NCBI GenBank assembly: GCA_963402885.1
Contig: OY727093.1
Span: 7,885,501-7,949,500, forward strand
Length of the DNA: 64,000 bases
Direction of reading: 5' to 3'
DNA from: Antedon bifida
Taxonomy: Eukaryota > Echinodermata > Crinoidea > Comatulida > Antedonidae
Under the pieces are notes generated by a model. That model worked only from the letters and a program-made list of their open reading frames with translations, did no database searches and was not told where the DNA came from. The position numbers and the translations under genes were made by a program. This document shows positions 1 to 64,000 of this stretch, piece by piece. Within the stretch, counting starts at the first letter, position 1. Every line of letters starts with the position of its first letter.

Positions 1-151
1 TGGCTTTTGTTATTTTGAATCTTTATTTTTACGTTATTTTATATTTTTTGCTTATCAGATTTTGAAAAGTGCGTGGTTTTGTTACATTTTTTGGAATAAA
101 GTTACCTATATAATATATATACATTTATAATATTCATTTTAATGTTGCCAG

Positions 152-1899
152 GTCCATATACAGAAGGTGTTACAAAACAATGCAGTATTAGAACGATGGT
201 TAAACCAACATGGCAGGGAACCAACTGATGAGGATATTGACCGGATGTATCACCGCTTTATTCCTGTACAACTAGAAGTGCTAAGGGACTACTGTTCCAT
301 GATTACAGGTAAACCATACAGCTGTTGAGCTTTATGTCCTTTCGCCACATACACATGATGTAATATGGAATTACTATTTTCACTAGTTTGGCAATTTGAC
401 CCAGGTCAGATGTCGACCTTAGGTTCTGTTATCACATGCGATTTTAAAGATGTTTAGAAAATTTCCAAAAATTGGATCGAGAAAAAAAATTATTTACCTG
501 AAAAAATAGTCAAATTGGCTGCCAGCCAATGGGTTTTTGCTTGAATTTAACCATTTATTTTGTCATTTTATATGTGAAAACATTTTTGTTGTTTTTTTCT
601 ATAGAAGAGATTTACTCTATTAAACTACAAAATAACCTATTCAAAGTCTGATTTAATTAATCTTCATGTTTTTGGAGGACACTACATCTTGAACCTTTTC
701 TTTTGGATTATTTGGACTATTATTTTAATAAATAGAGTTTTGTTACATTTTATAGGAGCTGCTGAGGCTGTGAAAGTTCTACGAAACGAGTACAACCTGA
801 AGATTGGCTCATCAACTGGTTGGAGTTCTGAGATTGTCAATGAGATCAAACCAATTGCTGCAGCTGCAGGCTATGTACCAGACTGCTACGTAGCTGCAGA
901 TGAAGTACCCCAAGCAAGACCCCTTCCCTACATGGTCTGGTTAAATGCTATACGTATGGACATCCATCCTCTAGAATCAATTATAAAGGTGCAAGACTGA
1001 TATATTATATTATAGTAATGTTATCTAATAGAAAAAAATGATGCATAATTAAGTTAACATACTTCCATCTTTCCGTTTAAAATATGTGATTGCAAATAAA
1101 GTAGTCATGTACTGACTTTAAAACTGACCAAGAGTGAATTGGAACAATAATTTGATAAATATATCCAGTACCTAACATAGTCCTTCTCACCGACATTTGG
1201 AGTTTTGACGTAATTTCACACTCTGCTACAGCCACTAACCAAATATTATTGTAAGCCTGTTATGTTTAATTGCAGGTTGATGATACATTTGATGGCATTA
1301 GGGAAGGTACAAGTGCTGGATGCTGGACTGTAGGCGTTGCTAAATATGTAATATACTCTTTTTGTATTGATTTTATAGCTCTTTAGTACGTCAGAATAGT
1401 GCAAAGGTTTTCTAACCCAAACTTGGTAAAACATCCATGGTAAAACATCACATTTTGCTTTCAGTGCTATGACAGCGGTATAAATCCAGGTAGAATGCAA
1501 TTATCGATCTTTGAGATTTGAAAAATTGAATTTTATTGTTACTTTGAAAACAAAATACCTCACAGTATTATTTCCAAATGTCTTGGTTAATAATATAGTA
1601 TTTAATAAATTATATAATTTATGGTATAGGAATTAGATTACAACCACATTTTTCCTGAATATGCCACGGTTGTTTCTATTCTAGAATAATTGTTTTTCTT
1701 TTCAAAACAGGGAAATTATGTTGCAGCTACCGAAGACCAAATCTCCAAGATGAATCCACGGGAGTATGAACGCAAATTACAACACGCTTATGACATACTT
1801 TCTGATGCAGGCTCGCATTACGTAGTTGATAGTGTTTCCGACTTACCTGGAGTTGTCGAAGATATCAATCGAAGGCTTGCACAAGGAGAACGACCATAG
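152..1899 (+). CDS. phnX: Phosphonoacetaldehyde hydrolase (PhnX), 3' four exons, 5' partial
   Basis: The family hydrolyses phosphonoacetaldehyde to acetaldehyde and phosphate, the second step of 2-aminoethylphosphonate breakdown. Coding exons read as 152-308, 756-988, 1276-1347 and 1711-1899 (TAG at 1897-1899). Every junction has AG/GT borders and phases agree (1, 0, 0 at successive junctions). The first visible exon encodes the helical cap domain (starts VHIQKVL). The second has the HAD motif II region [12 protein letters not shown] and the family's ARPLPYM stretch. The third has [20 protein letters not shown], the acidic HAD motif and conserved C-terminal core. The last ends in [20 protein letters not shown], which looks like bacterial PhnX C-termini. 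HAD motif I (catalytic Asp) and the Schiff-base lysine just before the HxxK-like segment should be in exons left of base 1. The family assignment is strong; enzymatic activity is inferred. Confidence 0.92.
400..690 (-). mobile_element. MITE family B copy in a PhnX intron
   Basis: Reverse-complement copy of the family seen complete at 20056-20411. Bases 514-530 carry the same ATTGGCTG-C-CAGCCAAT palindrome, and 650-690 matches the inverted start of the family (TTAATTAATCTTCATGTTTTTGG, then a degenerate ACTACATCTT). The left end is eroded, so that limit is approximate. The right end stops about 65 bases before the acceptor of the 756-988 exon. Confidence 0.7.
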
Positions 1900-2464
1900 T
1901 TTGTGTAGAAGTTCTTCTTTCTCTAGTGTGCCATATCTAGTACAGATGGGCCTTGCAATCGATAGAAGTACTAAAATTACCTATTTAGAGAGATGATTAT
2001 AATAATCAGGTTTAATTTCAATGTGTTATATATAAACACTAAAACAAATCAAGAATATAATAATAATATATATTTTCATAGAATAGGAATGCCATCCACA
2101 AATGATTGTACTATTGAGAAATACATTATATGCTGCAGTTTTTTAATATTATATTGTTTATTATAGCTAAATTTTCAATCAAATTTTATTTAGTACAGTA
2201 CAGTAATGTACTAGCCTAGAGTATCTACGGGTATGCCATGATTATTCCCAGGAAATCGATATACCTGTGTATACAGGACAAGACTAATTATTTCTTATAG
2301 GCCCATCAATGAATTCAGTAATATGTTTTATGTGTATGGTGCAAATTTCAAGGAGCGATCAGCCAAGTCTTGATTGCCAATTTAAATGAAACTATTTTGC
2401 ATTAACGTTTTAATCATGTAATCAATTCTAATCATTAACACAGCGTCTAGAATATCTCTGATCT

Positions 2465-2470
2465 AATAAA
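2465..2470 (+). terminator. Candidate poly(A) signal for PhnX
   Basis: AATAAA about 570 bases after the PhnX stop. A second AATAAA lies near 2758. AATAAA is frequent in this AT-rich DNA, so the choice is a guess. Confidence 0.3.
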
Positions 2471-3315
2471 GGACAAAATATAGAATGAATTAAGGCGGCA
2501 TGGTTTTCATCATATTCTTTTATTTGATACTAACCTAATAACAGTAATTTCTTTATGTAACGCATATTAGATTATTGCAAGTGATTTACATTGATTGATA
2601 TATTGATTTTATATTTTTATATTACAGTATTATCTAATTATATTATTTAAATATATTTTATTTAATTTTTCTTTGTACCAAAGAGTTTTAAATTAGGTTA
2701 AATTTAAATTATGACTATACAATATCACAAATTAAGATATTTTTAGATCACATGTTCAATAAAAAAATATATAGACAGATCATTTCTATAATGTGGTTGA
2801 TTTTTTGTTTGTTTTACTTTAATGAAAGAGGACTTTGAAAAAAAAGAAGCAAATTTTATAGAAAAATATTAACTAAATAAATAACAACATTTAGAACAAA
2901 CTATAAACAAGCTGATTATAAAACAAACAAAAACATTGACAGACTATCAAACTTTTGACAAAGCAACCTATTTAAAATCTTGATCTTCTCCAGAGGGCGC
3001 CAAGCACAAAATCAATTTCCTCAGAGTGGGATTTTTAACAATACCAAAGTAAATTTTTTATATTATTTTATATATTATTTGGGAAAATACGTTGATTTAT
3101 TGTGTGTTTGTGAAAGCACGTTTTCATTCGTTTATAAAGGGTTGTAGACAAGACTGCTACAAAATTAACACTGGTTTATGTAGGCCTACGATTTGTACTA
3201 CTAAAATGAAAACCACTTTAACTGTCTTAAGAACACATGCAATTTTAGTTGTGGATCTCATGAATTAAAACGTCGCATTATGCGTGACAGGTAAATAATA
3301 TATAATGTATCATAA

Positions 3316-3321
<6 letters not shown>

Positions 3322-3346
<25 letters not shown>
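3322..3346. repeat. (ATT)n microsatellite
   Basis: About eight uninterrupted TAT/ATT trinucleotides. Confidence 0.9.
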
Positions 3347-3397
3347 GTTTTTTAGCTTTACGATACTCATTGTTCTTCCTAGAAGTCAGTCTACACT

Positions 3398-3514
3398 AAA
3401 GCTCTGTCTACACTATCAAACTGTATGTGACAAAAATGGATACGATGACGTCATATCACTACCATATTTGGGCACACCACATCATTTTTGTCAAACACAC
3501 ACTACACTACACTA
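3398..3514 (+). mobile_element. MITE family A copy 1 (degenerate right end)
   Basis: The left end AAAGCTCTGTCTACACTATC matches the terminal inverted repeat of four further copies in this window. The interior has GATGACGTCATATCACTACC and a CCATATTTGG box (3462-3471). The right end is eroded to a run of CACTACACTA. Confidence 0.75.
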
Positions 3515-4301
3515 GGAAAATTTACCGAAACGTTTGTGTGCAAGTTGTGAGTTTATTACAAACTATTTTTGTAGTGTACACACTAGTGTACACTTAGGTA
3601 ATAGAAATTACTTTTTTTTCTCGTTAACTGAGTTACATGTCTACATATTATTTTATATTTATAAACTATATGTACTATTGAATGATGTCTACCACCGATA
3701 TAAAGGCGATTCTTTTGAATAAATAAAATGAAATACATGGCACACATAAACTATCGGGTCTTTGCCTAGTAACTGATGATTAACTTTTTTATTGCGCCCT
3801 CAGTATCAGTTCTGTTAAAATTTAGGATTTTTTAAAAAAGATTTACTGGGTGACATTTCCGGTTCCGGTGCCACTTGGTTTCCAAATGCAATAAAATAAA
3901 ACATTTAGATAAATCATGTTAAATAAATTGTCGTTATTTGACGTTTGTTAGTTTTTTACTTCACCTTAAATTGTTAAATCAAAGACATTACCAAAACAGG
4001 TGAATGAGATTATTGTATTGTGCCGCGGCCTCTAGATGAACTTTATATAAAGGTTTGTTGAAAAAAGTAAGAAATATTATTTTACTTGGTCTTTATTTAG
4101 TTTTCCTCGGTTATGGCGCACCAAGCTGTCAATTATTCAAGCAATAGAGATATCTTAGTTTTTAATAGAGATATCTTAAACTAATATATCTTTGTTTCCG
4201 AAAAATGGCAGGCTCGTGCTATAGTCTCAAAATCTAACAGAAAATAGCTATTAAGAGTTGTGTACATACCAAACCGTAGTCCCGGATAAATATGTACAAC
4301 T

Positions 4302-4805
4302 AAAGCCTTGTATACACTATTAAACTCTATGTGACAAAAACAATGTGATGTGCCCATATATCAATCAATTCACATTTATTTACTCATCCTTTATAATATA
4401 GTTTTATAGCATAAATGATGACAAGGATCCTGCATAGAGAAGTTTACACTTCTGTTTTCGCAGGACCCTTTTACATAAAAAACATAAACAATAAACACAA
4501 AATAATAGAAGATTTCCTATACATTTTAGAGTTGTTCAACATCAAAAAGCGATAGTGTTTTTCTAACATGATTATTTATACATTTATTTTTCTTAAAAAG
4601 AAGATATTCAGTTTATTACTTCTTTCTTTATATTTTATAGCAAAAGTATGAATACAATATAAAACAGGCTATGTGTGTATACTCGCACACACCAACACAT
4701 ATATGGACATGATGATGTCATATCACTACCATATTTGGCCATATCACTACCATGGGCACATCACACTTTTTTGTCAAACTAGTTTGATAGTGTAGACAGA
4801 GCTTA
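4302..4805 (+). mobile_element. MITE family A copy 2, split by a nested insertion
   Basis: The left half (4302-4361, TAAAGCCTTGTATACACTAT...) and right half (4698-4805, ending GATAGTGTAGACAGAGCTTA) together make one element of about 165 bp, like the copies at 28345 and 38089. They are separated by 336 bases flanked by CATATAT on both sides (4355-4361 and 4698-4704). The element ends border TA, as for Tc1/mariner-type insertions. Confidence 0.8.
4362..4697 (-). mobile_element. Nested 5'-truncated non-LTR element 3' fragment
   Basis: Inserted inside MITE A copy 2 with a 7-bp direct repeat CATATAT on each side. On the minus strand it ends in AAATAAATGTGAATTGATTG, preceded by a hairpin (stem AAGGATCCTGC / GCAGGACCCTT on the plus strand). 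A hairpin followed by an AT-rich or TTGA-type tail is typical of CR1/L2-like LINE 3' ends and of SINEs that copy them. No protein remnant was seen. Confidence 0.5.
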
Positions 4806-7800
4806 AGTAGTGTAGAACGCTTTCTTTGGAACACCTCTATTTACATAAGAGGATTTTCTTGGTTAGTTGTAACTACTGATAATAAGACATCTCTGTAGAA
4901 CGAACGAATGACACTACGACCAACTTCCTATCCCTGGATGTCGACGGTGTCCCTTTAGGTTCTAATGTATTCATGATTTCAACAATAAAACCTGTAAATA
5001 CCATTAATTATTTCAAACAACGTTTCTTTAGGCGTAGTACAGAAGGTATATTTTTTATGCGATTTACAAAAAAATGTATTACTCAAATAGATGAATAATA
5101 ATAATAATTTATTTGCTACAGCTACACTTTTGAAACAGTGGCACACTTCTTGAATGAAGGTGCGTGCCGAGTAAGTAAAATAAAAGTTAAGAAAAACATT
5201 TTACTGTTTTACTTTATCGTTTTGATTTAGATTTGTATCTCCGTTAAGATCCAGTCACTGACACCCACAGCATTGCAATTGTTTTTATATATATAAATAT
5301 ATTTTCATTTGAAAATAGAACAATGGAAAACATTATCTTCTTTAAAACTCGAGCAAACTAATTAGCAGGTCCCAACCGAAGTAAATCTCATTTCATCCGA
5401 CCTATATCTTTCCCAGTCGTGTTGATGGATGTAACCGGTAAAACCAAACTTCTTTTTTATCCTTTGGCACATACCATAGTTTTTATAATCAAGCGGGAGT
5501 TAAGTTCACTTAACACCTAAGCTATTGCACTTTTACTGTCCAGGATCAATGAAGCTAGCCATATACCTTACAGAAAGGGTATTGAGCTTTTGCATAGATC
5601 ACGGTCAAAGAATTTTTCACGCGAGGGAGATTAGCAGACGTGATGTTACCACCCATTAAGTAGCTAAATCTTAACTACTAAAGTTTCCACTTCATTTATT
5701 TCAATAATTAACATAGAGATACATTTAAAAACACTTGGAATTGCTATTATGGCTTATTAGTATGTTAGAATAGTTCAGATGTACTACAGTATGCCAGCAA
5801 TGTTCAACCAACAAGATATCATATCATCAAATTTAATAGGTGTGCTAAACTTACTAAATATACGATAAACACGTTTTTATTATCATATAAATCTATAAAT
5901 CGTCGTCATGCGGTCTCAAAGTGTAAAAAAAAATCTCAAACTTTCGACCATCTTGTGTCAGTCAGATTGGAACTTTGAAAATGTTGGCGCCAGGTAAAAA
6001 TATCCCGACAATTATGACAATATTAAGGCATCATTTACCCCTTTATCAAATCAAATTTAATGAAAATGTAGACATTAAAGGTAAAGGAGGGTTAATAACA
6101 CCGTATTGTCTTACCAGTTATACCAATTCAAAGATCACTACACTATTTTTAACTCCAATGGGCTTCAAAATGGAAATTCACTTAGTCTAATTGTTTTAAC
6201 CACTAAACTTTCGATTCTTCGGTTTAAAAAAACGTAGAAAAGTTAATTGTTTACGCCATCTTTTGCAAAAGTAAAGAGACAAAAAGTTGACACGCGTACT
6301 AAAAACTGTATCATTATTATCAACATTTGAACGCGCGCGTATACAACGTGTTTTCGGCGTTCGCGTACAACAGTCGTTATAATCATATCAACGTCTAAAT
6401 TTGAGCGTACATTGTATGTCTTTACATATCTTCTGAAGATATTAGAATGGCCCTGAGCTAATTTAATCATTTCAACACTCTGGATGTACGGCACAATTTC
6501 GGAGCACGTGTCCAGCAACTTTAGGTCTAAATTAGAAGTGTGTACAGGTAGAAACGTAAACAAGGACTACATACTTTTAAACCAGCGTCATAACAATGTA
6601 CACATGTAGTATCGATTAGTATTTGTAACATTTAACTTAAAAATCCGTAGGCATATACAAAACAAACAGGTATTCTGCTCCTGTAATATAAAATCAACCA
6701 TCTAGCATGATCATAGTATACTCCAAAATAAAGAGAAAATGCATATCAAATATATCAAAGCATATCAAATATATATCTTTATACAGTAAAGGCGGGTTAG
6801 AATTAATTCTTTGCCTGTTATCTTTTTACAAAGTTATACATTGTAAAACATTCTATTAAAGTAATATATGCTTTCTTGACAAGGTGTTTAGACGAAACGA
6901 ATCTAAATAGTGCGACGTATGTCATAATTGACTTGTATAAATCATGTATAAACGCAAGAGAATAATGTTAATTTAGTTTACGGTACGCTAGTGTAAAGAA
7001 GGAACTATATATAATAAACTAAGGTTAAATCATTGGTTAGACCTATTCGCCACAGTGGGGCCGTGCTTGTTAAAACGCTCGTGGGATGAACTATCGACGA
7101 TTCTATCTTTCCGAAACCGTGATTCACGTGTCTATCCCTTTTGTTACATGAATTACTCCCCGTACGCTTGGTCAAAGGTCGAGTTAAATTTATGCGGTTA
7201 CAGAGCTAAGAAGAACCCGGGGGGTATTAGCAGATATTCGTAATGTTGTCCCACGGGGAATATTAAGCATACATCACTACAACATCTTTTAATGCTACAG
7301 GCAACGTACGTCAGTATACATTCAACCGTTACATTCAAGTTTGCAAAGTAAATTTTTCATATGACAGTTTTTGCATTGATATGGTTTAGTATATTAAACA
7401 ATGTTAATGTTTATTTCGCCCAAATGTTGATTATTATACAGTACTCTTAATGTACTGTACAATTACAGTTATAGACAGCTAACAGTAGCATGCTTTAATT
7501 AAAACCTTTGGTGTTATCACGTAACATAACTTTCAGCCAATCAGAACGTCTTCTTTACTTTACTCATTTCTGAATACGTGGCCCGCACTAAGAAAAAAAA
7601 CCCGTAAGATTTTCAGCAAACAAAATGCGTAGTGTGGGCCTAACTGGCGAATTGTGAGTCTCAATAAAATGATATCGTTCAGCTCCACATCAATTAATGT
7701 ATAGCTTGTATATATTATGCACTGATTAACCTATAACTTGGAGTAAATTACGTCAGCGTGGGACATTAAAGTCCCACGTCACATTGAGCGCTGTAACGAG

Positions 7801-9629
7801 GTTTTATCAATCACCATTTTCAGACATGATTTATTATATCCATTGTTAATTAACAATCTTATCACACAAAAAGTGATGTGATTTTGTGTATTATTAATAA
7901 AGATATTATGTATTTTGTTCACTTAAGATTGTCCCAGCGGTCAAGCCATATGCTAAGATTTTAATGTGACCATGTAAACACTATGTCACCATCTGCCGTC
8001 ATCGCGTAGGGCTAATGATTAAAAACAAAGAAATTTGATATTGTATAAAAAAAAGATGCATTTAAAAATTCCTTATTGGTACTTGGTTTGCTTTTGATAA
8101 TGTTCGTTAGACAACGGTTTTAGAAATCGTATACTGTATTTGATCGTATATGAAAACGCTGTCGTAACGATCCATTTGTACATCTAATTTTAAGTTATAG
8201 GTTTTTATCGGGAAATTATTGAAAATTCCTACCCTTCCTTACATACGACGAACACTTTTAGATTAGAAAAAAAAACATATTTTGATAGGTCGCGAAGTCA
8301 ACCTTTTCGTAAAATACAGAAAATGGGGAATTAAATTTGTCACCATATCCGTCGCATATTTCATAAAATCCCTTCCGAATTGATATCAAAATCAGATCAT
8401 ATTTTTATTTGCCTTATAAAACGATCGTCGACGCAAAATCGGAAGTGTATCGCGGCGCCATCGGTGGCGAGGGAGGCGACAGCCCGTCATAAAAAACGGC
8501 ACAGGAGCAGCTGTTTCAGGGCCTCAAATTTACTATATGACATGGTTATTTTATGAGGTAATTATGCAGTTATTCTACCATTGAGAGAATCGAATATACA
8601 CAGTTAATATGAGATGAGTCGCTGCAGTAATTCCCAAACAAAACGATGAAATTCTGTATTGCGTCTTCTATTGCACATCTATTGCGATGATTATTCATAA
8701 TGATATAACGCTATCAACGCGTGCTCACATTGAGAACACACGTTATTGCGCAGCTATACGGTTGCATGTGCATGGACCATTTAAATTTAATAATGACAAT
8801 CGATATTGACTCGTCCTTCGGTTGGGAAATTAAGCTGTTGATCCTATCTAACGAAAAAACAACAGCGCTGAAGATCCTCTCCTGTAATGTGAATTCACAG
8901 TATTGAATTATATAAATACAATATATTAAGCTCACATACAACTACGTAGGAAATATTTATAAATGATGTTTTAGGAGTTAGGCCTATCTCTCTTTGACAT
9001 TTTCATACGTCATCGATACAATCAAATAATGGGCGGAGAGGCAAATCCCGATGGACAGACTACAAGCAATTCTTTGCTTCCTGTGACAGGTATAGTAACT
9101 AGTCCAATGATAATTCCTCTTTCCGATCAGTTGTATTCATTATTTCATCTTTGATAACTTTGTAATTAAACAATTAAGCATAACATCAATCAGTATTATG
9201 ACGGTTATGTTGGAAGGATCTGTAGCCAGCTGCGTCGGGCGAGAACTGGGTCGATCATAGCATATAGGTCACGGCGCCCGAGCTTCGTTCTATTCCCCTC
9301 CCTTTCAACTATGAATTAACTTTTACCAATAAGGTTAGGAAACAAAAATAAATTTTAAGTTGATTTGCAATAGTTGTTGAATGAAACCGATCGTTATTCG
9401 TTGAAATTAGGGATCGGGCGCATCTTCCGGGAGTTGGACTTAATTTTGTCTCTGGGTTGTCCACTCGCGGGGGTATTTTCTAATGCTCATATTAAGTAAT
9501 AAAAACATGATTGTCATTTGTCTGAACATTTTCAACTGTGAATGATAATAAGTAATTTTAATCTACTTAATGTTTTTATTAGGGATATAAAAAGATAAAC
9601 TAATAAGTTTTTATTGTTTTTATATTCAT
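4806..9629. other. Intergenic DNA between PhnX and MyoD
   Basis: No credible exon. Short ORFs here (for example 5975-6190, 7055-7243 and 8714-8941) resemble no family and lack splice context. There is a CpG-rich repeat unit at 6309-6345. A locally GC-richer stretch at about 8430-9300 has two CAGCTG E-boxes (8508-8513, 9227-9232) and could be cis-regulatory for MyoD. Confidence 0.5.
6309..6345 (-). repeat. Single CGCGCG/TTCAAA repeat unit
   Basis: On the minus strand it reads TACGCGCGCGTTCAAATG followed by TTGATAATAATGATAC. This nearly matches the first units of the array at 54099-54310. A degenerate second core (TTCGCGTAC, TTTGAGCGTAC) follows to about 6410. Confidence 0.65.
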
Positions 9630-9864
9630 TTCTGTAAAAAAAAAATTCTTATTTCACTTCATTCATTTCAAGACAAAAGAAACGTTTAATTTTAACCAAA
9701 AACAGACAATTTAAGTATTTTTGCTTTATTTTAAATTTTTTCAGGTAAATAATATTTTTTTCGATCCAGTTTTTGGTCAAATTGAATAACTATTCTACGA
9801 CATTAAAATCGCGTATTTAAAAAAATGTAAAAACATTTTTTTTACGGGGACAATATATCTTTAA
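9630..9864 (+). mobile_element. MITE family B copy, left end eroded
   Basis: The right half aligns with the complete copy at 20056: TTTCGATCCAGTTTTTGGTC, a CATTAAAATCGC stretch, and the terminal GGGGACAATATATCTTTAA. The left terminus is not recognisable. Confidence 0.65.
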
Positions 9865-10365
9865 AGAATAAACATGCAAATGTGGAAACGGTTCAATCTC
9901 TGTTAACACAATCGCACGACTGGTTCCTATCAACACACAAATTATGATTACACTTTTTTTAATGTGACACAACAAATAACATAATAACAATTATAAACTA
10001 GATGAATGTCTAAAATTGTAGAACATGATATGGTTTACTAACTTTTGACATCTTCCACGCCACTCCCAACGTCTACTATTTTTTTTTAATATTTTAAAAA
10101 CTGGAGTTAGACGCCAATACAAATAACTATTTTTAATGTTTCAGATTTAAACTGAGTCAAATTATATTAAATTATATACGGTAATAGAATCATTTAATCT
10201 CAAATGCTGGGTTTGTTCTATTTATGTCACTTCTAATATGAACTTTGCCTGATTGAGTTCCAAGGTCAAAATATATTTAGATCTTTAACAAAGTTGAAAT
10301 AGAACGCAACAAATCAGTTGCTAAGAAACTAATTGAAGATACCAAACTATTTTTTGAATCAATAA

Positions 10366-10610
10366 CTATTATTTCAATCAAAATTAACCTTATTTCATTC
10401 AAAATTAACTATCTCAATCGATTATTTCAATCAAAATTAACTACTATTTCAATCAAAATTAACTTTATTTCAATCAAAATTAACCTTATTTCATTCAAAA
10501 TTAACTATCTCAATCGATTATTTCAATCAAAATTAACTACTATTTCAATTAAAATTAACTACGATACTATTTCAATCAGAGTTAACAATTATTTCAATCA
10601 AGATTAACTA
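10366..10610. repeat. Minisatellite, about 20-24 bp unit with higher-order structure
   Basis: About a dozen units of the type TATTTCAATCAAAATTAACT. Variants (TTTCATTCAAAATTAAC, TATCTCAATCGATTATTTC) recur in the same order twice, so a multi-unit block has itself been duplicated. It lies 0.7-0.9 kb upstream of the MyoD start codon. Confidence 0.9.
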
Positions 10611-11175
10611 AATTTATTAATCAAAAGTTTTTGTTTTGAGGTCATTCTTAACCGGAAGTAAGTGATCTAAGTACCACATTTTCTGGAGTTCTGTTGCATG
10701 TTTTAAAAAAGTGTTTTACTCTTTGCCAGAGGCAAAAAATGTATTCAAATTAACTTCAAGAAATCAACAAGCCCGCCTCACCATATGGATAAATGGACGA
10801 TTGACTTTGCTAATGACTTCAGCTCCCTAAAGGCATTCTACGTTTCACTCTCTTAGCACTATTTTGATTTGACTTCCCACACACACTCGCATACCACTGA
10901 TGTGGTACAACTGATCTAATAAAGTTACATGAGTTTAAAACGAAGAATTTAAAACTTTTTCTGAAATAAATCCGATTGTTTTATACTTTTACGTCACGGT
11001 TTTGGGCAGACGATTTTAACGTCATAAAAAATCACATCACTGCGTCCATTAACCACCACAAGAGAACATCTTTATTCCGGAAGCGGTCTGTCGATAATTC
11101 CGTTCATGGATTATTTAGTGCGCATGTGCAATAAGAAGCGATATCAGTGTAAAAGTACAGAACGCTGTCTGATAA

Positions 11176-11181
11176 TATAAG
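11176..11181 (+). promoter_or_regulatory. Possible TATA element of the MyoD gene
   Basis: TATAAG in the context GATAATATAAGTTATG, about 100 bases before the chosen ATG. The position fits a short 5' UTR. A palindromic E-box-like GCGCATGTGC lies about 60 bases further upstream. Low information content in AT-rich DNA. Confidence 0.3.
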
Positions 11182-11281
11182 TTATGAGGCTGGATTTCAG
11201 CACGATCTTAAAAGTATTTCTTTGCGATACTACACACTGAACTGAAGTAACTAGATTAGTTTATTGACTACTACAAACAAC

Positions 11282-11821
11282 ATGGCATCGGCAAGCCAAC
11301 TACCGCATAGGAATCAGAACCATTTAAATTCATGCCGTTTCTACGATTCCCCTCAATATAATGGATTTTCGAATTATGATCAGTTTTACCAAGACAACGA
11401 CCATTATTCGTCATACTCGAAGTATCCAAAAAGTCCGGACGAACTGTACGACGGCGACGAAAACTGTGAAAATGATGAAGAATGTTGGCGACGAGAAGAG
11501 AACCCAGATCATGTGTTGAATCCTGGTCATGCAAGGCATGGTAATCGCAGCTGTCTACTTTGGGCTTGTAAAGCCTGTAAAAAACAATCACATAGTTTGG
11601 ACAAACGCCGCGCCGCAACCATGCGAGAACGCAGGCGGTTAGGTAAGGTAAATTCGGCATTTGAAACTTTAAAACGGCACACCTGTCCGAACCCAGATCA
11701 GCGTATTCCAAAAGTTATGATATTAAGACACGCAATTCAATACATTGACAGACTGCAAATGATTCTCCATCAAAGTGAACAATCAGATACGGATAGTGCA
11801 AGGGATTCACCATTGAACAGG
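11282..11821 (+). CDS. MyoD: MyoD exon 1 (N-terminus, Cys-rich motif, bHLH)
   Basis: Ends AACAGG|GTAAGT, phase 0. The frame runs past the donor to a stop at about 11851, so the splice is inferred from the perfect donor and from agreement with exon 2. Residues 1-180. Confidence 0.95.
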
Positions 11822-14800
11822 GTAAGTTTATTGATTAAGTTAACATTATAAAAATAACCGAAATAAAGGAAATGAATGAATGATATCATAAGGTTGGAAA
11901 TAGTAAACTAACTTGCATGCTTATTTATTAAATGTCTGCAGAATGAAGTTTCTGCTGCAGTAATATATGATTGTTTTGCAAACTCGTTAAAAATAAATGA
12001 AAGTAAATAATATGTGATGTTTAGTCTTATAATAGTTAATACGATCTTTCAAAGCAACTGACGTTACAAATTAAATGGAAAATTTACTGGTGAAGTTATT
12101 TAACAAAATAGATAAATAGGTACTGAAACATCTGTACTTAATAATATCATTATTACATTAAAGAATATCGTAATATTTATATACAAACTTAAAAAAACAA
12201 ACCGAGTTTCCATCAATGGGTTCAAGGCCCAGCTCGTCAGTGTGAGGTGGAAACGGTCACTTACGTGCCTATAATTTAAAGTATTAGTGGTTTTATTGAG
12301 ATACTTTTATAAATGAAAATTCCACATGGAAATGGGAAGTAAACAATAAGATGACTTATAACGAACTTTCATTTTCTGCAAAGCTTCTTGTGTTTATTAA
12401 TTAGGAAGACAAAAAACAATAATTGATCTTTTTGTTTCATTAACATATTTTACTGAATCGGTTTAAAACAACTTCGCAACGATTTTTCATTTATGTATAC
12501 GAATGATGAATAAATTACTGTATACATATTACATAAAGTATATACATACAGTACAACGGGTATACGGTAATAGGCCTACCTTTTTACAAAATACATTTAA
12601 GTGAAACTAATTTTAAACCATACATTTATGTGTAAGTTTGTAGTATTTTATTTGCTATTATTATTTCACAATAAACCACCTAAAGTTTAAAACGCTCACG
12701 AATTCCGTACGGATTAGTGCAATAATATCTTCATTACGCGGCCTATAGAGGCCCATAATGTAACAAGAATACTCAATAAAAAGGTTTATAACTCCAGAAA
12801 ATCATTTCGATTTTAGGTTAACATGCGATCTTGTTTATCTTTATCAGAGGCTATTTAATGTTGAAAGCGAACAACTTTTTTAAGATTTAAAAATGTGATG
12901 TTTGTGAATAAAACAGTTTCTTGATTAAGGCATGAGTTTACCAGCAGTGATGGTGTTCACACGCAAACGCGACGTATTATTATTTTCGACCTTGATGTCT
13001 CCCACTAATGGGGTACTGTTTGACTTCCTTCCGGTTTTCTCAAGGTGGGTATACTTTTGACAGATCTATCTATGTACCCGGCCTTCGAGGTGTACCTATG
13101 TAACTGGTGTAATTCTATGGTAACTGGCTATTAATGTACAATTACAATTGAATTCAAGATGTACTATCTGTCTTCGTTGAAGTCACCAAATGTAATTAAC
13201 TATAAACATTGGATTTTTAAATTAACTACCTCTCTACCAAAGGAAATGCTGGGACAGTCCTTTGGTCGTTAGTTTTAGTAAATGAGGAAACTTCGCTCCA
13301 CCGTTTTGATGACAAAATTTGTTAGCTAAGGTTATTTTTACTTATTTTTTTATAGCTCAGAGTTAATAGTAAAGTACAATGAAACAATCCTGCTTGATTA
13401 TAATTATTATGTATGCTTTTATTTTGGTGTGTTCGTTAGGGCCATCTGGATAAAACGGTATTTAATCGAATAGAGACCTATTCGAAAATCATGTCTCCAT
13501 TCTCGTTATAAGCTACCGCCCATTCCTTAGTCATTTAAATTGGTTGATTTGTAAAGCAGATTCATATTCTTTTCTTGTACTAAACATTAGCCTATCAATA
13601 TTAAATTAAGTTTTTCTTCTTTTTTTCTAAGTTTCTAACAGGCTTACCCAAGGTCTTCAGGCAGAGGATAGTAATACAGTAATTCTCCTTAACATGTTAC
13701 AACAAATGCTCTTATTAGAACTTCTACAAAATTAGGATACTGAATTTACTAGATAACAATTATTCATCCTTTACAATTATTTCACATGCTACAGTACAGC
13801 GACATGTTTCTTACTTAAGTCAAAAAATCAAATGTATTACCCCGTATATTTTGTAATATCTATGATTCAACAGATTTCATCAGTACTAACCCTGTAAAAT
13901 GTAAACGTATACAAGTAATAGAAATTAGAAAGAATATGTGAGGCACACCCACAAAGATAACAAAAAAATATGCTATAGGCCTTGTGCGATAAACCCAATT
14001 TATTTTATTGATGTGTTGATGTTACAGTTTAGGTTCTGAAAAGTTACGTGTCCACACGTGTTCCAAACGCTGTTTTAAATATTTGAAACGATTTACATTA
14101 TTTATTTATTTGGAGTTCTTTAACACAAGTGCTATGGTTTTTATAAATGTAAAACCCCTACCCGTCTGCGAATGACCTTCTTGGTTTGAACAACGTCTTT
14201 AACTCCCGACAGCGCGGTTAAGCGTCCGAACCGCAACGGCTGTGGTTAAACGTTCTCATTGCTGAATGATATAAACAACCTTTACCCTGATTTCAAGTTA
14301 TAAATGTCAATATGTTTTATACCATTCCCCTGGAATCCCCAATAAGAGGATACCTCCAGGACCCAACAAAGGTCCCTTAAGAAATGTCCTCTGAATAGGG
14401 ATTGGCAAATGTGTTAAAAAATATATTTCCCCTTGGTTTCACGGGAAAGTGTTCGTTTCACGGGAAAGGAGTATTTTATACAGTATTTTGTTTTTATTCA
14501 CGTGCAACGCGACTCTACAGCTTACTATGTCGGTTGATTGGTCGGTCGGTCGGTAAACACTAACTCAAATTTGAGCACGCGACTGCATCCATGTATATGG
14601 CCTTAGTCTTTCTTTTCGTGGACTACTGTATTTATTAAGCTCTTTTCATCAATGGTACCGAAAGAGACAAATGTTGGTGTATCGTCCGCATAGATGAGTG
14701 TTTGTCTCTTCATATTTTAAATTCATAATTTGTCGACCAGAAACTGATTTATTTTGCCTACGAGTCACATTTGTTGATGTAGCTGTTTTTTCTTCAGCTT

Positions 14801-17800
14801 ATGCTGTTTTCCAACCTGACATTATATAAATTCATTTTTTGCAGTATTGTAGGTTCTTGAACTCGAACATTAAGATCACATAATACTAGTGTTTGTGATA
14901 TTCTGGATTCCATACGTGCTCATCTGTTACTGTCATTAATTAACATGACAACTAATTAGAATTAACTATGAGGCGTTTCAGATCTGTAATAGAATTGGTA
15001 GATATTGCACAGTGGAATATTTTGATTTCATAATGATATTTAATTTTCATTTCTCCTTAGGTTTATTATTGTAGATTACATGAAAAAAAAAAGATGACAT
15101 TGTGTAAAAAAAAACAGTACTTTCTAATTCACGGACTCCCCTCCACCACCCTCATCTCGAAATTTCCTCTTTTGGCTTGAAATATTTTAAAGACACAACA
15201 CATACATTTACGTAACTATTCCTATATGAATTTAGATGTTCGTGTAGGCCTACAGAACAGCGAAACTGTCATGGTAACTTTTTATACCATCTTTTATTTC
15301 GATTGATTTGTTCATGATTTAATACAAGAACATTTACGAACTAATTACTTCTAGTCCTATAGGCCTAACAACTTTTTTTTTATTTGTTTAGTTTGGTTTT
15401 TTTTCTCACCTCTACTTACAATTTGTTCGAATGAATAAAACAATAAAATCAACGTGTAGGCCTATTGAGTTATTCAAAAACTATTAGATATAGAATAGAA
15501 GTACATATTACAAACTAATTACTTCTAGTCCTATCTAGGTCTAACAGAAGTTTTTTTTATATTAGTTTTTTTCTCACCTCCACTTGCAATTTGTTCGAAT
15601 GAATAAAACAATAAAATCAAAGTGTATTGAGTTATTCAAAAACTATTAGACATATAGAAGTACATATTACATTGTATTGCTCTTTGTATGAGCATTAACT
15701 TGTTTTTAGAAAGATCTACTTTTCTCTGCGGAATAATTTATTGCTAAAATCCGTGTGTTAGATAGATTAGGCGCACCGAAGTATTGAGTTCTGTCTGCGG
15801 AATAATGAAAATCACTTTATATAAACCCAGTTAGCATTTCCCCGATTACCCAAAACATTTCCGAGTAGTCTTGTTGCGATACAATACAAGAAATAACTAT
15901 TGGTCAAGGCCATTATTAGACTGGAAAGTTTGCATTGCAGCAGTCAATCGGGGAGAAAGTCCACAATCATCAGCAATGGAAAGTTATTTGAATTCCCTTG
16001 CTGATATAAAGTACAACATCGTAGCATAATAGATAAATTTACCTTGAGGATAAAGAAAACGAATTATGCAATTGATATGTTTAATTATTGCGTAGGCCTA
16101 TTCTCTTTTCCTTATTTGGTGTGGTGATATCATTAACTTCTAATATGTCAGTAGCTAGTAGTAGGCCTATCATGACTCGCAATACATATTCGTGAGTGAC
16201 GGGTGATAGTATTTTTTTTAGCCGGGATTAATGCATTTTAGATTCTACTTTAAGTACTTTCAGACCTATCTCATGTCAGGAGCATCTTTTTTACTACCTA
16301 TTTTAATGAAGGCCTCCGAAACCAGTTTCAAACCTGGAAACCGTGAATTACTATAGATACAAAAATGAAATAAATTACTTTAACGCCCGGCAGAGTTTAA
16401 ATAACTTTACGGAATTCTATTTTGTGGTAAAACATTAGAAACATGAAACCTAGCGCTATTAGCTTGTAAGAAACTGAACATTCGCTGCTGTTCAATAAAT
16501 TATTTTAAGCCCCCTACATTTTTATTGTGTAGTTTATTTGCGCATATCATAAGGATAACATTAGAACACGGATCCTCTCTATTCATGATTTAAGAGCAAC
16601 CGGTTTGGGATTTAACCCGGCGCCTTGTTGGTTTTTCGGATCAGGATAATTTTACTAAACGAACCCACGCGAATTGCAGTCTTTTATACATTAAAGTTAA
16701 TAATATTCCTTTTTAATATAACAAACATTAAGATTAAATTGAACAGATTATTTTACAATAAAGGAGGCATTAAAGGTTATCATTTATATTATTACTCTAT
16801 AGTATTATTCTAAACATCTTCTTTGCATTCTGCCTTTTCACCACATTTCGTAAAAAGAGAAGGATCTTCCTCAACAATCAAAAAACAACACAAATCTTTT
16901 ACTTTTAATAGCTTTCTTTCCATTTACTTAATTTTATATCTAATGTCTGTTTATTGAAATAATGTGTATCATATTATAATTATTTTCCAACATATTAAAT
17001 GCAATGCTTACAACACAGGATGAAATGTCAGAGAATGCAAATTAGACATTAAATCCATTTAAGGAATATTTTTTTTAATTCAGACTAAAATATATCGGTT
17101 TCCATGAATATTAACAGTAGGCCTACCTTTTTACACCTTCTTTTTTCTTTAAAATTTCAGACTATGAACCTATATATTGTAATGATATTTCAGTATTTTG
17201 TCCTTAAAATTATTGGAGCTTACAAAAGTGATTTCTTAGTACAGTGTATCTAAAGAATAAATAATTCCACTATATTGCCTACCGTAGTTTATGCCTAGAC
17301 TACACAAAATTGTTTAACTGTATTTAACTGTACATTTTTTTAAATCTAATATTCTTGATTAAAGAGTAAAGTTTTAGACGTAACGCATACAAAAGAGTAA
17401 AGCTGGTGGTGGTCTCACTTTAATGACTGGGTCACAAATCATCCGGGTACAGATTCAATGGGGCGTTTGTGAAATTGCTATTTTACCTGGTAGTTCATTA
17501 TTACTGGGACGATACATGTCAATAACGGTTAAGGACAATATAATTAACTTTGAAAAAAGTACAGTAAATGATTAGTTTTGTCTTTTTCCCATTCACCGCT
17601 TCAGCATTCCTAAATCCTTTCCGGTCAAATTTTCCCAGACCGTCTGGTAATACGCGCGCGTACACTGTGGTAAAAATAACCCCCGCGGGAGACCTATTTT
17701 AATCGAATTATTTCCTCCCCGTGTGAGAGTTTTTTCTTGATATGACAATTTATATTACTGAGATATAATATATTAGCTTTTTAGTGACATCTTTATATTG

Positions 17801-20800
17801 ATATGCGGTTACTTTAAGCCTATACAATTTTGTTTACGGTTTTGTGTAGATTTTATTTTGTCCGGTCCTGAAAACGGGTTACGTTACTTTGGTGGGGGTG
17901 GGGGGGAGGACACCAACTTCCCGTGAAATAAACGTGGTACCCTTAATATAGGGGACACATATATTATAGTCACCCTTTATTTAGGGGACACCTATATTCT
18001 AATTTTTAGGATTGTCTTAGCTTTATGTGCTTCGTTTTTTTATTCAACAATATTAAACATATTTTTTTATCGATTCAAATTCAAAATTATTCCAATTGTT
18101 TTTGTTTTGAATAAACTACAAATCATCCATTTTCCCACAGTCCAACATCGCCTAAATTTACAGCATTAGTATATCAATCAGTGTCGGTAAATTGAGGTAC
18201 ATTACCGTTTGAAGGACACATTTTATTCGTATAATGCCGCTAGAAACATAAGGAAACAAGTTTTCTTCTTCTCTGTAATTCCCCAGATGATATAGTAAAC
18301 ATATTCCCATTTCTAAGAACAGGAGAAGTCAAAGTTAATTGTTTCTTAATCTATCTAAAGCAATCTCTTTTATAAAAATTTAATTTTTACACTCTTGTTT
18401 TTTTATTTTGTTTGTGACAGGCCAAATGTTTAACTCGTTATGCGTCAGTTTACCTTTTTATAACATTATTTACATTATAATATCTTGTTGCGTCGGCGTC
18501 ATTTGATAATACTATGTGAATAAACTATATTTATATGAATGTTATATACCAGGCCTATAAAGTGTATTTTTAATTTTTGTGTAGATATTTTGGTATTTGC
18601 AATCTATCTATAACACTTTAGGTAATAATTAATGTGATAGAATTAATTAAATCTAAACGATTAACACTACGGTATACTTGTATACTATACTGTATGCTTC
18701 ACTGATGTTGATTAAAATGTATATTTCATACTTTGTTGTGTTTTTTCCTTTTTTAAATAAACCGATGCAATCAAAATTTCATAAGATATATAGCTGAGAG
18801 TATCAATGCCAGATTAGTTAAACCCTAACTAATTAACTCCAAACTAGTATATTCGTTAATGTATGGAAGGCAATAACATGCAGTCAATGCAACAAGTAAT
18901 CAACACGTTTGATCCTACAAAAGTAGGGCCTAAATCAATTCTCGTGAAATCTTAATATGGAAAGCATTAGGCCTATAAGTTCCAAAAGTATGGCATACTA
19001 GTTAAGGACACGTAACGTTCTTGAAACTTTCATCGGTAAACTCCGTCAACAGGAGTCCGTTACGGAACTCAGTACAGTCCTGATTACATTAACCACCAAT
19101 ACGTACTCTCAAAAAGGTTGTTTGACATTAGATCAAAAGATCTAGTGTCATTCTCCTAATTGTAACACTTCCTATATCAATCTACCTTAATAGTTTTATC
19201 AGATGGTTTACTTTGGACTACTAAAATCTCTTTAATGCATTATTTCACAATAAACTAAACTGAATTTACAAATATGTGTCCAACTTAATGATCGGTTGTA
19301 TAATATAAAACAACGTACTGTGTAATACAGGCATAACTAAGTTTAAAAACTCTTATGTAATAAGGAAGAACATAGCTTTAAAAAAAATGTCCGGGTCATT
19401 GATGAATAACTGTAAATTATCAGCATATAGGACCCATATAATATAAATAAACAATAATAGAGAAATTGACTCCTGCTTGTGTTAATTCGAGAGAGCCAAT
19501 TATCAATCAAAATGGTCGCCAAAAATGTGATTACATTGCTTTTGTATAATAATTTCCATTTTCTAATAAAAACAATTTCGCAATAGATACTCTAACAGAA
19601 ATGTGATAAATTCTAAAATTTCTGAACATACAATACAACTGAGACAATCCGAGTTCATTATTTTATAGACCTAGTCTTTCTTTAGATTCAGAATGGACTT
19701 GCATTCTTGTAAAGGTTTACGTTTTTTACAGTGATATTAATAAGACAGGTGTTTTATTACGATGTTGCCGCAGAAATCTTTACAGTTGAAAACATTAGTG
19801 CTATGAGAAGTTCTAGATATTTTTAATTGACAGTTAAGTGCCGGTTGTAATTTGCTTCGAGATTTAAAGTAGTAAAAATAAGATGGTTAAAACGTGCATT
19901 TCATTGGTGAAATTCATTCGGTCTACTCTTGCTCTGTTTTTACAGACATTGTATATGAGTGGCATGTAAAGGAACAGTGGCCGTATTCTCCAATCACACT
20001 TAATTCTCTTTACAAAGTATTTCACTTAAGTCAACAACAAATGTAAGAATTTCCCTTAAAGATGTATTGTCCCCCAAAAACATGAAAAATTAAGATTAAT
20101 TAAATTAGACTTTGAATATGTTATTTTGTAGTTTTAATGAAGTTAATTACTTCTGTAGAAAAAAAACAGAAACAAAATAATGTTTTCACTTATAAAATGG
20201 TAAAATAAATGGTTAAATTCAACCAAAAACCCATTGGCTGGCAGCCAATTTGATCATTTTTCTGCTATAAAATACAGTTTTTTCATGTAAATACATTTTT
20301 TTTCGATCCAATTTTTGGTCAAAGTAGATAACTATTATGTTACATTAAAATTGCATATTCAACAAAAATTGTGTTCAGAATTATTTTTTCAGGGGGACAA
20401 TACATCTTTAAGTGGTATTCACGAGTGTTTACCTTAGCGTAGGTGTGACTAACTCGGCTAACCACAACACAAAGAAAAAAAAACGAAAATGTACATTTTG
20501 ATGAGGCGGATACTGCAGGGATGACGGTACCGCTTCCTACTTCGACAGAAAAAATAAAATGATAAACTTTTTTCATATTTCACGAGAAACGTTACTTTGG
20601 GCCCTTCGTAACCATCTGGCTAACTGTTGATCGATTCTCCCCTCTCTTCCCCTTTTCTATCGCCTTTAAAATAATGTTATCTAATTAGAGTTAGCCCTAC
20701 CTGTACATATTAATTCGATTGCAGTTATCTATGACATGGCGTGCTGGGTTTGGCTCTGGGCATGTACAAGTCATAATTATTTTCACATAACGCCAATTTA

Positions 20801-23800
20801 ATTATTGAATTTGTGTATACTTATCGACGGTTAAATAAACACTATATGCTCTGTATTAAAACTCGTACGGTATGCATCTCAATGGTTGTCATTGTTGGTT
20901 TAGTTGTGTTGTTTGTTTAATCAATTCATATTATAGGCCTACCCTTATGTTATAAAAAAAAAAAAATATTTGAATGCTAAACGCTATCTTTAAATACAAT
21001 TTAGTTATACTTTCTATGTGATATATATAATGTGGAAACACCTTAGCTTCACGGCGCCTCATATAACAAATACAACATTTTAAAAGAGCAAAAAAACTAA
21101 CGGAAACATCAATCAAATCTTCCAGAATTAACAAGAATCGTTGTAGGCCTACAAACAATAAAGTATTTTCACAAGTTTTATTCTGTTGATATTTATTCAT
21201 AGCTATACTAGATCATGTCACATGATCAATTACTGAGTTACAACAAATGCTCAGATGCCAACACATCAATCTCATTCTTTAGATAAAATGTGTATAATTT
21301 CTAATTTAAGATTCGATTGATTTTGCCGCGTAAACTTTCTACGCATGCGTGTGGTTAATTAGTATACGTCGGCGTCTAGACATTCTGACTCAATGTTTTC
21401 ATAACTTCATTAATTTTTTCTTGTTTTATTATCCCGGCGGTTATCTATAATAAACGTGTATAGGCCTAATTATTGGATTTGTTAAAACTTGCTTGAAGTG
21501 CGGATGATAAAACAATAGCTCACAAAATAAAATGTCAAATTGTATTGTTTAATTTCTTTTTTTCCGACATTTCTTTATTATCTACTTCTGTTGTTAAGTT
21601 TCAAATTTGAAAAAATAATGACCTAATTAATGGCAATAATGATGTAGGTGGGGTTAATTTTTAAAAATGTACAATTTGGTTAGCATCGCTTTTTTTTAAA
21701 TAAATTCAAACGACTAATTTTGATTCTGCTCTAAATAAAGAAGTTTTAATTTGTATAACATTGCAAAAAAGTGAAAACATTCGCATATCAATAATTGAAT
21801 TAGGCCTAAGCCGCCAAAACCGAGACTCGAACCATAAGTCTTATTCAAACTTGGTATACAGTACCGTAGTAAACAAAGACGCACTTCCATTAAACCACAT
21901 GTTTAAGCACGATTAGATAATATAATAAGCTATAATTATTAGTAGCAACATTGTTGTGTTAACATATGTGTAAAGTGTAATGCAATTTTTGCAAAATTAA
22001 TTTAACATTGGTTGCCAAATACCGTAATGTTTAAAAGTCAATATTTATACAAATACCATATGAATCTAAAATTTTGCCTAAATAACATTTTTTTTTTGCT
22101 ATTGTGATGTTGCACTCGAGTCATCATGAATAAGCGAAATCGTTTTTACTAGTATGCAGTTACGTTAAAACTCATGATTTAAAAGATGCCTGGATAACAA
22201 AAAAAAGACTTTACAATCTGGAAGAAAACAAATTGTGTTTTACCTGATATGGCCTATAGTTATAGGCCTGTAACAAATGTATCTGAAGGAGTTAATAAAA
22301 GCAGGACTTTTTAAAATGCCTTTAAAATGTAGATTGTATACTTTACACGTGTAAAATGTCTCGAAAATCGTCTTGTCTTTTCACGAAATAAAAAAAAAAC
22401 TAGAAGAAAATGGCCGTGTGGTTCGGCGAGTAATGAGTTCGATTTCACGGTGATAATTATATCTGAAGACAATGACATATTATATCCTAATTAGATCACT
22501 ATTATTACATCACATTAATATTTAATAAAATTAGCAACAAATATAGGCCCATCCGACATTCCTGGCATTCTTTAGCGCTTATTAGCAATCTGCGTTGTGA
22601 CGTATCTAGGCCCATCCTCGCTTCATTGTTCTAAATACAACTATAACTATATAATGATAATTAAGGCCCATTTACACTAGGGCGATAACGATCGACGATA
22701 AAAAGATAAATATGAATTTTTCATACCTAAAACAAAAGAATTTTAAAAAGTTTCCATCCTAGAACTATAGGATTATCGTCTATGCTGCCTTTGATGAAAA
22801 TAATATTTCCACACGTCTAATCAAATGATGTCATGATTAGTAAGAGCAATAGTATTGTTACAATACAACGATTTTATTGTTTTTATTGATCATGACGTCA
22901 TTTGATTGGATTTTCAAAAAATTATTTTTATTAAATACAGCATACTTGATTATCCTATAGTTCTAGAACAAAAACTGTTCTAATTTCGTTCGTTTTATCC
23001 AAGAAAAATGTATGTTTATCTATTTATCGTCGATCGTTATTGCCCTAGTGTAAATGGGCCTTTACATTAGGCCTATAACCCTTATCAAATGAAATTTGTG
23101 TATGAAACTGGTTCAAATGCCTAATTACAATAACAATTGTCAAAATGAAAACCAATACGGTATACTAACGTTTTCTACATTCAATGTTTTTAAGGCCATT
23201 AGTGATAAACAAAAAAATTTAATACATTTAAAGATATATTGTCCCCCAAAAACATGAAAGATGAAGATTAATTAAATCAGACTTTGAATACATTATTTTG
23301 TAGTTTAAAGTTAATCTCTTCCGTTAAAAAAACGGAAAAAAAACAATGTTTTCTCATATAAAATGACAAAATAAATGGTCAAATTCAACCAAAAACCCAT
23401 TTGGCTCGCAGTCAATTTGACTATTTTTTGCTTTAAATTACAGTTTTTTTAGATAAATACATTTTTTGTTAAAAGTGGATAACTATTATGTGACATTAAA
23501 ATGGCATATTCAACAACAACAAATTTTAATTTAATTAATTATTTTTTCAGGGGGACAATACATCATAATCTGAACAGCGATACCCGTATTTAAAACTAAT
23601 ATACCTGTTTCAAAAAACAAACAAATAGAAGTTACTTAACAAAGTACAACATGTAATTGATTTCTAGTTCTTATGAATACACTTGGATGGTTTTAAGTTT
23701 GTCGTCAAATCGTAAATGATTGTGCAACACGGAAATTTATCTCGCCTAAGAACTTTTTATCATCGACACAGTCGGAATAACAAGCGTATCACTGCATGTA

Positions 23801-26800
23801 CTCGATACCTCATCACAGTGTGATCCCGATTCGAAAATATAGCCAATGTATTCCCCGAGAGACCAAATAAATGGAAAATCTGATTTCTTATATTGTATCA
23901 AATTTTCTTGAAAGACGCGAACGATCTAGAAATTTACGTAGCGTAGATTGGGTAATAACATGGATACGCTACTGGGACGAAGCGGATGGGTGTCACTTTA
24001 CCTCCCTTGTTTGCAACCGAACCCGTATCCTAGGCCCAATTATTGTTATAGCTAGGCCATGCAAACTCAACTGTCTAGGGTGAAATTATTTTGTTAAAGG
24101 CAGGGTGAACAAACAAAGAAATGTATGTTTCGTCAAGGAATATGATACATATTGATTTTTAGGAGTAAACTATGTGATAATATCTTGAATCTTTGAACAC
24201 CATCATGTACTGTTGGCATGCCTACAATGCATTTCAAAAGATGTTCAAAACATTAACAACAGCACTCACCTTTTATTTTCCAACAATGTTAAAGTATCGA
24301 TTTTATTACAAAATCAAACAAATACTAATTATATAAATTGTTTAACAATTGTATTTATTGTGTTGTTGTGCAGTTACAGTAATAGACTCTCTTCAAGTCT
24401 CTAGTTATTTTTCTACCATGTTCCAACATTCTTATAGTTTTACTAATACCGTATAAAGTGTAATTCTAATTAAATTATTCTTTAACAGGGTGACGATCAT
24501 ATTCGAAAGAATGGAAATTGCCGACTTAGAAGTTTAGATGGTGATTGGACTTTCGAGAATAACGGTAATTTTTGATTTTTTGTTTTTTGTTTCTGGTTCT
24601 AAATGTTTATAGTATATCATTGTAGAGGTGTTTAAAAGTTTGAAATTGAAGGAAAAACAATGAAACGTATTGACGTGATAAAGTACACATTGACGAAATT
24701 TGAAATGTTCTTGCTTGTTTCTAAAATAAGACAATTATGAATGTAACGTTTTAAACATTGTACCCTTGTAATTTTATGTTTTCAAACATTAATTAACTAT
24801 TAATGGATAGGCCTATTAATATATGGATGTACAACATTTCAAAAGTTTAGTAAAATCTACAACTACAAGATAGCAACGTTGAGTGTTACTACAACATTGA
24901 GGCGATAATTAATTTGAAAGGTCATTGTTAAAATACAGTAGACCAGTTAAATTTAACATTTTGCGTTTTTTCAGTACTTATAGTACGACACTACTAAATT
25001 CATAATACAAGTAAACTAACATGTACTGTATATAACTCAAGTTAACCGCAAAGACTGAGAGAAATTATACTAATTGCTCAACACGTGCGCGATGTCGTAG
25101 GAGGCTTGGTTACACGTATTAAAGACCATATTACCACATAAATCACTCCTCGTGAGTAAAGTCAAGCTCCGCTAGAAATCAACCTAAAATATCGCAATTA
25201 ACACTGTGGAATAGGATTCCGTCATAATATCATAATTATGCTTGTCATATCTTGTCATTTCATGTCATAAATATAACATTAATGCACCTGTATGCCTATA
25301 TTAGGCCTTGCTGTCTTGACGCCATTTATCATCTTAAGTGAGCCACGGGACATTCAATTATAATTAAGTGATGGTGTTTGATTTGGCAAATTATTATTTA
25401 AGTAGGAAATGATCTTAATAAAATGTCATTGTAGTCGATGTATCAATTCATTATGTTTTATATTGAGGCAATGAACTTTCTGCAAACCATAAAGTGTTTC
25501 CTAAATGCCTATTTTAATATTAATAAGTGGTATATTTCTTACAGTACAGCTTTTGTTTCCAAATTCAGCCTTTGAATTTCTGTTCTATAAGAATCATTTA
25601 TATTAATTTGGGACGCACTTTTCAAATCGAGACTGAGTCAACTTGAGATGAGTTTTATTTATAAATATTGTTATATTTGTGTTTTATTGATTTATATTAT
25701 ACACATTAGTAACAGATATACAGTAGGCCTATATTGTCGTAATGATGAGAACTTATTATTAGATTAAATTTAAATTTGCATGTATCATCGCTTCTACATA
25801 TAAATGTATGTAGTAAAGCGAATACTCTTTTTAACTAAATTACATTTAGAACGGACGGAGTTTGTTAAAATTGTCTTTACTTTTTCCCGTAACATTGGAA
25901 TGCAGCAACCTTCCCGTAATTTATTTCAATTTGAGAGGTAATAATTCACTGTTCAGAGACCGGGGTATCTTTCAGATAGATTATTTTAAAAGACAGGGAT
26001 ATCCCTAGAGATGTTGGGGTTGTGTTTTGCATAGCTATCAATTGGTTTACCAGTATTAGTCGCGTTTAAATCTTAACTTTTCACGTACAAAAGTTTTACT
26101 GTGGCGCCATCCTGCTTCATTATTGATCGCAATAACAGAGTCTTGGCATCCCTCGGTATGTTAAGTACAGTCTGTATCATTATAATAATGTTTTATATGG
26201 ATTCGTATCCACCTTTATAAGTGCAATGATGCACATATTTTGATTATTATTTGAAGACCATTTCCCATTTTACATAAAATGTAATGTAAACAGATCATGT
26301 GATTTTATTACATAAGAAAAAAAACACTATCAATAATTTAAAACAAAATTATTTTTACAGAAGAATGAAAAGAAAAATGTTATAAAAGACTGTACTCATG
26401 CTGAATAAAAATACTAATTATGCTTTAATTAAATACAGTTCCAGTATATATCATATCATTATTATATTAATACAAATTTGATGTTCAGTTTATAAAATTA
26501 TTTGAGATTCTGCAAATGATCGTGCGATATATCGTAAAACAGAACATTCAAAGAAACTTTTGTCACTCCCTAAGCTCTCGTAAAAAATACGATACTCACT
26601 GAACCATGATGCCATCACTCCTCCTCTAAAATAAGTTGAAAGCAAAGATTTCAATCCAATGCCTACCACGAAGCCATATCCAATGATTCATACAAGCTAT
26701 TATCTACGGACCACTAGCAGCTAAAAACACGGAATAAAGTACGTTTATATTCGTCTGTTGTGGATAGTTATCCGCCGTCCGAGCACGTTTCGTGAACCCG

Positions 26801-27458
26801 TTCCATTTATTAGCACAGTAAAAATGTGCATAACATTGTCAACGTTCCTGTATAATAGTTATAACTGTATACACTGTACACCTGTATAATGTACAATTTA
26901 AATATTTAACCTACGATTGGTTGCTTTTTGAATGGGATATCACCAGACTAGTGGTACCATTTGGAATAGGGAGGCGGGAGGGGGGTTGTTTTCACTGCGT
27001 CAGGAAAGATTTGGCAAGTTTGTTGGGGACAAAAATTCAAATTATAAATACTTTTGCATTTGCGTACACTACAAATGAATGTACAGTAACTTTTATAGAG
27101 TACTGATACTGCAGGCTACTTGTGAGTTTTTAAATACAAAGCGAACAGGCACACATTGCATCTTCCACATTCCTAGCTGGTAAAGCCTATTTTCAAAGCC
27201 TTTTGAACATATTTGTCTTAGAACCGTGCTTTAAAGTTTGTTAAAAATACAGTACCAATCTAATTTAACTCATACACTGTATAGTATTAAAGACATTATT
27301 TTATGTTTACGTTTTACTAAATTTTGATATATATTTCAGACAACTCCGATGGTTCTACGAGTTTGGAACACCTAAACGATATGGTGCAGAAAATCACACC
27401 TTCACGATACGGTCCAGGGTATCTAAAACTTACAACCAATCAACAAGAAGATAGATGA
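11282..27458 (+). CDS. MyoD: MyoD-family myogenic bHLH transcription factor, complete, three exons
   Basis: Join of 11282-11821, 24489-24564 and 27340-27458 (735 nt, 244 aa plus TGA). ATG 11282 has a good context (AACAACATGG) and an in-frame TAG at 11252. In order: an acidic, Tyr-rich N-terminus (about 1-75); a Cys/Trp motif [10 protein letters not shown] at 91-100, the Pbx/Meis-contact region in vertebrate MyoD; a basic region with the myogenic Ala-Thr code [11 protein letters not shown] (109-119) and the junction lysine GKV; a helix-loop-helix to about 163 ([30 protein letters not shown]); a Ser/Asp-rich linker; and a diverged helix [18 protein letters not shown] (212-226). It should act in the nucleus as a heterodimer with E proteins on CANNTG sites to drive muscle genes. 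Intron phases are 0 and 1, matching the second gene at 57663-60325. Family assignment is near certain; orthology within the family is inferred. Confidence 0.95.
14508..14605 (+). repeat. Dispersed repeat with (GGTC)n core, copy 1
   Basis: Reads CGACTCTACAGCTTACTATG, a GGTCGGTCGGTCGG core, then TAACTCAAATTTGAGCACGC and ends at TATATGGCCTT. An inverted copy is at 52369-52475. Confidence 0.8.
15337..15671 (+). repeat. Tandem duplication, about 165-bp unit x 2
   Basis: Units 15337-15511 and 15512-15671 share ACTTCTAGTCCTAT, TTCTCACCTC, AATTTGTTCGAATGAATAAA and TTATTCAAAAACTATTAGA in the same order. The second unit lost the TAGGCCTA present in the first. Confidence 0.9.
17891..17909 (+). other. 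G-rich run
   Basis: GGTGGGGGTGGGGGGGAGG is the longest G-run noticed in an otherwise AT-rich window. It has three good G-tracts plus flanking GG pairs, so a G-quadruplex is possible but borderline. Confidence 0.5.
20056..20411 (+). mobile_element. MITE family B, complete copy (356 bp, TTAA ends)
   Basis: Begins TTAAAGATGTATTGTCCCCC and ends with its exact reverse complement GGGGGACAATACATCTTTAA. The outer TTAA on both sides fits a piggyBac-type target duplication. There is no coding capacity. An internal 17-bp palindrome ATTGGCTG-G-CAGCCAAT lies at 20233-20249. Related copies lie at 400, 9630, 23228, 35881 and 44414. Confidence 0.9.
21808..21898 (-). mobile_element. tRNA-like sequence, probable SINE head or tRNA pseudogene
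   Basis: On the minus strand, TGGTTTAATGGA (21886-21897) resembles a pol III A box and GGTTCGAGTC (21824-21833) a B box, spaced like a tRNA with a slightly long middle. No clean acceptor stem or anticodon arm can be closed, so a functional tRNA is unlikely. Confidence 0.35.
22662..23063. mobile_element. Foldback MITE, about 400 bp, long inverted arms
   Basis: The left end AAGGCCCATTTACACTAGGG is the reverse complement of the right end CCCTAGTGTAAATGGGCCTT. Inner segments also pair: CGATAACGATCGACGATAAA with TTTATCGTCGATCGTTATTG, AGAACTATAGGATTATC with GATTATCCTATAGTTCT, and TCAAATGATGTCATGA with TCATGACGTCATTTGA. Flanking TA dinucleotides suggest a TA target duplication. Confidence 0.92.
23228..23566 (+). 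mobile_element. MITE family B copy, right terminus damaged
   Basis: Starts TTAAAGATATATTGTCCCCC and keeps the family interior. It ends GGGGGACAATACATCATAAT, so the terminal TTAA is lost. The internal palindrome is broken here (TTGGCTCGCAGTCAA). Confidence 0.88.
24489..24564 (+). CDS. MyoD: MyoD exon 2
   Basis: Acceptor TTTAACAG|GG and donor AACG|GTAATT enclose 25 codons plus one base, starting GDDHIRKNG and ending TFENN. In phase 0, out phase 1. Its small size and position between bHLH and helix III exons match the MRF gene plan. The sequence itself is poorly conserved, so support comes from phase and splice sites. Confidence 0.8.
24565..27339 (+). other. MyoD intron 2 (about 2.8 kb)
   Basis: AT-rich, with no recognisable exon. 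The ORF at 26921-27106 lacks splice context and resembles nothing known to me. Confidence 0.75.
27340..27458 (+). CDS. MyoD: MyoD exon 3 (helix III and stop)
   Basis: Acceptor ATATTTCAG|AC completes the split Asp codon from exon 2. It reads [20 protein letters not shown], then a short tail ending QQEDR and TGA. The SLxxLxxxVxxITP spacing is that of the MRF C-terminal amphipathic helix. Confidence 0.88.
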
Positions 27459-27531
27459 TGACGTCACTTATTGTTTTACGCATCACTGACTAAATATAAA
27501 TTCTGTACATTACGGGACACAGGAAAACAAA

Positions 27532-27537
27532 AATAAA
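27532..27537 (+). terminator. Candidate poly(A) signal of MyoD
   Basis: AATAAA 74 bases after the MyoD stop, followed about 20 bases later by a GT-rich TGTTTTTGGTG element, the usual downstream signal. Another AATAAA is at 28053, so a longer 3' UTR is possible. Confidence 0.5.
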
Positions 27538-28344
27538 TTATGTAAATGAAACAATATGTTTTTGGTGACCATTCTGTATTGTCATAAAGTCGAAACAATT
27601 TTAAACTATTATTGGCAAAATTGAGTAAAAATTCACAATGAATAGCAAGAGTATGACTTCGCAATCAAGTGTACTGAGTCTGAAGATAATTTATATTTCG
27701 AAGAAAAGGACATCTACATTACAGTATAGGCACATTGAAGAGTCGATGAAGTCGCAAGTTTTGCTTTTTGTATGCACGTTAGTGTAACTTAAAGTCTTTC
27801 TTCTTTTCAAGTAAACTTATGTATTCTAATGAAAACAAGCAGTATAAAAACACTACTTTTCTAACTTTTTCTAATTTTATCAATGGTTAGTTTTGCTTTC
27901 TTTATTCGTCATAATGTTTCTCCTTCTATATGTAAAATCATTATACAGCCTACGTTGGACATAATTGGAAATAATGTACATAAATGTGTTTTGTATTAAG
28001 TTAATATAGATCAATTAAAACAATAATGATAATTGTAAGCAATAATATCAATAATAAAACAAGGTTTAGCAATAACAGCATTCTAGATCAATCAAGAATA
28101 CGAGCCATATCCATTTCAATCATCGTAGTCTAAAATCGGAAATGTTTGTATTATAAGTTGTGTATATCTTGATAAAAAAAATTAAGACGATATTCATAAA
28201 CAGATTATCATTTATTATTTTATGATGATGATGATGAGCATACATGATAATAACCAGGATTATAATTATCATGATGTTCATGATGGCGTTATTCCATTGG
28301 TCCCCCTAAGTTTACGAAGATTACTATAATACCAGTTATTTCCA

Positions 28345-28507
28345 TAAAGCTCTGTCTACATTGTCAAACTTTAGGGGCAAAATGGGATGTGCACATATTG
28401 GACATGATGATGTCATATCACTACCAAAGTTGGGAATATCACTACCATATTTGGGCACATCACACCTTTTTTGTCAAACAAGATTGATAGTGTATACAGA
28501 GATTTAG
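28345..28507 (+). mobile_element. MITE family A copy 3
   Basis: Left end TAAAGCTCTGTCTACATTGT and right end GATAGTGTATACAGAGATTT. The interior has GACATGATGATGTCATATCA and a CCATATTTGG box at 28445-28454. Confidence 0.88.
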
Positions 28508-31500
28508 ATGACAAATAAAGATCCATTTAGATGATTTCTATCTAATTATCTATATGATTACGTAGATGGGGATCTCAATAAATAATTATACTACTACATG
28601 CTAGGCGTATGCTATCATAACACATGAGTATCGAAAAACTATCTTTCTTACAAGGAGAACGTTTTAATTAAGAACAAACTTTTTTAATTAGATGAGAGTT
28701 TTCCTTCTTTATAACTTGTTTTAGAATTGAAAATAAACGTTAATTTGCTGTGTTTAAATGTAAATGCATAAATATCAAACTATTTATAAAAATGTTATAT
28801 TGAAATAAAACATATCCAACAAGAAGTACATTTGCGAATTCTTAATCTAAAAGCTTAGCTCCAGAAGTAAGGCCTGTGTCTATAGATCTGACCGAGCGGA
28901 TAAATCGAACGCTATCTTTCCGATTATATTTTTTTTTCTGGTGGGTAAACCTTAAAGTCGTTTAACTTTATTTGCTCATCATTCACACATCCACTCTTTT
29001 AAATTACTTTATCACTCTAAATGTATTCACTTTATGTGTGGAAATTCAATAAAACAACAAACATATTCTACTTTGTTGTACTTTGAACTATGTGCTATAA
29101 AAAGCACCAGTAGACAAAATATTATAAAAAGAACGTGTATTGTTTTTATTTTTCTTATTAATGCACTGATGAAAAATATTTTAAAGTAGGCCTACATAAT
29201 CGAAGGAGCATTATGTAAGGGGATATGCGAGCGAGGGTGTGTATAAAGGCGGGAAACAGTAACTGTTTTAGAGCAGTATGAGGTATACATAATACACAAT
29301 TAACAGTGTACAGTATTGTCACGAAACCATTATTCGAAAGACTTCCAAATCGCTAAAAAAAATATTATTACGGACTCACGGTCTTAAAAGTTATCAAAAT
29401 CTAACGTAGAGAGGGCGATATGTACATTAATTGTGAAGGAAAGACAGTCCAGTGTCAACATCTTTAAATTTATTTTCACTTACTATTATTACATTGACGG
29501 GCTAACTTTTTTTCCAACAAAAAATAAAATATTATTGTAATTTCAAGAAAGCCAAATTATACTATAAACTGTATAATGATCATACTTAATAATTTTGCAT
29601 GTGAACTAGAAAGGAAAGTTTTCAATTTTCTAAAAGCTTAAAGAGGGCGCTCGATGTTTCGAGTCGCACATAAAAACAAAATATGAATATTTATCACTTC
29701 ATGGGCACAACATAAACGATATACTTATCTCCAGTTTTTATTATGAATAGTAAATTGTTTTAATTTACTAGCATAGAAAGCATAACAATTGAACAAAAGA
29801 AAACATTAATTTCGACTAACCGTAATTCTGTGATTTCTAGGCCTACTGCAAAACCGTAGACCATAGCCAACCATGGAGTAATAATGATCCGACCAAGGTG
29901 ATTGGTGGTGCTTTTGCGTACGTATTGGACAATAGTCTCATCTCTTCTTGGTCGTGTAGAATACAAAGATAATAAATAATAAGAACTTGCTTATTCAAAT
30001 ATATTCGGACCAATAGGCCTTATATCCATAAGGTAACGTCTGATTCCTCCCTGGTGAAAGTAGAGGCTCACTGGGCTCACTACCAATTATAATGCTTCTC
30101 CTTCTACGAATTTCAGAATTCCTATTACGTAACAAAATAATGAACGGTATGGTTATTCATGCGGACACATACAATGGCCTACTCTGCTACATTTGCATAT
30201 AAACGAGTACAGTAGTACAGTAGGCCTGTGTGTCTCACTCTCGGTATTGAGGACATTCTTATTAGTACGGTAAGTAAACCCCTTTGTTATAGTTCGTCTT
30301 CTATTCATTAATATGGATATAAAAGAACAACAAAATAGACACAATTCAGAACAGTAAACATGTCATAAGTCATGTTCTGCGTTCATATCCGTAGGCCTAC
30401 ATGTTGCGTTTGTACGTAATAACCTAACTTGTCCAAAGTGACGAGCACCCTGTTATAGTAGGCCTATACTTTTTAAATGTTATCCTTATATCTTGTTTGT
30501 TTGTTTTATGTATATTTACTATTCAATCATAGTTTACTTGCTCTATTTCTAAGTTTAGTAGTAAATTGTGTACCGTAATTGGGATAATAATAAAATAATT
30601 CAAAAGACTACTTTATATTTTGCTATTACTAGTTATCATTACACATGAATTGTATTTATTGTTGTGTGCTTATTTTTATCAATTTGTTTGTTCTATGGGT
30701 AATAAAGAAACGCATTATTTAATCAGGCCAATTACAATCCGATATAGACACTAGAGTATATTATGAATTCATGCAAATTATACACGATATAAAGCTATTA
30801 AAAACAATATTCTACACGCTGAAGGTGCTACATAATGTCAGTGAAAAGCATTTGCTACGGCCTCCCTAGGCCCAGTCAGTTCGTAAACTATTGATAATGT
30901 TCAGAAAATTTAAATAATTGAATAACTAATGCTACTTCCGCTAAGAGAAAATATTAAAAAATGATTATTTATGGGTGACAGTTGCGCTGTCTATAATTCC
31001 TTTCACTGTAATTAATCTTTAATATGCCTATGTTTTGAATGAGTTTACTTGTTTTCGATAATTCATGGGGCGCCACCAACGCCCTTTGTAATTGTTTATC
31101 ATTTTAATGCGCGGAAATATTACCTCCCATGAGTACAGCTCGGCGGAAAAGAAATCACGCTCGACATGGCATTGCAACAAATATAGAATCTATTTTGTCC
31201 CTAGTGATAAAGTATAACGCCTAACTATTAGTCTATTGAGGTTAGAAAACACGCCTGGTGAACAGCGCCCTCATTTCCTGCCAACTTGTTATAACTTTTC
31301 CATCAGTTTTCCAAAAAACATACTAAAACAGATTTCCCAGTGTGTCACGCAGATGAAAAAACCAATGATGGAATTGACGTTTAGGCAGCGAATAACGTGG
31401 TGAAGTAAACCACTGGTTAAACAAGCCCCACTAGAAGTCAATCAACCAAAAATGTCATATCGGCTGGCATAGAAAATCTAAAAGTAATTCGTTTTGAGGA

Positions 31501-34500
31501 TTTCCATAAACCGTTGTAGAATATTATACAAGCCATGTCTTCCCTAGGGTACGTGGAACATCATTGAAGATAACAATGTATGGTCCCTAAAGATACGATA
31601 TCCATGATTTCATTATACCAAACGTCTAGGCACAAAACGATTACAAAATAAGACAAGTTAAAATGTGACGAGAAATAAAAATCAAAGTGCATTGTGAAAA
31701 TCCAAATGTTGTTTTAAACTCTCTTAGGTAATTCCTTGACAAATTTGAAAGGAATTGGCGTTGTATTTTTCTCTGAGGTATAACAAAAAAATTGTTCATG
31801 CTTGTTGTTATTGCCACAACCATAACATTGTTTTTATTTAAACATTATTTTTATGCTTCTCTTTCTTTCTTTCTTTTTACAAGAAAAGCAATGAATGTAC
31901 AATAAAAAGTTAATAATGAATGCAGAAAGATCAGGCTTTAACCCTATTAACTACATAGGAGTATCTAACTTAGAAGTGTTGAGTATTTTAAACTATCTGT
32001 TTCTCGTCATCAATTTTTATTACTACATTTCTATTTTCTACATGACAAATTCATACAATAGAGAGAACAAAATTGTTTACATGGTTTTAGTATGGAGGAA
32101 TAGTTTTAGCTTTAGAAACAACCTCGCTGTGTTAACAATGTGATGTTTAAGTGTGTTTTCCAATGGATGACATTTCCTTATTCTTACGCGTTGAATGGGA
32201 CTTTTGCACTTTCATAAGTGATAACGAGAAACACGTATTGAGGTGTGAATGTGTGTGCGTCAAACACTGTGATAATGATATGTATTGTACCTGTACATAG
32301 ATTTGTGCGGTGTACGTCACTGAAGGGTAAGTCTAATGGTTTATCTATCTACGTAAATACATAGAAATTACGTCATCATCTTTCACCCTCATCGGTGTGC
32401 GTGTGAATGGGCGTTTAATCTCAAATGAGACATTCTCATTATATAATTCCGTACTCATCGTGAATGTGACACCTTCTAACATAGAAGGCGTGGCTAAAAG
32501 TTCTCATTAAGTCATTAATCTGACCTAATCTTTGGTGTGTTAATTCGTATACTTGTAATGTCACAAGCAATAAAACAATCACTAATACAGGCCTCAACGA
32601 CACAGTGCAGTGGACGTAGACATTTCCACAACTGAGAAAAAACAGTCGATGAAAATGTTCCTAATTTTAAACGTTCTAGGTTCGAGTCAGGGACTTTAGG
32701 CTAGTTTGTAATGAGCCGTGAAATGGGTGATTATACTGATGTAATTAACTGAAACACTGTAACGCCCTTTTAAAACTTTGAATCATTGAAGTGTCAACCC
32801 TGGTAACAACGTGGTTGCCTTGATTGAAGAAATGTCCGAAAATCGGATGAAGTGGATATGCCTACAGACTCTTAAATTCATTGACCTTAAAATAACAATG
32901 GAGCGATCTCCCTCATTGTTAATTAATAGAAATAATAATTAATTATTATAGAAAATTAATCAAAATATATTTATTAACAATTTAAAAATTTTTTCATAAA
33001 AAGACGCGAATTTGTGCGAATTGAACATTCATGCGTTCTGATTGGTTGTTCATGTTTTCGCATTGCAAAAAGTAAATGAAAACATGAATAGACTACGCAT
33101 GCGCAAAAACCAACACTGTCTATATTCACGCAAAAGTCTAAATTGTAGCCTAAGTTCGGTCTCTGACAATGTCCACCGCAAATATTATTGCATTTTCGTC
33201 ATGGCCTATATAGTACATGTTTTTAAATAAAATTAAAATGATGCAAACATCGTCTATAGCCCATCATATCCCTAATCTTGTTTTCCTCTATAATATTAAT
33301 AATACATTTTCCTCCCATGAGATGAGGGATGAGAAATATATGTCCCACACACATACAACATTACTGATAATAATGGTTTTGATAAAAGTTTATTGACTTC
33401 TTAAAGAGGCTATGGCAATACATGATAAGTTAGTAGACCATTGTTTATTCTCCTATTTCGTGCACACTGCGTGGCTAACTATCACCGATCGCGCTAATAC
33501 GCGTGAAGCACGGGTGCGATGTATTGCAGACTATTTGTGTAGAGTGTGGGCTTTATCAACAGGTGTATAATTATAATTTATTTAAATATGAGCAAACCAA
33601 CAAATGTAGCGACAGTTCGTGACAGAGCAGCTTTAAGTTTTGCGCATAAAAACCCATGGAGGTACCATCTACCCTTGGGATTTTCCAGATAATTTAATAA
33701 ATTTCCGTTATCTGTTTAATGTTGCAGAGGGTGCGGCTTGGTTCTGCACCTGCTTTGTACTCTTCGCGGCAGCTAATATCGCGGCCTTAACCTCCAAGAT
33801 TTAGTAACATAACTCCACACTCAAAATAAATCATAGGACTATTCAGAAAACAAAAATTAAAAATAATACAGTAGGCCTAGAGTAGATATACGCCATGTTA
33901 AATCGTTTTCTCGATGCTGCGAAATCATTGTCACTAACAATACAAAAGCAACTCAATCATCGATAAAATGTGTTTATGAAACTTGAATTATTGCGCATGC
34001 TTACCGTGTTGATTAACGTGACATCATCACGTTGACGGATGAAAGTCCGGGGTGCAAGGTGAATGGTTACAGAGGTTTGTTATAATGTACGACGAATATT
34101 CATTTGTTCGACCTGTATCAGATGATTAATGATTTGTTCGTAATTTTTTTCCTGTTGTGGTTTGTGATTCATGAACCATAACACATACAGTCTCATCTTT
34201 ATTCTGAAAGGTAGTGTGTAAACATCAATAGCGCCCCCTAAGTTCAAGGTCAGTATTGACAGCGGAAACCAGAAGTAGGCTAAGGCAATACGTAGTCTTC
34301 ATCGTTGAAGTGCGTCATGGTTTTTGAAGGATGGCAAACAGAATCGAGAAAAAACGCATTGTCATGAACTCGCCGGACTGGTTCATGGCCGGATATGGGG
34401 CTACCGGGGGTTCGTACGCAGGTCGCCCATCCTGTGTAGAAAAAAGACGCCTGCTTACTCTCTTGGGGAAGCGGAAAACCCCTTATTTATTGGAGCTAAA

Positions 34501-35880
34501 TTAGTGATCAACAAGTAAACCTGTTGCGGTGTGACTAAATCTCGAGTTCCGAAATGGAAAACACGGCTACCCCGGTACCCAACTGGTATTGCAATTTACA
34601 AATAACACGATGTCACCACTGAATTAGATTATGCTAAAATAGCTTGTTGTCTCGAAACATCATAAAGCTGTCAAATAAATGAGAATATCTGAATACTGAT
34701 CATAGGAAACATTCACGGTTATAAAGGCCCAGGTTAGAACCTCTTTGACAATGACATAAGCCCGGTTAAGTACTCCCATACCTCCGTCAATACAAACCAA
34801 TCCAAGCTGTACACCGTAATACGGATCCTGCTTATAAGTTCCCCTGTCAAAAACAATAAACCCGGTTAAGCTCCCTTTATGAAACGAGCCCGCTTCGTTC
34901 CCCTATATATACACACTCAAAATCGCCAATAGCAAGACAGCTAAAAGTATAATTTAAGGAAGTTTTTTCATGAATCTGCTTATACAAAAACGTGCAATGT
35001 TTAATCATGTGTTATGACATGTCTTGTGATTGAATTAAACTGTCCTCGTCCCGAAATTGGTTCTTTTCCTCGATGTTACAATTGAGAGTTCGATTCATAC
35101 CACGCACGCAAATCGCTTGGGACAAAACTAACGCTCCTCTAACTTTGATCTTTCTATAAAACAATGTGATGGACCGGAGCAAATGACATGTATTATCATA
35201 AATAGGCCTAATGCTTTTTTTAAACAAGATGCGACCAAATCAAGGGTTGGGGAATTGGTTGTGTGCGAATAACATTTCAGGTATCAAATTTACACATCTG
35301 GAATTTTAATAATCCCAAGCATAATAATTAATATTACTGTAATATTATATAATAATAGTATAATATCTAATCTGCGATTAGTCATGACTAATGGTATTTA
35401 TAATGCGATTAGATACCTAAAATGTGTTTATAATAGTAGGAAAAACAATAGGGAATGACAAATAAATTAAATCTGTAAAATACAATTTAACTACCTGTTT
35501 AATTATTGCTATGGGCCTATTATTATTATTACGAATAATTATTAATATAATAATATTACGCAAAAATAATGTTTTGACATCGAAACACAATTAAGAATGA
35601 CACGATATCTTCGGCCTAATGAAGTTATTTAAGATTATGATCGATAACCGTGTCTCTCTCAAGTATTGGTAACCATGGAGTTATCCCTTTTTTATATTAT
35701 TTTTTTTAATATTCTAAAATATTACGGTACCTGAGTAGTTCTTACAAGCAATTCAGCATTATAGGGGAAAATAGGAATAAGAACATCCAAGTACACTGAA
35801 GAAAGGCGAACATACCAATGTTGGGAGTTTGCCTAAAGTCTATAAATACAGTTCATTTAGGAATGTATATTACAACTTAC

Positions 35881-36205
35881 TTAAAGATGTATTGTCCCCA
35901 AAAGCTTTAACAATTATTAAGATTAAGAAAATCAGACTTTGTTAAGTTAAAGTTAATCACTTTAGTAGGAAAAGAAACACGAAAAAATAATGTTTTCATC
36001 AGTTATAAAATGACAAAATAAACTCAACTAAAAACTCATTGGCTGGCAGCCAATTTTGATATTTTATTTTTTTTAAATTACAGTTTTTTCAAGTAAATTT
36101 TTTTTTTCGGTCTACTGTTTGGTCAAAGCTATTATGTGACATTAAAATGGCATATTCCTCAACAAAAATTTAAATTATTTTTTCAGTGGGACAATATATC
36201 TTTAA
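35881..36205 (+). mobile_element. MITE family B copy, 325 bp
   Basis: Starts TTAAAGATGTATTGTCCCC and ends GGGACAATATATCTTTAA, with TTAA on both ends. The internal palindrome is intact at 36038-36054. Confidence 0.9.
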
Positions 36206-37477
36206 ACGAAAAGGGTAACAAGTATCCCGCCTATCTAAACTCATTATTAAATTCTATTTATGTTTTTTAAAGAATCATAATTATAACAGAGATTACAAAC
36301 GCGCATTGCTTATTTCTGGATTGTTTACTTCTAATAAAATTGGTTTATCTAATGATACCATGTCCTACAACCGAGCCCCAACAAGATATAGGTTTGTGTG
36401 TGACACCCAATGTCAAGTTCCCAATTAACTAGGCGGTTCACAGTTAAAACATGTTCGAATAATATTTGTCCATAATTCTCAACTGACGGATTCACCACAA
36501 TGTTTAATTGTTTCAATTATTGTTTGATACAGCACAGAAAACGAGTTATTCATGCTTTTAAACACGAACCAGATCATACTGACATTTAGCTACGCCTAAC
36601 TTATTTGTCTAGTTATATATTTTTTTAGTTTGCGCATCGTCTGAATTTAGAAAACCGCGCGTGTAAGGTTAATAGCCTCTGGGGCAGACAATCTGGATGT
36701 TGTCATCGGTGGACAAGCGTGCTATTGCAACCGTATGTGATTCATGCATGAGGGTAAGATGATGTGGCGATCGGATGAGAGAATTCTCACGAGTTTTATT
36801 CCAATAAACTTAACATGACCTCAAAACATAGACCCTATCAATACAATTACTGATCATAGTCAAATAATGAAGTTCCTTTAGTGGTTAAATTGCAATACAA
36901 TTCATCATTTTATTACCACTCGTATTATGATAATGGTGGAGGTTTTTTTTTCCTTATAACACATTTAATTATAATTTATAATTTAACTTTACATGACTTA
37001 CATTCAATGCACGACGTACGTGATTTATAAATTGAATTTGTATTTGATTATTGAACGCTGCCCTCTATCGTCAAAAAAGTTTCAATGACCAATGAACGTT
37101 CAGAAGTTAGAGAAACTGAGTGATGACGTCATCAAAAATTGTGAATTCGTCACTTGGTATGATTAACGTACCTTGGAATCATGGACATTTTTTGGAAAAG
37201 CTTTGGGACGATCTGTTGCTACACGACCTTAATTTAAAAACGGTGTTAGGGGAGTAATGTTTAACACAATCTCCAAATGTATTCAAGATTTCTGTCTATT
37301 GTTATACTATATAGCTCGTTTTAATGTATGTATACAGTACGAAAAACTGTAATGCATACGAAACATTACTCATATTACAATTCAACACTATTTATATACG
37401 GTCATATAACATTATAGTTCATATGGTTTGTAGATAACTACTATACTATACTATAAAAACTCGGGTTTTAAAAACCC

Positions 37478-37598
37478 CTGGGCTTCTTTTCGAAAAGAAG
37501 CCCATCTCGAAAAGAAGCCCTCTTTGGTCTGCAATAGTAATCTCGAAAAGAAGCCCATCTCGAAATCTTCTTTTTAAGATAGTAAGGGCTTCTTTTCG
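37478..37598. repeat. Palindrome and flanking array of TCTCGAAAAGAAGCCC
   Basis: Bases 37480-37503 form a perfect 24-nt palindrome centred on TTCGAA. The half-site CGAAAAGAAGCCC recurs twice downstream and once inverted (GGGCTTCTTTTCGAGA). Outer CTATAAAA and TTTTATAG suggest a small composite foldback element. Confidence 0.85.
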
Positions 37599-38088
37599 AG
37601 ATTTTATAGATATTGTCATTCCAAAAATATAGTACTGGCCTGTCTATCATTAACATTTTGTTTACAAATTTAACATAATAACAAAAATACAGTATTACAT
37701 AGTGCGCGTGGAAATGGATAGCACATTTTATTTTGGCCTGGTTGAATCGTTCTAATTTTGTTTGATTTGGAAAAAAAAAATATTTCTGGGGTGAAAATAT
37801 TGAAAGATGTTACAAGTGTGATCAGTGTGACTAAACAACTGAAATTTGAATACAGGAAATTCACTGCCTTGGAGATAATAATACCTTATATAAATGTTGG
37901 CAATGCTGACCACCAATAACTTGTACAAATGGTTGTATAAATACATTGATATACTTTAGGTAACCATTGCAATCCTCTCCCAAATCTGGTTTTGCCAGCA
38001 AGAAATTACCGGAATAAATTTTCTCCAACCGGTACTTTTAAAATGGTGTAAATTTTTATAACACAGAATAAACACTTATTTGCTGGGC

Positions 38089-38245
38089 TTAAGCTCTGTC
38101 TACACTATCAAACTAGTGTGAAAAAAAATTGATATGCCCAAATATGGTGGTGATATTCCCAAATATGGTAGTGATATGACATCATCATGTACATATATGG
38201 GCATTTTTGTTACATAAAGTTTGATAGTGTAGACAGAGCTTTAAA
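38089..38245 (+). mobile_element. MITE family A copy 4
   Basis: TTAAGCTCTGTCTACACTAT at the left and ATAGTGTAGACAGAGCTTTA at the right form near-perfect inverted termini. Two CCAAATATGG boxes lie at 38138-38147 and 38159-38168. Confidence 0.92.
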
Positions 38246-39120
38246 CATTAGCAATAAACAAGAGAAATCAGAGTGTATCTGGATTGATAAAGTAAAATAT
38301 ATGACTTTTAGTTATGTTAGATTTATTTGTAATACAAAATCATATGAAAGGAGGTCATTAATATCAATAAGCAAATTGTTCCTCCACTTCCCCAACATCA
38401 AGAGTGTGGTTACAAATAAATTGACCGATCATATTGCTAATACAGTTCAAGTTCAAACTAAACTATGTTTCGTAATTACTACATTGTTTTATATCGCAGC
38501 CTTTTCTTACTCTTCTTTTGCATTTTTGCATGTCAACGAAATAAAGAGCGTCAGTCTAAAACATGATACTGAAGAAAATAGGCCTTACAAACATGTACGT
38601 TTAATAGCGATTATTTTGATTATATACTTGTATTTTTTTACTTTTTTTCCTTGAATGCAATGAAATTTTTGTATTATGTCTTTCATCGTGATTGTCATTT
38701 CAAAAATTATAAAATTTTAACTTTCTTAATATTATTTCTGTTTAATATTTTTAAAATATGTTGTTGACAACATTTTTCTGTAAACGCTATGTTATTCAGC
38801 AGGTTTTTTTAAATATAACAAAGAATTTAAAATGTATTAAACGTTTTATTCAAATTATTGATTATTATATATTATATGAATCGTTTAAAAGTAAAAGTAA
38901 ACTATTTTTAAAATGTGTTGTTGAAAATAATTTTCTGCAAACGCCATGTAATTCAGAAGTTTTTCTGCAAATTGGTATTTTTTTAAGAATTTATTTATTT
39001 TATTTTATGTATTCAACATTCTTATTTAAATTATTGATTATATATAAATCATTTAAAAGGTTTCATCCCCAAAATATGATATTAATATTTCCAGTGATAA
39101 CCTGTTATATGAGCATATAG
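38187..39120 (+). other. Two adjacent long ORFs of doubtful coding status
   Basis: ORF 1 (38187-38654, 155 codons) starts inside the right arm of MITE A copy 4. It contains two hydrophobic stretches (around FVITTLFYIAAFSYSSFAF and LIAIILIIYLYFFTFF). ORF 2 (38758-39120, 120 codons) is in another frame and covers an in-frame 153-bp tandem duplication. Composition is extremely T-rich and no family is recognised. Length alone is unusual for such AT-rich DNA, but a repeat-derived chance ORF remains the better guess. Confidence 0.15.
38755..39060 (+). repeat. Tandem duplication, 153-bp unit x 2
   Basis: Both units run from AAAATRTGTTGTTGAMAA through TTTTCTGYAAACGCYATGTW to ATTATTGATTATTATATA and TCRTTTAAAAG. 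The offset is 153 bases, a multiple of three, so any frame across it is preserved. Confidence 0.85.
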
Positions 39121-39235
39121 TCACTCATTTCATTTCATTTTGATTTATTTATTCGACATCAAAAATGTTTTGGGACCCCAAAATCAATAAAGTAACCATA
39201 ACATGATATGTCTGGGGCCCCAGAAGAACTTAACT
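39121..39235 (-). mobile_element. Probable LINE/SINE 3' end remnant
   Basis: On the minus strand it runs through palindromic GGGGCCCC and TTTTGGGGTCCCAAAA stem sequences to a tail AATAAATAAATCAAAATGAA. This resembles the nested fragment at 4362-4697. Confidence 0.35.
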
Positions 39236-41019
39236 ACATATTTAGTTATCAATATACGATATACATTTAAAAACATATAAAACAGGCAAAAAAAAGATAT
39301 CACACACTACCCGTAATAAAGATGAAAATCATTGTTAAAAAACATACATCAAATAATAAAACATTAATAGAATATGAATGATGAATTTTAACAAACGCAC
39401 TAGCTGACAGGAAAATTACAATGTTAATCGTTGCTAATTTATTTATTATATTCAAACTATGGAGCGTTTCCTTTCTAATTTCGATAACAACATTAAGCAA
39501 CAATCTCAAGTGTTGCATGCAGTGATTGTAAAATTGATGAAATGTTATTATCGCGGGCAAAACAAATTTAAAATGGTGATGTTATTAAATAATAATAGTT
39601 TTTATTGCAATATACTGATATTTTATTAGGAAAATATTAGCCTGATATCAAGAAAATATTAGCCTAGAGTCATAGATTACATAACTCTGCTATAGGTTGA
39701 CCTCCAAGCCCCGTTTTCAAAAAGTTCTATTGTTTGAAATACTAAACTAAAGTGTAGGCCAAACAGGGAGTCTCTGTAATATATTATGTACATTGTTGTA
39801 TAAAAATGATGTAGTTTTTAGTTAGTGATTACAAAAAGTAACAATTTGGCCACTATCCTGCGGGCTAAAAGAATTGGGATCCTGGTCCGGAGTCATTTTG
39901 TAGCTATGTTTGAATTTGGTAAAGACCGTATTGTGTTTTGACGTACGGCCTAGTAGTGAGTTTAAAATTAGTCAAATAATAATAATAAAAAGTGGTCCAA
40001 AATTAGGATCCTGGTCCGGATTTCCTCCAAAATGTAATGGTGTCTTCCGCGACTATAATAATTATCTGTGGTCGAAATTTGTTAAAGATTCATCTTGTAG
40101 TTTTGATGTTATCCTGCTAACAGACAAACACACACAAACAAGTACATAACTGACTAAAATAACTAACCTCTGTGGCGAGGTAAGGGTGCTTGACTGCTAT
40201 ACGAAACAGGTAGCTTTCGTTCACTTTATTCGTTCATTTTGCTTGACTTTATTCATTAATTTTAGGATTCTGACATATGATTCCTTACTTGTAAAATTAA
40301 GCAATTTCTTTGGTTGGTATAATTGTTGTTGGAACAAAAAGTATCAATGAAAATTATCTCTCTATGACATTTTGTTTAAAATAATGTTTATTAATTCTTC
40401 AGTATACAAAGAATATCAACTATAGTTTGGGACAGTTCCGATTAGATAATGAACCTACTAGCACAGCTTTTAATGATCAAACAAATGTATTATTCAATTC
40501 CTAACATTTAAATGCAATTGGTTTAAATAAGTTTTTATAATTGTGTATAATAGACCCATTCTTAGACAGCGATTCTTAGATGAAAGGAGTAGTTACAAAT
40601 GAACATGTGTAACACCATCTAATATGTCTATTAGTAATACGCCTTCATTTATTAAGTTAATGGTCTTAAAGCACTATCACACACCATTAATTAATCGCAG
40701 AGGAAAAGTCAATGTTTATTGCTAGGGAAGAGTAGAGATCATGAGTCGCAGTGATGTATCAATCCTTAAACAATGACATTTCGTAAACACTATTCAAATA
40801 AATGAATTCTACCCACAAAAAACTTTACGTAAATTATTTTTCTCACGTATACGAAAAAACATTCATACATGCCAATAATAAATAATCTAAAATAATAAAC
40901 AAAAGTAATAACAATAGAAGTAAAAATGAAGTTTTAGAGATTACTTGTATACATATTATTTTTTATATCTTTGTTAGTTTTGTGTTTTTATAGTTTATTT
41001 TGTTTTTACTGTTTGTATT

Positions 41020-41105
41020 GTTTGAGGGTCCCTAATGATCAGCTGATGCTGGATGGACCACCCTCATAAAATATTGTTGAAATAAAATAAATAAAAAATA
41101 AAAAC
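41020..41105 (+). mobile_element. LINE-type 3' end (hairpin plus A-rich tail)
   Basis: GAGGGTCC and GGACCACCCTC pair across a short loop. They are followed by ATAAAATATTGTTGAAATAA and a tail of AAATAAATAAAAAATAAAAA. This terminal arrangement is common in non-LTR retrotransposons; no coding remnant is attached. Confidence 0.5.
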
Positions 41106-41240
41106 ATTTTGTACTGATATGTGCATAATTATTCACCTGCTTAAGACAGGCATAGTTGAAATTATCTACAGTATTATCGATTTAAAATGAATAAAAAGAT
41201 CTTAATTATGAAAGAATATTACACAAAGTTTATAGCTGGC

Positions 41241-41495
41241 ACGCGCGCTTAAACAGTGATGGTGATAGGCAATGTTTGTGTACGCGTGTATCGAAGAAAC
41301 ACTCAATTGACGCGCGCGATCAAACTATGATACTAATTGTATGGATGTATACGCATGCGTCGAAGTAACACTAAATTAACGCGCGCATTCTAATCCTGAT
41401 AGTAATAATTGTATTGATTTTTATAAGCGTGCGAAACATTCAATTGACGCGCGCTTTAAATCGGTGATGACGATAATCGCAGTTTCTGTGCGCTA
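41241..41495 (+). repeat. CGCGCG/TTCAAA-type array, diverged, 4-5 units
   Basis: Cores at 41241 (ACGCGCGCTTAAACAGTGAT), about 41309 (ACGCGCGCGATCAAAC), about 41380 (ACGCGCGCATTCTAATC) and about 41447 (ACGCGCGCTTTAAATC). Each is followed by a TGATR segment, at roughly 70-base spacing. Confidence 0.75.
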
Positions 41496-44413
41496 CTACA
41501 TTAGGGCTAGGCCTATGATGATCATTACCAGCATATGGCTTAACTTATTTTGAAAAGACGAAAGTGTGTTTTGGTTGTGAACTAACAAAGATATAATCTC
41601 ACTTTGAATCTTGGATGAAGCGATTTACATTTTCTTTAATATATTGGTACGTACGTTTGAAATATGACTCGATTAAAACGTTTCCGAACAGGTAAAGACC
41701 GACCATAAAAATGTGTGCCCAACAAAAATAAGAAAAAACAGCTCAAGCTTTAAAGATATATTTGAACAAAAATAGGTTATATCAGATGTCAAAACTTTTT
41801 TCCAAACAATTTAGATTGCATTTCTGCGAAATTTAAAGCAGTGCTAAGTGGTATCATTATTACTGAATCCTAAACGATACTTTTGCATTCGCTAACATTT
41901 TGCAGTTATTGACATTCAGTTCTTAAATGCTATTAGAAACCCGTAAAGCGTCACAGCGCCACCATATACCTAACGCATTTTATCTAAATGAGTTCATTTT
42001 GTCCATTTTCGTAGACATTCACATATTTTGCAAGATCAATTCCATTTGAGCTAATGGAGAAACTGGTAAATTAGTAGCGATTTTCAGATGATTGACAACT
42101 CACTGGTTAGTTCAGAAATAGTCCAGTTTTAAGATGTAATAAAACATTTCCATAATCTTTTGTAAAACGTAAAGACGTCAGAATAAAATGATAATGTTGT
42201 CTATATATAAATTAAATAACTCTTATTAATAAGTATTTGTTGCATAAATTTCTTCATAATATAAATTAGTAATTGTATTAATTTCGTTTTGTTTTTAGTT
42301 TTTTACTTTAAATAGAACTGAATAAAGAAAGACCTTTCTTACAATCAAGATTTTCTTCTGCCAGAATTAAGATTTATTGGAAAAATGCTTTAAAATCAAT
42401 CAATTACTGCTTTTTGAAACACGTATACAATATTCGATACGGTGGTTAGTTTTCTTGTCTTTATGTACAATTTTTCTCCTAAGTAACCCTTGTAAAGATA
42501 TCCTAAATGTTTAAAATTAACTTCTTAGACATTTTAATCTCGGAAAGAAAAATTAGAGGTCTAGCTTATGTTATGACAACATTACAATTCCTAATAACAT
42601 ACAACAAAACATCATTATCTTAGAGAGTGTTTAATTTAGGGTAAAACATTGTAGGTATTTGAAACACTGCCGTAAATGTGCTTGCGAATGAAATGGTAGG
42701 CCTACGATTTTTTTCCGCGTGTAAACTTTGTGATCTTTCGTTACCGACTAAATTCGTATCTTTATTTAGGAAACACTCATCCGCCTACTGCAGAAAATAA
42801 AATAGGACGTATAGGCTTCAACATTTACGACGTTTTTTAAAAATGTAGGCTAGTGTGAATGAGTCTGATAGTGACCCAATAGGACACACGGGTTAATCAC
42901 GAGTGTGTGATCCTATGGGAGTCCACAGCAAGATGGGTAAATGCATTGGTCCCTGGTGTGTTTTCGAAGTGTTCTGGGTTATGGATGCCTTAAGCACAAT
43001 GCTTAAGTATAAACTAATGGTTAACTGACAGTTATATCTGATAAATGCACAATTATATCAAGGATGAGGTTTAGACTGAAATGTATTTTTCGCTATAAAA
43101 AGGAAACACGTAAGTGTGTATCTAAAATGTTTATCAAAAATGTAAAAATTTAAATGATGAAGCCAAAAATTTAATATGCGCGCGTGGGCGCATCTGAAGA
43201 TCCACAGACTATGCTGTTGTCATATAAACCCTAGAGGAATTGTTTTTATTATTAAATTAATAATGAGTTAATAAGTCATTATTTAATAAGATGCCTGAAG
43301 AAATATAACATAATCTTCTAAACAACATTCCAACCATTTTGAACAGTTGCGATACACCGTTATCGAAGCGATTGAGAAGGAAAATAAGCTGAAGATATTC
43401 AAAGTTATACGAGCATGTCATAAACCAGAAATTTGAATAATTAATTAAAGCAGGGTTAAAGTAAAACATCTCGTTTAGTTCCTCTTTTAACAAACAAAAT
43501 CCAGAATAGAATTTACATTTTTAAATCGATTTCGTACGGTACGTATCACAGTGTTGGCATGTATTATGGACGCTTACCACCGGTTACAGGTTTGGCTAAG
43601 TTCTATAATACATGGGTTGGGTGTGACAGGGTTTACATGTGAAACACATGATATTCTCTATCAATTTGCCTAATACCGGAAACATTAAGATTCAGTACCG
43701 AGAATTTAATAGAACAGGCAGCATCTCTATTTTGGGAACACAGTCAATTATTTTAGATTAATATGTTTTAAATTAAATTAGGTTTTAGAAGAAAAATGAA
43801 TAAGTTTCTGAAAATAACAATGTTTACGTGGTCGAGCGGAACGAATGTATATATTTCTATTAATATGAAAACTAACTTCTAAAAAGCACTAAAAGGTTTA
43901 CTGAAACTAAGAGTAAGGTAATTGTGAGCTAGGGTGAATAAAGAGGGCACGACGAGTGGAAGGTCAGACTTAAGAGGAAGTGGAATTGGGATAAAGGGTT
44001 AAAGTAACATATTATTTAGATCAATAGTATAAATACAATAATTCGTGACCATTATTATGATCATCTTCTTTTTTTCTCCTTGACACAAAACTGTCATTTT
44101 TAATAAACATTTTTCACTTCAATATGCATTCTACAGCAGTTTTAAGGTCAATATTAATGTTTTTACATTAAGTTACCGTATAAACCTATTGTTTAAAATT
44201 GTACAGTCTGTTTAAAAAAAGTAACTTTATGATGACTTTTCTTATTGAATTTTTTTACAAGATTAAATTGTATTAGACACTTAATAATAATTCTTATGTT
44301 AATTGTTAACGCAAACTATAAATGCATGATTTATATTTCAATACTTGCAAATATCGAAAATAAGTAATATTCATATCGGCGGTTATCAAAAAACAATTTT
44401 CATAAATTTATAT

Positions 44414-44556
44414 TTAAAGATGTATTGCAATTTTTTGGCCCAAAATTAATAAAATAATTATTTCGCCTTTTATTTAAAAAAATGACGAAATAAACAGTTT
44501 AATTTAACGACTTTTTCCCCCTTTAAATTACGGTTTTATCAGATAAATATTTTTAA
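44414..44556 (+). mobile_element. MITE family B remnant, left part only
   Basis: Starts TTAAAGATGTATTG and keeps AAAATGACGAAATAAACAG and TTTAAATTACGGTTTTATCA in family order. The GTCCCCC block and the right half are missing. Confidence 0.55.
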
Positions 44557-45309
44557 ATAATAATTTAATAATAAGACTAGCTATAATATTATTATTATTG
44601 GTATCTTGGTTTCTTATTAGTATTATATGTTGGTCCACAAGGAAGGATCTACACAATTGTATTGGTTTACAAATTGTTAAAAATACTTGGATAAATATCA
44701 AAAAGAATACTTGTAAAATAATCCTTTATGTAAGGTTTTTAATAGATACATCTTGTTTTAATAAAATAAGACCAATGTAAGCCGATGACGAGGTAACTAG
44801 AATGGTAGTCGGGATGTGATGACGTCATTACCAATTACACCTTTCAAAGATGCGTAAATCAACCATCTTAAGGTATTATGATAATGGGCATGCTAAAGCT
44901 AAACGTTTAAGATATATCACATGAAATTATCACGCATTTCTAAATGGCAAGCTACAATTTTGTATAGTGTTAAAATAATACTGCGGACCAAAATTGAAGT
45001 AGCAGCGCCATTTCGGACGTGCGCCGCGCGTAACCGTGTTAATGCGCGCGACCGGAAAATGTCCAATTCAACTTTGGTTTTTTAAAGTTATCTACCGAGC
45101 AATTATAGCCTATCTAAAAAAAATTGTATTTACATTGCAGTATTATCACATTTCAGTATTAACTGTTTTCACGAACAGTATGATATAATATAGTAATATA
45201 ACATTTTGTTTTTGTATATGGAAGTTACAGAGAATGTGTACATATACATCCGAAAATCTGCAGGATTATCGACAAATTGACCTTTTTTGAGTTTTGATTT
45301 TTTTTTTAG

Positions 45310-45395
45310 ATTTTGATATGCCAGCTGGTTCATTTCCGCTGTTTAATATTGGACGTGATAGGTCACCTTTTACACCAGCATTAGGAAAAGACTAA
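45310..45395 (+). CDS. Orphan candidate terminal exon
   Basis: A strong polypyrimidine tract and TTAG acceptor precede 28 codons that run without a stop to TAA, beginning FDMPAGSFPL and including GRDRSPFTPALGKD. It needs one base from the preceding exon (phase 1), the same phase as the donor of MyoD exon 2 at 24564. It could be an alternative last exon of that gene, the end of an unseen gene, or chance. No family recognised. A CAGCTG E-box lies inside it at 45322. Confidence 0.2.
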
Positions 45396-46072
45396 ACACA
45401 ACAATATATAATACGTTAATATAATTTCAAAAAATGTAAAAGTATATTAAATATCAATAACTTGCTAAGTATTTAAATATTAAAATAGTAATTAAATGAC
45501 AAGAAAAAGAAAAGATGTTGCCACTCAAATCCTAGTCAATCAATACAGCATTTTAGATATGGATGTCTAGATGACAATGTTTGGTGATGCAGTGTGTAGG
45601 CCCTACATTTAATATGAACCAACACGTTTCTCTCAGTACAGGTTTTATATTAAAACGAAAACGTAATTTAGATTAAAACGAAAAAAGAAAATAAACAACC
45701 CATATTGAACAACTAGAAATGGACTATTGTAGAAAGAATACCACCACTAAATTATTTATTCCCAAATACGCAAGCGTTTAGGCTCAATGATTGTCATAAA
45801 AAGTCATATCGTTATGATGGTGTGTAAATTCATTGTTAAATCAAGCTAATTAGCTCATTATCAATGGATTAATTGCCAATACAATCTGGGCTATTAATCA
45901 AAATTAAAGACTGAATAAAAAACATTGACTAGATAATGTTTTAATGGAATATCAATATAGGCCTATTACCTATGAGAACCGACAAATAGGCCTATATAGG
46001 GGGATGTTTCTGAATAGGGATTGGCCGTAGTGTTAGGTATTATCTCTCATTCTCCTCACAGGAATGTGTTCC

Positions 46073-46222
46073 CTTGGTTGGTTCCCACTAGAGACACAAC
46101 GCAAGAACGTAGACGCAAGCGAGTTGACCAATGACAGTTTGAATATTTCATCGCGTGTGATTGGTCAAATCACACTTACATTGCGTTACGCCCTTGTGTT
46201 GCGTCTCTAGTGAGAACCAAGC
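46073..46222. mobile_element. MITE family C (inverted termini, about 150 bp)
   Basis: Left TTCCCACTAGAGACACAACG pairs with right CGTTACGCCC...TTGTGTTGCGTCTCTAGTGAGAACC. Inner TTGACCAATGACA pairs with TGTGATTGGTCAA. No ORF. Confidence 0.85.
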
Positions 46223-48249
46223 TTTGTATTTTTAATAATAATAATGTGATGTGTTTAGTTGTTTTTATCTAATTATTAGTAATATCACCAGAGTATGCTA
46301 TGTTTTCATTCAGGAAAGTGGAAACAACTTTAGGTTACGTAACACATAATTTCCTCATATTATTAACTTTTAAAAAGAGAGGATTAAGTTTGTTTAATAT
46401 CACATCAAAATTATCACGTGATGTGGATTTTAAAAGCTTTTATTTGACCTGGCTTCCTTCCTTGAAGATTATGGGGGGAAGAGCAGAAGACAAAAAAAAA
46501 GTTACGTTGAAACATAGGAATATGATATTATTCAGCGTTAGCAATTCATTTCATTGATGATTTATATTTCTGGTGGAAATAATACATCGTATGCGTTACA
46601 TGCAAGATATTGATTTTGTTCCTGAAGTTCCTTCTTGTAGTACCACGTGACTATTATATCTGTCTCCGTTGGGGGTGATTTGTTCATATTTGCCATTTTA
46701 CGGATTTAAATACATAACTTTCATTGAAAGCACATGCAAAGGCAGAAAAAAAATTTACGGTTAGTTTTGGATCGTAATAGAACAGATCTCTAAGGAGATG
46801 CGTTTAGCGAAGTGGCCAAGCGTCGATACCAGTCACTGATCACTCCCATGGTGCTGTTGTTAAAAGGTTGTTTCCTGCTAATACAATGATGCATACAGGA
46901 GAATACTCGTTATACTAATTTCTCAAACATGTTTAAACAACAAAAAATCCATATATTAATCTTGAATACTAGTTAAGCATTAACTATCAATATGTTATTT
47001 GTATAGTCGAGAGGGTCCTTTAAAAAGCACGAATTTTCTATAGGGAAAGAACCAGTTTCGTGTTGCTAAACCTTATTATGACGCCCAGATTTTTAGATCG
47101 GGTATAAATTTTAATTCGTAATTTTTATCATGAATTCTCCATTGTCTGATTATATTTTATTGTTTTACCATTTTAGGCTTATTATCTTTTTATTATTTTT
47201 CCCCCGTTATGTTTGAACATATAACGATGGATATTCAAATAAAAACGTAAAATCCTGTCATTTATTATTTTAAAGAATCAACGGTATTGTTGACGATGGT
47301 CTAGAAGCTTTAGCTTTTCATAGTCACTGTATCCGAATGTATACACAAAGATACGGTTTGAAACTATTCAATGTAACGTTTTAATCTAATGCAATATCTT
47401 GATATCCGAAAATAAATTAAAATAGTTTAACAGAAATTAATTTGATTTATTACTATAGAACTATTTGATTAGGCCTATTTCAGCTAAAAGATATATATAC
47501 CTGTACATAGAACTGATGGCAGTTATATAATTATTATTTCTAACTAAAGAGGTTAGGGAATCTGTGGCACACATATATTTCGCTAAAAGAATTCTATCAA
47601 AAAAGAATAATAAAAATATAGAACGCAAAATCAAATATAGGCTATAGTGGAAGGTCAAACATAAATAAAGATTATCATAGAAGTGCTTAACTAAAATGGT
47701 CTCAATTAGGCGAATTGTTTAGAGCTCAGACGTATTTGCCACTAAATGACCCGAACGACCCCGCTATGTTATAGTTCGATTTACAGTCTGCTACAATCCA
47801 TTACCGCGCCAATATCTCGATATGCGTCATGATGGAAATCTTCTAGTTATTAAATTCTTCTTTATATCCAAAACAATGTTTTTTTCTCACATTTTTGGAG
47901 AACATAAAAAGTAAATTTCAAGATGATTTAGTTTAGATTTCACACAGTTCTAGATCTGATCCACCACTTTACCTAATCTCTCTTTTAATCCATGTTGTTA
48001 GTGTAAATCCCCTTTTATATTTATAATCCTACACTTAAGATTTAATTCCTGTTTATAAACATAAGAATATGAAGTACGTCGTGAATAGGTACTTTTTGCC
48101 AGACAATGAGCCTCCTAATATACAGTTTGAAAGTTAGTAGTAGGCCTATGTTATGTCAATAGTAGGCTTATGCCTATTTTAAAGTTTTTCCAATAGTTCT
48201 TTTACGGTGGTTTTTGTATCAATGACAGTAATCAAGTAGAGAAAGCGAG

Positions 48250-48498
48250 AACTAAGATCTAGTCATCAGGTGCTACTGAACATTCCGAGGAGCAAACATA
48301 GTTGGAGATTGGACTTTCAGTATTGCTGGACCTAGGCTCTGGAACCACCTACCTTTGAATATTAAACAAACATCATTATTGAGCACCTTTAAGTCACTAC
48401 TCAAAACTCACATTTTCTGATAATTTTGGCAGCGAGATCGGAGCAATGACTGTTGGAATGGTGCTATACAAATCGAACGATTGGTTGATTGATTGATA
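48250..48498 (+). mobile_element. CR1/L2-like LINE, decayed 3' end of the reverse transcriptase ORF and tail
   Basis: 48301-48420 encodes GDWTFSIAGPRLWNHLPLNI then STFKSLLKTHIF and a stop. This is the C-terminal signature of many CR1-group non-LTR polyproteins (family form GDRxFSVAxPxLWNxLP). Upstream, 48249-48305 reads RELRSSHQVLLNIPRSKHS in another frame, so one frameshift separates them. The short 3' UTR ends in GGTTGATTGATTGAT, the usual microsatellite-type terminus. All more 5' parts are absent. Confidence 0.88.
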
Positions 48499-49040
48499 AT
48501 GTATCACATTGGTGGTGATGCTTTTGATTACGGTGATCAATACAATATTGGACATGCCTAGCAAATTTTATTAATATAATTATACCTTTCTTCATTCAAA
48601 TCAGTCAGCTTAAACAAACTTTTAATATTTCATCAACCACTCTTCCACATTCCTCTTTATATGCTTTGTAAAATACACGTATATGTCACTTTAATGCAAA
48701 TACTTAGAAAATCGATCAGTAGAACCGTTTGGAGGTCATGCGTCTATGCGAACAAAAAAAAAGAATCAAAATTAATATCCTAAAATGTGATAATTACGAC
48801 TAGAATCTACTATGAAAATATACGATCGTAAATCTGCCAGAATCTCCGGATATGCATTTTATGGATAATTACATGTGAACGATAAATATTTTTCAAAAGG
48901 TAAAAAATGTCGATAGCATTGCACTTTTCAAACTGCCTATACGTAATCTGTTAACGATGAATGAACGAAGTTTCATGATTTTCAAGAACTTCACTATTAA
49001 TTCTATAGAATAATATTAGCATTTATTAGAATTTCGTTTT

Positions 49041-49442
49041 AAATAACGTAGGCCTAAACTCATTCGATCATGAACCCCTCCAGGACCTGTTTCCCTGGAA
49101 AACCCTCCCCCTTGAGCCGTCAACTAGGTTGATGTACAACAAATAGGCCTAGGCCTAACTGAATGTTACATTTGTCTATCATTTCAGGCCTTTATGCCGC
49201 GAACAATAATAAAATAACTATAGAATAGTATTATATTATATAATATAGAATATTATAATTATATTTTGCATTAAATAACGTAAGTTCATTCGATCTACTC
49301 GTCCAGAACCGGTTTCCCATAAATACCCTCCTCCATGATCCGCCAAATAGGTTGATGTACATCAAGTAGGCCTACAGTAACCGAATGTTACATTTTGTCT
49401 ATTATTTAAGGCCTTTATGCCGTGAACAATAATACAAAACTA
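49041..49442 (+). repeat. Diverged direct duplication, about 175 bp x 2
   Basis: 49041-49221 and 49272-49442 share AAATAACGTA, CATTCGAT, AGGTTGATGTACA, GAATGTTACATTT and GGCCTTTATGCCG..GAACAATAAT in order. They are separated by about 50 AT-rich bases. Confidence 0.88.
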
Positions 49443-52368
49443 TATCTTTGTCCATCATGCTTGATTGGCCTAAACATTTTCAATAAACAGACAGAAATTT
49501 ACTTTAGAAATATTAAAATAATGAATACTTTATAATTTATCACGATGACTATCGAACTTCCCATAATAAAAATGTCTGCGATAAATATGAATATTTTGCA
49601 TTTTCTACATTAAATAAATATTATACATTAAGTTCATCCTCTTCCGTTTTCAAGTAGTAATAGTAGTAGTAACTCACAATATGAAAAGCCAAATCCGTCA
49701 AATTAGCTTTGCATACCACACATATTCCAATAATATTTCGTATACGTCGTAAATCAACTCCTAAGTTTAAGTCATAACTTCCTAATCAATAAATATTCAG
49801 CATTTGTAAAAATGGTTCATATTTTATTGTTATTTATTGTTTTTATCACATTTTAGTGAAATGTGACGTTTTAAAATTTTCTTTCGTTTCCTGCGTACAA
49901 TCGGCATTTTACTCAAAAAATCATACTAAATAACATACCACCATCAAAAGTAACAATTATTATCAATTAAATAATATAATTAATTATTATTTAATATTAT
50001 AACGATATCAATATCTGTATTATAGAAATATTATAGAAATAACAGAGGAATTCCAGTTCGAATATCGGTTGGGATTACCTTTTCACACTCGCGCATTTGC
50101 GTTTTACGAAAAATGACTATTATTATTTTGTATTATTTATTATTATTGCGGTTAAAATGTTCTGGTTTTTTTTTAAACGGAAACCGATATTGTTGTGGGC
50201 CTACTCTTTTAAATAAAAAAAAAATATGGCAAGAAAACGTGAATTACTATAATGTATGTCGCCCCCTAACGACAGAAACCATCACTTGATTTTACTGTGG
50301 TAGGCAAAATAACTCTTACGTCAGACTCTTGTCTAGGTACGCGGTTATTATCAAAACCAACTCGTTTAGAGATTAATGAATTTCCGTTCCTTTATGGCAT
50401 AGCCCTAGTCTTAAAGTATCGATAGCTTAAACAAATTAAATTTTCAACAAGGCAAGTGGAATACCACACTTCATATCCAATCATACATTCATTAAATAAT
50501 GTTTGGGAAGAATAATACACATAATAATAATATGACCAAACCTTGCTGGAGGCCTACAGGCTTATTCTGCACAGAAAAGGCAATAGAAAGAATATATTAT
50601 TTTTAAATTATTAATTAATATTTAACCGTCAATAATTGACGTATGTCAGTTATTAGAAAAGTGTTAGATACTACATTTCAGCCTATATAAGACCAAAACA
50701 AAACAAAATGTTTATTTATCTATTAGGTTTAAATATGTTCTTTTTATCTAAAAAAATAAGATAGCTAAATGGAAAATTAAATGTACAGTAAAAGGACTTG
50801 GATAGTTCAATGCTGAGAGCAAGGAAGTTTTAAATAACGCTGAACTGTGACGTCATTAGCCATCGTGTTATTCTTATCGTTGTGTTATTTCAATTTTTAT
50901 TGATTAATCATTACGAATCCCTAAAATACCAAAGATGCAACATTAACTGACAAGCATTCGATGACAACTCTGTCGGGATGCTAGGCAGCCTTGACCCTTC
51001 ATCTAAGCTAACCTGCCACCCGCCGCTGGATGGTGTCTTCCACTACAAGTTCATGTTTAGGCTAATCCGCCGTCAAATTCCTTAAACCATTTAATATAGA
51101 ATCAAAAGCAACGAATAATGTGTCACAAATTTGTTACAGACATCCAAATGCTTATGGTTATTTAGCGTTTCTCTCAGTGGGAGGACTGAGGCAACGCGAA
51201 GATACCCCCATGGTCGCTCGTATTGAAAGTTGTACATCTTCATTAAACAATTGTCAGACAAACGTTACTAACAATGTTACTAGCTATAGACAAATAAACA
51301 TACAATTGTTAAGTCTATTGTTAGTATTATTTTATTGTATATTTGATGGTATACCCTATTTAATAGATCTCTAACTATCATTGTATTAAACAAGTCCAGT
51401 TGTATAGATTTATCTTTCTAAACATTGTTATGCATATTTTCTTTTTTGCAGGTTTTTTTTCTTTTTATAATTACTAAAAAACCTCAATAAATAAATAGAT
51501 TGAATTAAAATTGCTACTTCATAAATAGCAAGCTTGTCTTTGAAAAATGGCTTTGGCTTTTCAAATTACGATTTCTTGCCTAATATTAATAAGCAACCCT
51601 TGAAAATATAACAATAGACCTGACCTGGATGGTTTGTGTGGATAGCATAGGTAGTAATAAAAATATCTCTTTCTAACACAAATTTCAGTCTACCAATCAT
51701 AACACAGAACGTTTATGAACCATTGAATTATGAGTGATTAACATTAATAGGAAAAAGTATTGTTGTATGATGTTATTTACGATGCCACCTCTCAGACAAA
51801 TTATTCGTAAGTATTTTGTATGTATCACATAGACCTATGCCGATACTAAATTACCTTTTAAATAAAAATTGAATTAACTTTCAATGGTTTGACATAATAA
51901 TCATGAAAATTACATCTTCCTTTCTTTGATCAGTTTAGTAGTATTATTCCTTTTGAACACGTTCTGTTTGACCCGTTGAGTAAGGCGTATAATACCTGGC
52001 CATGACCAAATCAGTCGCCGGAAGTGGAAATATTTTGTTGTCAACGTTCTTTTCTTCTGAATATTAATATCAATACAAATTTCAAATGCATCAACAACAG
52101 ATTTGAGATCATCGGATTTATTGTTTTAATGTTTTTTAAGAATTGTACGAAAAAGAAACTTATGGACCAATTCGGTAATAAAACTACTTCGAGAAAGTAC
52201 AATTTTATGTTAGCTCGATTTCTTTTACGACATTATTACCGCGTTTTAACCTTGGAATATTATATAACATTTTATTCTAGAAAACATGTAAATTAAATGA
52301 ATGGTTATGAAATAACATTAAAAACTGTAATATATTGTTTGTATTTAAAAGCAAAATCATATAAGAAC

Positions 52369-52475
52369 AAGGCCATATACATGGCTGCAGTCGCGTACTC
52401 AAATTTGAGTTAGTGTTTACCGACCGACCAACCGACCGACCATCCGACCAACATAGTGAGCTGTAGAGTCGCGAC
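52369..52475 (-). repeat. Dispersed repeat with (GGTC)n core, copy 2, inverted
   Basis: Reverse complement of 14508-14605: AAGGCCATATACATGG, ACTCAAATTTGAGTTAGTG, a CCGACCGACCAACCGACC core, and CTGTAGAGTCGCG. Confidence 0.85.
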
Positions 52476-54098
52476 TAAACATATGAGACAACCCCTTGGA
52501 AGGATTTAATATACAGTACAAACATAGATATGATACAAAGTATTATAGGGTAGGGTACTTTTATTTTTAAGTGATTTCCCATAAAATTAAAGTCACAATA
52601 TGGCCGTATTTTATTGTATTAGAAGTTTCCGGTTGGTTACTACTTTATTAGTCTTATGTCTGTCTAAATTAGTCTTATGCGGTCTATATGGTGTTTTAAC
52701 ATGTAATTAACTCGATAGTGGTTCTTGCTCTAGACAAACCCAATATGTCTAACGTTGAATTTAAAAAAGAATCATGTTCTTGAAATAATCTCATCATCTA
52801 GATTTATGACTAATACATTTTAAATATTTGTGTGTGATTTAATCATCGTAATATATTTTTGTAATCAGTTCATACATGAATTGGATGGACACAAATATCA
52901 TCGCACTTAAAAAATAATAATTTTGTTGCTTCACATGTGAATAAAAATGCATCAAACAAGACTCCGTATGGAGACGGAACAAAAGCGTTTAAAAATGTGT
53001 ACATCCATAAAAAAAAAAAATAAGCCTATTTTATTCGATATGACGAAACTTAGAAGAGATGGACGTTTGATGCTTATAAACTTTTGTGATATACTGTACA
53101 TAAGACCCTAATTATTTTCTGGTATAGGCCTAGGTGAAATCTATATTTATAGTGTTATTTGCGCTCTGCCTTTTTTTATTTGGCAAGCGTTTTCTTGTGG
53201 TTGCTGAAGCAAAATACGTTTTCCCTGTTATGAATAAGCCAAACGAACACAACTTGGAATGACATTGCATTCGTCACCTGTTTCTGATACATTTTTACAG
53301 GTTTATAATTACTTACTCAACTCCCCTGGGACTAGTGAAGTGTTGGGTCCCAGAATAAAACCCCAGGGTGGGGAGGCGTGTTTGTTTTTATTGGCACACA
53401 CTTGAGAAATAATAACTGTGAACGGAGTTGCAAAACAGATTTTAGTTGGGTAGTTTAGGCCTACACACGTCTGAACACACTGGATTGGTATATTCACGAT
53501 TTAAGGAAGAATAATTAAACAACTTTTGTCTGTACGATCAACAAGCAGTATACAAACACATCTCATTTTAGTTTAAGTAAGAACAAAATTACTTTATTAA
53601 TTTCATGTATTTGTGTTGCGCTGCTAACCTCCTGCTAATCTTCAAGCTTAAGGAGAACATTCTTTAGAACACGAAGATACTCTAAACAAACATACAACGA
53701 GATTTCTAAGAATTATGACCCCATTGGGCGTTCGTAACTAATTGTATGCATGCAATAAACACATTGCTTTAAATATTATATTTGTAATGTAACCTATATC
53801 ATACATACCGTAACTATGCTCTAATTCCGTAATACCGTCCACCATACGCCGACCATGAAAGTGTACAATATCAGTATAAATCGAAGTGAAACTATGTACA
53901 GGTATAGCATGGAGATCAAAATAAAAATGCTAGCTTGCACAGGTGATCACATACTGCTTTGACCACCTGGACCAAGGAAACGAAACACAATTCATGAAAG
54001 AAATACATTTTCCTTTCTGATATATATACAGTATCGCACATTTTGTCAGTGGACACACCATTTTGACACTCGTGTACAAATGATGATAGAAATGGTAC

Positions 54099-54310
54099 GG
54101 TTTGTGTACGCGCGCGTTCAAATGCTGATAAAAGTGTGCTGTTTACGCGCGCGTTCAAATGTTTATGCAAATACAGTAATACAGATTGTGTACGCGCGCG
54201 TTCAAACACTGTTGAAAATAATAAAGTATTTGTACGCGCGCGTTCAAAAACTGATTGGTACTCGCGCGCGTTTAAACACTTATGGAAATGATATAGCTTT
54301 TGTACGCATC
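54099..54310 (+). repeat. CGCGCG/TTCAAA array, 5-6 units
   Basis: TGTACGCGCGCGTTCAAA recurs with spacings of about 40-60 bases, each followed by a variable AT-rich segment such as TGCTGATAAAAG or CACTGTTGAAAATAA. It creates repetitive ORFs with YARVQ motifs on the plus strand and ERARTQ on the minus strand, which I regard as artefacts of the repeat. Confidence 0.88.
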
Positions 54311-56629
54311 GTTATACTGATAACATTTGTATCACTTTTATAGGCTCGTTTAAACCTGTTTCAAACTATTACAAAAAAATACAAAATCATCACAATTTTA
54401 ATTACATCAATCTTTTTATTTGATCACTTTAAAGATAAGAGAGGAGAAATAAATACACGGTTCACTGTCTTATTTACAATATTTACAAAAGTTTACATAA
54501 TTACTGCGTTGACAATACGAATAATGTAAGATCATCTAATATATAATATTATCAAGTTTAAAAATGGTATATAGAAAAAGCTACCTCACGGCAAAACGGT
54601 TATCTATTCTGTTACGAACGGACGTAATTGATGTGTTATGTGAATACAAAAACATTGAATTTAATATTGTTACGGTTCTAAGCGTGGTACAATTAATTAT
54701 AAATCACAATAAATATGTTATAATCTAATGAAATATAGAATCCATTTGAATATAATTATTATTAATTTATTAATTATATTCTCAAATACCATACACATCG
54801 GATAATGAACATTATATTAACAATAGGTAACAAGGCTCTATAAAAAAAATCAAATAGGAATTTTTACTGAAGTATTTTATATAAATTGAGAAACTCTTCA
54901 GATAAAATGACGGTTCCTAGAGAGTACAAAATATAAACATTGAATTTAAAGAAAGGCTGATTTAATTAGCGGTATTTTGCCATTGGCATGGTCAGATAAA
55001 CGTAATGTTAATAATATCAGCAGGTATACAAGAGAAGAAACATTTGTGGTACAGACATACCAAGTACACCGTACCCCTAAAGCCATATTTTTTTGCGTTC
55101 TGAATCTTGTGACCTTGATAAAGCGGAACATTGGGGACTAAACAGATACCGCTTACCATAAAACTAGTGGAAATTAATAGGAAATTGAGTATCAATATAC
55201 AATTTCCATATCACACCAACCAATTATAAAGCATTAATTTTACACACATTCGCAAGTTTCGTTTTATTTTATCCGATGTTCTGTATGTATGCAATGAATT
55301 ATTCATTTATGCTAATATCTCATAAATATTCATATGATAAAGTTGGCATGAGTTGAGGTATCAGTAATTCATAATTGTATAATACTCGTATTATAAATAC
55401 TTATTTTCCAATAAGAATTTTTTAAGTAATAATTTCGGAAATAGATTGATACATATTTTACGCTATATACAATTAAATATACGAAAGGACTTTACAACTT
55501 AGTACTGAATTAAGAACCTACCACTAATTCTAAAGTGAAAGATTAATATTGATAGAACACTTCACTTAATATCTTCAAAATTACAAAATGTTTCTCAGGA
55601 CGTAAAGTTATAATCATTCCATAAGAGCATTACGATAGTGTAGTATTTTTTATTAAATTTGCATAGGTTCGTTAATACTATTTAATTAATCATTTTATTT
55701 TTTTGTCTCAAAATGATACCAAGAATTCAAGAAATACTTTATTCAAATCTTACCCGTGTTACCAATTACAACGCCGTTAAAACATTTAAAAGCATTCTTT
55801 AAGATTAAAACTAACATTTTTCTAAGGAAGGTCACATTAAATACCTTTTAATGAGTTATTGAATTAAAATCACTGTGTTCACTAATTACGTATGGCTTAT
55901 TTTTAAGGACATTTTAAAGATTATTTTTAAGGACTTTTTTTTAGCAAAGAGCCAAATCTAAATGTATACTAGCTGATGTCAAGATAAGATCGATATCAGA
56001 ACTACAATTATCTGGCTAATTTACCTATTAAGTCTCTTTGATAGCTTTCATAGGTTTCATATTTTGTAAACTATAAAATCGTTAACTTTACTATAAATAT
56101 GCCTAAAACTTACTAATAAAGTATATAGGCCTAAGCATATTTGATATGTTTAATTTACTGGTGAATCTTAATACAATCTTTCCTTTTGCATGCTCTTAAT
56201 TTGGCCCTACAATTTTGAATTAGAAAATGTAACATTCATGTCTCTGTAACAACAATAATAGGCCTAACTAAAAACTCTATTTTTTCTAACAATAATGTTT
56301 TACTCCTCTGTGATGTTGTTGTTTGTTCAGGCATAATACAAATTCATTATTAATACGAAGTTTCTTATAAAGGTGTTCTTATTTTGTATATAAATAAGTA
56401 GTGGATTATGAATTTATCCTGTAATCAATTCCTATAAATCTATACATCTATTGGTAAGTTTTATTTCTTGTTCATTCTTTATTAAACACTTGTTTCTAGT
56501 TATGTAACATACTAATGTCCACAGTACTGTTTTACAGTACTGTTTCTATATCTACAATAAATAACACTACTTCCAAAGGCTTACTAAACCTCCATTAGCA
56601 ATGGTGAGATCAAGCAGTACTACCATGTG

Positions 56630-57065
56630 CTAATTTTCGTACTATTTAGACCTACTGTATGTTCTTAATATTTTCGTGAAAAAATGTATTTTTTGTACTT
56701 TTTCGTACATCTGCATTTTCGTACTTTTTGTTTACAAGTTTCGTAGGATTTTCGTACTGCTATATTTTCGTCTACTGTATTTTCGTACTAGGCCTATATG
56801 GTATGTTCGTATTTTGTTTCCATTAACTATAATATGGATCTCCGTCCTCAAGGATTTTCATATATTCAAGGATTTTAAATTTTGTTGACATGGGATAATA
56901 GATTTTCAATTTAAATTAATTATTGAGTTTAGTTCTCAGTTTATTGGCCTTCTCGGAGCTATAATTATGTTGTATCTTTATCAAGTATCTACAACAGGCA
57001 CATTTTCGTACTAGATCTAATGTATTATCTGAATATTTTCGTAAAACTGTATTTTCGTACATGTC
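56630..57065 (+). repeat. Irregular cluster of TTTTCGTAC
   Basis: Roughly ten full or near copies of ATTTTCGTAC (for example near 56635, 56698, 56716, 56751, 56779, 57003 and 57053) interspersed with TTTTCGT variants. Confidence 0.75.
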
Positions 57066-57289
57066 ACTAGGTAAAATATTAGTAGGCTTAACAATAATAA
57101 TAATATTATGTAGTAAATTAATAAAATTCAATTTGTACACACATGATAGAAATATAATTAAAATATACAAAAATGACAAAGAATATGATACATTAATGGG
57201 AACCAAATATTGCATTTAAATATTATAAACTGTCTCAAATGATGGTCGTTCATTTCCTTAACTTGATACAGTACCGTAGTATATAATCC

Positions 57290-57429
57290 TTAAGCTCTGT
57301 CTACACTATCAAACTCTATATGACAAAAAAGTGTAATGTGCCCAAATATGGAAGTGATATGCACAAATATGGTAGTGATATGACATATTTTTTGTCACAT
57401 AAAGTTTGATAGTGTAGACAGAGCTTTAA
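57290..57429. mobile_element. MITE family A copy 5
   Basis: TTAAGCTCTGTCTACACTAT and ATAGTGTAGACAGAGCTTTA form the termini. A CCAAATATGG box lies at 57342-57351. It sits about 230 bases past the stop of the minus-strand MyoD paralogue, so it may fall in or near that gene's 3' UTR; its end also supplies a minus-strand ATTAAA. Confidence 0.92.
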
Positions 57430-57662
57430 TTCAGATTCAGAACGTGCAGAAATATACCCAATCTATCTTTACATCGTTTGTTTGACTTTTTAATATAACA
57501 TATAAAAACAATTGTAATTGTACACATTCATAATGTTGGCAAATATACCCAGTTCTTTGTTGAATACTTAAACGTAATCAATTCTTAGCTGCTTTTAATT
57601 GTGTTATTATTAAATAACATTATAATCTGGAACCATAAGTATTAGGAATTGAATGGTGGTTT

Positions 57663-57790
57663 TCAGCATACGCACATTCCATCGGCTGTAGCTTTCTTGG
57701 GTGATGTGATGGCTTTGCCTTTATTTGGAGTTATACTTTCAACAATAAGGGACAGACAGTCAAGACTTGATGTACTTGTGCAATGGTATC
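57663..57790 (-). CDS. MyoD: MRF paralogue exon 3 (helix III, stop)
   Basis: Acceptor ATTGCAG|GA on the minus strand. The two bases complete a Gly codon begun in exon 2. TGA lies at 57665-57663. Confidence 0.92.
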
Positions 57791-60325
57791 CTGCAATTTA
57801 AAATAAATGTAATATAAATAATGTGATTTATTAGCTTATCATTAACACTTATGTATAAAGGAGGGGTAAATCCACAATTGAATTATAATGTAATAAGATA
57901 AATACGATATCGAAAAGAATAAATAAACGATCTGTCGCATAAAATAAAAAATACCCGTAAACCTGATCAATATTTCATGTCTAAATTATTATAGAACATT
58001 AAATCTTTCAATTGTTTCAAAATGTATTTTCGAAGAAATATAAAGTGATTAGGCCTAATATTCTTTAATTTTTATTTATTCAACTTCTCACAAAGATGTA
58101 CATTAGTTCGGTAAACACCTCTGAAATGGTCCAGTCCCAATTTCACAGTGGTTGTTGTTTTTGTATCATAAGTAATAAAGTAAAAATATAGAGTATGACT
58201 TCCGAATACATTATTAACATTTTTATACTTTATTTAGTTTGGGATATTACGAAATGCATAACAATAATGAAACTTATTTTACAGGCAATAAATTGCATCA
58301 TACAAGGCGGTAACTGTATTTGTATTTCTTAATTCGTTCTTATGATATTAAGTGGACAGAGGAAATAATCAAATGATAACTAATTTAAAATGTGCTATAT
58401 TAATTTATTACAAGAAGGACGCGTTAATTTATACGTAAAAACAATGACAAAATATTTTAATTGAATTTAAGACGTCCTGGACGAAACAAAGTCAATGGTT
58501 ACATAAAAATAGTCGTTAACTTTTTGCGCGAAATAATCTTCGACACAAACAAACACCGAATGCGCGCGAACGTTTTTGTTTTCTAATTATCATCTTATCT
58601 TTTCGATATAGCAATTTATTTCCAGATTTGCATGCATCACAATGTCAATTATGATTTTATTTGGATCAACTGTAATTTACTTTATAGATGAACCAACATG
58701 GTTAAACATATTTTGTTGGAATAAGATGTATGAAACTAAACTACCAGACATTTAAATTGAGTTACGAATCAGATAAATATCACTGTATCCATTGTTGAAG
58801 GATTACGCCTAATGCAAGCCATAACAAGAAACCACGTCGAACCATACTGTACTAAACTAGGCCTACATTCGTATTTGATCTTCATATTTACGAGTGTTGT
58901 CTAAAAGTATTTTTATTACAATGAAATATGTAAAACATTAAAAACGTCAAAGTTTACCGAATGGAATTGTAATGTTATTATTTCCAAATGAACATCCAGT
59001 GAGTAAAATGCGGTGCGTAAACTACATGTTTTATGTTTCCATGGAAACATTTAACGGTTGCATATGGAACACCAATGAGCTATGTGTCTACCAAAAAAAC
59101 GTTATTTTTCTTGCACTTAATCAATCGACTATTGAGACATCATTACCAATACTTTTTAAGTGATTATCTATCCAATTTAATTAATTTAATTTCCTGAGAG
59201 ACTTTATACGGGTTTCTCATTCAAGCACCCACAAAATAATTCATTACTGCATAAAACGTATTTATGAGTATTTACTGGTCCATTGTGGTGTACATCTTGA
59301 TCTTACAACCAACAAGGGAGTGATTTGGCGGCAAAACGTGGGGTGCTTAGACCGGCCTGGCGGCGCTTAGAATTTGTGATTGTCCCGCTAACCCCAATTG
59401 GCTAGTCATTACGAATGACAATAAAGAAAGTACTGGTATCTTTCGGTATTATTGGAACTGTATGATTAGCAAACCATCCGGATTGGCGTCTGTTTGTTTT
59501 GGGGCGGTTTTCGAAACGTTCTTAAAGAGCCATCAACGTCGTTTTGCGTTTAATGTTAGGCAAACTAATCATCTATCAATGTCAACATGTTTACCTGGCT
59601 ATATATCCGTGCTTATCAAACCAAAGGCCATGATATTTTTTTTTATAATTCATGTGATTTTGTTTTGATAAAAGAATATGTAAACAGTTTAGGCAGAGAC
59701 ATCTGCAGTTAGAAAAATGTTGCAGATTGTCATCTGTGAATTGGCAGTCTGTTATTTATGATTGCCAACAAGGGATTTACACCAATGGGACATGAACTTT
59801 TTAAACATAATTGTAATTGTAATGTACAAGGAAAAAATGAAAACATCGATGTTTGATTTAAGTGGTAAGGTGTGTGATGTATGACGACGGAATCAAAGAT
59901 ATAAGTGAATCGTTGGAAATGTCACAAAAACACGCGCGCGTAAGTTATACGTTGCTACTATTTGCGACACACGGTGAATCGACTAAATTCTCCGTAACAT
60001 TTATAATAAAAATGAAAATATCAAAATAAGTTATTTCTGTGAATCTACGATCCTAAAATACCGTAACCGTCACATCAAGCAGGTACCACCAACATTATGA
60101 CGTCATGCTATGAATAATATCGAACGCTATCATTAATAATGACGTATCCTACACTATAAGTTACGTCAGAGAATCGTTCTGATGGTCCCCAAGTTATTAG
60201 ACTCATTATACATTAGAAACATACATGTGATGGTGCTCACCATAAGAGGATGCCACATCGTAATTGTCTCCGTAATGATGTAATTTATCCGAAGATGAGT
60301 AAGAACCGGGACTACTGCTCTCTGT
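57663..60325 (-). CDS. MyoD: Second MyoD-family (MRF) gene, exons 2 and 3; 5' partial
   Basis: Join on the minus strand of 60325-60241 and 57790-57663 (70 codons plus TGA). Exon 2 reads TESSSPGSYSSSDKLHHYGD and on to ASSY; exon 3 reads YHCTSTSSLDCLSLIVESIT, then PNKGKAITSPKK and ends GMCVC. SSLDCLSxIVxxITP is the canonical helix III of MyoD, Myf5 and relatives, a C-terminal chromatin-opening and activation segment. Ser-rich SSSPGSYSSS matches the Ser/Pro-rich linker found before it in the family. Intron phases (0 into exon 2, 1 between exons 2 and 3) equal those of the gene at 11282-27458. No bHLH exon was found between 60326 and 64000, so exon 1 must be outside the window, as its sister's 12.7-kb intron 1 makes plausible. 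It is convergent with the first gene. Confidence 0.9.
57791..60240 (-). other. Intron 2 of the MRF paralogue (about 2.45 kb)
   Basis: Similar in length to intron 2 of the sister gene. AT-rich; the ORFs at 58972-59163 and 59462-59668 lack support. GC-richer patches lie at 58555-58575 and about 59330-59400. Confidence 0.75.
60241..60325 (-). CDS. MyoD: MRF paralogue exon 2
   Basis: Acceptor TGATTTACAG|ACAGAG and donor TTATG|GTGAGC on the minus strand enclose 28 codons plus one base. Confidence 0.88.
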
Positions 60326-63300
60326 CTGTAAATCAGAAGAAAAGTAAAATTATTAAAGTGGAATATACTTTACTTACGGTATATTATGTAAAGACATTTT
60401 ATCAAAACATGATTTTATGAACGCCCCTACAGCTAGGGTGAAATATAATGTAAATACACAACCTGGTAAAATGTACTGTATCTCCACATAGTACATTAAT
60501 GACCAGTACCATGCATATTCTGTAATACAGCATCACATATGAATCACATGTGGCGTCTGTATTATGTTTAAATAAGGGTTAGTTTATGATACAGGAGTCA
60601 TATGTGATACAGAATTTGCTGATGCCACAAACAAATAAACAAAATTATCAAAAGATGAAGACAGAAGTATTAAAACGATTAAAAATAGCTATAAATAGGA
60701 CTCATAATAATTATATATAATATCGATTTAATAATAGGTAAAATACCATTAATTTTAATTGACAAGACAGCATTGCCATAAGTGAATTATTAAAAGATGT
60801 TAACATTTCAATTTAATAATGAAAACAACAGGATTTTAATAATACCTCATAAATACATTAAAGTGTATGAGGACAGGTGCTAAACAGACCTCAATTATCC
60901 GATAATTATTTACAAAATTAATTATAAATATTTATCATTTCTGTTGTTTAATTTGATTCCATGCATCTATCGCTGGAAACAAAAGTTGTAAGTTCACAAA
61001 CGCCGTTTTATACACATGCGAAACTTTGAGGCAATATATTTTCTATAGACCATAAATAATTCATTCTCAATGTTATCATTTATTTATCTATTGAATCAGT
61101 TATATAAAATAGTTGCTTGAAATAAAAGATATATCTAATAAATTTGAACAAACATCCAATCAACAATACAATTACATGTTGTGGATTCGTATGATGTTTG
61201 CAACTGTTACAATAAAAGTAATAGTTAAACAATAACAACGATTATCATTTTTCTCATTAAAAATTAACTACCTTAGTTATGAACATTACGTCATTTGTAA
61301 GAGTGACCATGAGTAAAATAAACTTGTCTTTGACAGGTGTTTTGCGCGTGAGTGTAAATCGAAGCCCGTGTGGACACACACTTATTCCTGGATGTCCTCG
61401 CGATAAAGGAACTCGATTTGGCACATAACTCTTAAGACTTACTTTACACATTCAACGAAAACTTCTTAATGTTTAGTTCACACACGCAACGCAATGGGGT
61501 ACTCACAAGTACTGTACATTGATCTTTCACAAACGAGACCGTTCCAATGAACCCGCTTAGACAACCTTACTTGGGTCACTTTAAGGTCATTGGGCTTCCT
61601 AGTGGGAACCAAGCTTTGGACAACACTTTTATAATATGGAACATGAAAATGTTTATACAGTAAATAGTATCTGATAATAGGCCTACATTCATAATTCCGA
61701 GAATGGGAAAATATACCGGATATTAATATACCTCAAAACGGATATCTGTATACAATAACGGTAAACTCGATAAGTTTTTAAAAGTTGTTTATGTCCCAAC
61801 GAATACTGCAACTTTCCATTTTCGTTTCAAAGGTCTTCTTAAAAATCGTAAACAGAAATAAAAATCGAATTGGTTAAAACTGCGTAATATTACTTTATTA
61901 ATTTGATATTATTTTCTGGCATGTAAGCCCATAAACGCCAGATACATTGGTTCAAATCAGAGGAAAGCCTACCTGGATTAGCACCAGTACTATACAGTAT
62001 TTAAAGAACATGTAATATAGGGCATTTACAAAGGATTGCTTTATTTCAAGTCACAAGATTTTAAAACGATACAGTAGTTTTGAAATAATCACATAATCAT
62101 ATTTTACAACGAACTCTTCAACAGAAAACAATTAAATTTAAACATTTACAAGACATGAATTTCCAACTAATAAAAAGAACGCTTTAGTTAACAAGCTCCC
62201 TGGCCGTTAAGGGAATTCATTCAGTCGATGTGTAGTTAAAAATCATATAAGTGAGATATTATCAACTTGAGCATGTTCAACTATTGGCCATTTTTACACA
62301 AGGTCTAAAGAAATATAATTTTACAATTTCCCGCGCGGCGATTAAAATCAGACGAGACGAAGCATATGTCTGTGTTAATCGAAAGTGGTAAATCTATTTT
62401 ATTTTCAATGTTTACTCAAAGGTCTTGTCAATTTGTAACTCAATTTCTATCAAGTCTGGAGGGGCTATAAGTGACCCGCCTGTATTTTTTCCAAGAGAAA
62501 ATATTCTAGAACTTTGAGATGTGATTTCTAATGCCTTCATCATCAACTTGATTCGAAACTAATATTTAGTATATTCTAATTGTAATCTAATTAGGTTTGT
62601 AAATTGACTGAAGAATGGTAAATTAATTAATAAAGTTTAAATGTAATTATAATAATGTTAAACGATTGTTTGTTTTTTTGTTTACGCATGTTCACATAAT
62701 ATTTGGATCTGCTCTGCAGTACAACATATTGAATTAATGTTCAAAACAATCACTATATTAACTATATCGTAATGATGAATGTCCTTGTGTAACCATGCTA
62801 AAAAGGTACCGAGGTCTGACGGGAAAATCCAATGCCAGACACAATTACCCTAATTATCCTTGTACACCGGTCAAAAGAAGGCGTCACTATTTCAATAATT
62901 GCAAAAAAATGATAAATTTACTAATAACTATGTTAAATTTTCCAAATGAGAAACATGCGTTCTCAACCAAACCAGATTAATTTTTTTAACAGAAATGTTC
63001 ACAGTTTTCCAACATTTTAGATACTCTTTTTTAAACCAATTGTGTTTGTTTTACAAAGTTATCTAATAACCCTAACATAACTACTTCATAATATTCATAA
63101 ACTCATTTATGCCGTATTTTAAAAAATATCATCAGCTCTGGAAGGTCAAGATTTATTTGAAGGAAATATTAAGTATTATTCGTAGAACTAAGATGACAGA
63201 GACAGAGGACTAATATATATTTTTGTAGAATCTAAGTTAAGTAAGATCGTACTTTAAATATTGTAAAATTGTACGTATAAAGCGAATCAATTTTGAGGGA

Positions 63301-64000
63301 AAATCCTTGATGAAACTTTTTACCAATTAGAAAGTTTGAGAAAGAATGTTTATATTACATACACTCAAAAATAAAAACAATACAATTAATTGTAAACAAA
63401 CATTTTCTTGTAAACAGTATTACTGCCCTTTCGTTAATTACTAAAGTCACTTTAATAAACATTTTTATGTACAGTATCGGGGCTATATTAAACAATGTAA
63501 CATATTTAATAATACTACAGTAAAATGTTTGTATTGTTGATTAAGGCCTAATGACACTGAAGTATTACCGTATTAGCTATCAGCATTTTTCTTTTGTACA
63601 CTGCACTTCCTCCGTTGTATCTTATCGATATTCCTTGCATATAGGCCTAAATAGTATTACACCCCTTGATACAAATCCAGACATAATGAAATCCTGGATG
63701 CCGGGCTAGAACAAAGGAGTTGGGCCAAGTTGGTTGCGTGCATTACCTTCACGATCGACCGGGACGCGGACGTCGTTCACGATCCAAACCGTAAACATCC
63801 CGTTGTTGTAAGCCTAGAGTAGGCAATTGAAACAATCGATTTTCCGGTGTGTGCCAAACAAATAAAAAAACATCACCAGAGAGGGGTTAATGAACAGGTA
63901 CGATAAATTAGTATATTTTCGAAGACGCTAATTTCGTTGACTTATGGACGTCCTTAAAGCACTTCCCTACTCCAGGGAAGTCAGATAAAAAGCTTTAAAA
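60326..64000 (-). other. Part of intron 1 of the MRF paralogue
   Basis: No bHLH-coding sequence on the minus strand. A partial MITE C-like end is at 61599-61618. The terminal 63690-63830 is GC-richer (GACCGGGACGCGGACGTCG) without a recognisable ORF. Confidence 0.6.
61599..61618. mobile_element. Fragment of MITE family C terminus
   Basis: CTAGTGGGAACCAAGCTTTG matches the right end of the element at 46073-46222. A degenerate CACACGCAACGCAATG about 120 bases to the left may be the other part. Confidence 0.45.

Follow-up and report, generated by a model that had tools for sequence, protein, structure and literature searches.

A convergent pair of MyoD-family genes in the crinoid Antedon bifida, probably the counterpart of the sea urchin MyoD1/MyoD2 cluster

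The locus considered here raises two questions: whether a crinoid carries a linked pair of MyoD-type (MRF) genes, and whether such a pair arose by the same duplication as MyoD1 and MyoD2 of sea urchins. The original prediction was made from a 64,000-nucleotide stretch of the A. bifida genome, C1:7885501-7949500, below called the window. It placed a three-exon MRF gene (gene A) on the plus strand and exons 2 and 3 of another MRF gene (gene B) on the minus strand, and explained the pair by an inverted duplication. The present analysis indicates that the locus is probably a crinoid MyoD1/MyoD2 cluster in convergent arrangement. Orthology is what we infer here, genes A and B having most likely been produced by the ancient duplication that produced the sea urchin genes. 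The features of the locus are the following, positions beyond the window being given as window-equivalent.

11282-11821, plus strand: gene A, exon 1, coding; ATG at 11282, 540 nt, exit in phase 0 at the donor GTAAGT; encodes the N-terminus, the Cys-rich motif, the basic region and the HLH
24489-24564, plus strand: gene A, exon 2; 76 nt, from phase 0 to phase 1
27340-27458, plus strand: gene A, exon 3; helix-III-like stretch, stop codon TGA
27532, plus strand: gene A, AATAAA 3' of the stop codon TGA
27459-57662, no strand: interval between the stop codons; 30.2 kb, no gene recognised
57599, minus strand: gene B, ATTAAA 3' of the stop codon TGA
57790-57663, minus strand: gene B, exon 3; SSLDCLSLIVESITP, stop codon TGA
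60325-60241, minus strand: gene B, exon 2; 85 nt, from phase 0 to phase 1
76443-75847 (window-equivalent; C1:7961347-7961943), minus strand: gene B, exon 1 with the bHLH, beyond the window

Gene A occupies 11282-27458, as originally described. Its frame runs over three exons without a stop codon, the splice sites match the consensus, and the spliced protein is 244 amino acids long. Exons 1 and 3 would otherwise be out of frame, and thus an intervening exon of length 3n+1 is needed. Among the 99 splice-bounded open frames of 60-110 nt and length 3n+1 that can be placed between exon 1 and exon 3, exon 2 ranks first. The same is true for exon 2 of gene B, the first of 116 such frames. In both genes the ranking used a generic splice-site score with hand-set matrices.

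Exons 2 and 3 of gene B also lie where they were predicted. The test set for the prediction was whether the minus strand has a bHLH exon beyond 60325, on its upstream side, and this exon was found. A whole-genome HLH search places the HLH of gene B at C1:7961431-7961586, minus strand, 11.9 kb beyond the window end; the exon itself ends 11.8 kb beyond it, with a GTAAGT donor (window-equivalent 75847) and an exit in phase 0. The likely start is at 76443 (MMQTMEAM), with further in-frame ATGs on both sides, and the spliced protein has 269 residues. Both MyoD-type genes are therefore full-length and complete. Both consist of three exons, with a small second exon that is entered in phase 0 and left in phase 1, exactly as claimed. 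The further claim that exon 3 carries helix III fits gene B, where SSLDCLSLIVESITP is presumably the helix III stretch; in gene A the corresponding stretch is helix-III-like and altered.

Judged by their sequences, genes A and B are bHLH factors of the MyoD/MRF family, in agreement with the original assignment. In both proteins the myogenic Basic domain (PF01586) directly precedes the bHLH. PF00010 and PF01586 are above the cut-off in both spliced proteins (PF01586: 39.7 bits in gene A and 41.7 bits in gene B, cut-off 25). The genome profile search gave 42.7 bits for PF01586 and 57.5 bits for PF00010 in exon 1 of gene A, and 41.2 and 57.4 bits, respectively, in exon 1 of gene B. The best solved-structure match is MyoD (1mdy, which we take to be the mouse protein), with E-values of 6.1e-24 for gene B and 6.3e-21 for gene A, and the top five PDB matches of both proteins are MyoD or Myf5 chains. 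A tree was built from MyoD of 1mdy and 30 of the 48 genomic HLH exons (60 columns, 16 of the 28 inner branches open); in it gene A, gene B and this MyoD form one clade with support 99/97. The myogenic code consists of Ala-Thr in the basic region and Lys in the junction. A, B and MyoD all have AAT in the basic region, with K in the junction after it, and the Cys-rich motif is kept in both crinoid genes. The spliced protein of gene B passes narrowly for the Myf5 domain PF12232 (23.4 bits, cut-off 23), exon 3 being part of the match; the spliced protein of gene A has no match to PF12232, and keeps a related but altered helix III stretch.

The search of the 315.6-Mb, 27-contig genome with PF01586 at E-values up to 1 yielded two loci, both of them here. 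A 97-aa query from gene B found gene A with 116.7 bits, the next locus scoring 48.1 bits; in both searches the best candidates were scored. With two PF01586 loci and this drop in the score of the gene B query, neither search revealed an MRF gene besides A and B among the best candidates scored in the genome. The genome search with PF12232 gave no match anywhere, gene B included, and is uninformative because the match in gene B spans exons. Close-set bHLH exons occur at three other places, C1:3320329-3405212 (four), C1:13969859-13976309 (two) and C9:23843747-23896749 (two), so that a local cluster of bHLH exons is no exception in this genome.

The genes are convergent, tail to tail. The stop codons are 30.2 kb apart, close to the predicted distance of about 30 kb, and the start codons are about 65 kb apart. 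An assembly join inside the interval had been named as a possible objection. It is answered as far as gaps are concerned, as the 84 kb read contain no N; this check covers gaps only. In the interval, none of the 12 stop-to-stop frames of at least 87 aa scores above a curated Pfam cut-off, the best being DUF1420 with 16 bits (cut-off 19). The scan covered the 12 longest of the 114 frames of at least 50 aa. Frames open on both strands at 53919-54340 overlap a tandem repeat of 47 bases (TRF array 54140-54255). Neither has a Pfam match, and thus this is probably not a gene.

The 30.2-kb interval may be regulatory or simply long. The number of canonical MRF E-boxes in it is at chance level (11 observed, 9.7 expected). 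The motif CA[GC][GC]TG was counted in seven regions, each with 100 first-order Markov shuffles. The observed count was reached by 5 of the 100 shuffles for intron 2 of gene A, by 7 for intron 1 of gene B, by 40 for the interval, and by 43 to 100 for the other four regions. No claim is made that E-boxes cluster in a way that points to shared or auto-regulation. Enhancers common to genes A and B would be a guess.

The bHLH regions of A and B coincide in 41 of 57 amino acids and 114 of 171 nucleotides (66.7%). For urchins, passages of Andrikou et al. (PMC4175510) give 66% nucleotide identity between the bHLH regions of MyoD1 and MyoD2. Synonymous divergence between A and B was not estimable by the method used. 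The similarity of the two nucleotide values indicates that the duplication is old, and an identity of about 66% is at saturation and dates nothing precisely.

How the pair arose is less clear than the original prediction suggested. The part that stands is that there are two MRF genes, convergent and related by duplication. The identical intron phases, however, cannot serve as evidence of an inverted duplication, since the exon plan is family-wide and MRF genes of any origin should have them. Phases of exactly 0 and 1 are those of other MRF genes. In the protein alignment of A and B the introns are 4 and 7 columns apart, at a place of low conservation, and the second exons of the two genes have little sequence in common. 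According to passages of PMC7530620, the exon structure of MRF genes is similar across amphioxus, other invertebrates and vertebrates. A tandem duplication, head to tail, with a local inversion afterwards would account for the pair just as well.

Relics of the duplication were sought with blastn, the left 42.6 kb being compared with the right 41.4 kb. With stringent settings, exon 1 matches exon 1 in inverted orientation (11495-11748 against 76194-75941, 68%). Outside exon 1 there is a single strong inverted match between the two genes, from intron 1 to intron 1 (14498-14633 against 66267-66130, 81%). It was rejected as a relic of an inverted duplication, being a dispersed repeat with a third copy at 52473-52363. 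Genome-wide, this repeat has at least 43 matches, found in the 40 places scored out of 2305 candidates. It has a core of about 107 bases, with many copies at 88-95% identity; the copies at 14498-14656, 52363-52473 and window-equivalent 66130-66267 sit in the first intron of gene A, in the interval and in the first intron of gene B, respectively. The remaining strong matches are repeats as well, such as those of the region at about 57.3-57.4 kb with 3.4, 4.7, 28.4 and 38.1 kb. The respective copies of this dispersed repeat are at 57289-57429, some 230 bases past the gene B stop codon, and at 3390-3490, 4689-4814, 28345-28507 and 38088-38244, in both orientations. With looser settings the exon 1 match extends into intron 1 (11479-12225 against 76210-75455, 59%). 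The intronic extension is at shuffle level, its score being reached in 82 of 200 shuffles and by 32 of 166 stretches of the region, and was rejected. Many further loose matches (53-62%) were set aside.

One possibility is that a single ancestral MRF gene was duplicated in crinoids only, either inverted or head to tail and independently of MyoD1/MyoD2 of urchins and starfish, gene A then having evolved fast. We consider this rather unlikely. A and B do group apart from vertebrate MyoD, although weakly (93/57), and three bHLH sites are common to A and B but absent from MyoD; however, this grouping rests on one vertebrate MyoD, an outgroup too distant to tell. An independent expansion of MRF genes has been published for amphioxus (in passages of PMC7530620). 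On the other hand, the divergence of A and B is as deep as that of urchin MyoD1 and MyoD2 (66.7% and 66% at the nucleotide level, synonymous divergence not being estimable), and no non-coding homology of A and B was found in the compared 42.6 and 41.4 kb beyond the genome-wide repeat. Finally, two-gene clusters exist in urchins and in one starfish, which makes shared ancestry the cheaper explanation. It is very improbable that one of the two genes, A or else B, is decaying into a pseudogene or is partly an assembly artefact, with one functional MRF gene left. Gene A indeed lacks a PF12232 match and has an altered helix III and a longer branch (0.32 against 0.089). However, its 244-aa frame stays open across the three exons, uninterrupted by a stop codon, and its splice sites match the consensus; the Basic and HLH domains are full, AAT and K are kept, and the region is free of N.

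Under the preferred reading, a crinoid MyoD1/MyoD2 cluster, gene B more likely corresponds to MyoD1 and gene A to MyoD2, as far as sequence comparison can suggest. The bHLH of MyoD (7wz6) is identical to that of gene B at 46 of 57 positions and to that of gene A at 40 of 57, and the tree branches are 0.089 and 0.32, respectively. Gene A has eight unique bHLH sites and gene B has two; the difference in relative rate is not significant (p = 0.11). In passages of PMC7530620 hemichordate MRFs are nearer to echinoderm MyoD1 than to MyoD2, the support of the ambulacrarian clade node being low (49/0.84/26). The assignment of gene B is suggested by this position of the hemichordate MRFs together with the greater closeness of B to MyoD. 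However, it is urchin MyoD2, not MyoD1, that is closer to Drosophila nautilus (passages of PMC4175510), which weakens the naming of the conserved gene B as MyoD1.

Genes A and B are a linked MRF pair in an echinoderm. Two MyoD genes in sea urchins, mentioned in the original prediction, are indeed on record, as clusters of MyoD1 and MyoD2 have already been published (passages of PMC7530620 and PMC4175510). Such clusters are described for S. purpuratus, L. variegatus and the starfish Acanthaster planci in passages of PMC7530620, where the two-gene state is inferred to be ancestral to ambulacrarians, with low node support. The present locus resembles the echinoderm MyoD1 (SUM1)/MyoD2 cluster in having two clustered MRF genes and in the bHLH nucleotide identity (66.7% here, 66% in urchin; passages of PMC7530620 and PMC4175510). 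It differs in its host, since crinoids are the sister group of the other echinoderm classes, those studied so far (passages of PMC9793003). The orientation is convergent here, whereas the urchin and starfish pair is called "clustered in tandem" in passages of PMC7530620, no orientation being given there. No third MRF gene was found here in the searches described, whereas MyoD3 is reported for S. purpuratus (passages of PMC4175510), with no clear relation to other MRFs (passages of PMC7530620).

Other linked MRF genes are known in chordates. Amphioxus has several, as noted originally: a five-gene cluster, which is similar to the present locus in local duplication and in the family exon structure, but differs in gene number and is judged independent by the authors (passages of PMC7530620). 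The vertebrate pairs Myf5-Myf6 and MyoD-Myf7 also consist of two linked MRF genes, but come from a separate duplication on the chordate side (passages of PMC7530620). The word "crinoid" does not occur in the text of PMC7530620. Among the matches listed, no published crinoid MRF pair is named in the titles and abstract beginnings of the open-licence literature, and passages of listed papers in which both "crinoid" and "MyoD" occur do not describe a crinoid MRF gene. The locus is thus of a known kind, in a class with no report named among the matches listed.

If A and B are members of the MyoD1 and MyoD2 clades, the duplication predates living echinoderms. Such a crinoid pair would place it before the phylum crown, as inferred in passages of PMC7530620. 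In urchins, expression of MyoD1 is seen in skeletogenic mesoderm, and that of MyoD2 in the myogenic region (passages of PMC4175510). The crinoid pair would provide an outgroup for deciding whether the skeletogenic role of urchin MyoD1 is original or a later takeover. The arm muscles of crinoids are described as obliquely striated (passages of PMC7563492), and thus a muscle type is available in which the genes could be tested.

The proposed mechanism involves two paralogous genes that would encode bHLH activators, each with the three-exon plan, B being closer to vertebrate MyoD and A more divergent. Binding of E-boxes together with an E-protein partner is established for the MRF family. Since AAT, the junction lysine and the Cys-rich motif are kept, each of the two proteins is expected to bind E-boxes as a heterodimer with an E-protein. 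Both genes would then switch on mesodermal differentiation programmes, and their expression domains may be divided between the two copies. The helix III of gene B is presumably close to the vertebrate form, whereas that of gene A is altered, which suggests a different partner or chromatin activity of the two proteins. A more far-reaching proposal, which we regard as doubtful, is that the convergent MyoD1/MyoD2 order is ancestral to living echinoderms and has been kept by regulatory DNA in the interval needed by both genes, crinoids retaining the state that predates recruitment of urchin MyoD1 to skeleton making. Such an order would have persisted for roughly half a billion years.

The window also contains, at 150-1899 of the plus strand, the 3' part of a candidate gene similar to phosphonoacetaldehyde hydrolase (phnX). 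The stretch 605-997 matches, from about position 743, phosphonoacetaldehyde hydrolase structures (best E-value 1.6e-13), and has no family in Pfam. Inspection by eye placed further exons near 1275-1347 and 1711-1899. The product would be a phosphonate-breakdown enzyme in an animal genome.

In the mitochondrial contig (C27, 15,844 bp) cox1 is open under code 9, and also under codes 5 and 13. The strand opposite to cox1 carries both rRNAs, nad1, nad2 and nad6; nad4L is located between nad4 and nad5. The scan by family covered 11 of the usual 13 protein genes, all but cox3 and atp8, and identified each of them. The composition of the cox1 strand is A 26.4, C 11.4, G 15.4 and T 46.8%. The rRNAs, nad1, nad2 and nad6 have the same strands in the feather star Thaumatocrinus, an arrangement which, according to its authors, is that of other crinoids too, apart from two species that they name (PMC10013537), and the composition in Comaster schlegelii is A 26.73, C 11.38, G 15.89 and T 46.00% (PMC8820819). 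The strand pattern and composition of the contig are most likely those of a crinoid-type mitochondrion.
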